A DNA stretch of 64,000 bases, taken from positions 570,318 to 634,317 of the forward strand of contig NZ_CP034882.1 in assembly GCF_005082825.1 (NCBI RefSeq). The letters are read 5' to 3'. Every line of letters begins with the position of its first letter. Position 1 is the stretch's first letter. The notes under the pieces were generated by a model. The model did no database searches, was not told where the DNA came from, and saw nothing but the letters and a program-made list of their open reading frames with translations. A program made the translations under genes and the position numbers. Origin of the DNA: Buchnera aphidicola (Brevicoryne brassicae). Its GTDB lineage: Bacteria > Pseudomonadota > Gammaproteobacteria > Enterobacterales > Enterobacteriaceae. Below, one piece after another: positions 1 through 64,000 of this stretch.

Positions 1-197
<197 letters not shown>

Positions 198-279
198 TCA
201 ACATGATATAAATGCAATGACTATTTTATATATGAAGATTTTAGGATTGGATATAATAAATTAACTATAAACTTGTATT

Positions 280-567
280 TTACCAAGTCATTTGTTGTTT
301 ATGTTTAAGTGTTAACGAAACGAAATGAATATAACTAATTAAAACAAATTTATTAGAAATATTTTTATGAATACCTCGAGCATAAACATCTTCTTTTATA
401 AGATATAGTTTTGCTGAAGACATAATTATATTTTTTAAAAAAATGTTATCTATTAATGCAATTAATACACCATCTTGAAGAGCTAAAAAATCATCTGATG
501 TTTTTAACATATTTGTAAGAAGAGTAATATTACTTGAAAAAGGAGATTTCATTAAAGTATGTAACAT
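280..567 (-). CDS. tusB: Sulfur relay protein TusB (DsrH family)
   Basis: TusB is the third subunit of the TusBCD complex, which passes persulfide sulfur from TusA to TusE for 2-thiolation of the tRNA wobble uridine s2U34. The 95-residue length equals E. coli TusB and the protein ends in the family-typical MTW. It begins [10 protein letters not shown] and keeps LQDGVLIAL, a DsrH-type segment. It lies between tusC and rpsL with short spacers on one strand. The assignment rests on length, terminal motif and gene order. Confidence 0.93.
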
Positions 568-578
568 ATTTATATACC

Positions 579-938
579 TTAGAAATTAATAATGGCGTCG
601 TAACTATCTAGTTTCATACGCAAAACATATGAATCTAATATTTTTATTTTTAATATAAAATTTTCATTATAATTTAGACCTCGTTCTAATAATGATGATT
701 TACAGCAATAAAAATTTTTAATATCATAAAAAGATAATATAGAAAAAGAAGATGTATAATTTCTTGCTAAAATATTCTCTGAACGATGACTTTTAATCAG
801 TTGTAAAACACCGTCACCAATAAAAAATAAGCTTATTTGTTTAAAAATAGATGAAATACTAAAAACAGCATCTAATCCTTCTCTACCAAAACTAGTACCA
901 TGTGGAGAATAAGAAAAAATAAAAGCAATTCTTTTCAT
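579..938 (-). CDS. tusC: Sulfur relay protein TusC (DsrF family)
   Basis: TusC is the non-catalytic middle subunit of the TusBCD sulfur-transfer hexamer. The 119 residues match E. coli TusC in length and begin [23 protein letters not shown], a strong family signature (basic start, SPHG and GREGLDA). The gene sits 18 bases downstream of tusD and 11 bases upstream of tusB, so the three subunits form one compact operon that reads on into rpsL. Confidence 0.94.
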
Positions 939-956
939 TAAAGTAAATATACCAAA

Positions 957-1343
957 TTAAAATTGTATTATACGATCACATATTTTTATAGAATGAGCTA
1001 GTTCTAATAATCCACTCAATTGAAAGAAAAGTGATAAATTTCCTTTTTTTGAATTTAAGTTTGATTTTTTTTCATCTTCTAATACACCTCTTCTAAGAGC
1101 TGCACTATTACAAACATATAATTTTACTTTATATTTTTTATTTAATTTTTGCCATGCTTCAACTAAATTAAATTCATCAGTTGCAGGAGTAGTCATTCTA
1201 TTGGCATTAAGAACACCATCGCAGTAAAAAAAAACACTGTATAATTTATGTTTTGTTTTAACTAAAGATTGACAAAAAAGAAAAGCAGTACTTGCATTTT
1301 GTGTTCCATAAGCAGCACCTGTTACTAATATTGTATAATTCAT
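957..1343 (-). CDS. tusD: Sulfur relay protein TusD (DsrE family)
   Basis: TusD carries the cysteine that accepts persulfide sulfur from TusA. The 128-residue protein has the family pattern: TGAAYGTQ near the N-terminus, [11 protein letters not shown] around residues 38-48, and the active-site segment [12 protein letters not shown], in which the cysteine falls at residue 78, the same number as the catalytic Cys78 of the E. coli protein. It is first in the tusDCB-rpsL order. The whole TusBCD set is intact, so wobble-uridine thiolation is probably still made. Confidence 0.96.
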
Positions 1344-1405
1344 TTTTATATTTTAATAAATATTTTCAAAAAAACACTTTAAGATTAATAATGAGTGTAA
1401 AAATA

Positions 1406-2173
1406 TTAAGATTTTATATTAACTACATCTAGTAATTCTATATCAAAAATTAACGTAGAATTAGCTGGAATAGTACTAATTTCTTTTTCTCCATATCCTA
1501 AATTAGGTGGTATTACTAATTTAATTTTACCACCTTTTTTAATATATTTTAAACCTTCTTGCCAACCTAATATAACATCTTTTAACATTAATGATACAGG
1601 TTCACCTCTTTTATAAGAACTATCGAATTCTATACCATTAATTAAGGTACCTTTATAATGCACAGTAATTTTTGTATTGTTTGTTAATGCTTCTCCTTCA
1701 CCTGTTTTTTCTATTAAATATAAAAGACCACTAGATGTTTTATTCACACCTTTTTTTTTAGAAAAATTTTTCATATACAACTCTCCTTTAATAAAATTAT
1801 CTTTTGCATTCTTTTCTAATTGAATTTTAGTTGCATTTTTTAATTTTTCTTCTAGTTGTATAAGAATTGAAGAAATTTCTTCATGAGATAACTTTAAGTT
1901 ACCTGAAATTGCATCTTGAACTCCTTTTAAAAGACTCTTTTTATCTAAATTTACACCTATCTGTTTTTGTTTTTCAAAAGATTGATTAACATAATTTCCT
2001 AATGATACACCTAAAGCATAGCCTAATTTATCATCGCCATTTCTAAAAGAATTTTTTATTTCTGAATGCGACTGTAAATGAATGTTGTTTAAAAATATTG
2101 ATTCTGAAAATGATTTTGGAGCATATAATATTATACACAAAAACATCATTTTTTTTAAAATAAAAAAAATCAT
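1406..2173 (-). CDS. fkpA: FKBP-type peptidyl-prolyl cis-trans isomerase, periplasmic
   Basis: FkpA is a periplasmic folding chaperone and proline isomerase. The best start is the ATG at 2171-2173, because GGGGAG lies 7 bases upstream; a TTG five codons further up would place the Shine-Dalgarno inside the gene. The 255-residue protein has a lysine-containing hydrophobic leader (residues 1 to about 24), a helical dimerisation domain (about 40-120) and a complete FKBP domain (about 150-250) with ITVHYKGTLINGIEFDSS, VILGWQEGL, IPPNLGYGE and FDIELLDV. E. coli FkpA is about 270 residues. E. coli slyX and yheO, which separate fkpA from tusD, are absent here. Confidence 0.95.
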   Translation of the reverse strand: MIFFILKKMMFLCIILYAPKSFSESIFLNNIHLQSHSEIKNSFRNGDDKLGYALGVSLGNYVNQSFEKQKQIGVNLDKKSLLKGVQDAISGNLKLSHEEISSILIQLEEKLKNATKIQLEKNAKDNFIKGELYMKNFSKKKGVNKTSSGLLYLIEKTGEGEALTNNTKITVHYKGTLINGIEFDSSYKRGEPVSLMLKDVILGWQEGLKYIKKGGKIKLVIPPNLGYGEKEISTIPANSTLIFDIELLDVVNIKS

Positions 2174-2285
2174 TGAAATACTCCCCAAAAAAACTTATGT
2201 AGTTTAAATATACTTAATAAGTATTATTTTAATAATTAAATTTTTAACTAATTAATATAGTTATAATTTATAAAATATTTATACT

Positions 2286-3525
<1,240 letters not shown>

Positions 3526-3718
3526 TTAAAAAAATTAAATTTTTAAAATAAAATATACATTATATTTTATTAAAATTAAACTTAAATATTCAAAATGTTT
3601 ATTGAAATTCTTCTACACTTTAAAAAAAGAAATTTTTTATTTAAAACTATAAAGAAGTTATAATGTCAGAAATTAAATTTTTATAAATTTTAAATTTTAT
3701 TAAAGAAGGTGATAAAAA

Positions 3719-4885
3719 ATGAAAAATATTAATCAAATAGCTCTTACATGGATTAGTTTTTTTTCATATGCATTTACAGGTGCATTAATTGTTGTTACCG
3801 GAATGATAATAGGAAATATTTCTGATTATTTTCATTTATCTATATCTCAAATGAGTAATACATTTACTTTTTTAAATGCAGGAATATTATTATCAATTTT
3901 ATTAAATTCTTGGCTAGTAGAATATATATCATTAAAAAAACAATTAATATCAGGATTTATTTTAACAATAACGTCTATAGTAGGTATAGTATACGGTACT
4001 AGTATAATTTACTTTTCTATAAATATGTTTATACTTGGATTAGTAAGTGGTATTACTATGTCAATCGGTACATTTCTTATTACTCATTTATACACAGGAG
4101 GAAAAAGAGGATCTCAATTACTATTAACTGATTCTTTTTTCAGTATGTCAGGAATGATATTCCCTGTTATTGCCGCTTATCTTTTAGAAAAAAAAATTAT
4201 TTGGTATTGGATTTATATATGTATAGGAGGAATCTATTTATTAATTTTTCTTTTAACAATAAATGTACGTTTTCCACAGTTAGAAAAAAATACAAAAAAT
4301 TCAAAAGTAACGAAAAAAAAATGGAATATTAATATTTTTTTATTATCTATTTCAGCTCTACTCTACATATTAGGACAATTAAGTTTTATTTCTTGGGTTC
4401 CACAATATGTTACTGAAATAATAAATGTAGATATAAAACAAACAGGTGGTTTAGTTAGTAATTTTTGGATGTCTTACATGATTGGTATGTGGTTTTTTAG
4501 TTTTATAATTAAATATTTTAATCTAAATTATATGTTCATGTTTCTCACAGGTATTTCTACATTTCTTATGTATAGTTTTATTCATAACCAAAATTTTGTA
4601 ATACTTAAATGTATTATTATTAGTTTAGGTTTTTTTTCTAGTGCAATTTATACCATAATTATCACATTAGCATCACTACAAACAAAAAACCCATCTCCCA
4701 AATTAATAAACTTAATTTTATTATTTGGAACCATAGGAACTTTACTCACATTCATTTTAACTAGTCCTATTGTAGAAAAAAAAGGATTATATGCTACTTT
4801 AATTAGTTCAAATATATTATATAGTATAGTTTTTCTGTTATCTATACTAATTTATATTAATAAAAAATACCAAAAAATTACATAA
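3719..4885 (+). CDS. tsgA: MFS transporter TsgA (YhfC)
   Basis: This 388-residue major facilitator protein has about 12 hydrophobic membrane segments. It aligns closely with E. coli TsgA from the first residues (LTWISFFSYAFTGAL, VVTGMIIGNISDYF, MSNTFTFLNAGIL) and keeps LVSGITMSIGTFL and FTDSFFSM-like text as LTDSFFSMSGMIFP. The substrate of TsgA is not established. An AAGAAGGTGAT Shine-Dalgarno precedes the ATG. It is divergent from argD and convergent with trpS. A transporter kept in so reduced a genome is likely to matter for exchange with the host, but that is inference. Confidence 0.92.
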   Translation: MKNINQIALTWISFFSYAFTGALIVVTGMIIGNISDYFHLSISQMSNTFTFLNAGILLSILLNSWLVEYISLKKQLISGFILTITSIVGIVYGTSIIYFSINMFILGLVSGITMSIGTFLITHLYTGGKRGSQLLLTDSFFSMSGMIFPVIAAYLLEKKIIWYWIYICIGGIYLLIFLLTINVRFPQLEKNTKNSKVTKKKWNINIFLLSISALLYILGQLSFISWVPQYVTEIINVDIKQTGGLVSNFWMSYMIGMWFFSFIIKYFNLNYMFMFLTGISTFLMYSFIHNQNFVILKCIIISLGFFSSAIYTIIITLASLQTKNPSPKLINLILLFGTIGTLLTFILTSPIVEKKGLYATLISSNILYSIVFLLSILIYINKKYQKIT

Positions 4886-4944
4886 AAAATTTCTTTATAA
4901 ATATTTTTTTATACTAATAACTACAAATTATTGTAAAACTTAAA

Positions 4945-4980
4945 AAATAAACTGGAATAAAATTCATTTCTAGTTTATTT
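4945..4980. terminator. Bidirectional hairpin between tsgA and trpS
   Basis: The arms 4945-4957 and 4968-4980 pair over 13 positions with one G-U, leaving a 10-base loop. Reading on the minus strand the hairpin continues into a T-rich stretch, as expected for an intrinsic terminator of trpS; it also lies just past tsgA on the plus strand. The trpS stop codon is inside the downstream arm. Confidence 0.6.
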
Positions 4981-5997
4981 AAAGAAGGAAAGGAATCCTA
5001 ATTTAGTTTGTACATCCTGTAGAGTTTTTTCAGATTTTAATCGAGCTTTTATAGCTCCTTCATAGACTATTTTTTTTAAATAAAGCTCATCATTGCGATA
5101 ATTAATATAAGATTTTTGCAATTTATATAGAAACTTAGACAAAGAATCTGAAACAATATTTTTAAATTCTGTATACATTATACCTTGTAATTCTTTTGAT
5201 AAAACCTCAATATTTTTATTAGTAATAGCAGAAAGTATTTCTAATAAATTTGAAATACCTGGTTTTTTTTCTATATCATAATATATTTTACACGGTTTTT
5301 CTGAATCAGTTACAGACTGTTGAATCTTTAAGACTACTGAAGATATATTATCTAATAAAAAAATAACGTTGTTTTTATTTATATCAGATTTAGACATTTT
5401 TTTATTCGGTTCTAATAAAGCCTTGATTTTAGAACCATGCTCATTAATTAATGGTTCCGGTAAAGTAAAAATATCACCATATAAGGAATTAAAACGCTTA
5501 GCTATATTACGTGTTAACTCTATATGTTGTTTTTGATCATATCCTACTGGAACAAAATTAGTTTGATATAATAAAATATCAGATGCCATTAAAACAGGAT
5601 AATTAAATAGACCTACATTTGTTTTTTCTATGTAATTATTTCCTAATTTTCTTTTGATTTTAAATTGCGTCATACGAAGTAATTCAGAAAATTGACTAAA
5701 ACAATTTAAAATCCAATTTAGTTGACTATGTTGATAAACATGAGATTGAATAAAAATAATGCTTTTATTAGGATCTACTCCACAAGCTAGATAAAAAGAT
5801 ATTGTATCTAATATTGATTTTTTCAAAAACAAATTATTTTTTTGCGTAGTAAGGGAATGTAAATCAGCAATACAATAGAAACAATCGTAATTATTTTGCA
5901 TTTTAGACCAATGACGCATAGTTCCTATGTAATTTCCAATAGTTATATTTCCCGAAGGTTGTATGGCACTAAATAAAACAGGTTTAGAAGAAATCAT
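4975..5997 (-). CDS. trpS: Tryptophanyl-tRNA synthetase
   Basis: This class I aminoacyl-tRNA synthetase charges tRNA-Trp. The 340 residues compare with 334 in E. coli. The HIGH-type signature is QPSGNITIGNYIG (residues 13-25) and KMSKS is present at residues 200-204. Other family blocks include FVQSHV-like IFIQSHVYQHSQL, RMTQFK, GLFNYPVLMASDILLYQTNFVPVG and the QKQH motif. It is followed closely by rpe upstream on the same strand; E. coli has gph between the two genes, and gph is absent here. Confidence 0.97.
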   Translation of the reverse strand: MISSKPVLFSAIQPSGNITIGNYIGTMRHWSKMQNNYDCFYCIADLHSLTTQKNNLFLKKSILDTISFYLACGVDPNKSIIFIQSHVYQHSQLNWILNCFSQFSELLRMTQFKIKRKLGNNYIEKTNVGLFNYPVLMASDILLYQTNFVPVGYDQKQHIELTRNIAKRFNSLYGDIFTLPEPLINEHGSKIKALLEPNKKMSKSDINKNNVIFLLDNISSVVLKIQQSVTDSEKPCKIYYDIEKKPGISNLLEILSAITNKNIEVLSKELQGIMYTEFKNIVSDSLSKFLYKLQKSYINYRNDELYLKKIVYEGAIKARLKSEKTLQDVQTKLGFLSFFK

Positions 5998-6020
5998 TTT
6001 ATACTCTGTAATAAAAAATA

Positions 6021-6707
6021 TTAATGAATAGATTTAGAATAAGCATGTTGTAATTCTTTACGAATTTTTTTAATAATAAGATCATAATTAGAATATTTAA
6101 ACAATCCTGTTCCTATCACGAAAACATTTGCTCCAGAAAATGCTATTTCGCTAATATTATCTAATTTCACTCCTCCATCAACTTCTAATAGAATATCTGA
6201 AAAATTAGTATCAATAATTTTTCTTACTTCACGTAATTTATTAAATGTGGATGGTAAAAAAGATTGATTTCCAAAACCTGGATTGACTGACATTAGTAAA
6301 ATCAAATCTAATTTTTCTAATATATAATCAAGAAAATTAAGTGGTGTAGTAGGATTAAAAGCTAATCCTGCTTTACATCCATGTTCCTTAATTAAATGTA
6401 AAGTACGTTCAACATGTTCTGTAGCTTCTGGATGAAAAGTAATAAAAGTAGCACCAGCTTTTGCAAATTGAGGGATTAAATTATCTACAGGCTTTACCAT
6501 TAAATGAACATCAATTGGCACTGTAATATTATAATTACGTAAAGATTCTAGAATCATAGGACCCATAGTTAAATTAGGAACGTAGTGATTATCCATAACA
6601 TCAAAATGTATAAAATCGCTTCCAGCATCTATTACTTTTTGGGTATCTTCTCCTAAACGAGCAAAATCAGCAGATAAAATTGACGGAGCTAAAAAAAATT
6701 TTTTCAC
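6021..6707 (-). CDS. rpe: Ribulose-phosphate 3-epimerase
   Basis: Rpe interconverts ribulose 5-phosphate and xylulose 5-phosphate in the pentose phosphate pathway. I choose the GTG at 6705-6707: it is preceded by AGGA 9 bases upstream and gives [20 protein letters not shown], matching the E. coli N-terminus; a longer frame to 6773 adds 22 residues with no counterpart. The 228-residue TIM barrel keeps [45 protein letters not shown] and LEVDGGV, covering the metal-binding His and Asp residues and the phosphate site. Confidence 0.95.
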
Positions 6708-7435
6708 TATAATTTTCCTATATTTATATCTAATATTCGATAATTCTGATTGTTTATTAGTGTAAATTTTCAAAAAATTTAAAAAATTTATAATATATAA
6801 AATTATTTTTTATATAAAAATAAGTTAATAAAAATATCTTGAAATAAAAAACAAATTTTTTATTTTAGATTTTAAGAAATATATTGATTTTTAAGGCTCA
6901 AAATAATACAAATTATAAATATATAAAATAAAATTTTATACACAGATAAAAAAAGTAGATTATTAATTTATTATTAAGTGAGAATTAATATTATTTAATA
7001 TAATATTGTAATTGTAAGATAAGCATACAAAAACTATTTTTTAGCATGTGTTTAGAGAATTAAATATAAATATTTTTTATAATTTTTTTAAAATACAAGT
7101 TTAGATATTAAATTTTTTTAATTTCATAGAAAATAAAATATAATGCACTATAAAAATATTTATAAATACAAAAAAATTAAAAGTAATATTAAATATTTTT
7201 ATAAATTTATTTTTTTAAACGATTTTGAACTTATATCAAAAAAATATTTTTTACTCTTTATAGTTTTATTTTTGTAATTGTAAATATGTTTATTAAATAT
7301 AATTATTATATTTATTAAGAATAAATATAAAATATATTGCCTATAAAAGAATAAAACTATATAAGAGAAAAAATACAATTAAAACTAATATGAACATACA
7401 AAATTCAATTATTTTAATTTTTTATATAAAAAAAT
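6708..7435. other. Gene-free AT-rich gap at the position of E. coli dam/damX
   Basis: About 0.7 kb without a supportable gene on either strand. In E. coli the order is aroK-aroB-damX-dam-rpe, so this gap occupies the place of damX and dam. I found no recognisable trace of the Dam catalytic DPPY region. It holds poly(A)/poly(T) runs, a single perfect DnaA-box-like 9-mer at 6936-6944 and no convincing hairpin. It is best read as eroded gene remnant plus the promoter and leader of rpe. Confidence 0.7.
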
Positions 7436-8518
7436 TTATTGAGAATCTTTAATAGCTGTTAAAATAATATTTTTATCTACATTATTATAAATTTCTGTTT
7501 TTCCAATAGATAAAGGTAAAACTAATCTAATTTCTCCTGAAATCACTTTTTTATCTCTCATCATGTAAGGAACATATGAAGCAGCTGACATATTTTTAGG
7601 TCCTTTGATAGGTAAACCAGTCCTTTTTAATAATGTAATAATTCTTTTAAAATCATCTTCTTTTAAATATCCAAGTATTTTTGAAGTACGAGAAGCCATG
7701 ACTATACCTACTGATATTGCTTCACCATGTAGCCAACTTCCATAGCCAGCATGAGCTTCAATAGCATGACCATATGTGTGACCAAGATTTAATAACGTCC
7801 TTAAATTACTTTCTCTCTCATCAAGAGAGATTAATCGCGATTTTAATTCACAACATTTTTCTATACAGTAAGCAATAGATTTATTATTCAGTGATAGAAT
7901 ATCTTCAATATTTTCTTCTAACCAAGAAAAAAATTTTTCATCAAAAATAATAGCATACTTAATAACCTCTGCCATACCTGATATTAATTCATTATACGGA
8001 AGTGTTTTTAAACAATCAACATCAATAATTACAGAAGATGGTTGCCAAAAAGAGCCAATCATATTTTTACCTAATAAATGATTGACAGCAGTTTTTCCAC
8101 CAACAGAGGCATCAACTTGAGCTAAAAGAGTTGTTGGAATTTGAATAAAACGTACACCTCTCTGATAAACAGAAGCAGAAAATCCAGTTAAATCACCTAT
8201 CACTCCTCCACCTAATGCAATTAAAGTAGTATCTCGAGTATGTTTTTTTTCTAATAGAGCTGAAATAATAACTTCCATTTCATTCAGTGTTTTATATTGC
8301 TCTCCATCTGAAAGAATAACTTGATCTATTTTTATTCCGGATTTTCTCAAATGATAAAGGACTTTATCCTTTAAAAGATTAGCTAGTGTTTTATTCGTTA
8401 CTAGCATAGCTTGATTTCCAGGTTGTAAAGGCCAAAAGATATCATCTTTTTGAATAATATTAGAACCTATACTGATAGGATAACTACGTTTTCCTAGAAT
8501 AACTTTCAACTGTTTCAA
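7436..8518 (-). CDS. aroB: 3-dehydroquinate synthase
   Basis: AroB is the second enzyme of the shikimate pathway and makes 3-dehydroquinate from DAHP using NAD and a divalent metal. The 360 residues match E. coli AroB (362). NAD-binding text [46 protein letters not shown] is intact in pieces I can read ([28 protein letters not shown]), with the metal ligands in [12 protein letters not shown] and LHGEAISVG. It is transcribed just after aroK, so the two probably form one operon for chorismate and thus aromatic amino acid supply to the host. Confidence 0.97.
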
Positions 8519-8560
8519 AATTTTTTACACTCCATGAATTTTTCATTCTAAGTATAAATA

Positions 8561-9082
8561 CTATATTTTTTCTAATAAACGAATTATATTAAAAGCTACA
8601 ATTTTAGCACTATGATTATCGGTTTGAACTGTTATATCTGAAATTTCTTCATATAAAGGATTTCTTTCATGTGCTAGATTTTCTAATATAATACGATTAG
8701 AGGTAGGAATTTGTAATAATGGTCTTGTTTTATCTCTTTTAGTTCGTGATAATTGTTTTTCAATTGTTGTTTCCAAATAAACTACAATACCACGTGCTGA
8801 TAAAAAATTACGTGTTTCTTTAAATGTAATTGATCCTCCACCTGTGGCAAGAACAATACCTTGTTTTTTAGTTAATTCATTAATAATTTTTCGTTCTCTC
8901 AAACGAAAACCATTTTCACCTTCTACATCAAAAACCCAACTTATATCAGCACCAGTACGTTTCTCAATTTCCTGATCAGAATCAAAAAAATCCATGTTAA
9001 GTTGTTGAGACAATTGACGACCAATAGTGCTTTTTCCTGCACCCATTGGTCCTATTAGAAAGATGTTTCGTTTTTCTGCCAT
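8561..9082 (-). CDS. aroK: Shikimate kinase I
   Basis: AroK phosphorylates shikimate. The ATG at 9080-9082 gives [18 protein letters not shown], exactly the E. coli start, and 173 residues, the E. coli length. The P-loop GPMGAGKS is at residues 11-18, followed by the shikimate-binding [19 protein letters not shown], the GGG of LATGGGS and the lid arginine in TRPLL. The frame stays open upstream to another ATG at 9145 (21 extra codons, starting [11 protein letters not shown]), with neither start having a strong Shine-Dalgarno. aroB follows 42 bases downstream. Confidence 0.96.
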
Positions 9083-9113
9083 ATTTTTATTATTAATTAA
9101 TTCGTTAATAAAA

Positions 9114-9137
9114 CCAGCATTTAGCGTATTTTGCTGG
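9114..9137. promoter_or_regulatory. Small GC-containing inverted repeat upstream of aroK
   Basis: CCAGCA at 9114-9119 is the reverse complement of TGCTGG at 9132-9137, with a 12-base loop. It stands 32 bases before the aroK start and contrasts with the nearly pure A/T surroundings, followed by GGCGGGAC. It could be a leader hairpin of aroKB or part of a longer aroK reading frame starting at 9145. Function is not known. Confidence 0.3.
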
Positions 9138-9145
9138 CGGGACAT

Positions 9146-9456
9146 AAATACAAGATTAATAATGAAATAAAATTAATATATAAAATATTTTATATCATTT
9201 ATTTTATAAAACATAAATAAAATACTTAAACTGTTAAAAATAAAAAAATTATTTTTATTTTTTTATTAATAAATTTAATTTAACCAGATGCATATTTAAA
9301 CATAAAGTAAAGATATATAAAGAATTATACTTAAATAAAAAATATATTCTATTAAAATCAACATCATTTTTTTCTATTTTGAAAAAACATACAGTTTTTT
9401 TTAATTAAAATAAAAATGTAGAAATAGTTTTAAATATAATTTAATTGAGTAAAAAC
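9146..9456. other. Intergenic AT-rich spacer between aroK and the tRNA-Ser promoter
   Basis: About 310 bases with no open reading frame of note. It contains AT-only palindromic text (for example around 9171-9190) and poly(T) runs. It must hold the minus-strand promoter of aroKB, but in such AT-rich sequence I cannot choose one. Confidence 0.55.
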
Positions 9457-9486
9457 TTGACGTACTTGTTTTTTTTAGATTAATAT
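9457..9486 (+). promoter_or_regulatory. Sigma-70 promoter for tRNA-Ser
   Basis: A -35 element TTGACG (9457-9462) and a -10 element TAATAT (9481-9486) are separated by 18 bases. The expected transcription start near 9493 is about 35 bases before the tRNA. The elements match consensus at 5 of 6 positions each. Confidence 0.6.
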
Positions 9487-9528
9487 ACTTTCTTGTATCA
9501 TATTAATAAAATTTGTTTAAAATAAATG

Positions 9529-9613
9529 GGTGAGATGTCCGAGAGGCTTAAGGAACACGCCTGGAAAGCGTGTATATGGAAACGTATCAAGGGTTCGAAT
9601 CCCTTTCTCACCA
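9529..9613 (+). tRNA. tRNA-Ser (anticodon GGA)
   Basis: The sequence folds as a class II tRNA with a long variable arm. The acceptor GGTGAGA (9529-9535) pairs with TCTCACC (9606-9612); the anticodon stem-loop CACGC-CTGGAAA-GCGTG gives GGA, reading UCC and UCU; the T arm is AAGGG-TTCGAAT-CCCTT. It matches E. coli tRNA-Ser(GGA) closely. CCA is not encoded, and the discriminator position (9613) is A where the E. coli tRNA has G. Confidence 0.95.
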
Positions 9614-9626
9614 AAAAATTTTTCAT

Positions 9627-10331
9627 TTATAAAATAGATTCTAAAGCAATATTAATCATATCATTAAAACTAGATTCTCTATCTTGAGACGGAATGCTTT
9701 CTTTTTTTATAATATGATCAGAAACGGTGCATATAGATAATGCTTTTATTTTTAATTCAGATGCAACTCCGTATATTCCTGCAGTTTCCATGTCCACTCC
9801 AAGAATGTTGTATTTTTTTAAAATTTTCAACATCTCTTCATCATTGTTATAAAAAGAATCAGTAGTAAAAAAATTACCAACACGTACGTCAATATTCAAT
9901 TGTTTTGCAATATCTACTGTTTTACAAATCATGTCAAAATCAGCAATAGCAGAAAAATCATGATCGTTAAATTTTATTCTATTAATCTTTGAATCAGTAC
10001 AGGCACCCATACCAATCACTATATCACGTAATTTTACGTCCTCTCTTACAGCACCACAAGTTCCTATTCGGATAATCTTTTTTACGTTATATTCAATAAT
10101 TAATTCTCTAACATAAAGAGAAGCAGACGGTATTCCTATACCATGACTCATAACTGAAACTCTTTTGTTTTTATAAAGTCCAGTATAAGCTAACATTAAA
10201 CGAGTGTTATTGATTTGACGATAATTATTTAAATAATTTTCAGCAATATATTTAGCCCGTAAAGGATCTCCTGGCATAAGAACTATGTCAGAAAAATCAT
10301 TTTTTTTACTATTAATATGAGGTGTAGACAC
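9627..10331 (-). CDS. deoD: Purine nucleoside phosphorylase
   Basis: DeoD reversibly phosphorolyses purine nucleosides to base plus ribose 1-phosphate. The 234 residues compare with 239 in E. coli. Clear blocks: [86 protein letters not shown] (with the MEMEAAG-type nucleoside site, here VDMETAG) and TVSDH with the catalytic aspartate. It lies downstream of deoB on the same strand, as in the E. coli deoCABD operon, of which deoC and deoA are not present here. Confidence 0.96.
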
Positions 10332-10388
10332 TAATTTTTTTCCTTTTTTAATATATAGCTAAATATAAAACTATATTCATTTAAAATT

Positions 10389-11612
10389 TTAAAGCATATT
10401 TTTACCATATTGCATATCAGATAAAAAAAAGTATTTAGCAATAGTTTGTCCTATATCTGAAAAAGTTTTACGATGTCCTAAATAACGAGGTCTAATATCT
10501 GGTGAATAAATCAATATAGGAATATTTTCTCTAGTATGATCAGTCCCTTGCCATGTTGGATCACATCCATGATCGGCAGTTAATATTAACAAATCTTTTT
10601 CAGTAACTAAACTTATTATTTCAGCCAATTTATAATCAAAAAATTCTAAGCCTTTAGCATATCCAGAAACATCACGACGATGACCCCAATTTGAATCAAA
10701 ATCTACTAAATTAGTAAAAACAATGGTATTGTTTTTAGATAATTTTATTTCATTAATAGTATTATTACATAAATCTTTTAAACCAGTAGATTCAATTTTT
10801 TTAGTTATTCCTATACCGGCATAAATATCAGAAACCTTACCAATTGCAATAACCTGTCCTTGCTTTTCATCTATTAGTTTCTTAATAACTGTTGTAGAAA
10901 AAGGTTTTATTGAAAAATCCTTTCTATTACCCGTGCGTTGAAAATTTAATTTATTATTTCCAATAAAGGGTCTAGCAATTACCCGCGCCACTTTATATTT
11001 AAAATCATCTAAAATAAAACGAATAGTTTTACATAATTTATAAAGATTTGATAAACCAAAAAAAGCTTCATGACAAGCAACTTGTAAAACAGAATCTGAT
11101 GAAGTATATATAATTGGTTTTTTAGTTTTAATATGTTCTTCGCCCAATTTATAAACAATATCAGTTCCTGAAGCATGACAATTTCCAATAAGGCCTGGTA
11201 ATTGAAACTGACTTATTATTTCTTTTAATAATATATCAGGAAAACTATCATATTTTTTTTTAAAATAAAACCAATCATCTAAAACAGGTACTCCTGCAAT
11301 TTCCCAATGTCCTGAAGTAGTGTCTTTTCCAGAAGAAATCTCACTAGCAAATCCATAGCTAGCTATAACATTTGAATTATTATCAAATCCTAAAGGATAT
11401 TTTCCTGTAGATTTTTTTGCAGCTTGTATAATTCCTAATTTTACTAAATTAGGAATATAAAGAACGCCTTTTCTTCCTATATTAGCTTGACCTAAAAAAC
11501 ACTTTTCTACTATATGCCCGAATGTGTCTGAACCAACGTCATTAAATTTATCTGCATCAAGACTAGAACCGATTCCAAAAGAATCTAAAACAATCAAAAA
11601 AACTCGTTTCAT
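10389..11612 (-). CDS. deoB: Phosphopentomutase
   Basis: DeoB interconverts (deoxy)ribose 1-phosphate and 5-phosphate, linking nucleoside salvage to central metabolism. I choose the ATG at 11610-11612, giving [17 protein letters not shown] and 407 residues, exactly the E. coli length; a TTG two codons upstream is unlikely. Metal-binding and catalytic blocks are visible: LDSFGIG at the start, [12 protein letters not shown] with the phosphorylated threonine region, ARPFIGN, and [19 protein letters not shown] near the end. It overlaps no gene and is followed by deoD. Confidence 0.96.
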
Positions 11613-11649
11613 TATCAAATATCCAAAAATTAATAAAAAATAATTGTGT

Positions 11650-13266
11650 TTATCTTTTTAAAATATTATCAACTTGCTCTCTTGTTTTATCGAAGATAAT
11701 ATCAGAATACTCACTCATTACTATATTTAAATTAGCAATAGTAGGGGCTAAATATATTAAACTATTAGAAGTATCATATGCTAAATATGCACTATTGTTC
11801 TTTTTAAAAGAATATATGCTACAAGGATTTTTAGACCTAATCCATCGAGCAAGAATAATGTTCACTTGTTCACATATTGCATCTATATGATATTCTATTT
11901 TTAAACGTTCAATAACAACATCAAATTGTAATATTCCAATAGCGCCTAAAATTAAATTATTATTATTAATAGGACGAAATACTTGTATAGCTCCTTCTTC
12001 TGATAATTGTGTTAAACCTTTTATTAATTGTTTTTGCTTAAGAGGATTTTTTAAAAAAATTCGACGATATATTTCTGGAGCAAAACTAGGTATACCAATA
12101 AATTTAATATCTTCTCCTTCAGTAAACGTATCTCCAATTTTAATGGTTCCATGATTATGAAATCCTATAACATCACCAGGATAAGCTTTATCTATTGATA
12201 ATCTATCTCCAGCTAAAAAAGAAAAAGCATCAGAAACAATAATATTTTTTTTTATTCGTACATGCCTTAATCTCATTCCTTTTGTATATTGTCCTGAAAC
12301 AATTCTAACAAAAGCTATACGATCACGATGTTTTAAATCCATATTAGCTTGAATTTTAAAAACAAAACCAGTAAATTTTTTTTCTTGAGGATATACTTTA
12401 CGTGTATGACTTTTACGAGATAAAGGAGAAGGTCCCCATGTTATTAAACTAGTTAACAAATGATCAATTCCAAAATTACCGAGGGCACTACCAAAAAAAA
12501 CAGGTGTTAAAACGCCTTTTAAAAAATTTTTTTTATCAAATTCAGGATATACATTAATAATTAAATCTAATTCTTCACGCAAATGATTAGCTAATTCAAT
12601 TCCAATATCGTTATCTAATAAAACATCAGATAAACTATAAAAAACTTGACTATTTAATAAACATTTATTTTCAAATGTTTTTTTTTTATATAAATAAATT
12701 AATTTTTTATGGATATGATATATTCCTTTAAAATTCTTTCCACAACTAATAGGCCAGGTAACAGGAGTGCAGTTTAATTGGATTTTTTTTTCAATTTCAT
12801 CTAAAATATTTATTGGTTCTTGACTATCACGATCTAACTTATTAATAAATGTAATAATAGGGGTATTATGCATTCGCGTAACATCTATTAATTTTTTTGT
12901 CTGTTCTTCAATACCTTTAGCAGCATCAATAACAACTAGACAACAGTCTACAGCTGTAAGAATACGATATGTATCTTCTGAAAAATCTTGATGGCCTGGA
13001 GTATCTAATAAATTTATTAAAACATTTTTATATATGAATTGCATAACAGAAGTAGTAACAGAAATTCCACGTTTTTTTTCAATATCCATCCAATCTGATT
13101 TAGCATATTTTTTATTCCCCCTTCCTTTGACTATTCCAGATGTATGGATGACCTTTCCAAACAATAACATTTTTTCAGTGATAGTAGTTTTTCCAGCATC
13201 AGGATGAGAAATAATAGCAAAAGTTCTTCTTTTGCTTAATTCCTGTTCATGATTTGAATTGAACAT
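11650..13266 (-). CDS. prfC: Peptide chain release factor 3
   Basis: RF3 is the GTPase that recycles RF1/RF2 from the ribosome. The 538-residue protein compares with 529 in E. coli. The G domain has SHPDAGKT (residues 20-27), [14 protein letters not shown] in switch I, DTPGHQDF (E. coli DTPGHEDF) and NKLDRD. The later domains keep [36 protein letters not shown] and [11 protein letters not shown]. It is transcribed just upstream of deoB, with 31 bases between them. Confidence 0.97.
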
Positions 13267-13624
13267 AATATATACATACTCATTGTAGAAAATAGTATAG
13301 AAAAAATCATCTAATTAAGATTTTTAAAAAATTATTTTTTAAAAAACTTTATGCTTTTAGTTATTTTGATTTGTTTAAAAAAAACAGTAATATTGTAAAT
13401 AGTTGCAATCTAAATGTCATATTCATGTTAATAAAAATAACTTAATTGATCGTTTAATAAAATTTTTTAATTTAAAATACTTTATATAATTCTAAATAAT
13501 TTTATACTATTCTAATCTTGTACTTAATTTAAAAAAATAAATTTAAATTTTTTTATTTAAAATCTACTTTTTATATTCAAGTATTTACAATTTCATTTAA
13601 AAAAACAACAAAAAGAATCGATCA
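13267..13624. other. Divergent intergenic region prfC/ansA
   Basis: 358 bases with no supportable gene. The region should hold the promoters of prfC (minus) and ansA (plus). It is very AT-rich and offers several equally weak -10-like hexamers, so none is called. Confidence 0.6.
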
Positions 13625-14638
13625 ATGAAGAAGAAATTTATATATATTGCATATACAGGTGGAACTATTGGTATGCAAAAATCAAAATATGGATACGTTC
13701 CAATTTCTGGATATCTTCAAAAACAACTTATTAAAATGCCAGAGTTTCATAAAAAAGAAATACCATATTTTACTATAAAAGAATATCAGCCATTGATTGA
13801 TTCTTCTAATATGACACCAAGAAAATGGCAAATTATTGCCAATGACATTGGAAGAAATTATTATAAATATGACGGATTTGTTATTTTGCATGGAACAGAT
13901 ACAATGGCATATACAGCTTCCGCTTTATCGTTTATATTAGAAAATTTAGAAAAGCCAGTAATCATAACAGGCTCTCAAATTCCTCTATCAGAAGTGCGTT
14001 CTGATGGTCGTCAAAACTTATTAAACTCTCTATTAATAGCTGCAAACTATCCTATTAACGAAGTTACTCTATTTTTTAATCATAGATTGTATAGAGGAAA
14101 TAGAACAACAAAATCACATGCAGATGGTTTTGATGCTTTTTCTTCTCCTAATTTAGAACCATTATTAGAAGTAGGAATAAAAATTCGTTATTTTCATAAA
14201 GAAAAAATAAAAAAAAAACCAAAAAAGTTAAGAATTTATCAAATAACACCTCAACCTATTAGTATCATTACTATTTATCCGGGAATGTCCGCAAAGGTTG
14301 TAAGAAATTTTTTACTTTATCCAATCAAAGCGATGATCTTGTGTACTTATGGTGTAGGAAATGCGCCTCAAAATAGAGATTTTTTAAAAGAATTACATTT
14401 AGCGCGTAAAAAACACATTATTATTATTAATTTAACGCAATGTATATCAGGAAGAGTTAATATGAACGGATATGCAACAGGCAATTCTCTTATAAAAGTT
14501 GGAGTAATTAGTGGTTATGACCTTACTGTAGAAGCAGCTTTAACCAAATTGCATTTTTTATTAAGTCAAAACATTTCAAGGAAAAAAATTTGTCTTGAAA
14601 TGCAAAACAATTTACGTGGTGAATTAACACCTTTTTGA
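13625..14638 (+). CDS. ansA: L-asparaginase I (cytoplasmic)
   Basis: AnsA hydrolyses asparagine to aspartate and ammonia in the cytoplasm. The 337 residues compare with 338 in E. coli. Both catalytic threonine motifs are present: TGGTIGM (from residue 11) and VILHGTDTMAYTASAL (about residue 82 onward), together with ITGSQIPLSEVRSDGRQNL and FFNHRLYRGNRTTKSHADGFDAF. There is no signal peptide, consistent with the type I enzyme. Aphid phloem diet is rich in asparagine, so conversion to aspartate fits symbiotic nitrogen handling (inference). Confidence 0.96.
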   Translation: MKKKFIYIAYTGGTIGMQKSKYGYVPISGYLQKQLIKMPEFHKKEIPYFTIKEYQPLIDSSNMTPRKWQIIANDIGRNYYKYDGFVILHGTDTMAYTASALSFILENLEKPVIITGSQIPLSEVRSDGRQNLLNSLLIAANYPINEVTLFFNHRLYRGNRTTKSHADGFDAFSSPNLEPLLEVGIKIRYFHKEKIKKKPKKLRIYQITPQPISIITIYPGMSAKVVRNFLLYPIKAMILCTYGVGNAPQNRDFLKELHLARKKHIIIINLTQCISGRVNMNGYATGNSLIKVGVISGYDLTVEAALTKLHFLLSQNISRKKICLEMQNNLRGELTPF

Positions 14639-14639
14639 T

Positions 14640-14671
14640 ATTTTATTAATTCTTAATCACGTTAATAAAAT
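14640..14671. terminator. AT-rich hairpin between convergent ansA and nfuA
   Basis: ATTTTATTAA at 14640-14649 pairs perfectly with TTAATAAAAT at 14662-14671 (10 base pairs, 12-base loop). It starts two bases after the ansA stop and its other arm covers the nfuA stop, so it could end transcription in both directions. The all-A/T stem makes it weak. Confidence 0.4.
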
Positions 14672-15243
14672 GAATGCTGTCCATGTAAATGCTCTGTACC
14701 ATCATATACTTTTTTAATTTCAGGAAAAGAAGCTAATAATTTTTTTTCCACCGTTTCTTTTAAAGTCATTCCTATCATCGAGCATCCATTACAACCACCA
14801 CTAAATTGTATAATAGCAGTTCCATTTTTTTGATTGATTTTAATTAAATTAACTTTTCCTCCATGCATTGATAACTGAGGATTAATTTCCATATTTAAAA
14901 AATATTTAACTCTATCTTCTAATAAATAACTATTTTTATTTAAAATATTACATTTAGCATATGGAGCTTTAAAAGTTAATTGAGAACCAAGTTTATCATA
15001 AACGAGATCTATTTCAGAATTTTTTAAATAAGCAATAATATTCTTATCAATATAAATAAAAAATTGATTATATTTTAATTGAATATCTGATTCTTCTACT
15101 TCACTTTTTAAACAATATGCTACTCCACATTCTGCACTGGGTGTGCCAGGATTGATAATAAAAACACGTATTTGAGTTCCTGGAGGCTCTTTTGATAAGA
15201 GTGATCTAAAATAATTTTGAGCGTTTTCAGAAACAGTAATCAT
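14662..15243 (-). CDS. nfuA: Fe-S biogenesis protein NfuA
   Basis: NfuA is a carrier that delivers 4Fe-4S clusters to target proteins. The 193 residues match E. coli NfuA (191). It has the degenerate A-type N-terminal domain (ISENAQ-like [12 protein letters not shown], then [18 protein letters not shown]) and a C-terminal Nfu domain with [12 protein letters not shown] and the cluster-binding CxxC in [16 protein letters not shown], ending [13 protein letters not shown]. It is divergent from bioH, as in E. coli, where gntX lies between them. Confidence 0.96.
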
Positions 15244-15391
15244 AAGTATAATTGTAATAAATATATGTTAATTTAAATAATTTTACTAACTTATTAAAAA
15301 AAAAACAAGAAACTTTAGAAAAAAATAAATTTTATTTTTTGTTTTTAATATAATTATAAAAATTATTATAGAAAATAAAAAAAGAGAAAAA

Positions 15392-16162
15392 ATGAAAAGT
15401 TTTTACTGGAATACCATAGGAGAGGGGAAAATAAATGTTATTCTTCTTAGTGGATGGGGATTACATTCAAAAATATGGTTTTTTATTATTAAAAAATTTC
15501 AATTGTTTTTTAAATTTTATTTAATTGACTTACCTGGATTCGGTAAGAATAGGATGTTACATCCTATGAAGATAGATTGCATAATTAAAATTTTATATTA
15601 CTATATGCCAAAAAATTCTATTTGGATGGGATGGTCTATGGGCGGATTAATTGCTAGCAAATTTGCATTATCTTATCCAAAAGAAACCTTAGCTGTAATC
15701 AGCGTTGCTTCTTCTCCATGCTTTATAGAAAAAAAAGATTGGCCAGGAATAAAAAAAGATATAGCTGAACGTTTTTATCTAGATTTAAAAAAAGATTACT
15801 ATAAGACAATAAATGACTTTTTAAACTTACAAACAATAAATTTAAATCCATACGTACAAGATTTAATAATTTTAAAAAAAATATTATTTTCTGAAATGAA
15901 ACCAAGTATAAGTTTCTTAAAAAATGGCTTAGAAATCATTTCTTCTATAGATTTACGTTCAGATATAGTTTTTCTTAAAGTTCCTTTACTACGTATATAC
16001 GGTGGATTAGATAATTTAGTACCGAAAAACATAGCAAAAATACTTGATAAAAAATGGCCAAAAACTAATTCTATAATTATTAAAAAAGCCGCTCATATTC
16101 CATTTGTTTCACACAAAAAAGAATTTTGTTTCATATTATGGAATTTTCTAAATTCATTTTAA
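15392..16162 (+). CDS. bioH: Pimeloyl-ACP methyl ester carboxylesterase
   Basis: BioH removes the methyl group from pimeloyl-ACP methyl ester, completing pimelate synthesis for biotin. The 256-residue alpha/beta hydrolase keeps the full catalytic triad at the E. coli positions: Ser82 in GWSMGG, Asp207 in IYGGLDNLVP and His235 in KKAAHIPFVSH. LSGWGLHSKIWF and DLPGFGKN near the N-terminus complete the fold. No bioA/B/C/D/F gene is in this window, so whether biotin is made cannot be judged from here. The start has AAAGAGAAAA upstream, a weak Shine-Dalgarno. Confidence 0.94.
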   Translation: MKSFYWNTIGEGKINVILLSGWGLHSKIWFFIIKKFQLFFKFYLIDLPGFGKNRMLHPMKIDCIIKILYYYMPKNSIWMGWSMGGLIASKFALSYPKETLAVISVASSPCFIEKKDWPGIKKDIAERFYLDLKKDYYKTINDFLNLQTINLNPYVQDLIILKKILFSEMKPSISFLKNGLEIISSIDLRSDIVFLKVPLLRIYGGLDNLVPKNIAKILDKKWPKTNSIIIKKAAHIPFVSHKKEFCFILWNFLNSF

Positions 16163-16171
16163 AAAAAATAT

Positions 16172-16192
16172 AGCCCCAAAAAAAATGGGGCT
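16172..16192. terminator. Rho-independent terminator, bioH/ssb
   Basis: AGCCCC (16172-16177) and GGGGCT (16187-16192) form a GC-rich stem unusual for this sequence, with a 9-base A/T loop. A-rich sequence precedes it and TTTAAT follows, so it can serve both convergent genes bioH and ssb. Confidence 0.85.
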
Positions 16193-16224
16193 TTAATAGT
16201 CTTTAATTTGTATAAGATATTGTT

Positions 16225-16740
16225 TTAAAAGGGGATTTCATCATCAAAATCTATTTCGGAAGAAGAATTAATTGAGTCTTTATTTGATTTATATTTTTCA
16301 GATATATTTTCAAAATCTACTTTTTCTGTTTTCTTTATTTTGGGTGAAACAATATTTTTATCATTTGTTGAAATTGCTTGTAAATTAGAATTGCGACTTC
16401 CTAACATTTGCATTGTACCACCAATATTTACAACTATTTCTGTAGTATAACGCTCAAGACCATTTTGGTCTTGCCACTTTCTAGTTTGCAAAGATCCTTC
16501 AATATATACTTGAGAACCTTTTCTAAGATATTCACCAGCAATTTCAGCTAATTTACCAAATAATACTATTCGATGCCATTCTGTTTTTTCTTTATTTTCT
16601 CCAGTGTTTTTATCTTTCCAATTTTCTGAAGTTGCTAATGTCATATTTACAACTGCATTACCATTAGGCATATAGCGAACTTCTGGATCTTGTCCTAAAT
16701 GTCCAATAAGAATTACTTTGTTAACACCTCTACTCGCCAT
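16225..16740 (-). CDS. ssb: Single-stranded DNA-binding protein
   Basis: SSB coats single-stranded DNA during replication and repair. The ATG at 16738-16740 has GGAG 6 bases upstream and gives [27 protein letters not shown], the family start; the frame's earlier ATG encodes only MEFF. The 171-residue protein has a complete OB fold (about residues 5-112, with [13 protein letters not shown] and [19 protein letters not shown]), a shortened low-complexity linker and the acidic tip DFDDEIPF that binds partner proteins. Confidence 0.97.
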
Positions 16741-17295
16741 AAAAAACTCCATTTTTAAAATTAATAAAAATAATATTTTTTGTATATAAATTATAATTAT
16801 ACATGCTAAATATTTTATTTAGTATGATCAAATTTATAAAAGTGCTATATTATTTTTTAAAATTTTAAAAGAATTATAATTTCATTATTTATTTTTTTAA
16901 TATAAATTTATCAATAGCATCAACATATAAAAAATATTATAAATATTAGATAAAATTATAACTAATTTAAAGATTAAAAACCCTTCTAAAATAATTTATT
17001 GAAATAAATTTATTTATTACTATTCTTACAAAACAAAAAACATAATAAAATAAAAAACTAAATATTTTTTAAAAAATTATAAAATATTAAAAAAATTTAA
17101 TAATTAAAAATATTATTTTTTAAAAAAAATAATATGAGTAAAATATTTTGTGAAAGATTAAATATTATTAATACACATTTGACAATGTTTTAAATTGATA
17201 TTTAAAAAAAAATCAAAAAGGACACAAATAGATCAGTTCATAAATGATGTATTATTGCAATATTACGATATAATTTCATATTGATTCACTAAATA
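16741..17295. other. Divergent intergenic region ssb/dnaB
   Basis: About 550 bases, almost entirely A/T, without a supportable gene. A candidate promoter for dnaB lies in its right third (17179-17206). In E. coli ssb is divergent from uvrA, which is absent here, so this may be partly eroded gene sequence. No SOS-box-like CTGT-N8-ACAG was seen. Confidence 0.6.
17179..17206 (+). promoter_or_regulatory. Candidate sigma-70 promoter for dnaB
   Basis: A perfect -35 hexamer TTGACA (17179-17184) is followed after 16 bases by TTTAAA (17201-17206), a weak -10. It lies about 110 bases before the dnaB start. TATAAT at 17269-17274 is a better -10 but lacks a matching -35. Confidence 0.35.
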
Positions 17296-17313
17296 ATGGT
17301 ATATGCAATAAAT

Positions 17314-18693
17314 ATGGCTAAAAATAAATTATATTTACATCAAATTAATAGATTAAAAATTCCACCGCATTCTTTAGAAGCAGAACAATCTGTATTAGGT
17401 GGTTTAATGTTAGATAATGAACAATGGGATACAGTTTCAGAACATGTAGTTGCTGATGATTTTTTTAGTAAACCCCATCGTTTAATATTTCAAGAAATGC
17501 AACAACTTCTTGATTTAGGATATCCAATTGATTTGATTACTCTATCTGAATCTTTAGAACAAAAAGGTAAGCTAGAAAGTGTAGGTAGATTTTCTTATTT
17601 GGCTGAACTATCAAAAAACACTCCCAGTACAGCTAATATTACTGCATATGCAGATATAGTTCGAGAACGTGCAATAGTAAGAGAAATGATATTAGTAGCT
17701 AATAAAATAGCTAATGCTGGATATGATACACAAGGTAGAAAAAGCGAAGAATTATTAGATTACGCAGAGTCAAGTGTTTTTAAAATTGCAGAAAAACGTT
17801 TTAAAAAAGATTCAGGTCCAAAAAATGTAGAACAAATTCTTGATGAAACTGTTGCTAGTATTGAAAAATTATTTTTATCACCTCATGATGGAGTAACAGG
17901 AATTAATACAGGGTATCAAGATTTAAATAAAAAAACATCTGGATTACAACGTTCTGAACTAATTATTATTGCAGCAAGGCCTTCAATGGGAAAAACAACG
18001 TTTGCAATGAACTTGTGTGAAAATGCTGCTATGCTTTACGATAAACCTGTGCTTATTTTTAGTTTAGAAATGCCTGGAGAACAGATTATGATGCGTATGT
18101 TAGCATCTTTGTCTAGAGTAAATCAAGCACGAATTCGTACTGGACAATTAAATGATGAAGACTGGGCACGCATGTCTGGTACAATTAATGTACTGCTTAA
18201 AAAAAAGAACATTTACATTGATGATTCTTCAGCATTAACTCCAAGTGAAGTCCGTTCAAGAGCACGTAGAATTTATCGAGAAAATAATGGATTAACTTTA
18301 ATTATGGTAGATTATTTACAACTTATGAGAGTACCCTCTTTATCAGAAAATCGTACCCTGGAGATCGCAGAAATATCTAGAACTTTAAAAGCATTAGCAA
18401 AGGAGCTTCAAGTTCCAGTAATAGCATTATCACAACTTAATCGATCTTTAGAGCAAAGATCAGATAAAAGACCAGTAAATTCAGATTTACGTGAATCAGG
18501 TTCTTTAGAACAAGATGCAGATTTAATAATGTTTATATATCGTGATGAAATTTACAATGAAAATAGTGATTTTAAAGGAATAGCAGAAATAATAATAGGG
18601 AAACAAAGAAATGGTCCAATAGGAACAGTATGTTTGACGTTTAATGGACATTGGTCTAGGTTTGACAATTATTCAGGTGCTAAATATGATTAA
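17314..18693 (+). CDS. dnaB: Replicative DNA helicase DnaB
   Basis: DnaB is the hexameric helicase that unwinds the replication fork. The start at 17314 (MAKNKLYLHQ) corresponds to E. coli MAGNK; the frame opens at ATG 17296 and could add six residues. There is no clear Shine-Dalgarno for either. The N-terminal primase-binding domain begins IPPHSLEAEQSVLGGLMLDN; the RecA-like domain has Walker A in ARPSMGKTTFAMNL, then FSLEMPGEQIMMRM, Walker B in MVDYLQLMR, LSQLNRSLEQR and SDLRESGSLEQDADLI. About 459 residues against 471 in E. coli. Confidence 0.97.
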   Translation: MAKNKLYLHQINRLKIPPHSLEAEQSVLGGLMLDNEQWDTVSEHVVADDFFSKPHRLIFQEMQQLLDLGYPIDLITLSESLEQKGKLESVGRFSYLAELSKNTPSTANITAYADIVRERAIVREMILVANKIANAGYDTQGRKSEELLDYAESSVFKIAEKRFKKDSGPKNVEQILDETVASIEKLFLSPHDGVTGINTGYQDLNKKTSGLQRSELIIIAARPSMGKTTFAMNLCENAAMLYDKPVLIFSLEMPGEQIMMRMLASLSRVNQARIRTGQLNDEDWARMSGTINVLLKKKNIYIDDSSALTPSEVRSRARRIYRENNGLTLIMVDYLQLMRVPSLSENRTLEIAEISRTLKALAKELQVPVIALSQLNRSLEQRSDKRPVNSDLRESGSLEQDADLIMFIYRDEIYNENSDFKGIAEIIIGKQRNGPIGTVCLTFNGHWSRFDNYSGAKYD

Positions 18694-18940
18694 TTTTTAA
18701 AAAACATTTTAATAATTTTTTAAATTATTAAAAAACAACAATTATCAAAAAATATTTTTTTAATTATTTAGCAATAAAAAATTTTACAAAAATAAGTTTT
18801 TAAATATATTTAAAATATATTAATAAAATAATTAAAATAATATTATTTTAGTTTTGAATATATAAGTATATAAAATATTTAAATTAAACAAAAAACACCA
18901 TCTATTTAAAAATGTTTTTTCAAATCATAAGATTAAATAA

Positions 18941-19930
18941 ATGTATAAAAAAATCAAACTTAAAGTTGGAATACTAATGGATTCTATTGAATCTATTAAT
19001 ATTAAAAAAGATTCGAGTTTTGCTATTCTTCTAGAATCTCAAAAAAGAAATCATCTAATTCATTATATGGAAATGAATGATCTTTACTTACAGAATGGTC
19101 ATCCATATGCAAGGGTTCGTTTAATTAAATTAGAAAAGAACATAAAAAAATGGCATAAAGTCATTGATGAAAAAAATATTTCATTAAATACATTAGATGT
19201 TATTTTAATGAGAAAAGATCCTCCATTCGATACAGAATTTATTTATTCAACATATATATTAGAACGTGCAGAAAACGCAGGGGTGTTAATTATTAATAAA
19301 CCTCAAAGTTTAAGAGATTGTAATGAAAAAATTTTTATATCCTGGTTTTCTGAATTAACTCCCGATACTTTAGTAACAAGAAATTCTTCTAAAATACGTC
19401 AATTTTGGAAAAAACATCAAGATGTTATAATTAAACCATTAGATGGAATGGGAGGTGCTAATATATTTCGTATTAAAAAAAATGATCCTAATTTCGCAGT
19501 CATTGTTGAAACTTTGACACATTATGAAAAAAATTTTTGTATGGTTCAAGCCTATTTACCAAAAATTAATCTTGGTGATAAAAGAGTTTTAATTGTTAAT
19601 GGAAATCCGATACCATGGTGCTTAGCTAGGATTCCACAAATTGGTGAAACAAGAGCTAATTTAGCTGTTGGAGGAAAAGGGAAAATACAATTACTCAGTC
19701 AAACTGATTGGGAAATAGCTAATCATTTAGCTCCAATTTTAAAAAGAAAAGGTTTAATTTTTGTTGGATTAGATATAATAGGTGATAAATTAACTGAAAT
19801 TAATGTTACAAGTCCAACAGGAATTTGTGAAATTGAATCAGAAAAAAATATTTCTATTACTAGTATTTTACTAGATTATATCGAAAAAGAAATACAACAG
19901 AGATCGAAAAATGATAGTAATTGCATTTGA
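18941..19930 (+). CDS. gshB: Glutathione synthetase
   Basis: GshB ligates glycine to gamma-glutamylcysteine, the last step of glutathione synthesis. The 329 residues compare with 316 in E. coli, the excess being at the N-terminus (MYKKIKLKVGILMD, where E. coli begins MIKLGIVMD) and C-terminus. ATP-grasp blocks are intact: INIKKDSSFA, LMRKDPPFDTEFIY, ERAENAGVLIINKPQSLRDCNEK, KPLDGMGGANIFR, GDKRVLIVNG and LDIIGDKLTEINVTSPTG. It overlaps ruvX by 20 bases; E. coli yqgE, which lies between these two genes, is gone. Confidence 0.96.
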   Translation: MYKKIKLKVGILMDSIESINIKKDSSFAILLESQKRNHLIHYMEMNDLYLQNGHPYARVRLIKLEKNIKKWHKVIDEKNISLNTLDVILMRKDPPFDTEFIYSTYILERAENAGVLIINKPQSLRDCNEKIFISWFSELTPDTLVTRNSSKIRQFWKKHQDVIIKPLDGMGGANIFRIKKNDPNFAVIVETLTHYEKNFCMVQAYLPKINLGDKRVLIVNGNPIPWCLARIPQIGETRANLAVGGKGKIQLLSQTDWEIANHLAPILKRKGLIFVGLDIIGDKLTEINVTSPTGICEIESEKNISITSILLDYIEKEIQQRSKNDSNCI

Positions 19931-20330
19931 TTTTGGTATAAAAAACATAGGAATAGCAGTGGGAGAAAATATTACCAAGAAAGGCAGACCTTTAAGGGTT
20001 TTAAATGCACATAACGGAATACCAAATTGGAATACTGTAAAAAATTTATTAAAATATTGGAAACCTAAATTTTTGATTGTTGGTCTTCCACTCAATATAA
20101 ATGGTACTAAACAAAATATAACAAAAAAAACAGAAAAATTTGCTTGCTTATTAAAAAATAAATTTAATATTTTAGTAAAAATGCATGATGAACGTTTAAC
20201 TACTATAGAAGCCAGATCGGTAATATTTCAAAAAGGAGGTTTTAAACAACTAAAAAAAATCAATATTCATTCTCTTTCAGCTGTAATTATATTGGAAAGT
20301 TGGTTAGATCAAAATACACTTGAAATTTAA
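19911..20330 (+). CDS. yqgF: YqgF/RuvX-family nuclease (pre-16S rRNA processing)
   Basis: This 139-residue RNase H-fold protein matches E. coli YqgF (138), implicated in maturation of the 5' end of 16S rRNA and formerly proposed as a Holliday junction resolvase. Conserved blocks: AFDFGIKNIGIAVGE with the first catalytic aspartate, IVGLPLNINGTKQ, HDERLTTIEARS, and SLSAVIILESWL with the last acidic residue region. The start lies inside gshB, so translation is probably coupled. Confidence 0.94.
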   Translation: MIVIAFDFGIKNIGIAVGENITKKGRPLRVLNAHNGIPNWNTVKNLLKYWKPKFLIVGLPLNINGTKQNITKKTEKFACLLKNKFNILVKMHDERLTTIEARSVIFQKGGFKQLKKINIHSLSAVIILESWLDQNTLEI

Positions 20331-20359
20331 TCATTTTAAAAACAAGAAAAAATAAAAAT

Positions 20360-21039
20360 ATGAAAAATATAAGTTATAATTATAAAAATTTAAAAAAAAA
20401 ATACAGAATTTTGTTAAAAACAATAATATCTCTACAAAAAAAATAAGAATTATTACAGTTACTAAAAATCAAAATATTGATATCATTGAACAATCAATAT
20501 TATTAGGAATTAAAGAGTTCGGAGAAAATTATGCAAAAGAAGGTGTTTGCAAAATACAAAAATTACAAAAATACAAAAATATTATTTGGCATTTTATTGG
20601 TAAAATACAATCTAATAAAACTAAAATAGTTGCTCAAAATTTTGATTGGTGTCAAACAATTAATACAGAAAAAATTGCACTCTTATTAAATCAATATAGA
20701 CCAAAAAATCTACTTCCCATTAACGTTTTAATTCAGATTAACGTTTCTAAAGAACCAAATAAAAATGGTATTAATATAAACGAATATCAAAAATTAGCAA
20801 AAGTAATTTCTTTAATGCCTAATCTTAATTTACGAGGAATTATGGCTATGCCTGAAATAAAAAAAAATATTATTGATAATAACATTCAATATAAAAAAAT
20901 AAAAATTATATTTAATCAATTAAAAAGAAAATATGCATCAGTAGACACTTTGTCATTAGGAACAAGTTTTGATATAAAAAAATCTTTACTTGCTGAAAGC
21001 AATATGATAAGAATTGGTCGTAATATTTTTAATAAATAA
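20360..21039 (+). CDS. yggS: PLP homeostasis protein YggS, frame broken by 1 base in an A10 tract
   Basis: YggS (PLPBP) binds pyridoxal phosphate and buffers PLP and amino acid pools. Starting at ATG 20360 the frame reads MKNISYNYKNLKKK, then meets a stop near 20443; from 20401 a second frame continues without interruption to 21039. The join falls at an A10 run (20392-20401): with A11 the protein is continuous and 226 residues long (E. coli 234). The downstream frame keeps the PLP lysine in IITVTKNQN, EFGENYAKEGV, IIWHFIGKIQSNKTK, NVLIQINVS, LRGIMAMP and SLGTSFDI. No usable start codon lies in the second frame before position 20815, so full-length product needs a +1 slip or a corrected read. 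Confidence 0.85.
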
Positions 21040-21076
21040 AATATTTTTATCAAAATTCATTAAAAAAAGTATTCCT

Positions 21077-22207
21077 ATGTTTAAATTATCTCCTATTAGT
21101 TTATATATTCATATTCCTTGGTGTTTAAAAAAATGTGGGTACTGTGATTTTCATTCATATGTCAGTCCAGAAATTATTCCTGAGAAAAAGTATATTGAAA
21201 ATTTATTAAAAGACTTTGAAAAAGATTTACATCTTATAAAAAATAGAAAAATAAATACTATTTTTATCGGTGGAGGAACACCTAGTTTATTAAAAAATAA
21301 ATCAATAAAAAGATTAATTTATGGTATTAAAGAAAGATATTTTGTTTCTCAAAATGCAGAAATTACTATAGAAGCAAATCCTAAAACAATAGAATGCAAA
21401 CGTTTTGTTCATTATAAAAATTCTGGAATTAATCGTTTTTCTTTAGGTGTTCAAACATTTGATTCAGATTTACTAAAAAAAATAGAACGCACATACGATT
21501 TAGATGAATGTATAAATGCAATTAAAGAATTGAAAAAGGTAAGTCAAAATATTAATTTAGATTTAATGTATGGTTTACCTGATCAAACTTTAGAAAATTC
21601 TTTACTAGACTTGAAATATGCTATTGGATATAATCCGTCTCATATCTCATGGTATCAGTTAACTATAGAACCTAATACTATATTTTATTCAAAAAAACTA
21701 AACATCCCTAATGATGAAATAATTTTCGAAATGTTCTCTAAAGGAGATAAGTTACTAAGAAAATCAGGATATAAAAAATATGAAATCTCTTCGTATGCAA
21801 AACATGATTACCAGTGCCAGCACAATCTTAATTATTGGAATTTTGGCGATTACATAGGAATAGGTTGCGGAGCTCATGGTAAAATTACTCAAAAAAATGG
21901 TAAAATCATTAGAACGTTTAAAAACAAAAATATAAAAAATTTTTTAAATGGAAATTATTTGAATTCTGTAAATACTGTTTCTGAAGAAGACATAGTTTTT
22001 GAATATTTTATGAATACTTTTAGGTTATATAAACCTATTTTAAAAAAAGATTTTAGAAAAAAAACTCATATAAATGAAATTAATATAAAAAAAAGAATTC
22101 AAAAAGCAATAAATAATGGATTTTTAATTAATACAACAGATTATTGGAATACAACAAAAAAAGGTAAATTTTTTTTGAATTCACTACTAAAAATCTTTTT
22201 AAAATAA
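21077..22207 (+). CDS. hemW: Heme chaperone HemW (radical SAM)
   Basis: HemW is a heme-binding radical-SAM protein related to coproporphyrinogen III dehydrogenase. The ATG at 21077 gives MFKLSPISLYIHIPWCLKKCGYCDF, aligned with the E. coli start; the reading frame is open further upstream into yggS but without homology. The cluster motif is CLKKCGYC (Cx3Cx2C). The HNLNYW signature typical of HemW, not of HemN, is present as CQHNLNYWNFGDYIGIGCGAHG. 376 residues against 378 in E. coli. It closely follows yggS. Confidence 0.96.
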   Translation: MFKLSPISLYIHIPWCLKKCGYCDFHSYVSPEIIPEKKYIENLLKDFEKDLHLIKNRKINTIFIGGGTPSLLKNKSIKRLIYGIKERYFVSQNAEITIEANPKTIECKRFVHYKNSGINRFSLGVQTFDSDLLKKIERTYDLDECINAIKELKKVSQNINLDLMYGLPDQTLENSLLDLKYAIGYNPSHISWYQLTIEPNTIFYSKKLNIPNDEIIFEMFSKGDKLLRKSGYKKYEISSYAKHDYQCQHNLNYWNFGDYIGIGCGAHGKITQKNGKIIRTFKNKNIKNFLNGNYLNSVNTVSEEDIVFEYFMNTFRLYKPILKKDFRKKTHINEINIKKRIQKAINNGFLINTTDYWNTTKKGKFFLNSLLKIFLK

Positions 22208-22217
22208 ATTAAATATA

Positions 22218-22940
22218 CTATGATATTTTTAATTGAAACATTAAATCAAAAACACGATCACCACGAAGATGTGCCTTTTTTTCAAAATCAGTTATTATAC
22301 GAGATACAGGACGTATAACAAAATCATTCGTCTTTGATAAATTTTCATAATCATCGATACAGTTAATTCTATCTAATATGTAAAAAGCATATTCTTCAGA
22401 ATCCGTCACAATATGTAATATACCATTAAATATTAGCTTTTTAGCAAGAACCTTTAAAAAATCACTTTGTAAAATCCTTCGTTTTTTATGACGTTTTTTA
22501 TTCCAAGGATCTGGAAAAAAAATTTGTACAGTTAATAAAGTGTGATCTAAAATCATAATATTAATAACTTCAATCGCATCATAATAAATTATTTTTAAGT
22601 TTTTAAGTTTATAAATATAAGCTAAATTTAAGCACGATCCTATTCCTGATTTATATACTTCTATCCCTAGAAAATTTTTATCAGGAAAATTCATTGCAGT
22701 TTGAACTAAAGATCTTCCTGAACCAAACCCAATTTCTAATATAACTGGATCAGAACTATTAAATATAGAAGAAAAATTTAATGGTTCTAGGCAAAAATCA
22801 ATTCCAATTAACGGCCAATATCTTTTAATTGCATTTAATTGAGATGTAGTAATACGACCTTTACGACATACAAAACTTCGAATTTTACGTAAAAAAATAC
22901 CATTATGGTCATATTTAGGTGTCAAAATATTATTTTTCAT
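22218..22940 (-). CDS. trmB: tRNA (guanine-N7-)-methyltransferase TrmB
   Basis: TrmB makes m7G46 in tRNA variable loops. The 240 residues match E. coli TrmB (239). SAM-binding text is EIGFGSGRSLVQTA, then NFLGIEVYKSGIGSCL; the catalytic region is IFFPDPWNKKRHKKRR, followed by HIVTDSEEYA and the C-terminal HLRGDRVFDL. It is convergent with hemW (10 bases between stops) and divergent from mutY, the E. coli arrangement of trmB and mutY. Confidence 0.96.
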   Translation of the reverse strand: MKNNILTPKYDHNGIFLRKIRSFVCRKGRITTSQLNAIKRYWPLIGIDFCLEPLNFSSIFNSSDPVILEIGFGSGRSLVQTAMNFPDKNFLGIEVYKSGIGSCLNLAYIYKLKNLKIIYYDAIEVINIMILDHTLLTVQIFFPDPWNKKRHKKRRILQSDFLKVLAKKLIFNGILHIVTDSEEYAFYILDRINCIDDYENLSKTNDFVIRPVSRIITDFEKKAHLRGDRVFDLMFQLKIS

Positions 22941-23043
22941 ATTTAGTTGCTAATTTAGTTTAAATCAAAAATTTTTAATAATTTATTCGTATAAAATTGA
23001 ATATATTCTTTAAATTTTTTATAAAAAATGGTTGCTTATTATA

Positions 23044-24105
23044 ATGACAATATATTCTTTTTCCCAATTAGTTCTAAACTGGTACCATTTTTATGGCAGA
23101 AAAGATTTACCATGGCAAAAAAACAAAACATTATACATAGTTTGGATATCTGAAATAATGTTACAACAAACTACAGTAAAATCTGTTATCCCATATTTTG
23201 AAAAATTCATATTAAATTTTCCAAACATAAAAACCTTAAGTAATGCTAAATTAGACGAAGTTTTACATTTATGGAGCGGTTTAGGATACTATAATAGAGC
23301 AAGAAACATTCATAAATCAGCTCAAATCATTCAAATAAAACATAATGGGATATTTCCTAATCAATTTATAGAAGTCATTAAACTACCGGGAATAGGAAAA
23401 TCTACAGCAGGAGCTATTTTATCTTTATCACTAAATTTTTTTTATTCTATTTTAGATGGAAATGTAAAAAGAATTTTAATTCGTTACTATGGTATTATAG
23501 GCTCTTTAAAAGATAGAACAACAGAAAAAAAATTATGGGATATCATAGAGTATATTACTCCAATACATAATAGTGCTAAATTCAATCAAGCCATGATGGA
23601 CTTAGGTTCATTAATCTGTATACGTGGAAAAGCAAAATGTAATATTTGTCCATTAAATCAAAAATGCGTTGCATATATAGAACAAAAATGGGAAAAATAC
23701 CCTTTAAAACACATCAAAAAAAAAACTCCTAAAATAATATCTTGGTTTGTTTTAATTAAATTTAAAAATAATTTTTGGATAGAAAAAAATACCAAAAAAA
23801 ACATTTGGAGAGATTTGTTTTGTTTTCCAAGTTTTGATAGTCAAAAAAAAGCATTAATCTGGTCAAAAGAAAAAAAAATAAATTTAAATAAAAGAAAAAA
23901 GATGATATCATTTTTTCATCAATTTAGTCATTTTATTTTACATATTCATCCAATTTTATTTGAATTATCATCTATTTTAGAAATTCATGAAAAAGATAAA
24001 ATGGGTCTTTGGTATGATTTAAACAATCCTCAACATATAGGATTACCTCGACCTGTAAAAAAAATACTTGAAAGTTTTAAAAAAGATATTTTTTTAAGGG
24101 GATAA
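23044..24105 (+). CDS. mutY: A/G-specific adenine glycosylase MutY
   Basis: MutY removes adenine mispaired with 8-oxoguanine. I choose the ATG at 23044 (MTIYSFSQLVLNWYHFYGRKDLPWQ); a TTG at 23032 would add four residues. Visible motifs are the catalytic glutamate region SEIMLQQT, the helix-hairpin-helix LPGIGKSTAGAILSL, the catalytic aspartate in NQAMMDLG, and the 4Fe-4S ligands C-x6-C-x2-C-x5-C in CIRGKAKCNICPLNQKC. The C-terminal NUDIX-like domain is present (FHQFSHFILHIHP). About 353 residues (E. coli 350). An in-frame A10 run at 23716-23725 is intact here. yggX follows 6 bases later. Confidence 0.96.
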   Translation: MTIYSFSQLVLNWYHFYGRKDLPWQKNKTLYIVWISEIMLQQTTVKSVIPYFEKFILNFPNIKTLSNAKLDEVLHLWSGLGYYNRARNIHKSAQIIQIKHNGIFPNQFIEVIKLPGIGKSTAGAILSLSLNFFYSILDGNVKRILIRYYGIIGSLKDRTTEKKLWDIIEYITPIHNSAKFNQAMMDLGSLICIRGKAKCNICPLNQKCVAYIEQKWEKYPLKHIKKKTPKIISWFVLIKFKNNFWIEKNTKKNIWRDLFCFPSFDSQKKALIWSKEKKINLNKRKKMISFFHQFSHFILHIHPILFELSSILEIHEKDKMGLWYDLNNPQHIGLPRPVKKILESFKKDIFLRG

Positions 24106-24111
24106 TAAAAA

Positions 24112-24357
24112 ATGCCTCGTATAATTTTTTGTACGTTTTTAGAAAAAAAATCTGAAGGTCAAGATTATCAATCGTATCCTGGTGAATTAGGAAAAAAAAT
24201 ATATAATCAAATCTCTAAAACAGCATGGAAGCAATGGATTATAAAACAAACTATTTTAATAAATGAGAAAAAACTCAATATGTGTAATATTAATGACCAA
24301 GAAGAAATAGAAAAACAAATGAAATTATTTTTATTTAAAAAAACTGAAAAAATATAA
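24112..24357 (+). CDS. yggX: Fe(2+)-trafficking protein YggX
   Basis: YggX is a small protein thought to protect Fe-S clusters from oxidation. The 81 residues (E. coli 91) begin [27 protein letters not shown] with the conserved cysteine at residue 7 and continue [29 protein letters not shown]. The last ten or so E. coli residues are missing. It forms an operon with mutY, as in E. coli, and the AGGGGAT before its start provides the ribosome site. Confidence 0.95.
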
Positions 24358-24451
24358 GATTATTTATAATAACTATTGTGAGTAATTTTTAAAAATTAAA
24401 AAACACTTTATCTTAAAATAATACTTTTTACTTTATAAAAAAAATCATACA

Positions 24452-25228
24452 GTGCTAATATTTGATTCAGGAGTAGGTGGTTTATCTATATTAAAATATA
24501 TAAAAAAAAAACTACCAAACATACATTATGTATATGTATTAGATAATGAATTTTTTCCTTATGGAAACAAAAAAAAACTTTTTATTATCGAGAGAAGTAT
24601 TAACATAATTAATATAGTAAAAAAAATTTATCCTATTCAGATAGTTTTAATTGCATGTAATACAGCAAGTACTGCTAGTTTATCTATCTTAAGAAAAAAA
24701 TTTAATTTTCCTATTATTGGCGTTCTACCTGATATTCACACAGCTAAAAAAATTACAAAAAATAACATTATTGGTTTAATAGCTACTAAAGCAACTATTA
24801 ATTCTTCTTATATCAAAAAAATAATACAAAAAAAATCTTTTAATAAAGTAATTAAAATTATAGCCACAAATAAATTAGCATTAATAGCTGAAAAAAAAAT
24901 CAGAGGTATTAAAGTTGAAAAAATAGAATTACAAAATATTTTTCAACCATGGATTAATCTTGCAGTACAGCCAGATACAATTATATTAGGCTGTACTCAT
25001 TTTTTATTATTAAAAAAAGAAATTCAAAACATTTTACATCCATCTGTTTATTTTATCGACTCAAAAAAAATAATTATATCTAAAATTAAGAAAATTTTTT
25101 ATAAAACAAAAATTGATCAAAAAATAATAAAAAATATTTTTTTCTATTCAAAAAATAATAAAAAATTACAAGAATTGCTATTTTTTTTACAAGAATACAA
25201 TTTTAATATAAAAAAAAAATTAATTTAA
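24452..25228 (+). CDS. murI: Glutamate racemase
   Basis: MurI makes D-glutamate for peptidoglycan. The only start supported in frame is the GTG at 24452 (VLIFDSGVGGLSILKYIKKK); the next in-frame stop upstream leaves no ATG. Both catalytic cysteine motifs are intact: IACNTASTAS and LGCTHFLLL, with PYGNKK and GVLPDIHTA as in the family. 258 residues against about 285 in E. coli. Two A10 runs (24502-24511 and 25210-25219) lie in frame and do not break it. Its 3' end overlaps the convergent sbcB by 9 bases. Confidence 0.93.
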   Translation: MLIFDSGVGGLSILKYIKKKLPNIHYVYVLDNEFFPYGNKKKLFIIERSINIINIVKKIYPIQIVLIACNTASTASLSILRKKFNFPIIGVLPDIHTAKKITKNNIIGLIATKATINSSYIKKIIQKKSFNKVIKIIATNKLALIAEKKIRGIKVEKIELQNIFQPWINLAVQPDTIILGCTHFLLLKKEIQNILHPSVYFIDSKKIIISKIKKIFYKTKIDQKIIKNIFFYSKNNKKLQELLFFLQEYNFNIKKKLI

Positions 25229-26659
25229 ATTAAAATTTTGATAAAATAATTTTTTATATTTTTGAAAAGTATAAACTAATATACTATTTAGTAAAATAAT
25301 ATTCTTTTTATTAAGAGAATTCTGTTTTAATAAATCTTTAATTTTATCTATATATTCGTTTAAAACACTTGGTTTTAAAACATTTAAACAATATTTAAAC
25401 CATAATTTTTTCTCATTTTTATTTAATGTCTCTAAAAAATTTCGAGCTCGATAACGAAAAAATAATGTTTTTAAACGAATATCATGAAAATTACAATTAA
25501 TTTTTTTTAATAAAAACGGTGAAGTATTTCTAATAATTTCTATAATTTTTTTATCATGTACATCAAAAAACGCATTATAAATTTGTAAATCTACATTTGA
25601 CGAAATACTAAAATCATTTTTTTTAGAAAAAATAACTTTTATTTTTTCAAAAAAATTACTATTTTTTTTTAAAAAATTAATTTTACTATTATATAAAAAA
25701 ACATCTAAATCAAGTCGACGATAATCTTCAACTCGTATAGATTGAATCGGTGCTAACATTGGACAACGATTAAGATGCAATAAAACTATTCCTAAATTAA
25801 ATAAATTTTTGATAAAATTATTATCAAAAGATATTTTTTGACATAAAAGAATTAATCTTTCAACATCTTTAAACAAATCAATAGCAATTAGTACATTACT
25901 ATTATTTTTATGCCATGCTATAGGTAATATACAGCTTAGATTGTAACGAACAGCACCAAAATGATTAGAAATATAAACAATTGGCTCAAATTTTTTTAAA
26001 TTGATTAATTTATATAACTCTTTTTTATTTCTATTTCTGAAAAAAAAGCTAAATAATTTAGGTTGCATTTTTTTAATCAATTTTGTTATTGCGATAGTTG
26101 CATATACATCCGCCATAGCATCATGTGCATTTAAATGAACAATATTATTTATTTTAGTTAAATCTGAAAGTTTAAAACTAACTAGACCTAAATTATTTTT
26201 AGGCCATTTTATACCTTTAGGTCTCAAAGCATAACATGCTCTTAATAAAGGTAATATATCCCAACGAGAATTTCCATTCTTCCAACACCATTCATAGGGA
26301 TCAAAAAAATTTCTATAAAATATATTTCTTGTAATTTCATCATCAAAATTAATGTTATTATAACCAACAATGCACGTATTTGATTGTTTAAAAATATTGA
26401 ATATTTTTTTAGAAAAAATATATTCATTAGTTCCATGTTTTTGTGTATATTGAGGAGTTATACGTGTAATTAAAACAGAACAAGGATCAGGTAAATAATC
26501 ATCTGAAGAATAACAATAAAAACATTGTGGATCTTCAATAACATTAAAATCCGTATCTGTTCTAATGCAAGCAAATTGAGCTGGCTTATCTAAAGATGTA
26601 TGTATTCCAAAAGTTTCATAATCATAAAATAAAAATGTAGAAGTTTTTTTTAAAGACAT
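25220..26659 (-). CDS. sbcB: Exodeoxyribonuclease I
   Basis: ExoI degrades single-stranded DNA 3' to 5' in recombination and mismatch repair. The 479 residues match E. coli (475). The DnaQ-like exonuclease domain opens FLFYDYETFGIHTSLDKPAQFACIRTD with the metal-binding DxE replaced as usual for the family (DYET), then GYNNINFDDEITRNIFYRNFFDPYEWCW and LNAHDAMADVYATI with the HxAxxD catalytic set. SH3-like and helical domains follow. A T9 run in the gene is in frame. Confidence 0.96.
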   Translation of the reverse strand: MSLKKTSTFLFYDYETFGIHTSLDKPAQFACIRTDTDFNVIEDPQCFYCYSSDDYLPDPCSVLITRITPQYTQKHGTNEYIFSKKIFNIFKQSNTCIVGYNNINFDDEITRNIFYRNFFDPYEWCWKNGNSRWDILPLLRACYALRPKGIKWPKNNLGLVSFKLSDLTKINNIVHLNAHDAMADVYATIAITKLIKKMQPKLFSFFFRNRNKKELYKLINLKKFEPIVYISNHFGAVRYNLSCILPIAWHKNNSNVLIAIDLFKDVERLILLCQKISFDNNFIKNLFNLGIVLLHLNRCPMLAPIQSIRVEDYRRLDLDVFLYNSKINFLKKNSNFFEKIKVIFSKKNDFSISSNVDLQIYNAFFDVHDKKIIEIIRNTSPFLLKKINCNFHDIRLKTLFFRYRARNFLETLNKNEKKLWFKYCLNVLKPSVLNEYIDKIKDLLKQNSLNKKNIILLNSILVYTFQKYKKLFYQNFNLN

Positions 26660-26763
26660 AATTTTTTTAAAATTTAATAATTAAATAAAACATGTTAAAC
26701 TTTTAACATTTTGATATTTTTCAAAAAATTAAAAATTAAACATAAATAAAAGGCTTTTTAAAA

Positions 26764-27072
26764 ATGTCAGACACAAAAAAATCATTTAAAAATGTATTAG
26801 AATTCGTTCATAAATTTAGAAGAAAAAATAAAATCAAGAGAGAGATATCTGACATTGAAAAAAAAATTAGAGACAATCAAAAAAGAATATTACTTTTAGA
26901 TAATCTTAGTCAATATATTACATCAGATATGAATTATGAAGAAATTAAAAAGATAATTTTTATGATGAAAAACGATTACGAAGATAGAGTCGATGACTAC
27001 ATTGTGAAAAGTGCAGAACTTTCTAAAGAAAAAAGAAACTTATCAAGAGAACTAAAACTAATTATTAATTAA
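26764..27072 (+). CDS. tmaR: PTS regulator TmaR (YeeX)
   Basis: TmaR controls the polar localisation and activity of PTS enzyme I in E. coli. The 102-residue protein is strongly helical and matches YeeX/TmaR from end to end: [68 protein letters not shown]. It sits next to sbcB, near which it also maps in E. coli. Retention alongside a PTS mannitol transporter in this window suggests it still acts on the PTS (inference). Confidence 0.93.
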
Positions 27073-27079
27073 ATTTTTT

Positions 27080-27152
27080 CTCCCCTGACTGGATTCGAAC
27101 CAGTGACATACGGATTAACAGTCCGCCGTTCTGCCAACTGAACTACAGAGGA
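27080..27152 (-). tRNA. tRNA-Asn (anticodon GTT)
   Basis: The reverse strand reads TCCTCTGTAGTTCAGTTGGC onward and nearly equals E. coli tRNA-Asn. The acceptor TCCTCTG pairs with CAGGGGA (one T-G pair), the anticodon loop is CTGTTAA (GTT), the T arm contains TTCGAAT, and the discriminator is G. CCA is not encoded. It begins 8 bases past the tmaR stop on the opposite strand. Confidence 0.97.
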
Positions 27153-27161
27153 ATTTAATAA

Positions 27162-27190
27162 TATATATCAAAATTTTATCCATCTGTCAA
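27162..27190 (-). promoter_or_regulatory. Sigma-70 promoter for tRNA-Asn
   Basis: On the minus strand TTGACA (27185-27190) is a perfect -35; exactly 17 bases later is TATATA (27162-27167). The expected start falls about 3 bases before the tRNA 5' end. This is the best-matching promoter in the window. Confidence 0.75.
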
Positions 27191-27286
27191 ATATATATAT
27201 TTTTTTTTTTAAAAAACATGAAATTTTAAAAAGAACTCTAGATTATTAGAAAAAATTGATTTATAGTATAAAGATAGAAAAAATAT

Positions 27287-27362
27287 GGCCCTTTAGCTCA
27301 GTGGTAAGAGCAGGCGACTCATAATCGCTTGGTCGCTGGTTCAAATCCAGCAAGGGCCACCA
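27287..27362 (+). tRNA. ileX: tRNA-Ile2 (CAU anticodon, lysidine-modified, reads AUA)
   Basis: The sequence GGCCCTTTAGCTCAGTGG onward folds as a tRNA with anticodon loop CTCATAA (CAT). It resembles E. coli ileX almost base for base (GCAGGCGACTCATAATCGC stem-loop and TGGTTCAAATCCAGCA T arm) rather than initiator or elongator tRNA-Met. I therefore assign it to isoleucine: TilS converts C34 to lysidine so that it reads AUA. CCA is encoded (27360-27362). Confidence 0.9.
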
Positions 27363-27418
27363 ATAAAAAATTACTGCTTTTTTTATAAAATTTTCTAATA
27401 AAAATTATCATAATTTTT

Positions 27419-27446
27419 AATATCAACTAAAATGTTGATATTTTTT
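27419..27446 (+). terminator. Terminator-like hairpin in the pyrE leader
   Basis: AATATCAAC (27419-27427) pairs perfectly with GTTGATATT (27434-27442) around a 6-base loop and is followed by TTTT, the form of an intrinsic terminator. It ends 45 bases before the pyrE start and 57 bases after tRNA-Ile2. It may simply end the tRNA transcript, or be the surviving pyrE attenuator, since E. coli pyrE is controlled by an attenuator upstream. Confidence 0.55.
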
Positions 27447-27490
27447 AAAATATTATTTTGAATTTTATGATAAATTAGGATTTAATTTTT

Positions 27491-28138
27491 ATGCACTGGA
27501 AAAAACAATTTATTGACTTTTGTTTTAAAAAAAAAGCTTTAAAATTTGGAACATTTACACTAAAATCAGGACGTTGCAGTCCTTATTTTTTTAACTCAGG
27601 TCTATTATCTAACGGTAAAGACATTGTCAAAATTGGTTTATTTTACGCTCATTCTATAATAGACTCAAAAATAGAATTTGACGTTTTATTTGGTCCAGCA
27701 TATAAAGGTATTCCTATCGCTGTAGCAACCTCCATAGCATTAAAAAATTACTATAATTTAAATATTCCATATACTTTTAATAGAAAAGAAAAAAAAACAT
27801 ATGGAGAAAAGGGCAATTTAGTAGGCAATATAATTCAAAACAAGAAAATTATTATTTTAGATGATGTAATAACATCAGGAACTGCAATACATCATTCTAT
27901 TAAAATTCTTGAAGAACAAAACGCACATATATCTTCTATATTTGTACTTCTAGATAGAAAAGAAAAAGGGAAAAGAGATTTATATAACGTGAATTATCTC
28001 AGTAACAAAAAAAGTTATAAAATTATTTCAATAATTACAATTAAAGATTTAATTAATTATTTACTAGAAGATAAAAAATTAAAAAAACATGTACCAGAAT
28101 TAGAAAAATATCGTCAAAAATATGGTCTTAATGAATAA
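27491..28138 (+). CDS. pyrE: Orotate phosphoribosyltransferase
   Basis: PyrE joins orotate and PRPP to make OMP in pyrimidine synthesis. The 215 residues match E. coli (213). Blocks: FGTFTLKSGRCSPYFFNSGL, GPAYKGIPIA, the flexible loop FNRKEKKTYGEKG and the PRPP motif IIILDDVITSGTA. It ends KYRQKYG as in enterics. It is convergent with dut, its E. coli neighbour locus (dut-slmA-pyrE), with slmA missing. Confidence 0.97.
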   Translation: MHWKKQFIDFCFKKKALKFGTFTLKSGRCSPYFFNSGLLSNGKDIVKIGLFYAHSIIDSKIEFDVLFGPAYKGIPIAVATSIALKNYYNLNIPYTFNRKEKKTYGEKGNLVGNIIQNKKIIILDDVITSGTAIHHSIKILEEQNAHISSIFVLLDRKEKGKRDLYNVNYLSNKKSYKIISIITIKDLINYLLEDKKLKKHVPELEKYRQKYGLNE

Positions 28139-28163
28139 ATATAAAAAATAACATAAAACATAT

Positions 28164-28619
28164 TTAAAAAGTTCCAGAATGTCCAAAACCTTTTTCAGCA
28201 CGTATGGTTTTATCAAAATTTTTTACTAAAGAAAAATTTGGTCTAATAACTGGAATAAATATTATTTGCGCTATCCTATCATTAGGATTTATATAAAAAA
28301 TTTTTTTACTACGATTCCAAAGGGATATCATTAATTGACCTTGATAATCAGAATCAATTAAACCTACTAGATTACCCAGAACAATTCCTTTTTTATGACC
28401 TAATCCAGAACGAGGTAAAATCAGTGCTGTTATATTAGGATTTTTGATGTATATTGCTATACCAGTTGAAACTAAGATAGTCTTTTCAGGTTTTAACTTA
28501 ATTTTTTCTTCTAAACAAGCTCGAAGATCTAAACCAGATGATCCTGAAGTTGCATATGTTGGTAGTAAAAATTTTTTTTCAATACTTAAATCCATAATTT
28601 GTATTTCAATATTATTCAT
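28164..28619 (-). CDS. dut: dUTPase
   Basis: Dut hydrolyses dUTP to dUMP, preventing uracil incorporation. The 151 residues equal the E. coli length class. The five dUTPase motifs are visible: [14 protein letters not shown] (motif 1), [27 protein letters not shown] (motifs 2 and 3), [11 protein letters not shown] (motif 4) and the C-terminal [12 protein letters not shown] (motif 5). It is convergent with pyrE. Confidence 0.97.
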
Positions 28620-28665
28620 AATAAAATTCTTTCTTGATTAGTAAAAACAATTTTTGATTAAAACA

Positions 28666-29421
28666 TTATATTGACAATGCACAAAAACCAGAATTAATAA
28701 AAGAAGAACAAGAAGATAATGAATAGTTTAAATCATCGCCTGTCCACGTCTTTACTGTTCCACCCGCAGCAGTAACAATAGCTTGACCTGCAGCAGTATC
28801 CCAAATATGGGTTTTCCCAAATCTTGGGTAAATTTGTGCAGTACCTTCTGCAATTAAACAAAATTTTAGAGAAGAACCCATTTTTTTTAATTTATAATTT
28901 TTTATTTTTTTTAAATAATTGTTTAATTCTTTATCAGGATGTGAACGACTAGTAATTAATAATGGTGTGTTCTTTTCTGAATAAGAAACGCTAATTTTTT
29001 CTTTTACACCTGGTTTGATTTCTTTCCAAGCGTTGTTATTAAAAGAAGAGTATAAAATGTTTGAAAAAGGAGCATATATCACTCCTAATACAGGAATTCC
29101 ATTTTTAATTAAACTAATATTTACTGTAAATTCACCATTTTTTTTCAAAAATTCTTTAGTTCCATCTAAAGGATCAATCAACCAATAATCTTTCCAAAAA
29201 CGATAAATATCAAAATTATGTGATTCTTCTTCGGAAATGATTGGAAAATTAGGATTTATTTGTATAAGTCCTTCTTTAATTATGTTATTAGCTTCACGAT
29301 CAACATTAGTTATAGGAGTTTTATCCGATTTATAAGAAATATTTATAGATTTTTGAGAGTTATAAAATTTCATAATTACACTTCCTGTGTAACGCGCTAA
29401 CTTACAAACTTTTTCTAACAT
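28666..29421 (-). CDS. cysQ: 3'(2'),5'-bisphosphate nucleotidase
   Basis: CysQ removes the 3' phosphate from PAP, a by-product of sulfate assimilation. The ATG at 29419-29421 gives MLEKVCKLARYTGSVIMKFY, aligned with E. coli; a second in-frame ATG at 29436 would add five residues. The inositol monophosphatase-fold metal sites are intact: SEEES, WLIDPLDGTKEF and IWDTAAGQAIVTAAGG. About 251 residues (E. coli 246). It lies just downstream of the rplI-rpsR-rpsF cluster. Confidence 0.95.
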   Translation of the reverse strand: MLEKVCKLARYTGSVIMKFYNSQKSINISYKSDKTPITNVDREANNIIKEGLIQINPNFPIISEEESHNFDIYRFWKDYWLIDPLDGTKEFLKKNGEFTVNISLIKNGIPVLGVIYAPFSNILYSSFNNNAWKEIKPGVKEKISVSYSEKNTPLLITSRSHPDKELNNYLKKIKNYKLKKMGSSLKFCLIAEGTAQIYPRFGKTHIWDTAAGQAIVTAAGGTVKTWTGDDLNYSLSSCSSFINSGFCALSI

Positions 29422-29472
29422 TATACTTTTACACATCTTTAATAGTAATAAGAAATAAAAATTTCTAAAAAT

Positions 29473-29925
29473 TTAATTTTTTGAAATAACATTAACTATA
29501 AAATCAATACATATTTCGTTATGTGGTTGAAATATTACTTTATGTTCTCCGACTTTGCGCAATAAACCATTCGGTAGACGAATTTCTTTTTTATTTAATT
29601 TAATACCTAAAGACATCATTTCTTTTATTATATTTCTAATACCTACAGAACCAAATATTTTACCTTCTTTACCCACTTTAGAAAAAATTGTTATAGCTTT
29701 TATTTTTTTTATTTTGTCAGCACGTGACTGTGCTGTAAGAAATTTATTAATATTTTCTTGTTCTAATGCAACACGTTGAGCCTCAAAAGATTCGATATTT
29801 TTTTTATGAGCTAAAATAGCTTTACCTTTTGGAATCAAAAAGTTTCTTGCATAACCAGATTTAACATGAATAACTGAACCAGTATTACCTAATTTATGAA
29901 TTGTTTCTAAAAGAATTATTTCCAT
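29473..29925 (-). CDS. rplI: 50S ribosomal protein L9
   Basis: L9 is a dumbbell-shaped 50S protein. The 150 residues match E. coli (149). The N-terminal domain carries the L9 signature GSVIHVKSGYARNFLIPKGKA; a long connecting helix (about 40-75) and the C-terminal domain with GKEGKIFGSVG follow. It is the last gene of the rpsF-rpsR-rplI operon. Confidence 0.97.
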   Translation of the reverse strand: MEIILLETIHKLGNTGSVIHVKSGYARNFLIPKGKAILAHKKNIESFEAQRVALEQENINKFLTAQSRADKIKKIKAITIFSKVGKEGKIFGSVGIRNIIKEMMSLGIKLNKKEIRLPNGLLRKVGEHKVIFQPHNEICIDFIVNVISKN

Positions 29926-29967
29926 TATTTAATCTCATATATTATTACACATAAATAAATTTATTAT

Positions 29968-30276
<309 letters not shown>

Positions 30277-30291
30277 TTAAAAAAATTAAAT

Positions 30292-30639
30292 TTAAATTTG
30301 TTTTTTTTCTTTTTTTTCATCTTTTAATTTAATAATAGGTGAAGGCTCGGTTATTGCTTTTTTCATACATATAATCATATTCCGAAGAACTATAGTATTA
30401 AAACGAAATTCTGTTTCTAAGAAATTAATAGCTTTAGAAGTAACTTCAATGTTCATTAAAACATAGTGTGCTTTTTGTAATTTATTAATAGAATAAGATA
30501 ATTGACGTCTGCCCCAATCTTCTAAACGATGTATAATACCTGAATGATTATCAATAATTTTTTTATATTTTTCAATTAACACTGGAACTTTTTCACTGTG
30601 ATCGGGATGAATCATAAAAATAATTTCATAATGACGCAT
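30292..30639 (-). CDS. rpsF: 30S ribosomal protein S6
   Basis: S6 forms a dimer with S18 on the 30S platform. The 115 residues begin [19 protein letters not shown] and include [23 protein letters not shown], both strong S6 blocks. E. coli S6 is about 130 residues; the acidic tail processed by RimK is replaced here by a short Lys/Glu-rich end ([10 protein letters not shown]). AGGAGC lies 8-13 bases upstream. First gene of the operon. Confidence 0.96.
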
Positions 30640-30668
30640 AAAAAGATATGCTCCTTTTGGTTTTTTTA

Positions 30669-30707
30669 GCTTCCTTATGAGGTAATTATAGATATTTTCA
30701 AGGAAGC
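30669..30707 (-). promoter_or_regulatory. Leader hairpin upstream of rpsF
   Basis: GCTTCCTT at 30669-30676 and AAGGAAGC at 30700-30707 are perfect 8-base complements around a 23-base loop, 30 bases before the rpsF start. Many bacteria control rpsF through an S6:S18-binding leader; this hairpin is in the right place, but I cannot show the conserved binding bases, so it may be an unrelated leader structure or the terminator of an upstream transcript. Confidence 0.35.
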
Positions 30708-30809
30708 AAGGAACTTTTTTAAGTTTATAGATAATTTTATTACATATGGTATTTTAGTTTAATAAAAAAATCAATGAAATTTCATTGTTAAAATAAAAAC
30801 GCATAAGAA

Positions 30810-32999
30810 TTATATCAAAGATAATTCTATTTTACGTTCATTTAAATTGACAGATATAACTTTTACTTTTAGTGTATCACCAAGACAATAAGTGTTTTTT
30901 TTAGATTTTCCAATTAATTTAAATCCTAAGGCATCAAAATAATAATAATCATCATGTAAAGATGCTATATGAACTAATCCCTCAATAAAAAAGTGATTTA
31001 AACGAACGAAAAATCCGAAAGAAGTGACATTAGAGATTACACCTGTCAGTATATTACCTATTTTTTTATGCATAAAATCACATTTCAACCAATCTACTAC
31101 ATCTCGAGTTGCTTCATCAGCACGTCTTTCAGTCATAGAACAATGAACACCTATTTTTTTTATTTCATTTATACCGTATGCATAAGTATTAGAAGTATTG
31201 TATTTACTAAAGGAAATATTTTCGTTGTTTTTTGATAATAAATATTTTATAACTCTATGTAAAATAAGATCAGGATAGCGTCGAATAGGTGAAGTAAAAT
31301 GAACATAACTAGATAAAGACAAACCAAAATGCCCACAATTATCTGGAGAATATACAGCTTGTTTCATAGAACGTAATAAAATTATTTGAATCATTTCGTA
31401 TTCAGGACGTTTGGAAATATTTTTTAATAAATTTGCATAATGAATGGATTCTGGATTTTCTCCTCCTGATAAAGTTAATCCTAGTTCTTTCAAAAATAAA
31501 CGAAAACTAGCAACATTATCTTTTTTTGGACGATCATGATTACGAAATAAGACGGGATATTTATATTTTTCTACAAAAGATGCAGAAGCTGTATTAGCTA
31601 ATATCATACATGATTCAATGAATTTATGCACATCATTTCGAATGTTTTGAGAAATATGTTTAATTTTTAAGTTAGAATCTAAAAGAAATTTTGGCTCTAT
31701 ATTTTCAAAATAAATACCTTTCCTAGAAAAATTATATTTATTTAAAGTTTTTTGTAAATATGATAAATTTTCAATGTCTTTTAAAAATTTTTTATACTTA
31801 AAACGTAAAAAAGTATCACCATTCCAAATTTTAAAAATTTCATTATATGTAAATCGTCCATGAGAAGATATAACAGCTTCATAATGTTTATAGCTAATTA
31901 ACTCTCCTTTTTTAGATAAATTCATTTCACATATTAAACAAAAACGTTCTTTATAAGGTTTTAAAGAACATAAATCTGTAGAAATTTTTTCTGGTAACAT
32001 AGGTATAACTAATGAAGGAAAATATATAGATGTACCGCGTTCTAATGCTTCTTTATCTAAAGCAGTATCAGGTTTAATATAATAACTTACATCTGCAACT
32101 GCTACCCATAAATTCCATCCTTCTTCTAAATCTGTTTTTTTTTCACAAAAAACCGCATCATCAAAATCACGAGCGTCTTCATCGTCAATAGTGAAAAAAG
32201 GAAGATGTCTTAAATCTATTCGATTTTTTAAATCAAATGGATTTATTTTATCAGTAATTTTACATAATTGGTTTTCAACTTCTTTAGACCACAACGAAGG
32301 AATAGAATGAGTACGTAGTGCTATATCAATAGCTAAACTAGTGCCCATTTCTTTTCCAAGAATTTCTACTATTAATCCTTGTATTCTGTTTTTTCTTATA
32401 AAATGTTGTTTTAATTTTACAACTACAATAGATCCTATAGAAATATTCTCTTTAATAGATGAAAGGACAAAAATCTTAAAATTAAAACGAGTGTCATTCG
32501 GAATCACAATTTTTTTTTCATGATGAATATAATATCTACCAACAATTAATACATTATTAGGTTGTAATATTTTTAAAAATCTAGCAGAACTTCGTCTTTT
32601 TCTATCAGAATTTACTATATGAGCTAAAATAATATCTCCGTGAATACATAATTTCATTTGTTCTGAAGAAAGCCAAAGATCTTCTTTTAATGTTTCTGTT
32701 CTAAGAAAACCATAACCATCTCTATGACCTATTACTTTTCCTTTAACAACTTTTAAATTTTCAGGAGTAATGTAAAAACGGTTTTTAGTATATATAACTT
32801 GACCATCTCGTTCCATTGCTCTTAATCGTCGACGTAATGCTTTTTTTTCTTCTTGATTATTGATACCAAATTTCTTTTCTAAATGTTTTTGACTTATTAA
32901 ATTTTTGCATTTTTTAAGACATGAAGAGATGTATTCTCGACTTGGAATAGGGTTTTTATATTTACTGGCTTCTCTTTTTTGGTAGGGATCTACTACCAT
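30810..32999 (-). CDS. rnr: Ribonuclease R
   Basis: RNase R is a processive 3'-5' exoribonuclease that degrades structured RNA. The protein starts MVVDPYQKREASKYKNPIPSRE, matching E. coli, with an N-terminal winged helix, cold-shock domains, the RNB catalytic domain (TIDDEDARDFDDAVFCEKK with the metal aspartates, FTSPIRRYPDL) and an S1 domain ending LNERKIELSLI. At 729 residues it lacks the roughly 80-residue Lys/Arg-rich tail of the 813-residue E. coli enzyme. GGAG precedes the ATG. E. coli nsrR and rlmB neighbours are missing. Confidence 0.96.
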   Translation of the reverse strand: MVVDPYQKREASKYKNPIPSREYISSCLKKCKNLISQKHLEKKFGINNQEEKKALRRRLRAMERDGQVIYTKNRFYITPENLKVVKGKVIGHRDGYGFLRTETLKEDLWLSSEQMKLCIHGDIILAHIVNSDRKRRSSARFLKILQPNNVLIVGRYYIHHEKKIVIPNDTRFNFKIFVLSSIKENISIGSIVVVKLKQHFIRKNRIQGLIVEILGKEMGTSLAIDIALRTHSIPSLWSKEVENQLCKITDKINPFDLKNRIDLRHLPFFTIDDEDARDFDDAVFCEKKTDLEEGWNLWVAVADVSYYIKPDTALDKEALERGTSIYFPSLVIPMLPEKISTDLCSLKPYKERFCLICEMNLSKKGELISYKHYEAVISSHGRFTYNEIFKIWNGDTFLRFKYKKFLKDIENLSYLQKTLNKYNFSRKGIYFENIEPKFLLDSNLKIKHISQNIRNDVHKFIESCMILANTASASFVEKYKYPVLFRNHDRPKKDNVASFRLFLKELGLTLSGGENPESIHYANLLKNISKRPEYEMIQIILLRSMKQAVYSPDNCGHFGLSLSSYVHFTSPIRRYPDLILHRVIKYLLSKNNENISFSKYNTSNTYAYGINEIKKIGVHCSMTERRADEATRDVVDWLKCDFMHKKIGNILTGVISNVTSFGFFVRLNHFFIEGLVHIASLHDDYYYFDALGFKLIGKSKKNTYCLGDTLKVKVISVNLNERKIELSLI

Positions 33000-33156
33000 A
33001 TTTACTTCTCCATTTATATTATTTTATAATATATATAAATTATAGTTAATAATTTTTTTAAACATGCTCTTATATTTTTATAGAATTATTTCTAATTTTT
33101 CAAAAATCAAACATCTTATATTTTTAGAGTAAAATGGTTTCAAAATTTATCTTTTA

Positions 33157-34461
<1,305 letters not shown>

Positions 34462-34498
34462 CTACTATTTTTAAAATCTTTACGTTTATAAGAATATT

Positions 34499-35431
34499 TT
34501 ATTCAATTTTAATCATTTTATTTATATATTTAAAAAATTTACCATCTGGTTGAATCAACATAATATTACCATCATTTTTAAAACTATTTTCATAAGCACG
34601 TAAACTACGAATAAAAAAATAAAAATAAGGTTCTTTATTATAATTTTGTGCAAATAATCTCGTTACAATAGCTTCTCCTTCACCTTTAATCATTAATGCT
34701 TCTTTTTGTGCTTCTGCTAATATTATAGAAACTTTATAATCTGCAGCTGCACGTATTTTTTCAGCTTTTTCTTGTCCTTGAGAGCGTTGACTTCTAGCTA
34801 CAGCTTCTCTTTCTGCTCTCATACGATTATATATCGCATCAGATACTTCGATAGGTAAATTAATTTGCTTAATGCGAACATCTACAACTTGTATTCCTAA
34901 TGCATTCATACTATTAACATTAATTGACGATTCTTTTTCTAAATGTATAGTTCCTTTATTTAAGGTGTTAAGAACATCTTTTGTTAATCTTCCTCTAGAA
35001 TCAGTAACAATTTCTTTTACATTAAGACAACCTATTTCAGAACGTAAACGATCACTAAATTTTCTTTTTAATAAGACTTCAGCTTGAAATATATCACCTC
35101 CTCCTGTAGCAAGATAATAACGACTGAAATCATTAATACGCCATTTAATATAAGAATCAACAATTAGATCTTTTTTTTCTTTTGTAACAAAACGATCAGC
35201 TTGATTATCCATAGTATGAATCCGTCCATCTAACATTTTAACTGTTTCTAGAAATGGAAATTTAAAATGTAATCCAGGATTATATACTACAGTTTTTTGT
35301 TCATTATTACGTAAAACCTTACCAAATTTTAAAACAATACCACGCTCTCCTTCTTTAACAATAAAAAAAGAAGAAGAAATAAAGAAAAATAATATACTTA
35401 ATAGACAAATAACAGCTTTATTCATATTCAT
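34499..35431 (-). CDS. hflC: FtsH modulator HflC
   Basis: HflC is an SPFH/prohibitin-family inner-membrane protein that forms the HflKC complex around the FtsH protease. The 310 residues begin with one membrane segment (about residues 5-24, VICLLSILFFFISSSFFIV) followed by EGERGIVLKFGKV and the SPFH domain, then AEREAVARSQRSQGQEKAEKIRAAADY, a coiled-coil. Its start overlaps the hflK stop by 4 bases, so translation is coupled. Confidence 0.96.
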   Translation of the reverse strand: MNMNKAVICLLSILFFFISSSFFIVKEGERGIVLKFGKVLRNNEQKTVVYNPGLHFKFPFLETVKMLDGRIHTMDNQADRFVTKEKKDLIVDSYIKWRINDFSRYYLATGGGDIFQAEVLLKRKFSDRLRSEIGCLNVKEIVTDSRGRLTKDVLNTLNKGTIHLEKESSINVNSMNALGIQVVDVRIKQINLPIEVSDAIYNRMRAEREAVARSQRSQGQEKAEKIRAAADYKVSIILAEAQKEALMIKGEGEAIVTRLFAQNYNKEPYFYFFIRSLRAYENSFKNDGNIMLIQPDGKFFKYINKMIKIE

Positions 35432-36660
35432 TCTCTCTCTGGATTTTTCACATGACTTCGTATTGCATTAATACGACGTTGTTCTAAAATATTTTTAGGA
35501 GATAATGAAGAAAAATAATTAATATTTTTATCTTCTTTAGAAGAACGAGAATAATTTTTGCTAAAATTAACATTGTTTGTAAAGTTTTTATCAACTGATT
35601 TTTTATTAGAAAAAAATTTATCTAAAGACAGAAAAAACATTGAATTACTTTTTTTATCAATAAATATTTTTCTATTTTTACTTAATAATCTTTCCATTGA
35701 TTCTATATAAAGACGTTTCAAAGTTATTTTTTTAGCTATTCTATATTCAGGTAAAATTTTAGCAAAACGAGCGACTTCTCCTTCAGCCTCTAAAATTATA
35801 CGTGATGAATACGCTCGTGCTTCTTCTAAAATTCTTTGTGCTTGACCATGAGCTTTCGGTTGAACTTCATTTGAATATGCCTCAGCTTCACGTACATATT
35901 GTTCACGATTTTCACGTGCTGCTATTGCATCATCAAAAGATGTTTTTACTTCTTCTGGAGGTCTAGCTGTTTGAAAGTTAACATCTAATATCGTTATCCC
36001 CATTTGATATGGCTTAATTGTTTCTTCAATTTCTCTTTGAGTATCACTACGTACTAAAGTACGTCCCTCTGTTAACACTCGATCCATAGTTGAACGACCA
36101 ATTACACCACGTAATGCACTATCTGTTGCTTGACGTAAACTATCATCAGGGTATAAAACAGAAAACAAATAGTCAGAAGGGTTAGTTATTTTATATTGTA
36201 CATTCATTTCTACATGAACTACATTTTCATCTGAAGTTAACATTATCCCTGATGTTGCTAATTCCCTTACAGTTTCAACGTTTACAGCTTTTACTTCGTT
36301 GATAAAAACAGGTCTCCAATTTAATCCTGGTTCGACTAAATGACTAAATTTTCCAAAACTTGTAACAACGCCACGTTCAGTTTCTTTAATAGTATAAAAC
36401 CCACTAAAACACCAAACAAAAAAACTGATAAAAATTATTATTAAAAAAGGATGTAAATTTTTTTTTGGTGTATTTGAGGAATAAGTTGTTTTAGTAATAA
36501 TATTTTTCATATTATAGAAAAAACTTTTTATATCTGATACACTTTTTTTTTCAGTTAATTGTTTTCCATTGTTATCACTTGAACAGCTTTTTTTGTCATC
36601 TTTTTTATCCCCCCAAGGATCAAATTCAGGTTTTTTATCATTTGGTTTATTCCAGGCCAT
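35428..36660 (-). CDS. hflK: FtsH modulator HflK
   Basis: HflK pairs with HflC as a membrane assembly regulating FtsH. The ATG at 36658-36660 has GAGG 6 bases upstream and gives MAWNKPNDKKPEFDPWGDKK, the conserved HflK start. A membrane segment (about residues 75-95, ending FSGFYTIKETERGVVTSFGKF) precedes the SPFH domain, with LTSDENVVHVEMNVQY, DSALRGVIG, NFQTARPPEEV and EVQPKAHGQAQRILEEARAY. It ends QRRINAIRSH. 410 residues (E. coli 419). hfq and hflX, which separate miaA from hflK in E. coli, are absent here. Confidence 0.96.
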   Translation of the reverse strand: MAWNKPNDKKPEFDPWGDKKDDKKSCSSDNNGKQLTEKKSVSDIKSFFYNMKNIITKTTYSSNTPKKNLHPFLIIIFISFFVWCFSGFYTIKETERGVVTSFGKFSHLVEPGLNWRPVFINEVKAVNVETVRELATSGIMLTSDENVVHVEMNVQYKITNPSDYLFSVLYPDDSLRQATDSALRGVIGRSTMDRVLTEGRTLVRSDTQREIEETIKPYQMGITILDVNFQTARPPEEVKTSFDDAIAARENREQYVREAEAYSNEVQPKAHGQAQRILEEARAYSSRIILEAEGEVARFAKILPEYRIAKKITLKRLYIESMERLLSKNRKIFIDKKSNSMFFLSLDKFFSNKKSVDKNFTNNVNFSKNYSRSSKEDKNINYFSSLSPKNILEQRRINAIRSHVKNPERE

Positions 36661-36826
36661 CTTATGCCTCATTTATTAATTTTATTACTTAAATAACTTA
36701 AAAAATAGTCAAATTTATTTACAATAAAATTCATAAAAAACACAAATACAGAAAATACATAGTATGTTTTATAAGAATAAAAATCTATTTTTTCTAAATA
36801 TTTTTATTGTATTCTTTTGTCTATTT

Positions 36827-37767
36827 TTAATTTTTTTCAAGTATATATAATAATTGTTTAATTAAAACATCATTATTAGAACTATATGACAATTTATTAA
36901 GATTTTTCCATTTTTTTAGCCATGTTAATTGATGTTTAGCAAGTTTTTTTGTAGCATAAATAATTTTATCAAGCATTTCCTTATGATTAATTTTATATTC
37001 AAGATATTCCCACATTTGACGATATCCTATACATCTAATAGATGGTAAATTTATATGTAAATCTCCTCTAAAAAATAACAATTCTACTTCTTCTTGAAAA
37101 CCTAGCATCAACATTTTCTTTATACGCAATTCAATACGATTATTTAACCATTCTTTACTTGGAGGTATAATTGCAAATTGAAAAATAGTATATGGTAATT
37201 TATGGTTATTATTTTTTTTTAATTCTGTTAAATTTTTACCGGAAAGATAAAACACTTCTAAAGCTCTTAATAATCTTTGAATGTCATTTTTATGAATTCG
37301 ATTAGCAGAAGTAGGATCTATTAATTCTAATTGTTTATGCAAAATTTTTTTTTGATTGTTTAATAAATATTCACGAATTTTAATATTAGACGGTGGTAAA
37401 ATAGATAATCCATTTAATAATACATTATAATAAAACATGGTTCCACCAACAAGACAAGGTATTTTCCCTAATTTAACAATATCATTAATTTCTTTTAGTA
37501 CGTCACTATAAAATTCTGCAACTGAATAATTTTCAATTGGATCTTTAATATTTAATAGACGATGAGGATGATTTGATAAATCAGAAAGACTTGGTTTTGC
37601 TGTTCCAATATCCATATTACGATAAATCAAAGCAGAATCTACACTAATTAATTCTATTGGCAAATACTCTCTAAGAGAAATAGCAAATTGAGTTTTTCCA
37701 GATGCTGTTGGTCCCATTAAAAAAAGTACTATGGGTTTTTTTTTTTATTTTTTTTGTGAAAATTCAT
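36827..37767 (-). CDS. miaA: tRNA dimethylallyltransferase MiaA, frame broken by 1 base in an A11 tract
   Basis: MiaA adds the isopentenyl group to A37 of tRNAs reading UNN codons. The frame from MGPTASGKT to the end is intact (P-loop GPTASGKT, ELISVDSALIYRNMDIGTAKP, LVGGTMFYYN, IRCIGYRQMW). The expected first beta strand is encoded just upstream as PIVLFL, but in a frame closed by a stop. An ATG at 37765-37767 overlaps the mutL stop (ATGA) and reads MNFHKKNKKK into an A11 coding run (37736-37746); A12 would join it to KPIVLFLMGP. The restored length is 313 residues against 316 in E. coli. Starting at the internal ATG (37717) would remove the strand before the P-loop, so I favour the frameshifted full gene. 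Confidence 0.85.
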
Positions 37768-39419
37768 ATTTTTAACATACATAATGCTGAATTAATATTT
37801 ATTTTTTGTAATAATCTAGGCGGAGGATTTTTTAATAAAAAAGGACAATAATATTGCATTTGCAACAATACTGAAATTCCATCAGTATAATTCCAATTTT
37901 TTAATTCTATAAAAAGATTAATATAAAACCAATTAATTATATCTGAAATTGATACTCTTCTTTTGACGAATAAAAATTTAAAAAACTTTGATATCGTTAT
38001 ATCAATGTTTTTATTCATAAAACACACTGGAATAAATTTTAAAATAACATAATTTTTCTTAAAAATTAAATAGAATCCAAAGAGTAATAATTCTTCTTGA
38101 TGATTTAATAAAATTGAATACTCTTTAAATATCAAATTGATTTTAATATTAGCTAAAAAATATTTAGGTATTTTTTTTTCTTTTATATCAATTTTTAATT
38201 GATATTTTTTAATTATCGCTTGAGCTAAGGGAAATGAAATAAGCGAAAAATTATCATACTGATGAATTAAACCATAATACTTGCGCACAACGATTAACAA
38301 GCGCTGAAAAGAACAATCATATTTTTTAAAAAAACTATCAAATGTAATATTTTTTTCTTTTTTTTTGATATTTTTTTTTGAAAAAGATAAAGATGTTATT
38401 TTTAATAAATATTTATTTTGATTTTTTTTTAAATTATGTAAAATACTGTTATAAATAAACGTATATATTATATCAAATTTATTGAATACAATTTCATTTT
38501 TTGTAGGATGAATATTTATATCAATTTCATTAGATGGGACTGTTAAATATAAAACAAATGAAACATATTTATTTCCTACTATTTCTTTATAAGCAGAACA
38601 AACAGCATTCACGATAAGATTATTACGAATATAGCGATTATTAACATAACAATATTGAATTTTTTTTAAATTATTAAAATATCGAGGATATGATATCCAT
38701 CCAAATAGCATAATATTATATATTTTTGATTTTATCTCTAATAATTCATTGATATTGATTTTATTTAAAAACACATCTTTCAATCTATCAATTTTATTAT
38801 TTGAGTTTTTCAAAGCATTATATTGTACAATTATTTTTTTGTTATGTTTTAGAGAAAAATTTATATGAAAATGTGATAAAGCAATTTTTTTAATTACTTC
38901 AAAAATTTTTAAAAATTCTAATTTTTGATTTTGTATAAATTTTAGTTTAACAGGTATATTATAAAATAAATTTTCTACTAAAACAGTAGTTCCTTGAGGG
39001 TGCGCTATTGGTTGTAAAACTATTTTACTATCAATAAAACCTTCTGAATATATTTTCCAAGCAACATTATTTGGTCTATTAGAAGAAATTAAAGTAAATC
39101 TTGAAACTGCTTTAATACTAGCTAACGCTTCACCTCGAAATCCAAAAGTGTTAATTGAATCTAAATCAGATAATGAATTAATTTTACTAGTAGCATGACG
39201 AGTAATCGCAAGTAATAATTCTTTTTGATCAATACCAAAACCATCATCGTTCAAAAAAATAGATTTAAAACCATTTTGTTCAATTTCAATATTAATATTT
39301 TTTGCATTTGCATCTATACTATTTTCGATAATTTCTTTAATAACAGACGCTGGTCGATCAATTACTTCTCCGGCAGAAATTTGAGATGATAAATCGGATG
39401 ACAATATACGAATAGGCAT
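37764..39419 (-). CDS. mutL: DNA mismatch repair protein MutL
   Basis: MutL couples MutS mismatch recognition to downstream repair. The 551-residue protein (E. coli 615) has the GHKL ATPase at its N-terminus: VIDRPASVIKEIIENSIDANAKNI is present in pieces, with DDGFGI, RHATSKI, TFGFRGEALASI and the NVLF-type PQGTTVLVENLFYNIP. The C-terminal dimerisation domain is shorter, and the central linker is Lys/Asn-rich. T9 runs within it stay in frame. Its stop overlaps the proposed miaA start (ATGA), as a coupled operon. Confidence 0.95.
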   Translation of the reverse strand: MPIRILSSDLSSQISAGEVIDRPASVIKEIIENSIDANAKNINIEIEQNGFKSIFLNDDGFGIDQKELLLAITRHATSKINSLSDLDSINTFGFRGEALASIKAVSRFTLISSNRPNNVAWKIYSEGFIDSKIVLQPIAHPQGTTVLVENLFYNIPVKLKFIQNQKLEFLKIFEVIKKIALSHFHINFSLKHNKKIIVQYNALKNSNNKIDRLKDVFLNKININELLEIKSKIYNIMLFGWISYPRYFNNLKKIQYCYVNNRYIRNNLIVNAVCSAYKEIVGNKYVSFVLYLTVPSNEIDINIHPTKNEIVFNKFDIIYTFIYNSILHNLKKNQNKYLLKITSLSFSKKNIKKKEKNITFDSFFKKYDCSFQRLLIVVRKYYGLIHQYDNFSLISFPLAQAIIKKYQLKIDIKEKKIPKYFLANIKINLIFKEYSILLNHQEELLLFGFYLIFKKNYVILKFIPVCFMNKNIDITISKFFKFLFVKRRVSISDIINWFYINLFIELKNWNYTDGISVLLQMQYYCPFLLKNPPPRLLQKININSALCMLKI

Positions 39420-39492
39420 TATCTTATTCTCTAATTTAGTTCAATAAATTATTGAAGAAAAAATAATATTGTCTTACAATTATTTTATATAA

Positions 39493-40659
39493 TTATGAAT
39501 GTGTTTTTAAAATAGAATTATATTCTGAAACAATTAAATGGGATTCTTTACTGTTTATAGATAAACCACAAATATCTAATAAAGTTTTTTTAATACCTTG
39601 GTTTTTTATTAAAGAAGAAATTTTTATTGATTCTAGATCATTTTCGTTATAATAACAAAATGCTGACGCAATACCCTTTGCTAAATTAAAATAAGATAAT
39701 CCGTATTTAATACATCCTAAAAGAGGTTCGACTAAACGTTCTTCTCGTCTTAATTTTTGTAATGGATTTCGCGCTATACGTAAAAGATTATCTGACAAAA
39801 AGGGATTTTCAAAACGACAAAAAATCTTCTCTATATAAGAAAAGTGATCGTTTGAATTAAAATTATAATGTTTTATTAAAAAATTTCCACTTTCTTGCAT
39901 GGCTGATTTAACAATAAAACGTATTTTTTCATCTAAGATAGCTTCATGTATTGTTTTATATTTTTTTATCCAACCTAAATATGCAGCTATAGCATGTCCA
40001 GTATTTAATGTAAACAATTTCCTTACTATAAAAGGATCTAAATTATTACTCAAATTCATATTAGTAATTATTGGAACTTCACCTTTAAACTGATTACAAT
40101 TTACAATCCATTCTTGAAAGTCTTCAGCAATGATAAATAAAGAACTTTTCTTTTTATTTATTACTGAAGAAGGTATGATTGTATCAATACTACAATCTAC
40201 AAAGCCAATATATTTATTTACATACATATGGTATTTTTCAGGTAATTTATCTAGCACGTTTTTTTTTAAAACTGAGCTTGCTTTTATTTTATTTTCACAA
40301 GCGATAATATTTAAGGGTTTTATTGACTGGATATTAAATTTTAATATTATTCCATTACAAATTAAAGATGCAATTTTATCTAATGCAGAAGGACCTACAG
40401 CAGTTGTAATCAAATCAACCAAAGTCATTATTTTTATAATTTTAGGATCACTAGAATTTATAGCACTAATACCTTTAACATCAAAAATACTATCTTGATC
40501 TTTACTAACTGTTCTAACAAAATAATGTTTACTATCATTAATAGTATCTATTACATCTTGATTAATATCAGAAAAAATTATATTAAAATTTGATTCTGAT
40601 AATATTTTTCCAATAAATCCAAGACCAATGTTTCCAGCTCCAAAATGAAGTGCTTTCAT
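39493..40659 (-). CDS. mtlD: Mannitol-1-phosphate 5-dehydrogenase
   Basis: MtlD oxidises mannitol 1-phosphate to fructose 6-phosphate with NAD. The ATG at 40657-40659 gives MKALHFGAGNIGLGFIGKIL, the family start with the NAD-binding GAGNIG, and has GGA upstream; the frame's first ATG adds three residues. Also seen: DLITTAVGPSALDKIA, NIIACENKI, FTLNTGHAIAAYLG and RFENPFLSDN. 388 residues (E. coli 382). It follows mtlA, giving the import-oxidation pair; mtlR is absent. Confidence 0.96.
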   Translation of the reverse strand: MKALHFGAGNIGLGFIGKILSESNFNIIFSDINQDVIDTINDSKHYFVRTVSKDQDSIFDVKGISAINSSDPKIIKIMTLVDLITTAVGPSALDKIASLICNGIILKFNIQSIKPLNIIACENKIKASSVLKKNVLDKLPEKYHMYVNKYIGFVDCSIDTIIPSSVINKKKSSLFIIAEDFQEWIVNCNQFKGEVPIITNMNLSNNLDPFIVRKLFTLNTGHAIAAYLGWIKKYKTIHEAILDEKIRFIVKSAMQESGNFLIKHYNFNSNDHFSYIEKIFCRFENPFLSDNLLRIARNPLQKLRREERLVEPLLGCIKYGLSYFNLAKGIASAFCYYNENDLESIKISSLIKNQGIKKTLLDICGLSINSKESHLIVSEYNSILKTHS

Positions 40660-40709
40660 ATTAGACATTCCAAAAAAAATGTTTTATTTAGAAAAAATCA
40701 TACTCGAAT

Positions 40710-42632
40710 TTATTCAACATTTAAAAGTGACAATACTGTTTTTACATCACTGGTTTTAGATAATATTTTAATGGTATCTTTATTATCTAAGGCATTTGTA
40801 ATATTACTCACTACCATAATATGTTCATCGTTTTTAGCTGCAATTCCAATTACAAGATAAGCGATATCATTTACGTCTTCTCCAAAATGAACTCCTTTAG
40901 GAAATTGACAAAAAACTATTCCTGTCTTTAAGACAGATTCTTTTCCTTTAATAGTGCCATGTGGAAGAGCTATTGATTCACCTAACCAAGTTGAAGATAT
41001 TTTTTCTCTTTCTAACATCGAATTAATATAATCAAATGTAACATAACCTTGTTTTACTAAATTTTTGCCAACTATATTAATAGCTTCTTCTTTAGTATCT
41101 GCATATTGATTAAGTAAAATATTTTGTTCACTTAATCGAAATAAATTATGAGATTTTTTTTCATAATTTGTATTTTTTTTATTATTTTTATCCAGGGAAT
41201 TAATATCATTTCTTTGTAAAGAAATTAGGTTTTCTATTAATTTTTTTACTAAATTATCATAAAAACTATTATTAAGAAAGTTTTTTAAAGAAATATGCTG
41301 AGCATTAGGCGCATATTTTTTTGCACGATCAGTTAAATTTTGATGTGTAATTACCAAATCTGCATTATGAGGTAATACATTAATTGCCATGTTTATTACA
41401 GAAATATGATTTAAATGAGCAAGTTTTATTTTTTTACGAAGAATACTTGCACCCATTGCACTAGAACCCATTCCAGCATCACAAGCAACTATAATTGTTT
41501 TTATTCTACTAAAACATCTAGATTTAATATTATTAAATGGATCTTTTTTTGATATTTTTGTATCAATTAAATTTTCATCTTGTTTTAATATTTTTTTATT
41601 ATTTTTATTAACTTCATAAAAATTGCATTTTAATAATAAAGATGCAGTAATAAAAGAAACTATAAAAGAACAAAAAACAGCACTAATATTAACCAAATAA
41701 AAACCTTTAGGAGTCATTGCTAAAATAGATAAAACTGAACCTGGTGATATTGCAGAAATCAAACCACCATTAAAAAAAACTAACATAAAAACACCTGTCA
41801 TACCACCCATGATAAGAGAAATAATTAACTTGGGTTTAATTAGTACATAAGGAAAATAAATTTCATGAACTCCTCCTAAAAATTCAATTATTGCCGCTCC
41901 TCCTGAAGATCTAGATAAACTTCCTTTTCCAAAAAAAAACCACGCTATTAATACACCTAATCCTGGACCAGGGTTAGATTCTATCAAAAAAAATATAGAT
42001 TTATGATTTTCTGAAGTATCTTGAATACCTAATGGTGAAAAAATTCCATGATTAATTGCATTATTTAAAAAAAATACTTTAGCCGGTTCTATAATAATAG
42101 ATGTAAGAGGTAATAAGTTATAAAATAATATTAATTTTATTAAACTAGATAAAATATGAGAAATCCATTCAATAAATGGACCAATAGTAAAAAATGAAAT
42201 AATAGCTAATAAAATTCCAAATATAGCAATAGAGAAATTATTAACTAACATTTCAAAACCATTTTTTATTTTATTTTCTATTTTTTTATCAAAATATTTG
42301 ATAGTCCATCCGCCTAGTGGTCCAGCAATCATTGCTCCTAATAACATTGGCATATCAGTACTTGTAATTACCCCAATGGTCGTTATACTGCCTACTAATC
42401 CACCTCTATCATTAGAAATTAAACGACCCCCAGTATATCCAATCAAAATAGGTAAAAGATAAAAAATCACAGGTGATATTAACTGCTCTAAAGCCTTATT
42501 AGGCTGCCATCCTAAAGGTATAAACAAGGCAGTCATAATTCCCCATGTAATAAAAATACTTATATTAGGCATTATCATATTACTTAAAAATTGACCAAGA
42601 TTTTGTATTTTTGATTTAATTGATGTAAACAT
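40710..42632 (-). CDS. mtlA: PTS mannitol-specific EIICBA transporter
   Basis: MtlA imports and phosphorylates mannitol. The protein (640 residues from the ATG at 42632; the frame opens seven codons earlier) has a membrane EIIC domain (to about residue 330, with [38 protein letters not shown] and [12 protein letters not shown]), an EIIB domain with the phosphocysteine in [13 protein letters not shown], and an EIIA domain with the phosphohistidine in IALPHGT. All three domains are complete, so it should work with EI/HPr. Mannitol occurs in aphids, which makes it a plausible host-derived carbon source. Confidence 0.96.
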
Positions 42633-42814
42633 AATAAACCACGCATATTCCATAAAATTAAAATTTTAAAATAACTTTTAAATAAAATATTAATAATTAA
42701 ATTTAATACTTTTTTAAAAAAAGTTAGATTTTTAATAAATATATACATCATTATAAATTTTTCTAATTAATTTTTTATTTTATAACAATTTAATAATTCA
42801 AATTGTTAAAATAT

Positions 42815-44467
42815 TTACTTCGTAAAAGATTTATAAAAATCAATAAGTCCTTCAGTAGAAGAATCATAACACTTTTGTGTTATATTATTATTTAAATAAT
42901 TATAAATATCTTGAGATAATTTTTTTCCTATTTCCACGCCCCATTGATCGAAACTAAAAATATTTAATATATAACCTTGAATAAAAATTTTATGTTCATA
43001 TAAAGCGATTAATGCACCTAAATTATAAGGATTAATTTTTCGAACTAAAATCGAATTTGTAGGTTGATTTCCTTGACATATTTTAAAAGATAAAATTTTT
43101 TTTATATCATGAGGACTTATCTTAGATGAAATTAATTCATTCAATAAAGTATTTCTAGAATTACCAAAAGCTAATGCTTGTGTTTGAGCAAAAAAATTAG
43201 AAATTAATTTTAAATGATGGTTAGCAATATTATTATGTGAAAAAACTGGAGCAATGAAGTCACAAGGAATTAATTTGGTACCTTGATGTATTAATTGATA
43301 GAATGCATGCTGACCATTAGTTCCAGGTTCTCCCCAAATAATAGGACCAGTTTGATAAGATATTTTATCTCCTTTTCTATTAACTGATTTACCATTAGAT
43401 TCCATATTAGATTGTTGAAAATAAGCAGAAAAACGATGCATATACTGATCATATGGCAATATAGCTTCTGTTTCAGAACCAAAAAAATTACCATACCAAA
43501 TACTTATTAAAGCTAATAATATTGGAATATTTTTATTATTATCCGTATTGTAAAAATGATTATCCATAGCATGAGCGCCGTCTAAAAATTTTGTAAAATT
43601 ATCAAATCCAATTGATAACATAATTGATAATCCTACTGAAGACCACAGTGAAAAACGTCCTCCAACCCAATCCCAAAATTTAAAAATATTATTAATATTA
43701 ATTCCAAAATCTAAAGCATTTTTTACATTAGCTGATAAAGCAAAAAAATGTTTGTTTAAAATATTTGTATTTTTTGAAAAATTTAAAAACCATTTTTTTA
43801 CACTAAGAGCATTTGTTATGGTTTCATCTGTTGTAAAAGTTTTAGAAGCTATTAAAAAAATTGTTTTTTCAGGATTTATTTTTTTTAAAACTTCCGTAAT
43901 ATGTGTTCCATCTATATTCGAAACAAAATGCATATTTAAATGATTTTTATATGGACGTAATGCTTCGGTAACCATGTATGGCCCTAAATCAGATCCACCT
44001 ATACCAATATTGACAACATCAGAAATCGTTTTACCAGTATAACCTTTCCATGTTCCATTAATAACAAGATTTGAAAAATTTTTCATTTTTTCAAGTACAG
44101 TATTAATTTCTAACATAATATTACAATTATTTATTATAATAGGATTATTAGTTCTATTACGAAGTGCAACATGTAATACAGAACGATTTTCTGTCTGATT
44201 GATTTTAGCTCCAGAAAACATTAGTTGTATCGCTAATTTAACATCAGTTTCTTTAGCTAAACTTAATAAGTACATTAAAGTGTCATCATTAATACGATTT
44301 TTTGAAAAATCAATTAATATTTCATTTTCAAATGAAATTGAAAATTTTTTAAATCGATTAGGATCTCTTAAAAAAAGATCTTTTAGATGAACATGTTTTA
44401 TTTTCTTAAAATGATCACTTAAATCTTGATAAGATTTAGTTTCATTAAAATTAATATTTTTCATCAT
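42815..44467 (-). CDS. pgi: Glucose-6-phosphate isomerase
   Basis: Pgi interconverts glucose 6-phosphate and fructose 6-phosphate. The 550 residues match E. coli (549). The family signatures are [17 protein letters not shown] and [32 protein letters not shown] (seen in pieces: [20 protein letters not shown] text). [11 protein letters not shown] and [12 protein letters not shown] are also intact. AGGAG precedes the first ATG by 8 bases. It lies directly upstream of mtlA on the same strand, so mannitol entry and the hexose phosphate branch point are adjacent. Confidence 0.97.
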
Positions 44468-44678
44468 AAAACTTACTCCTATAATTTAAAAATATAATTT
44501 TATATAAAACATCACTACATATGTTAATAAAAACATTATTAAATATACTTTTTACTAAATTTTATAAAAAATATTTTTTAATTAAAAAAAATAATTTTTT
44601 AAAATACTTATATAATTAATTTATGGTATAAATAAATAATTCTATTTTTTAATAATATTTGAATAACATATAAAGCAT

Positions 44679-45226
44679 ATGAAAATCAATAAAAAAAATC
44701 TTATTTGGATCGATTTAGAAATGACTGGACTTAATCCTAAAATACACCGTATCATTGAAATTGCTACATTAATTACGGATGTTAACTTAAATATCATTTC
44801 AGAGGGGCCAGTAATTCCTATATATCAAAAAAAAAACATATTTTATTAATGGATGAATGGAATTTTATAACTCATAAAAAAAATGGATTAATAAAACGTG
44901 TTCAAGATAGTTTATATAACGAACATCGAGCAGAGTTTGAAACTTTACTTTTTTTAAAACAATGGGTGCCTATTAAAGCATCTCCAATGTGCGGAAATAG
45001 TATTGCTCAAGATCGTAGATTTTTATTTAAATATATGCCAAAACTAGAAAATTATTTTCACTATAGATATATAGATGTGAGTACTTTAAAAGAATTAATT
45101 TATCGTTGGAAATGCAAAAATCAAACTAACTTTAAAAAAAGAAATAATCATACAGCATTAGAAGATATTCGTGAGTCTGTTATGGAATTAAAATTTTATA
45201 AAAAACATTTTTTTAAGTTTTCATAA
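44679..45226 (+). CDS. orn: Oligoribonuclease Orn, frame broken by 1 base in an A10 tract
   Basis: Orn finishes mRNA decay by cutting 2-5 nt RNAs to mononucleotides and is essential in E. coli. From ATG 44679 the frame reads [36 protein letters not shown] and then stops at 44847; the continuation [54 protein letters not shown] is in another frame. The junction is the A10 run at 44827-44836: A11 would give [14 protein letters not shown] and 182 residues (E. coli 181). All DEDDh catalytic residues are present (D and E in DLEMTG, later D in AQDRRFL, H and D in [10 protein letters not shown]), so the sequence has not decayed beyond this one base. Confidence 0.87.
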
Positions 45227-45249
45227 AAAATATTTTTGAAAAAGAAAGC

Positions 45250-45278
45250 TTGAAAAATATATTTTATATCTATAAAAT
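45250..45278 (+). promoter_or_regulatory. Candidate promoter for tRNA-Gly
   Basis: TTGAAA (45250-45255) is followed after 17 bases by TAAAAT (45273-45278), with TATAAA overlapping at 45271-45276. The predicted start is about 25 bases before the tRNA. Confidence 0.4.
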
Positions 45279-45308
45279 ATATTTGATCACATATCAATTA
45301 AAAAATTT

Positions 45309-45384
45309 GCGGGAATAGCTCAGTCGGTAGAGCACAACCTTGCCAAGGTTGGGGTCGCGAGTTCAAATCTCGTTTCCCGCTCCA
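45309..45384 (+). tRNA. tRNA-Gly (anticodon GCC)
   Basis: GCGGGAATAGCTCAGTCGG onward differs from E. coli glyVXY tRNA at only a few positions. The acceptor GCGGGAA pairs with TTCCCGC; the anticodon loop is TTGCCAA (GCC); the T loop is TTCAAAT; the discriminator is T and CCA is encoded (45382-45384). Position after orn is the same as in E. coli (orn-glyVXY). Confidence 0.98.
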
Positions 45385-45510
45385 TTTAGATTTTAAAAAA
45401 TTTTGTTCTAATAATTCATTTATAAATAAACTAACTTTTTTAATATAAAAAATATTTTTCTGATAAAATTTCAAAAATGTTTTTAATAAAAAATTTAAAG
45501 GAAAACATAT

Positions 45511-46460
45511 ATGATTTTTTACTCATCCTATAAATGGATGATATTTTTTATTTTTTCGTTTATCTTTCAAGTTCAAATTAATCAAAATAAATATTTAAAA
45601 AAAAATATTTTAAAGAAAAAAAAGTATTTTTTTTAAAAAATTTAATTGAACCAAAACACACAAAAAAAGTAATTAAAATATCTCAATCTTTCAAAGAAAT
45701 ACATAAAAAAATAAAAATTTTTAAAAAAAAACAAAAAATTTTCAGCAGTAGTTCAATTTCATCAAAAAAAATTACTATCCTAATAGACGCCGGACATGGA
45801 GGACAAGATCCAGGAGCAATTGGACACAAAGGACTTCAAGAAAAAAAAGTTAATATTGCGATAGCACTTCAACTGAAAAAACTACTAGATAATGATACAA
45901 TGTTTCGTACACTTCTAACACGTAATAATGACTCTTATCTTTCACTAAAAAAAAGAAGACAATTTTTAAAAAAAAATCAGGTAAATTTATTAATATCGAT
46001 TCATGTAGATTCCTCCAAAAAAAAATACGTATCAGGAGCATCTTTATGGATAATTTCCAATAGTAGAATGAACCGTGAAATTAATAATTATGTAAAAAGT
46101 AAAAATTCAAATATGTGTTTTTCTCAAACTATTCAAAATATTTTTAATGAAAATAAAAATGATCTATTTTTAAAAAAAACTATTCTGGATTTGCAATTTA
46201 ATAACTTACAAAAAATAGAATTTGACTTGTCTAAATATATATTTGAGCAATTCAAAAAAAAGATAAAATTACATAGAATACAATTAAATTATGCTAGTTT
46301 AGGGATATTAACTTGTATAAGCATGCCTTCCATATTAATTGAAACAGGTTTTATCACTAATTTTTTAGAAGAACAAAAATTGAGTACAACTTATTATCAA
46401 AATAAAATTGCTAATGCTATTTATTTATCTTTAAAAAATTATTTTTTACATAAATTTTAA
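45511..46460 (+). CDS. amiB: N-acetylmuramoyl-L-alanine amidase (AmiB-like), frame broken by 1 base
   Basis: This periplasmic zinc amidase splits septal peptidoglycan. The frame from ATG 45511 (preceded by AAAGGA) encodes a membrane/signal segment (MIFYSSYKWMIFFIFSFIF), then stops at 45634-45636. The second frame, open from 45591, gives a Lys-rich linker and the complete amidase_3 domain: ILIDAGHGGQDPGA, GLQEKKVNIAIA, LLTRNNDSYLSL, LLISIHVDSS and SILIETGFITN, containing the zinc His, Glu and His and the catalytic Glu. The slip can be in A9 (45597-45605), A8 (45616-45623) or T8 (45627-45634); one added base gives 316 residues. The AMIN domain and C-terminal LysM of E. coli AmiB are absent. The gene name follows gene order (orn-gly tRNA-amiB). 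Confidence 0.82.
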
Positions 46461-46510
46461 GCATTAATAAAAAATTTTTAAAATATATAAATTTTTTAAA
46501 AATAATTTTT

Positions 46511-46546
46511 TTTAAGCATCTAAATACACAATCTAAGATGCTTAAA
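46511..46546. terminator. Bidirectional hairpin between amiB and rpmE
   Basis: TTTAAGCATCT (46511-46521) and AGATGCTTAAA (46536-46546) form an 11-base perfect stem with a 14-base loop, between two convergent genes. The stem ends in A/T, supplying the T-rich tail on each strand. Confidence 0.65.
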
Positions 46547-46577
46547 CTAAACAAAGAAAAATTTTCTTAATTATCAA

Positions 46578-46787
46578 TTATTTTTTATTAAAATTAAAAC
46601 GTTTTTTAAATCTTTCAACACGACCTCCAGTATCAATAACTCTTTGTTTTCCTGTATAAAATGGATGACATTTTGCACATATATCTAAATTTATATTTTG
46701 ATTGATAGTAGAAAAAATTTCAATTTTATTTCCACAAGAACAAGTAGCAATTATCTTAGAATAATGAGGATGAATTTTTTTTTTCAT
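46578..46787 (-). CDS. rpmE: 50S ribosomal protein L31
   Basis: L31 bridges the ribosomal subunits. The 69-residue protein begins [24 protein letters not shown] and has the four zinc-binding cysteines (CSC near residue 16, then CAKCHPF), so it is the zinc-containing form. [13 protein letters not shown] closes the family match. A strong AGGAG lies upstream of the ATG. Confidence 0.97.
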
Positions 46788-46916
46788 AAGAAAACTCCTT
46801 AAATAACAAAAACATATTTATTATGTTATACAAATAATAATATATTAATACCAAAAAATCAGCTATTTTATAAAAAATGATGTATAAAAAATATATGTAT
46901 TATAATAAACACAAAA

Positions 46917-47129
46917 TTGATTCTTTATATTTTAAAAAAAAAAAAAAAAAAATACGTATATATTATACTAATATTAATAGTTATTTTTTTAAATTTTTTT
47001 AATATGAATCGAAAAAATATTTCTAAAGAAAAAAGTACACGTTTTATAGAAAAAAACAAAAATACTAATATAGTACCTCCTCAGCCAAAAGAAAAATGGA
47101 AATACATTCAAAAATTAAAACATTTATAA
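46917..47129 (+). CDS. ftsN: Miniature FtsN: membrane anchor plus essential core only
   Basis: FtsN triggers septal peptidoglycan synthesis in E. coli. This 70-residue protein has a Lys-rich N-terminus, one membrane segment (YVYIILILIVIFLNFF) and then VPPQPKEKWKYIQKLKHL at the very end. That tail aligns with E. coli FtsN LPPKPEERWRYIKELES, the EFtsN region whose Trp83, Tyr85 and Leu89 are needed for activation; all three are kept with the same spacing. The long periplasmic linker and SPOR domain are gone. Gene order (rpmE, then ftsN, hslV, hslU) equals E. coli with cytR lost. The frame shown uses TTG 46917; an ATG start at 46877 or 46880 lies in another frame joined through an A19 run (46934-46952) and would need that run to be 18. 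Confidence 0.78.
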   Translation: MILYILKKKKKKYVYIILILIVIFLNFFNMNRKNISKEKSTRFIEKNKNTNIVPPQPKEKWKYIQKLKHL

Positions 47130-47331
47130 AAAATGTCTAGTTTTTAAAAACTGGTTGAATTAAATAAATAATATTTCATATAATGAAAAAATTTTGTTTT
47201 AAATTATTTTTTAAAAAGTATTAAAGCAATAACTATAAAAAAAGTAATTTTACTTATAAAAAGTAAATTATATTTTATATATAATATATTTTTATACAAT
47301 AAAAAAACGTTATGTTGAAGAGGCTTTTCTT

Positions 47332-47862
47332 GTGACGACAATATTAAGTGTAAGATTAAAAAATAAAGTAGTGATCGGAGGTGATGGACAAGCAACTTTA
47401 GGCAATACGATTATGAAAAGTAATGTTAAAAAGATCAGATCCCTTTATCATGAAAAAGTAATTGCTGGTTTTGCAGGAGGGACCGCAGATGCTTTCACTT
47501 TATTTGAAATGTTTGAAAAAAAATTAGCTTTATATCAAGGCCAACTACAACGTGCTGCAATTGAATTAGCAAAAGATTGGCGATCTGATAGAATGTTGAG
47601 AAAATTAGAGGCTTTATTAGCAGTTGCTGATAAAGAAACTTCATTGATAATTACAGGTAATGGAGATGTAATTCAACCTGAAGATGATCTAATAGCTATA
47701 GGATCAGGTGGTTCTTATGCTCAATCTTCTGCTCGTGCATTAATAAATAATACAGATTTGAACGCAAATCAAATTGTAGAAAAATCATTAACTATTGCTG
47801 CAAATATTTGTATTTATACAAATCATACTTTTACTATAAAAGAACTATTTTCAGAAAAATAA
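47332..47862 (+). CDS. hslV: ATP-dependent protease subunit HslV
   Basis: HslV is the proteasome-like threonine peptidase of the HslVU complex. The start is GTG 47332, giving (M)[25 protein letters not shown]; removal of the initiator exposes the catalytic threonine. [38 protein letters not shown] and [12 protein letters not shown] complete a 176-residue match to E. coli (176). hslU starts 12 bases after its stop. Confidence 0.97.
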
Positions 47863-47873
47863 GGATTATCTTT

Positions 47874-49205
47874 ATGTCTTCAATGACTCCTCCTCAAATT
47901 GTTTCTGAACTTGACAAATTTATTATTGGTCAAGAAAAAGCAAAAAGAGCTGTATCTATTGCACTAAGAAATCGTTGGCGTCGTATGCAATTAAATAATG
48001 AACTTCGCCATGAAATAACTCCTAAAAATATTTTAATGATTGGACCTACTGGAGTAGGTAAAACAGAAATTGCTAGACGTTTAGCTAAATTAGCTGATTC
48101 TCCTTTTATTAAAGTAGAAGCGACAAAATTTACTGAAGTAGGATATGTTGGAAAAGAAGTTGATTCAATTATTCGAGATTTAACTGATGCAGCAATAAAA
48201 ATGATTCGAATCAAAAACATTGAAAAAAACAAAATTCGAGTTGAAGAAATAGTCGAAGAAAAAATATTAGATGTTCTCGTACCTACTCCTAAAAAAAACT
48301 GGTCTGAAAAAGAAAAAAATGAAAGCCTCTTAAATACTATTCAAACATTTAGAAAAAAATTAAGAGAAGGTCTGTTAGATGAAAAAGAAATAGAAATAAA
48401 TGTGCTAACAACCAGTATGGGTATTGAAATAATGGCTCCTCCAGGAATGGAAGAATTAACTAGTCAATTGCAATCTCTTTTTCAAAACTTAGGAGGACAG
48501 AAAAAAAATAATAGAAGATTAAAAATTAAAGATGCTATTATATTATTAACAGAAGAAGAAGCTGCTAAATTAATTAATCAAGAAGAAATTAAAAAAGAAG
48601 CTATTCATGCAGTAGAACAAAATGGAATAGTTTTTATTGATGAAATCGATAAAATATGTAAACGAGGAGACTCTTCAGGTCCAGATATTTCTCGAGAAGG
48701 TGTTCAAAGAGATTTACTTCCATTAGTTGAGGGTTGTACTGTGTCTACTAAACATGGGATGGTTAAAACAGATCATATCTTATTTATTGCATCTGGAGCA
48801 TTTCAAACTTCTACTCCTTCTGACTTAATTCCTGAATTACAAGGACGTCTTCCAATCAAAGTTGAATTACAAGCCCTCACTATTGATGATTTCGAAAAAA
48901 TTTTAACCGAACCTACTGCTTCAATTACTGCGCAATATAAAGCACTTATGGAAACAGAAGGTGTTCATATTAATTTTACAAAAGAAGGCATACGTAATAT
49001 TGCAGAAGCGGCTTGGAAAGTGAATGAATCTATGGAGAATATTGGAGCTCGTCGATTACATACGATTCTAGAAAAATTAATGGAAGATATATCTTTTAAC
49101 GCTACTGAAAATAAAGGTAATACAATTGAAATTAACTCTAACTATGTTGGACAACATTTAGATCAATTAATATCTAATGAAGATCTAAGTCGTTTTATTT
49201 TATAA
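47874..49205 (+). CDS. hslU: HslU ATPase
   Basis: HslU is the AAA+ unfoldase that feeds HslV. The ATG at 47874 follows AAGGA at the hslV stop and gives [24 protein letters not shown]; the frame runs further upstream inside hslV without homology. Walker A is GPTGVGKTE, the pore motif region is [11 protein letters not shown], Walker B is [10 protein letters not shown], and sensor text GARRLHT and the C-terminal DLSRFIL, which docks into HslV, are intact. 443 residues, as in E. coli. Confidence 0.97.
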
Positions 49206-49313
49206 TTTATTTTTAAAATGTTGATTCAATATTATAATAACTACATAAAAAAAATAAATATTATTTGTATAATAAAAAAAATTTAAATTATTTAAAATTA
49301 ATTAATAATTACT

Positions 49314-49342
49314 ATTGAAAAAAAAAAAATAAGACCTTATAT
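49314..49342 (+). promoter_or_regulatory. Sigma-32 (heat-shock) promoter of ibpA with an A12 run at the spacer
   Basis: ATTGAAA (49314-49320) and CCTTATAT (49335-49342) fit the sigma-32 consensus CTTGAAA - N11-16 - CCCCATNT with a 14-base spacer. An uninterrupted A12 run (49318-49329) begins in the -35 element and fills most of the spacer. In pea aphid Buchnera, a single-A deletion in a poly(A) run of the ibpA promoter is known to abolish heat induction (Dunbar and colleagues, 2007), so this is the corresponding element. Confidence 0.75.
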
Positions 49343-49414
49343 GAAAAAAAGAAAGTTTCTTAAATTTGTTAGAACTATATAAAAATTAAAATTTTTTAAA
49401 AAAAGGAGCTTTTT

Positions 49415-49897
49415 ATGTCTTATCGTTCTCTTTCATTTATTCCAAATTTTAATGGTCATAATGTTTTTTCAAATAGATTTAATCAAATTGATAAGATGTT
49501 TAGTACATTAACAGGAGAAAAACCAATATCTGATACCCCAGCATATAACATTTGTCAAATAAATGAAGTAGAATACCAATTAACAATTAGCATTCCTGGA
49601 TATGAAGAAAAAGAACTAGATATTTCTGTACATAATAACCAACTATCTATTCAAGGAAAAAAAGAAAATCAAGTAGAAAATAATAAAAAAGAAAGCATAA
49701 AATGGTTGCACAAGGGAATAATTTTTAATAACTTTTCTTTAAGTTTTAATTTAGATCATAAAATAAAAGTTAAAAAAGCAGAGTTATCTTTAGGTTTACT
49801 AAAATTAAATTTTGAATGTAATGTTCCAGAAGAAGAAAAACCTAAAAAAATTTCTATTAATATTCCAGACGATACAAAAAAAATTGATAAAAGATAA
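49415..49897 (+). CDS. ibpA: Small heat-shock protein IbpA
   Basis: IbpA binds aggregating proteins under heat stress. The 160-residue protein (E. coli 137) begins MSYRSLSFIPNFNG, has the alpha-crystallin domain (about 50-140, with PAYNICQINEVEYQLTISIPGYEEKELDISVHNNQLSIQGKK in pieces) and a C-terminal I-x-I motif (KKISINI). AAAAGGAGC is a strong ribosome site. It stands as a single gene with its own heat-shock promoter. Confidence 0.95.
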   Translation: MSYRSLSFIPNFNGHNVFSNRFNQIDKMFSTLTGEKPISDTPAYNICQINEVEYQLTISIPGYEEKELDISVHNNQLSIQGKKENQVENNKKESIKWLHKGIIFNNFSLSFNLDHKIKVKKAELSLGLLKLNFECNVPEEEKPKKISINIPDDTKKIDKR

Positions 49898-49931
49898 CAT
49901 TAAAAAAAATAAAAAAATTGATTTAAATAAA

Positions 49932-49967
49932 AACCATTGTACTTAAATAAAACAAAGTACAATGGTT
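49932..49967. terminator. 13-bp perfect hairpin between ibpA and fpr
   Basis: AACCATTGTACTT (49932-49944) is the exact reverse complement of AAGTACAATGGTT (49955-49967), loop 10 bases. It separates ibpA from fpr on the same strand. The plus strand continues with A rather than T, so it is either a terminator using a weak tail or a stabilising 3' hairpin of the ibpA mRNA. Confidence 0.6.
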
Positions 49968-50000
49968 AAAAAAATAGTCATTGATTGTTGAGAATAAAAT

Positions 50001-50756
50001 ATGAATCCATGGATTAATGCTAAAGTTTTAAAAATAAAAAAATGGAGCAATCATTTATTTACTCTTATTTTAAAAGCCTCTATAGCACCTTTTTATGCAG
50101 GACAATTTACTAAATTAGCTTTATATGATGAAGCTAATAAAAAAAAAATACAACGAGCATATTCATATCTAAATTCACCTAATGAAAAAAACTTGGAAAT
50201 ATATATTGTTCGTGTATTAAACGGAAAATTGAGCAATATGTTATATAATCTTCAATCTGGTGATAAAGTTTTGATTAAGAAAAATTCATTCGGATTTTTT
50301 ACTATAGATGAAATACCAGATTGTGAAACGTTATGGATGTTTGCTACAGGAACCGGAATAGGACCATATTGTTCAATTTTAAAAGAAGAAAAAAATATTA
50401 TTAATAGATTTGATCATATTGTATTAATACATGCAGTACGGTATCAAAATGAATTAGTTTATCTTCCTTTAATGCAGAAACTTTATGAACAATATAAAGG
50501 AAAATTAAAAATTCAAACAATTATTAGTAGAGAAGAAAATAGAAATTCTTTGACTGGTAGAATTCCCTTTCTATTAAATAACCAAAAACTAGAAAAAAAA
50601 ATTGGTTTATCAATTAATCCTCAAACTTCACATGTTATGTTATGTGGTAATCCTTTAATGGTTAAAGATACATATCATTTTTTAAAAAATAATAGAAATA
50701 TGATAAAACATTTACGTCGTAAAAAAGGGAATATTACAATGGAAAATTATTGGTAA
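50001..50756 (+). CDS. fpr: Ferredoxin/flavodoxin-NADP+ reductase
   Basis: Fpr reduces flavodoxin or ferredoxin with NADPH, supplying electrons to Fe-S and radical-SAM enzymes. The 251 residues match E. coli (248). The FAD site is [11 protein letters not shown], the NADPH site [12 protein letters not shown], followed by [23 protein letters not shown] and the C-terminal NITMENYW, whose aromatic tail stacks on FAD in the bacterial subclass. Confidence 0.96.
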
Positions 50757-50772
50757 AAATTATTATCTCTTT

Positions 50773-51749
50773 TTAACAACGATCTAATGAAAAAGACATT
50801 ATTTTACTAATACTTTTTTCGTTTAAAATTAACATAATTAATCGATCTAAACCTATTGCAACTCCCGAACAACGGGGCAAACCAGAAGATAATGCTTGAA
50901 GAAAAAAACAATCTATTTTTTGCGTAGGAATATTTATGGACAAACGTTTTTTATTATCTTCAATAAAACGTCTTTTTTGTTTGCTAAAACTTGTAAGTTC
51001 ATAAAAACCATTCCCTAATTCTATTCCTTTAAAAAAAAATTCGAATCTTTCTGAAATACGAGAATCTTTTGAATTAATAGCAGCAAGACATGCTTGTTCT
51101 GCAGGAAAATGATAAACAAACAAAGGTCTTTTTTTTCCTAATCGAGGTTCTATTTTTAATGTGAAAAGCAATTGTATTAATTTATTTAAATCATCTTCAA
51201 AATCAGTCAAATGATCTAATTTTAGTTTTTTAGATATTTTACGTAATTCTAATAAATTAGTATTTAATGGATCTATGTTTAAGAATTTTATAAATATATC
51301 TTGATAAGAAATTTTATCTGATTTATGACAATTTAAAATAATTTGAAGAAATTCATCTATTTCTTTGATAAAATTTTTCATAGAACAAAAAGGTTGGTAC
51401 CATTCTAAAATAGTAAATTCTGGATTATGATAACGACCTAATTCTTCATTTCTAAAACAATGACAAATTTGATATATAGGTCCACTTTTTGCAGCTAACA
51501 AACGTTTCATATGATATTCTGGACTAGTAACTAACCATAGTTTTAATTTTTTAATATGATCAAACGAAAGAAAATCTGTTTTAAAAGATGTTAAGTGTAC
51601 ATCAGTAACAGTTGAACGAGATAAAATTGGTGTTTCTACCTCCATAATTTTTTTTTGTAAAAAAAATAAACGAATATTAGAAATAATTTGTGATCTTTTA
51701 ATCAAATTCTTAATTGAAGCATTAGGTTTCCAAAAATTTTTTTTTTCAT
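50773..51749 (-). CDS. epmA: EF-P lysine ligase EpmA, frame broken by 1 base in an A10 tract
   Basis: EpmA (PoxA/GenX) is a lysyl-tRNA synthetase paralogue that attaches beta-lysine to elongation factor P. The main frame (from TTG 51705) holds all class II motifs: EVETPILSRSTVTDVHL, SPEYHMKRLLAA, CFRNEELGRYHNPEFTILEWYQP and GVAIGLDRL. The N-terminus is encoded upstream from ATG 51747-51749, but an A10 coding run (51737-51746) puts it out of frame. With A11 the start reads MKKKNFWKPNASIKNLIKRSQI, matching E. coli SWQPSASIPNLLKRAAI, and the total becomes 325 residues, exactly the E. coli length. Confidence 0.87.
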
Positions 51750-51852
51750 ATTAATTCTCTTAAAAATCAGTCATTTAAAAATAAATTTTTTCTCTTAGAG
51801 AAGATTATATATTGAAAATAAAACTCAAATAATATTACATATAAATAAAAAT

Positions 51853-52350
51853 ATGAATAAAACTGCAATATATCCTGGCACTTTCGATCCAATTACTTAT
51901 GGACATTTAGATATTATAACAAGAGCTACAAAAATATTTGATAATGTAATTATTGCAATTTCTGATAATTTAAAAAAAAAACCAATCTTTAATCTAAAAG
52001 AACGAATAGAATTAACTCAAAGTGCTACTTTACATCTTAAAAATATAAAAAAAATACTTGGATTTAATAATCTTCTTGCAAATCTAGCAAAGCAAGAAAA
52101 TACTAATATTTTAATTAGAGGAGTACGTACAATATTTGATTTTGATTATGAAATAAAATTAGCTGCTATTAATAAACAAATTTATCCAGATTTAGATAGT
52201 ATCTTTTTACTTTCTTCTAAAGAAGTTTCTTTTATATCTTCATCTTTTGTTAAAGAAATTGCAAAATATAGGGGAGATACAAAACCATATCTTCCGAAAG
52301 AAGTTCATTTTGCATTGTTAAAAAAACTTAATAATATTACCATAAAATAA
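51853..52350 (+). CDS. coaD: Phosphopantetheine adenylyltransferase
   Basis: CoaD makes dephospho-CoA from phosphopantetheine and ATP. The 165 residues match E. coli (159). The nucleotidyltransferase signature is YPGTFDPITYGHLDII with the T/HxGH-type active site, and GVRTIFDFDYE plus FISSSFVKEIAKYRGD complete the family pattern. It stands alone on the plus strand, divergent from epmA. Confidence 0.97.
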   Translation: MNKTAIYPGTFDPITYGHLDIITRATKIFDNVIIAISDNLKKKPIFNLKERIELTQSATLHLKNIKKILGFNNLLANLAKQENTNILIRGVRTIFDFDYEIKLAAINKQIYPDLDSIFLLSSKEVSFISSSFVKEIAKYRGDTKPYLPKEVHFALLKKLNNITIK

Positions 52351-52380
52351 AATTTGTTATTAGTTTTATTTAAAAAAATA

Positions 52381-52410
52381 TAATAGGGACATATTAAATA
52401 TGCCCTATTA
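52381..52410. terminator. Bidirectional terminator between coaD and the orphan gene
   Basis: TAATAGGG (52381-52388) pairs with CCCTATTA (52403-52410); after one bulged A, a further five pairs (52390-52394 with 52398-52402) extend the stem to a 3-base loop. T-rich sequence flanks it on both sides. It lies between two convergent genes. Confidence 0.8.
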
Positions 52411-52465
52411 TTCAATGAATAATTATTTATTTTATTTAAAAAAATATTAGTATTTTATTTATTTT

Positions 52466-53934
52466 TTATTTTATAAAATGTGAATATTTAATTATTGGTA
52501 AAGCATTTGGATAAATAATTATGGTTGCACGTACTCCTAAAGATTTATATTTTTTAATATAATTTTGATTTTTTATGTTTAAATCAGACAAATTAGTTGC
52601 AACTAACTTAATTCCACCATCATTTAAATTGTCTATTTTATAAATGTTTTTTGAATTTTTTATCTGATATTGATCGATTTCTGGATGTTCGGAAATTAAT
52701 TGAAGATAAGATCGATATAAAAACTTTTGATTTGCATATGTAGCAATTAATTTTTGAGAATTTATATCAGGTATTATCTTTTTAAAATCTTGTATCATTT
52801 TTTCTCGATTACTAGAAAAAATTAAATTTTTATTTACAATAAAAAGAGATGAATTAAGATCATTCATAAATTTTTTATCCAGATCTTGAGAAAATTTTGA
52901 ATTTTCATAATATTCTTGAAAACGCTTAATTGTATTTGTGATATTTTTCAATGAATTTAACTGATCTGAAACTTTCCATGAACTATTATCAAAAGCAAAA
53001 TCTTCATAATAAGACTGTTGAACACTTTTATTCATTCTTTCTCTAAAATTATTATCAGTTTGTGAAATATTTTTCCTACCTTCCAAATCAAAATTTTCAT
53101 CTAATCTCATAGAATTGTAAAAACTATCTTGATTATTTTTTTTTGGTGTAATAGTAAGTAGATCTGGAAAAGAACTTTGATATTGAGGATGTTTTGGATT
53201 GTTATTTAATTTATTAACAATTTTTATTTTTCCTTGACGTCGAATTTTATCCATGATTGCTCTCATAAAAACTTTTGAAGATTCAATAGTTCTTTTAAGT
53301 TCTTCGACGTGTTCAGATAAAGGAATCATAGTTCCATTTCTTGAACTAGGTCCTAGATCTTTGTCTGAAAAAAATATTTTTTGGATTGTTTTTCCATTAA
53401 AAAGTTTTATTGTTTCTTTTTTTACAGTTTTATAAGTTTCTATTACTGTATTTTTGATTTCATTTAAAATATCATGAGTTATTTTTATAAGATTAAAATT
53501 TAAAAACTTTTTATCAAAAAATTTTATTTTATTATTGAAGAAATATGAAGGGGGGTTGTTAAGAATTTTTTTTTCATTGATACATTATTAATAAGTTCAT
53601 TATTATTTAAATTTATAATATTTTTAGTATTATTTTCTAAAGAAATAAAATTTTGTATATCATATTTTTCAAATATATTCTTTTCTGTTTGTTTTTTTAA
53701 CATTTCTAATAAAAATAAAGATTTTTCACATACATTTTCTATATTTACAAGATATTTTTTATCTTTAAATACATTTAATTCTTTAGTATTATTTTTTATA
53801 GTAGAATAATTTTTGAATTTATTTATATCTCTTTCTTTTTCTAATGATTTTTTATTAGAATTTTGATAAATTTTGTTTGTTTTAATTAGAGATTTTTTTC
53901 TTATTATATCTATATTGAAAAAATTAGATGACAT
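52466..53934 (-). CDS. Unrecognised Asn/Lys-rich orphan protein, frame broken by 1 base at an A9 tract
   Basis: I do not recognise this protein. Two reading frames lie end to end: 53524-53934 (136 residues, starting MSSNFFNIDIIRKKS) and a second open without stops from about 53580 to 52466. Adding one base in the A9 coding run (53566-53574) joins them as MKKKILNNPPSYFFNNK and gives one protein of about 489 residues. It is hydrophilic, rich in Asn, Lys and Ser, with no signal peptide or clear membrane segment. The second half is the better ordered, with SEHVEELKRTIESSKVFMRAIMDKIRRQGK, a helical block ending in QYQIKNSKNIY, and a beta-rich end GVRATIIIYPNALPIIKY. Its place, between coaD and rsmJ, is where I recall Buchnera-specific yba genes being annotated; that is memory, not shown by the sequence. 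Two separate genes remain possible. Confidence 0.6.
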
Positions 53935-54096
53935 AATATTTTTATCCTTTTTATAAATTTATATAAAAAAATTCATATCTTAAATTATTTTTATATATTT
54001 TTTACATATAAAATACGTAAAAAAATTATCAATTTATATTTTAAATATATTTTTAAAAAAGTCAATTATTAATTGTTAAAAGAGAAAAGGTAGAAA

Positions 54097-54837
54097 ATGA
54101 AAATACATTTATTATTTAAATTCCACAATCAAAGATTGTATGATTTAATCAATTCATTTGATATAAAACATGATGAAAATTCCTCTATATCTTTAATAAT
54201 AAATTCTAATTCATTAGAATTATATAACCGTCAGTATCCTAAACAAAAACCTATCAAAGTTGATTTTACTTCAAATAAAAATAATTATAGATGTTATTCT
54301 GTTAGAAAAAAAAATGAAATTTTATCTAAAGCTGTAGGAATAAAAAATTCTTATTATCCTTTTGTTTTAGATGCGACAGCAGGATTAGGAAATGATGCTT
54401 TTATACTTTCTTTTTTAGGTTGTAAAGTCGTTATGATAGAACGTCATCCAATAATTGCTGCTTTATTAAAAGATGGATTGCAAAGAGCATATGAAGATAA
54501 AAAAATAGGAAATTGGTTAAAAAAACGATTACATCTAATTTTTAATGATAGTTGTGATATGTTAAAAATACCTTTTTTAAAACCAGATGTTATTTATTTA
54601 GATCCCATGTATCCTATTCGAAAAAAAATGTCTTTACCAAAAAAAAACATGCAAATTTTTAGGAAATTAATAGGACAAGATTATGATTCTAAAAATTTAT
54701 TGAAAATTTCTAGAAAATTAGCAAAAAAAAGAATTGTTGTTAAACGTCCTTGTTATGCAAAACCTTTATCTAAAGATAAAATAAATTTTGTAATTATGGG
54801 TAAAAAACATCGTTTTGATATATATAGTCCTCTTTAA
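54097..54837 (+). CDS. rsmJ: 16S rRNA (guanine1516-N2)-methyltransferase RsmJ
   Basis: RsmJ (YhiQ) makes m2G1516 in 16S rRNA. The 246 residues match E. coli (250). SAM-binding text VLDATAGLGNDAFILSFLGCKVVMIERHPIIAALLKDGL is recognisable, then VIYLDPMYPIRKK with the DPMF-type active site and VVKRPCYAKPL, ending KKHRFDIY. GAAAAGG precedes the start. It is convergent with pitA, its E. coli-region neighbour. Confidence 0.95.
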   Translation: MKIHLLFKFHNQRLYDLINSFDIKHDENSSISLIINSNSLELYNRQYPKQKPIKVDFTSNKNNYRCYSVRKKNEILSKAVGIKNSYYPFVLDATAGLGNDAFILSFLGCKVVMIERHPIIAALLKDGLQRAYEDKKIGNWLKKRLHLIFNDSCDMLKIPFLKPDVIYLDPMYPIRKKMSLPKKNMQIFRKLIGQDYDSKNLLKISRKLAKKRIVVKRPCYAKPLSKDKINFVIMGKKHRFDIYSPL

Positions 54838-54909
54838 AAAAAACAGGAGTACATATATTTGATACATACCCCTAATTTAAAATACTATAAAAATTCTACG
54901 ATTTAAAAT

Positions 54910-56385
54910 TTAAATTAAAAACAATGCTATCCAATATAAAAAACCAGATAATAAAATTGAAATAGGTAAAGTTAACAACCATGCTAATGCAATATTTTTA
55001 ATAGTCTTAATTTGAATACCATCACCATCAATTAACATTGTACCTGCTACAGAAGATGATAAAATATGTGTAGTCGAGACAGGTATTCCTGTATAACTTG
55101 CTATTCCAATTGAAAATGAAGCTGTTACTTGTGCTGACATAGCCTGTGCATATGTCATTTGTTTTTTTCCTATTTTTTCACCGATAGTAATTACTATACG
55201 TTTCCAACCTATCATTGTTCCTATTGATAAGGACAATGCAACAACTAATATAATCCAAATTGGTGCATATTCAATTGTTTGAAGTATATTTTTTTTGCTT
55301 TTTATTAAAAAAGATCTATCTTGAGAATTCACATCAAAAGTAGTTATTGTTTGATCAATTAAATCAGAAATACATAATAAAAAATGACGCAATTGTAATC
55401 TTTTTTCTACATCTAATCTGTGATAATTAGAAATATTTTGTAATAAAATTTTAGTTTTTTTGATATTTTCGATAATGTTATAAACATGAGAATAATTAAT
55501 TGATGTATCAATTACTTTTTTATTTTCATTTTTTTTAAATATATTTTTAGAATTTTCTAAATAATATTTTTCTAATTGATTAATAGTATTTTGTGTGCAA
55601 ATAATTTCGTTTTTATTAGCATTTAAATTTATTAAAAAAGACGAAGGTACAATTCCTATAAGAACAAGCATTATTAAACCAATACCTTTTTGTCCATCAT
55701 TTGCACCATGAGCATAACTTACTCCAATAGATGATACAATTAATGCTAAACGTATTAAAAATGGTGGCTTTTTTTTTCCATCTATCTTTTCACGTTCTAG
55801 TGGTGTCATATGAATTCGATAGAAATTTTTATTAAAATTGTTTACATAATATCGTAATAAAAAAATTAAACCTCCTGCTATTATTAATCCTATAATTGGA
55901 GAAAACACAAGAGATAAAAAAATACTTTTCATTTTAGGAATATTAAGTGCATTTATTAAAGACGAGTCTGTTACTATTGCATTAGTTAATCCTATTCCAA
56001 TAATCGCTCCAATAAGAGAATGTGAACTAGATGCAGGCAAACAAAAATACCATGTAGATAAATTCCACATTATAGCTGCTAATAAAATAGAAAAAACCAT
56101 AGCAAGTGCATTTTTTGACGTACTATTTAATAGCAAATCATTTGGTAATAAATGTACAATTGCATAAGCAACAGTCAAACCTCCTAGCATCACACCTAAA
56201 AAATTAAATATACCAGACATTATAACTGCAACATTAGAAGACATTGCTCGAGTATAAATTAAAGTTGACACTGCGTTTGCTGTATCGTGAAAACCATTAA
56301 TAGCTTCATAAAATAGAACAAAAAATAAAGCTAAAAAAACAAATAAACTATGATTCAAATCAGAATAAGAAAATAAATATAGCAT
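54910..56385 (-). CDS. pitA: Low-affinity inorganic phosphate transporter PitA
   Basis: PitA imports metal-phosphate by proton symport. The 491 residues (E. coli 499) contain about 10 membrane segments and the two PiT signatures: ALFFVLFYEAINGFHDTANAVSTLIYTRAM near the N-terminus and VSYAHGANDGQKGIGLI, plus ASYTGIPVSTTHILSSSVAGTML in the second repeat. A long cytoplasmic loop with a Lys-rich coil divides the halves. Only one phosphate importer is visible in the window. Confidence 0.95.
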   Translation of the reverse strand: MLYLFSYSDLNHSLFVFLALFFVLFYEAINGFHDTANAVSTLIYTRAMSSNVAVIMSGIFNFLGVMLGGLTVAYAIVHLLPNDLLLNSTSKNALAMVFSILLAAIMWNLSTWYFCLPASSSHSLIGAIIGIGLTNAIVTDSSLINALNIPKMKSIFLSLVFSPIIGLIIAGGLIFLLRYYVNNFNKNFYRIHMTPLEREKIDGKKKPPFLIRLALIVSSIGVSYAHGANDGQKGIGLIMLVLIGIVPSSFLINLNANKNEIICTQNTINQLEKYYLENSKNIFKKNENKKVIDTSINYSHVYNIIENIKKTKILLQNISNYHRLDVEKRLQLRHFLLCISDLIDQTITTFDVNSQDRSFLIKSKKNILQTIEYAPIWIILVVALSLSIGTMIGWKRIVITIGEKIGKKQMTYAQAMSAQVTASFSIGIASYTGIPVSTTHILSSSVAGTMLIDGDGIQIKTIKNIALAWLLTLPISILLSGFLYWIALFLI

Positions 56386-56515
56386 AATCTTTAAGCCATT
56401 TTGATGAATTGAACTAAGTTTATTATCTGTGAGAAACTATGTTTAAGGAAAGTAAAATATGAATTTTATTTATAAAAATATTATTTTTAATGTTTTTATA
56501 AAAATATGATTTTTT

Positions 56516-57739
56516 TCATAAATTTTTATTTTTTTTTAGTTTAAAAGATAAAAAAATTGCTAACAATAACATTGTTATTATAAACATTAAAATTCCATAC
56601 CATTTAAAATGGAACCAAAAAAAACCACCAAACGTACCGAATACACTTGAACCTAAATAGTAAAAAAATAAATATAAAGAAGTAGCTTGAACTTTTGCAG
56701 TCTTTGTATAAGAACTAATCCAACTGCTAGCAATTGAATGTGATGCAAAAAAACCACTAGAGAAAATTATTAAACCTAAAATTATTATAAATAAGTTATC
56801 ACATTGTGTAATAAATACGCCTGTTACCATTAAACATAAAGACACTATAAGAATATTATTTCGACAATATTTTTTAATTAAAATACCAGCTTTAGGAGAA
56901 CTATATACTCCAGTTAAATAAATAGTTGACAACAATCCTATGCTAGATTGATAAAGCAAAAATGGTTCTAAAATTAAACGATAACCAATATAATTAAAGA
57001 TAGTAACAAAACTACCCATGAGTATAAAACCTATTAAAAAAAGAATAAATAATTCTGGTTTTTTTAATTGCAAATAAAAACGGTTTAAAAAACTATAAAA
57101 ATTAATAGAAATAGAACAAAAATTTTTAGATTGAGGTAAAAAATATAAAAAAAAACAAGAAGATATTAAAGAAAAAAATCCAATAATAACCAATGAAATA
57201 TTCCATGAAAATTTTTCAGCTAAAATACTGCTTAAAAGTCTTCCTGAACATCCACCTATAGTATTTCCGCTAATGTATAGTCCCATGCAAAAAGATAAAG
57301 AACTAGGGTGTATTTCTTCACTAATATATGTCATTGCTACTGCCACAACACCGCTTAAAGCTAAACCTGTTAAAGCACGAAATAAAATAATAGTCGTCCA
57401 ACTAGTCATCATTGAACATATTATTGTTAATATTGCTGCTATAAATAAAGAAGCAGACATAATTAATTTTCTACCGACTACATCCGATAAAGGTCCAGTA
57501 AATAGCATTCCTAAAGCCATCATTCCAGTTGCTGCAGATAAAGATAAGCTACTTTCTGCAGGAGTTAAATAAAATTGTTTAGAAAATACTGGTAAAATAG
57601 ATTGTACACAGTATAAAATCGAAAAAGTAGAAAAACCACCTGAAAAAAGAGCTAAAATAACTTGATTAAATTTTTTTGTATTTTTTTTTATGTATTGTTT
57701 TTTTTTTGAAAATTCTTGTTTTTCTTTTAATAAAATCAA
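56516..57739 (-). CDS. ynfM: MFS transporter, YnfM-like
   Basis: This 407-residue protein has about 12 membrane segments and follows E. coli YnfM closely: LALFSGGFSTFSILYCVQSILPVFS, LFTGPLSDVVGRKLIM (the loop 2-3 motif), GLYISGNTIGGCSGRLLSSI, FNYIGYRLILEPF and FFASHSIASSWI. YnfM is assigned to arabinose-type efflux by sequence only; its substrate is not established. One of two MFS carriers in the window, it is a good candidate for host-symbiont exchange, which is inference. Confidence 0.88.
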   Translation of the reverse strand: MILLKEKQEFSKKKQYIKKNTKKFNQVILALFSGGFSTFSILYCVQSILPVFSKQFYLTPAESSLSLSAATGMMALGMLFTGPLSDVVGRKLIMSASLFIAAILTIICSMMTSWTTIILFRALTGLALSGVVAVAMTYISEEIHPSSLSFCMGLYISGNTIGGCSGRLLSSILAEKFSWNISLVIIGFFSLISSCFFLYFLPQSKNFCSISINFYSFLNRFYLQLKKPELFILFLIGFILMGSFVTIFNYIGYRLILEPFLLYQSSIGLLSTIYLTGVYSSPKAGILIKKYCRNNILIVSLCLMVTGVFITQCDNLFIIILGLIIFSSGFFASHSIASSWISSYTKTAKVQATSLYLFFYYLGSSVFGTFGGFFWFHFKWYGILMFIITMLLLAIFLSFKLKKNKNL

Positions 57740-57769
57740 AATATAACTCCTTTTTTAGCTAAAATAATT

Positions 57770-58624
57770 TTATAAATATATATAGCCATCGTAAACATGT
57801 TTTGCAGGTCCTGTCATATAAAGAGAATGTCCAAGACCTTTCCAGGTTATAATTAATTTTCCACCTAATAAATCTACTTCAACAGTATCAGAAAGTAAGT
57901 TTTGTACAATACCTACAGCTACTGCAGCACAAGCACCACTACCACAAGAATATGTTTCACCTACATCACGTTCATATACTCTTAATTTGATATTTTTTTT
58001 ATTGATGATTTCCATAAATCCTACATTAATTCCTTTTGGAAATATAACATTTCTTTCTATATATTTACCAAGTGTATTTACAGGAGCATGTTTAATAGTT
58101 TGAACTTTAATAATACAATGAGGATTACCAATAGATACAATACTGCATATTAAACTTTCTTTAAAAAGTTTTATTGAAAAATTGTCATATGAAATATTTT
58201 TTAATAAAGTAAAATTTTGAAGTGTAAAATCAGGTTTATTCATATTAACTTTAATCATATTATTAGATATTAATTCAATAATTAAGCTTCTTTTTTTCGT
58301 ACTAACAAAAATCTTTTTTTTACTAGTTAGATTTTTTAATAATAAAAAAAGACCAAAACATCGTGCACCATTACCACATTGTTCAACTTCATTTCCATTT
58401 GAATTAAAAATTCGATAATTAAAATCAAATAGAGGATTATTTGATTTTTCTACAAGTAATAATTGATCAAAACCAATTCCAGTATATCGATCAGATAGTT
58501 TCTTTATTATTGATGATGATAAGAGAAAATCTTGATTGATGCAATTAACAACCATAAAATCATTTCCTAAACCATGCATTTTAGAAAAGTAAATTTTTTT
58601 TTTATTTTTAAAATATGAAATCAT
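57770..58624 (-). CDS. dapF: Diaminopimelate epimerase
   Basis: DapF converts LL-DAP to meso-DAP for lysine and peptidoglycan. The 284-residue protein (E. coli 274) has a slightly extended start ([10 protein letters not shown] before [15 protein letters not shown]). Both catalytic cysteines are present in EQCGNGARC and [27 protein letters not shown] and YERDVGE also match. It shows that the late DAP pathway is kept even though argD, the usual DapC enzyme, is broken in this window. Confidence 0.96.
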
Positions 58625-58807
58625 TTTATGTCCTATTTAATTATTTAATATTTTTTTAAAAAATATATTTATTTATGAAATTTAATTCATCAAAAATTAA
58701 GTAATATTAAAATTATACTAAAAATAAGATTATATAAAATACATTAATCTAATTATTTTTATCTTTTAAATTTGTTATAATATAGATAAAATTTAAGGAA
58801 ATAAAAA

Positions 58808-59152
58808 ATGAAAATACCAGATATAAGTAAAAAAGATAATTTTTATATTTTAGTAAATAATTTATTTTTGCAAATAGAAGATACTTTAAACCTGTATGAT
58901 AATGAAATTGATATAGATTATCAGATTCAGGATTATGTAATGACTATTACTTTTCAAAATAAAAGTTTAATAATTATTAACAAACAAGAATCATTGCAAC
59001 AAATTTGGTTAGCTACAACAATAAATGGATATCATTTTAATTACAAAAAAAATAAATGGATTTGTAATCGTAGTAATAAAAATTTTTGGGAGATATTTGA
59101 AAATGCATTTTTTGTTCAATCAAATAAAAAAATTATTTTTAATAAAAAATAA
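58808..59152 (+). CDS. cyaY: Frataxin homologue CyaY
   Basis: CyaY binds iron and regulates the Isc Fe-S cluster machinery. The 114 residues (E. coli 106) have an acidic first helix ([32 protein letters not shown] in pieces) and the beta-sheet motif [27 protein letters not shown], matching QEIWLA-type frataxin text. A TTTAAGGAAA ribosome site precedes it. E. coli order is hemC-cyaA-cyaY-dapF; cyaA is gone. Confidence 0.92.
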
Positions 59153-59258
59153 TTTCATTTTTATATATAAAAAAAACATAATAAAGTTTTTTTTATATTT
59201 AAAATTTAAAAATTAAAAATTTTAAGTAGAAAATTATAAAAAACGCATCTATATTAAC

Positions 59259-60215
59259 ATGAATTTTGATATGCAAAATAAAACATTAAGAATTGCTACT
59301 AGAAAAAGCCCCCTAGCCTTACAGCAAACTAAATATGTTCAAAAAAAAATACTATCTTTATATCCAGATTTAAATATAAAATTAGTACCTATTGTTACTC
59401 ATGGAGATAATATTTTAAATAAATCTCTTTCAAAAATTGGAGGAAAAGGATTATTTATAAAAGAATTAGAAATTGCACTTCTTGAAAACAAAGCTGATAT
59501 TGCAATTCATTCTATGAAAGACCTTCCAGTAAATATTACAAAAGAACTATGTTTAGTTAGTATATGCAAAAGAGGAAATCCTTTAGATACATTAGTGTCT
59601 AATAATTATAAATCAATTAATCAATTACCTAAAGGAGCAATAGTTGGTACATCAAGTTTAAGAAGACAATGTCAATTAATCACTCATAGACCTGATTTAA
59701 TTATCTCTCCTTTAAGAGGGAATGTAGAAACAAGAATAGCAAAGTTAGATCAAGGGAAATACGATGCAATTATTCTCGCTACTGAAGGATTAAATAGATT
59801 AAGTTTACAACATCGAATTACTCAAATTATACCTGCTGAATTATCTCTTCCTTCATGTGGACAAGGTGCAATTGGAATTCAATCAAGAATACATGATAAA
59901 AAAGTAATATTTTTTTTATCTCGTCTTAATCATATAAATACTTTTATTGAAATAAATGCAGAAAGAGCATTTTGTAGAAAATTAAATGCAGGATGTCAAA
60001 TTCCTATAGGCAGTTATGCTATTATAAAAGAAAATAAAATTTGGTTAAGAGGAGTAATAGGTTCACCTAATGGTAAAACTATATTAAAAGGAGAAAGAAT
60101 AGGTTGGTATAATACAGGAGAAAAAATGGGGTATGAACTTGCTGAAGAATTATTAAACAATGGAGCTAAAAATATTCTTAATAATCTACATTTGAAACAA
60201 TCGTATTATATATAA
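59259..60215 (+). CDS. hemC: Hydroxymethylbilane synthase
   Basis: HemC polymerises four porphobilinogens. The 318 residues match E. coli (313). Blocks: [72 protein letters not shown] and the dipyrromethane cofactor cysteine in [12 protein letters not shown]. An alternative ATG four codons in (59271) is possible. hemD follows 8 bases later, so the pair is an operon. Confidence 0.97.
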
Positions 60216-60223
60216 AAATACTT

Positions 60224-60981
60224 ATGAAAATACTAGTAATGCGACCTTCTCCTGAAGGAGAAGATTTGGTAAATAATTTAAAAAAAATAGGCATACATGC
60301 TTGGCATTTTTCTTTTTTTGATTTTTATTCTAGTACTAGTTTAATAAACTTATCAAATAAAGTTAATGATTTATATGAATCAAATATAATTATTATTTTT
60401 TCTAAAAAATCTATTTATTATACAAATTTATATTTAAAAAATCATAATTTACAATGGCCTTTTGATGCAGAATATTATACTGTAGGTCAAAGTACGGCTC
60501 TTTCTCTTTACAAACATGTAAAAAAAAAATTATTTTTCCCAAAAAACAAGAAGATAGTGAAAATTTATTAATTCTATTACATAAATATTTGTTAAAAAAG
60601 CACAAAATAGTTTTATTACAAGGCGAAAATGGACGTAAATTGGTAGAAAAAAACTTAAAAAAAAAAGGTTTTAATGTTTCTACTATAGAATGTTATAAGC
60701 GAATTTTAAAAAATTTAAATATCGAAAAAGAAGAAAAATTATGGTGTTTATATAAAATAAATACTTTAGTAGTAACCAGTAGCGAAATTTTATATCACAT
60801 AAAAAACATCATTTGTAGTATTAATGAAAATAATTGGCTATTAACATGTAAAATTTTTGTAATTAGTAGAAGATTGTTTAAAATAGCGAAAATTTTAGGA
60901 TGGAAAGATATAGTAATTTCAAATTGTGCTAGTAATGAATGTTTGATAAAGGTAATTAAAAAAGAAAAATTTGGTAATTAG
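60224..60981 (+). CDS. hemD: Uroporphyrinogen-III synthase HemD, frame broken by 1 base in an A10 tract
   Basis: HemD closes and inverts ring D of the tetrapyrrole. The first frame (MKILVMRPSPEGEDLVNNLKKIGIHAWHF to HVKKK) and the second (GKRALIL-like KKHKIVLLQGENGRKLVEKNLKKKGFNVSTIECYKR, TLVVTSSEILYHI, VISRRLFKIAKILGWKDI) align with the two halves of E. coli HemD. They join at an A10 run (60520-60529): A11 gives HVKKKIIFPKKQEDSENLLILL, in register with E. coli KILYPQDREISEVLLQL. The restored length is 252 residues (E. coli 246). The second frame is open well before its first start codon, so this is one gene, not two. Confidence 0.86.
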
Positions 60982-60987
60982 TTTTTT

Positions 60988-61061
60988 TCGGCGAAAGAGG
61001 ATTTGAACCTCTGACCTACTGGTCCCAAACCAGTTGCGCTACCAAGCTGCGCTATTCGCCG
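60988..61061 (-). tRNA. proM: tRNA-Pro (anticodon TGG)
   Basis: The minus strand CGGCGAATAGCGCAGCTTGG onward matches E. coli proM closely. The acceptor CGGCGAA pairs with TTCGCCG, the anticodon loop is TTTGGGA (TGG), the T loop is TTCAAAT and the discriminator is A. CCA is not encoded. Last gene of the Arg-His-Pro tRNA operon. Confidence 0.97.
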
Positions 61062-61093
61062 TTTTTAAAATGTATAATTTTTATATTTTTTTG

Positions 61094-61167
61094 GGTGGCT
61101 AATGGGATTTGAACCCATGACCTCTGGAATCACAATCCAGAGCTCTACCGACTGAGCTATAGCCACC
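61094..61167 (-). tRNA. hisR: tRNA-His (anticodon GTG)
   Basis: The minus strand GGTGGCTATAGCTCAGTCGG onward matches E. coli hisR. The first G is the -1 guanosine opposite C73 (61094), the identity element for HisRS; the anticodon loop is TTGTGAT (GTG). CCA is not fully encoded. Confidence 0.97.
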
Positions 61168-61204
61168 AATAATAAAAAAATTTTTATATTTATTTTTATA
61201 AAAG

Positions 61205-61278
61205 TGCGCTCGACAGGATTTGAACCTGACACCTCTACCTTCGGAGGGTAGCGCTCTATCCAAATGAGCTACGAGCGC
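61205..61278 (-). tRNA. argX: tRNA-Arg (anticodon CCG)
   Basis: The minus strand GCGCTCGTAGCTCATTTGG onward corresponds to E. coli argX. The acceptor GCGCTCG pairs with CGAGCGC, the anticodon loop CTCCGAA gives CCG, and the T loop is TTCAAAT. The discriminator is A (E. coli argX has G). It heads the operon; E. coli order is argX-hisR-leuT-proM, so leuT has been lost. Confidence 0.96.
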
Positions 61279-61299
61279 ATTCGAATAAAGATAAATTAG

Positions 61300-61328
61300 A
61301 TTTTATGATTAATTATCTTTAATGTCCA
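61300..61328 (-). promoter_or_regulatory. Promoter of the Arg-His-Pro tRNA operon
   Basis: On the minus strand TGGACA (61323-61328) and TAAAAT (61300-61305) are separated by exactly 17 bases; each differs from consensus at one position. The start would fall about 15 bases before tRNA-Arg. Confidence 0.65.
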
Positions 61329-61369
61329 GCTTTTTTTTATAAAATCTAAATAACAAAACATTAAAGTAT

Positions 61370-62629
61370 TTATGAACGTTTCATCATATCAAAAAATTCA
61401 TCATTAGTTTTAGTCATAGAGAGTTTATTAAGCAAAAATTCCATTGCATCTATTTCACTCATAGGATGAATAATTTTTCTTAAAATCCACATTTTTTGCA
61501 ATTCGTCAGGTAAAGTTAATAATTCTTCTTTTCGAGTGCCAGAACGATTATAATCAATAGCTGGAAAAACACGTTTTTCGGCAATTTTTCTAGATAGTGG
61601 TAATTCCATATTTCCAGTTCCTTTGAATTCTTCATAGATAACTTCATCCATTTTTGAACCTGTATCGACTAATGCTGTTGCAATAATTGTCAAACTTCCT
61701 CCTTCTTCTACATTACGTGCGGCACCAAAAAAACGTTTAGGTCTATGTAATGCGTTAGCATCAACACCTCCTGTTAAGACTTTTCCTGATGCAGGTACTA
61801 CTGTATTATAAGCTCGAGCTAATCGAGTAATTGAATCTAATAAAATAATGACATCTTTTTTATGTTCTACTAATCTTTTTGCTTTTTCAATAACCATTTC
61901 AGCAACTTGAACATGTCTTGATGCAGGTTCATCAAAAGTGGAGGCAACTACTTCTCCTTTAACTAATCTTTGCATTTCAGTAACTTCTTCTGGTCTCTCG
62001 TCAATTAACAAAACCATTAAAACACAGTCTGGATGATTATAAGCAATGCTTTGAGCTATATTTTGAAGTAATATTGTTTTTCCAGCTTTTGGAGGTGCTA
62101 CAATTAGTCCTCTTTGGCCTCTGCCAATAGGAGATGCTAAATCTAATACTCTTGCTGTTAAATCTTCAGTTGAACCATTCCCGCGTTCCATTCTTAATCG
62201 AGAATTAGCGTGTAATGGAGTTAAGTTTTCAAATAAAATTTTACTTCTTGCGTTTTCAGGTTTATCATAATTTACTTCATTAACTTTAAGTAAAGCAAAA
62301 TATCTTTCCCCTTCTTTTGGTGGTCTTATCTTCCCAGAAATAGTATCACCTGTACGTAAATTAAATCTACGTATTTGACTCGGTGAAACATATATATCGT
62401 CAGGGCCAGCTAAATAAGAACTATCAGCAGAACGTAGGAAACCAAATCCATCTTGTAGTATTTCTAAAACACCGTCTCCAAATATATCTTCTCCACTTTT
62501 TGCATGTTGTTTAAGGATGGCAAAAATAATATCTTGTTTACGCATACGCGCTAAATTTTCCAACCCCATTTTTTCACCAAGAGTAATTAATTCAGAAACT
62601 GGCATATTTTTAAGTGCGGTAAGGTTCAT
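61370..62629 (-). CDS. rho: Transcription termination factor Rho
   Basis: Rho is the hexameric RNA helicase that ends transcription. The 419 residues equal E. coli, and it starts [19 protein letters not shown]. The RNA-binding domain has [29 protein letters not shown], the ATPase has P-loop [39 protein letters not shown] and the secondary RNA loop around [15 protein letters not shown]. No E. coli enterobacterial common antigen genes lie between it and the tRNA operon. Confidence 0.98.
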
Positions 62630-62769
62630 AATGGTGGGTTCTTAGTAAAATCGGGGTAAATCTTAAAATAAAAATTATTACATAATTTTGAAATTTATTC
62701 GTTTTTTATAATAAATTCTAAATAAAATTAAGTTTTTTTGATGTTTTTAACTAATTGTTTTTGATATTT

Positions 62770-63096
62770 TTAATGAATGTATTCATTTAAAAATTCTTTA
62801 AGTTGTAATTTAGAAATGGCTCCTACTTTAGTTGCGAGAACTTCACCATTACGAAATAACAATAATGTAGGAATACTTCGAATGGAATATACTGGAGCAA
62901 TATCAGGGTGTTTTTCTATATTTAACTTTCCAACAATAATTTTATCAGAATATTCTTCTGATATTTCATTTAAAATAGGTGCTAAAATTTTACAAGGATT
63001 ACACCATTCAGCCCAAAAGTCAACTAAGATAAAATCTTTCGATTTTAAAACTTTTTCTGAAAAATTTTGATCAGTTAATTCAATTATTTTATTCAT
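62770..63096 (-). CDS. trxA: Thioredoxin 1 with a WCNPC active site
   Basis: TrxA is the general disulfide reductant. The ATG at 63094-63096 gives [12 protein letters not shown] and 108 residues, the E. coli length; a TTG six codons upstream is less likely. The active site reads [10 protein letters not shown] with Cys32 and Cys35, so Gly33 of the usual WCGPC is replaced by Asn. The rest is canonical: [23 protein letters not shown] with the cis-proline. It lies upstream of rho, as in E. coli trxA-rho. Confidence 0.96.
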
Positions 63097-63245
63097 TTTT
63101 ATGTTTTTACTCAAAATTAAGAAATTTCACAAAAAATTAATTTTAAATTTTTATAATTTAAAAAATATATAATATGATTATATCATTTTTATTTTTTTTT
63201 TAAACTAAAATTAAAAATTTTATCTAAAATTATTTTTTTAATTTG

Positions 63246-64000
63246 TTAATTTTTTTTGAAATTAAAAATTTTTAATTTTTTGTTTTCTTTTTTTAAAGAT
63301 TTTTCTACAAAAATACTTTTATCCCATTTTAAATCTTCTTGAGGTAATTCAAATAAAAACCTACTAGGTAACATATCTAAAATTTGTCCATATTGATTTC
63401 TTGTCGAACAATAAGTAAAAAATAATTGTTTTTGAGCTCTGGTTATTCCTACGTAAGTTAATCGTCTTTCTTCTTCTATATTATTATCATTAATACTTTT
63501 ATGATTAGGTAAAACTCCTTCACACATACCAATCATAAAAACTGAAGGAAATTCTAAACCTTTAGAAGCATGCAAAGTCATTAATTGTACTTGATTTTTT
63601 TCTGAGTCTTTTTTAGTATTTTGTTCTACCATATCACGTAGTGTCATACGTGCAATAATTTTTGATAAACTCATAGGTTTTTCTAATTCATCACCTTTAA
63701 TCATATTTTTTATCCATGTCGATAAAGTATGAATATTGTTTATACTATCTTTTACCTTTTTTGGCTCCTTTATAATTTTAGATAACCATGTTTCATATTC
63801 AATTTCATTAATAATTTTATCTAAAATTATAGATGGTTTTAAAAAAGATAATTTAATAAAACTTTCTATTAAAAGAATAAAATTTTTTATTTTATCAAAA
63901 GTTTTTTTGTTTAAAAAATTTTTTAATTCAATATCGTTACTTGCTTCATAAAGACTCTTATTTTTTTTATTGGCCCAATTTTCTATTTTTTTTAATGTAA
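63246..64000 (-). CDS. rep: ATP-dependent DNA helicase Rep, C-terminal part (runs off the window)
   Basis: Rep is an SF1 3'-5' helicase that helps forks pass bound proteins. The minus-strand frame is open from the window end (TLKKIENWANKKNKSLYEA) through EYETWLSKI, TLRDMVEQN and the helicase motifs VQLMTLHASKGLEFPSVFMIGMCEG (motif V) and EEERRLTYVGITRAQKQLFFTYC (motif VI). It ends SRFLFELPQEDLKWDKS and a short Lys-rich tail, shorter than in E. coli. No break is seen in the 251 codons present. In E. coli rep lies next to gppA-rhlB-trxA, so the order is kept with losses. Confidence 0.95.
   Translation of the reverse strand, partial: TLKKIENWANKKNKSLYEASNDIELKNFLNKKTFDKIKNFILLIESFIKLSFLKPSIILDKIINEIEYETWLSKIIKEPKKVKDSINNIHTLSTWIKNMIKGDELEKPMSLSKIIARMTLRDMVEQNTKKDSEKNQVQLMTLHASKGLEFPSVFMIGMCEGVLPNHKSINDNNIEEERRLTYVGITRAQKQLFFTYCSTRNQYGQILDMLPSRFLFELPQEDLKWDKSIFVEKSLKKENKKLKIFNFKKN

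Follow-up and report, generated by a model that had tools for sequence, protein, structure and literature searches.

Does a Buchnera gene that is one base short at a run of adenines still yield its protein, and if so, at which step are its two frames joined? The question is raised by seven genes in the window, the stretch of 64,000 nucleotides of the Buchnera aphidicola (Brevicoryne brassicae) contig NZ_CP034882.1 (positions 570,318 to 634,317) that was analyzed here. A first-pass annotation had described each of them as lacking one base at a poly(A) tract, all with the same sign, and had left two explanations, slippage of RNA polymerase and tracts that were undercalled. All seven tracts were recovered at the positions that it gave. 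They are listed below together with pyrE and argD.

yggS, 20360..21039 (+): two overlapping frames; A10 at 20392-20401; net -1 by frameshift alignment, TIGR00044 on the 3' ORF
miaA, 36827..37767 (-): T11 at 37736-37746, which is A11 on the coding strand; net -1 near the N-terminus; TIGR00174
orn, 44679..45226 (+): A10 at 44827-44836; net -1 at about residue 51 by frameshift alignment
amiB signal-peptide ORF, 45511-45636 (+): signal peptide called by eye; the whole locus spans 45511..46460
amiB amidase ORF, 45591-46460 (+), in another frame: Amidase_3; A9 at 45597-45605 inside the ORF overlap
epmA, 50773..51749 (-): ATG followed by A10 (T10 at 51737-51746), without an in-frame start codon; NF006828
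yba3 (the orphan), 52466..53934 (-): N ORF 53524-53934, C ORF 52466-53584; A9 (T9) at 53566-53574 at the junction
hemD, 60224..60981 (+): 5' ORF 60224-60571, 3' ORF 60466-60981; A10 at 60520-60529; net -1
pyrE, 27491..28138 (+): intact in the window; A9 at 27527-27535, the site that is -1 in other genomes
argD, 2286..3504 (-): +1 shift at T7 (about 2988) and an in-frame stop; decaying contrast case

Net -1 shifts at the seven tracts

Frameshift-aware protein-to-DNA alignment against intact relatives called a net -1 in yggS, miaA, orn and hemD. For epmA, amiB and the orphan no call was retained, as the shift lies too close to the N-terminus or the references span a single half. A start-codon check of epmA revealed the ATG followed by A10 and no in-frame ATG, GTG or TTG, and junction analysis of the orphan showed its N and C ORFs offset by -1 across the A9. 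The signal-peptide and amidase ORFs of amiB show the same -1 relation as judged from the ORF frames only; the A9 is a candidate site of this shift, in a linker that has little constraint. In miaA, no in-frame start was present upstream of the P-loop ATG. All seven genes were found one base short with one sign, as first annotated, and the shift appears well supported at six sites and more weakly at amiB, where it follows from the frame relation. In-frame A10 runs had also been noted in murI and mutY; this did not hold for the second A10 of murI (25210-25219), which was called -1 about 7 residues before the gene end. The one-sign pattern is not universal in the window, argD having a +1 at its T7.

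Homopolymers are classic error sites, and one sign at all seven would suit tracts that were undercalled in sequencing or assembly, the genes being intact. The assembly is moreover imperfect, with a run of Ns and a palindrome missing from the plasmid. However, when pLeu of this genome was compared with CP113407.1 (isolate BSU_Bre_2018), 9 of 9 runs of at least nine bases were equal, with four substitutions and zero homopolymer indels in a control that has no run longer than 10. The truncated 125-aa orn ORF was 100% identical in four contigs, one clearly from another assembly (the longest has 647,534 bases vs 645,850 here, and some may be records of the present genome), and no identical intact copy was among the 120 matches listed. 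The same Yba3 frame was obtained in two sequence variants, many genomes carry shifts at these very sites, and in the families tabulated below long coding T runs carry no shift. Of the two explanations first proposed, undercalling is thus very improbable, while slippage gained support from three sides: sites are shared, the sequence beyond the tract is under purifying selection, and tract length and strand show a pattern.

Sharing across Buchnera genomes

Of 36 genomes of the genus, 34 were analyzed; the two left out gave no Yba3 match. The hemD shift recurs in 22 of 33 genomes. That of pyrE is present in 14 of 34, and 13 of these belong to one clade of 14 genomes (3 parsimony changes). At the same site of yggS, -1 was found in 7 of 28 genomes, and near the N-terminus of miaA in 6 of 32. 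The ATG and A10 arrangement of epmA without in-frame start occurs in G000, G003 and G027, all three members of the window's clade, an in-frame start being present in the remaining 22 of 25 genomes, and orn is -1 only in G000 and, distant on the tree, in G025. In yba3, hemD, pyrE, yggS and epmA the shift is common to diverged species. There is an old, shared class at A9 or A10 (yba3, hemD, pyrE). Sporadic shifts form a second class, most of them at tracts of ten or more As: in the window those of yggS, miaA, orn and epmA, outside it that of tsaB, while apbE, also outside, has A9. The sites common across the genus (Yba3, hemD, pyrE), which the first-pass annotation had overlooked, are the stronger finding.

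In five other 20-kb regions of 8 genomes (82 families), no site was common to several genomes. The 23 shift calls in these regions, several of them in decaying genes, included 9 at A runs and 2 at T runs of at least nine bases; the latter, both -1 (T9/T10), lie near N-termini in G001. In the separate set of calls that includes apbE and tsaB, all others were placed at the ends of genes, outside runs or within a single messy locus.

Selection past the tract

Young pseudogenes that are being lost might carry such shifts as well. In one survey, homopolymeric frameshifts are counted apart as a kind of inactivation, with 1-18 per Buchnera genome (PMC3164680); argD is decaying in the window, and some relatives either have yggS and epmA in a decayed state or gave no match to them. 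Against this, purifying selection on the downstream frame is present in species sharing the shift: among 33 pairs analyzed, dN/dS past the tract was 0.05-0.48 where a shift was shared, with 0.07-0.29 in intact controls and 0.61 and 0.91 in decayed epmA. Downstream of the orn tract, values of 0.25 and 0.30 were obtained against relatives that are in frame. The 5' part of hemD gave 0.73 between G000 and G003, which counts against a rescued gene. The pyrE shift extends over a 14-genome clade, and real decay looks different, as in argD of G003 with 8 shifts and in the decayed epmA of G006 and G033. Taken together, the frameshifted genes look functional, and ongoing loss is a far-fetched reading.

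The halves could also be separate proteins, or the downstream half could begin at an internal codon. An in-frame ATG is present at the P-loop of miaA and directly past the tract of orn, the downstream frame of hemD has a TTG about 20 codons past the tract, and most of the Yba3 halves are annotated as individual hypothetical proteins. An internal start in orn would presumably remove the first exonuclease motif of Orn, which we count against this possibility. Likewise, epmA of the window's clade is without any in-frame start, and yggS has none for 143 codons. None of the 14 shifted pyrE genes offers an in-frame ATG, GTG or TTG ahead of the tract; beyond it, at least 22 codons pass before the first one in 13 of 14. 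Twelve of the 14 do have an in-frame ATT, a rare start codon, ahead of the tract, which counts against rescue by slippage. Yba3 has its first start in the C frame at no conserved position, 26-180 codons beyond the tract (G015 aside), yet relatives match the 372-residue C frame from residues 1-31, and in G015 Yba3 is one open frame of 508 aa. Independent halves or an internal start are hence highly unlikely.

Run length, strand and sign

Of 42 gene families found, 36 were aligned and 29 entered into the run-length table. The six left unaligned were a merged hflK/hflC family, the family formed separately by the Yba3 N part, two with overlapping ORFs and two small ones to which no gene of the window belongs; amiB, the orphan, mutL, hslU and yqgF, with messy or misannotated N-termini, and two families cut by the ends of the stretch were left out of the table. 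The names hslU, yqgF, hflK/hflC, mutY and hslV are those we presume for these genes. Eight of 1186 gene-genome alignments were discarded because the gene was decayed or the score was low, and 17 shifts fell outside any run.

Across 29 families and 34 genomes, shifts per coding run numbered 6/5522 at A6-8, 38/657 at A9, 23/162 at A10, 10/35 at A11 and 8/13 at A12 or longer. Coding-strand A runs of at least nine bases were shifted in 79 of 867 cases vs 0 of 85 for T runs (Fisher 7e-4; as the genomes are related, p values are descriptive). With hemD and pyrE excluded, the counts were 2/579 at A9 vs 0/66 at T9, and 35/195 vs 0/17 for runs of at least ten (p 0.08; p 0.04 for all runs of at least nine), and the contrast between A and T is weak after this removal. 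At A runs of at least nine, -1 and +1 shifts stood at 67:12, which fits published data on Buchnera RNA, where insertions of one base are in excess at A/T runs (PMC5574713).

Probable slippage of RNA polymerase and possible frameshifting on the ribosome

The shifts, their sharing, the selection and the pattern of tract length and strand are probably explained by functional genes with one-base shifts in coding poly(A) of at least nine bases that are rescued by RNA polymerase slippage. On such a tract the RNA:DNA hybrid would re-pair out of register and the polymerase would slip, mostly adding one base; a fraction of the mRNA would then have the joined frame and give the full-length protein. Selection would tolerate the shift at slippery A runs, seldom elsewhere, and hold both halves under purifying selection, because rescue would occur in the RNA. 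Since some of the shifts are common to related symbionts and both halves are conserved, repair at transcription is most likely. In one reporter study, E. coli RNA polymerase favoured T runs over A runs for insertion, so the absent shifts at T runs are not predicted by simple slippage. That +1 shifts at T runs occur too, as in argD, is also counted against slippage.

Alternatively, -1 ribosomal frameshifting on A AAA AAA or A AAA AAG would join the frames in translation, the mRNA being uniform. The slippery heptamer of programmed -1 frameshifting was found at the junctions, as it is contained in every A run of at least nine in any phase, and the pyrE tract holds A AAA AAG. A preference for A would suit lysine codons also, and ribosomal shifting was proposed for lipA, fabB and bioA of another Buchnera in PMC7245037. 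However, A7-A8 runs, many with the heptamer, give only 4 shifts in 2844. In none of the 34 genomes are the nine As of the Yba3 tract interrupted, although AAG makes up just 6% of lysine codons, so that this is moderate evidence. Upstream of the Yba3 tract no SD-like motif was found in 34 loci, and there is little structure downstream (mean z -0.4 against mononucleotide shuffles, 2 of 34 below -2, for structures without pseudoknots); at six own sites, z ranged from -1.05 to +1.32, again for structures without pseudoknots. We therefore consider ribosomal shifting unlikely.

RNA polymerase slippage of this kind is already known. As in slippage-rescued genes of endosymbionts, a single-base shift was found here within a long coding A tract, the amiB site aside. 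In the work of Tamas et al. (2008), as described in papers that cite it, single-base shifts likewise lie in A tracts of constrained Buchnera and Blochmannia genes, with 12-50% corrected transcripts measured for cell-wall and histidine genes, whereas yggS, miaA, orn, epmA, hemD, yba3 and pyrE are known here by comparison only. Ancient shifts common to species without decay were likewise reported in Blochmannia (Wernegreen et al., 2010, as described in PMC3017870), while the present ones are from Buchnera, with a site that is exactly A9 in all genomes analyzed. Transcriptional slippage in Thermus dnaX and Shigella mxiE occurs at nine-base runs, the same run size as in Yba3, whereas slippage and the protein made are inferred here from DNA sequence. 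If true, Buchnera pseudogene counts and metabolic models would need correction (pyrimidine, haem, tRNA modification and EF-P steps), and a one-base frameshift could persist while an entire clade of symbionts diversifies. With the exact sites given, the question can be tested on aphids by ordinary long-read cDNA and peptide data.

Yba3

Yba3, a name taken from P0003, has precisely nine As at its junction in each of 34 genomes, and the frame is -1 in 29. As the tract was chosen as nine As preceded by G or TCAT, zero changes follow by construction; independent of this pattern, every one of the 29 genomes with the -1 relation has an A9 where the two ORFs overlap. The searchable literature gave no report of fixed A9 sites in Buchnera. 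Tentatively, some of these tracts might be fixed, selected slippage switches, by which a short and a joined Yba3 product would be made in nearly every Buchnera having the gene and pyrE and hemD would be throttled likewise. If the Yba3 C-terminal domain truly resembles type III effectors in structure, as a weak likeness hints, a mutualist would have a candidate host-directed protein under the control of such a switch. Foldseek gave no match for the predicted model of this domain at E <= 0.001, the EspG family was absent among 25 of 37 weak Pfam matches listed for 31 Yba3 members, and no EspG/VirA chain appeared in a profile search of PDB sequences with Yba3. A scan of genome contigs with the orphan had an unrelated archaeal contig as its sole match. 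In the entry of one depositor Yba3 is already joined, and the orphan gene has been reported as highly expressed.

Single-base deficits at the seven tracts

All seven poly(A) tracts claimed from the sequence alone, in yggS, miaA, orn, amiB, epmA, yba3 (first called the orphan) and hemD, were found in the window (G000:C1:570318-634317; the own genome, G000, has 656,629 bases in three contigs). The gene halves fit the expected families: YggS, MiaA, oligoribonuclease, AmiB-like amidase, EpmA and uroporphyrinogen-III synthase. Frameshift-aware alignment to intact relatives confirmed the proposed deficit as a net -1, i.e. one base missing, for yggS, miaA, orn and hemD, while epmA begins with ATG-A10 and has no in-frame ATG, GTG or TTG. 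For amiB the same frame relation was obtained as claimed, but the linker is too variable to place the shift at an exact site. The second A10 of murI (25210-25219), which the first-pass annotation had regarded as in frame, was called -1 against relatives about seven residues before the end, so that the tail alone differs. The longest run of the window is an A19 (46934-46952) within a short ORF, the apparent counterpart of which has Ns in G003, a genome of the same clade.

Among 36 genomes of the genus, 34 encode yba3; these, the own genome included, formed the comparison sample, in which the two regions holding the seven genes were compared. Of the 25 genomes that have the motif, only G003 and G027 share with the own genome an epmA without an in-frame start; the remaining 22 all have one. 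A -1 near the N-terminus of miaA occurs in six of 32 genomes (G000, G003, G006, G011, G020 and G034) and a +1 in G027; an in-frame start before the P-loop ATG is absent in five of 28, the window's genome among them, with A10 or A11 in all five. yggS is -1 in 7/28 genomes, and the orn site of the window is -1 only in G000 and G025 (34 genomes). A second hot tract of orn near residue 155 (A10-A16) is shifted in 6/34 genomes (L033-L051 and L053-L066, region A).

Sequencing error

The claim that the tracts might have been undercalled was not borne out. The first 2.5 kb of the own 7.9-kb contig match CP113407.1, a plasmid of Buchnera aphidicola from Brevicoryne brassicae (100.0% over 99%), and in the leucine plasmids of this genome and isolate BSU_Bre_2018, which are four substitutions apart, runs of at least nine are equal at 9/9 positions (one of ten, none longer). 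Further differences between the plasmids fall at palindromes for which the present assembly contains Ns or is incomplete. Furthermore, the truncated 125-aa orn ORF recurs with 100% identity in four contigs, some of which may be records of the same genome; the longest has 647,534 bases versus 645,850 for the window's contig. No identical intact orn was found among the best 120 of 8000 matches, and P0040, a 124-aa relative at 81%, appears truncated likewise. The Yba3 N ORF is identical in two contigs and has one residue changed in three.

Run length, strand and sign of the shifts

Shifts were counted per coding-strand run in 29 families and 34 genomes. At A6-A8 they were rare (6/5522), followed by 38/657 at A9, 23/162 at A10, 10/35 at A11 and 8/13 at A12 or more. 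T runs of at least nine were shifted in 0/85 cases (Fisher 7e-4 versus A runs, a descriptive value as related genomes are non-independent). When hemD and pyrE, which is intact in the window, were excluded, the counts were 2/579, 18/148, 10/35 and 7/12 for A9 to A12 or more, with 0/83 for T runs of at least nine (p 0.04, descriptive); for runs of ten or more, 35/195 A runs and 0/17 T runs were shifted (p 0.08, descriptive). Since sequencing error should be blind to the coding strand, the preference for A suggests that rescue follows transcription; with hemD and pyrE set aside, however, the preference is weak. Moreover, five other regions yielded two -1 calls at T9/T10, near the N-termini of genes of G001, another Buchnera genome. 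At A runs of at least nine, 67 shifts were minus versus 12 plus (28 versus 9 without hemD and pyrE).

Shared sites in yba3, hemD and pyrE

Yba3 (the gene name comes from P0003) is made up of two ORFs that overlap at an A9. The junction has exactly nine As in 34/34 genomes, with a -1 relation between its frames in 29. Four genomes (G010, G016, G032 and G035) show the other relation, G016 also missing an N-part start near the tract, and in G015 a single frame is open across the junction. With a mean density of only about 0.42 A9 tracts per kilobase (counted per strand), finding one in every short Yba3 overlap is not chance; the flanking sequence is fast-changing, with about nine parsimony changes per column. 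The first start of the C frame is 26-180 codons away, and one depositor has already joined the frames. The predicted model of the C-terminal domain (52466-53584, minus strand) resembles EspG/VirA type III effectors at a middling Z, without sequence support.

hemD is -1 in 22/33 genomes, +1 in three and in frame in eight, with at least ten changes of state on the tree; the -1 of G005 sits at a neighbouring A9, and the gene is decayed in G020. pyrE is -1 at one A9 in 14/34 genomes, with three changes on the tree, the carriers being 13 of a 14-genome clade (G012 is in frame) and G011. In 13 of these 14 the first ATG, GTG or TTG lies at least 22 codons past the tract (one codon past in G009), and the sole possible start in frame before the tract is an ATT, in 12/14. 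The shifted species would therefore most likely need joined frames for a working PyrE.

Selection past the tract

dN/dS was determined past the tract in species pairs sharing a shift, although some may share it by independent events. Values were 0.18-0.48 for hemD, 0.19-0.30 for yggS, 0.23-0.28 for epmA, 0.22-0.32 for miaA, 0.05-0.23 for pyrE and 0.20-0.38 for the Yba3 C frame. Two further miaA pairs gave 0.34 (G011-G034, start differs) and 0.26 (G000-G027, opposite calls), and orn gave 0.25 and 0.30 against in-frame relatives. Intact control genes (seven genes, two pairs each) ranged from 0.07 to 0.29, and decayed epmA reached 0.61 and 0.91. Counter-evidence came from the 5' part of hemD (0.73, G000 versus G003); its remaining values were 0.17-0.44.

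Mechanism

Slippage rescue in endosymbionts is already known (Tamas 2008; Wernegreen 2010; as cited in PMC3017870 and PMC5009743), and PMC3164680 lists 1-18 homopolymeric frameshifts per Buchnera genome. No publication on hemD, pyrE or yba3 shifts in Buchnera was found in a search that took in few subscription papers. RNA polymerase would slip on the A tract, and from the shift to the protein we infer the remaining step. Such slippage would explain why the shift threshold lies close to the nine-base hybrid, and also the excess of -1, as insertions dominate at A/T runs in Buchnera RNA (PMC5574713). The main rival is ribosomal -1 shifting, which would likewise join the frames; frameshift stimulators were not evident at the sites, a lack that RNA-polymerase slippage would explain. 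Counting against slippage as an efficient rescue, PMC5574713 states that no transcription error restored a frame, and E. coli RNA polymerase slips preferentially at T according to PMC6260861.

Shifts elsewhere in the genome

The following shifts were found in the own genome outside the seven sites:
2286-3504, minus strand: argD, +1 shift at T7 and in-frame stop
L106 near 5351, minus strand: apbE, -1 at A9
L107 near 16379, plus strand: tsaB, -1 at A12

Unlike the seven genes, argD has the pattern of a decaying gene; it is the sole shift called with two references in the first 20 kb of the window. Its ortholog in G003 is heavily decayed (eight shifts), and the G027 stretch gave no match within its initial 8 kb. 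argD thus seems to be being lost in this clade. apbE and tsaB are the only clean -1 shifts that lie at A tracts inside genes in 100 kb of the own genome from five places. A comparison of eight genomes over these places found no shared shift site; G023 likewise has a -1 in each of the two genes, there at differently placed A12 tracts.
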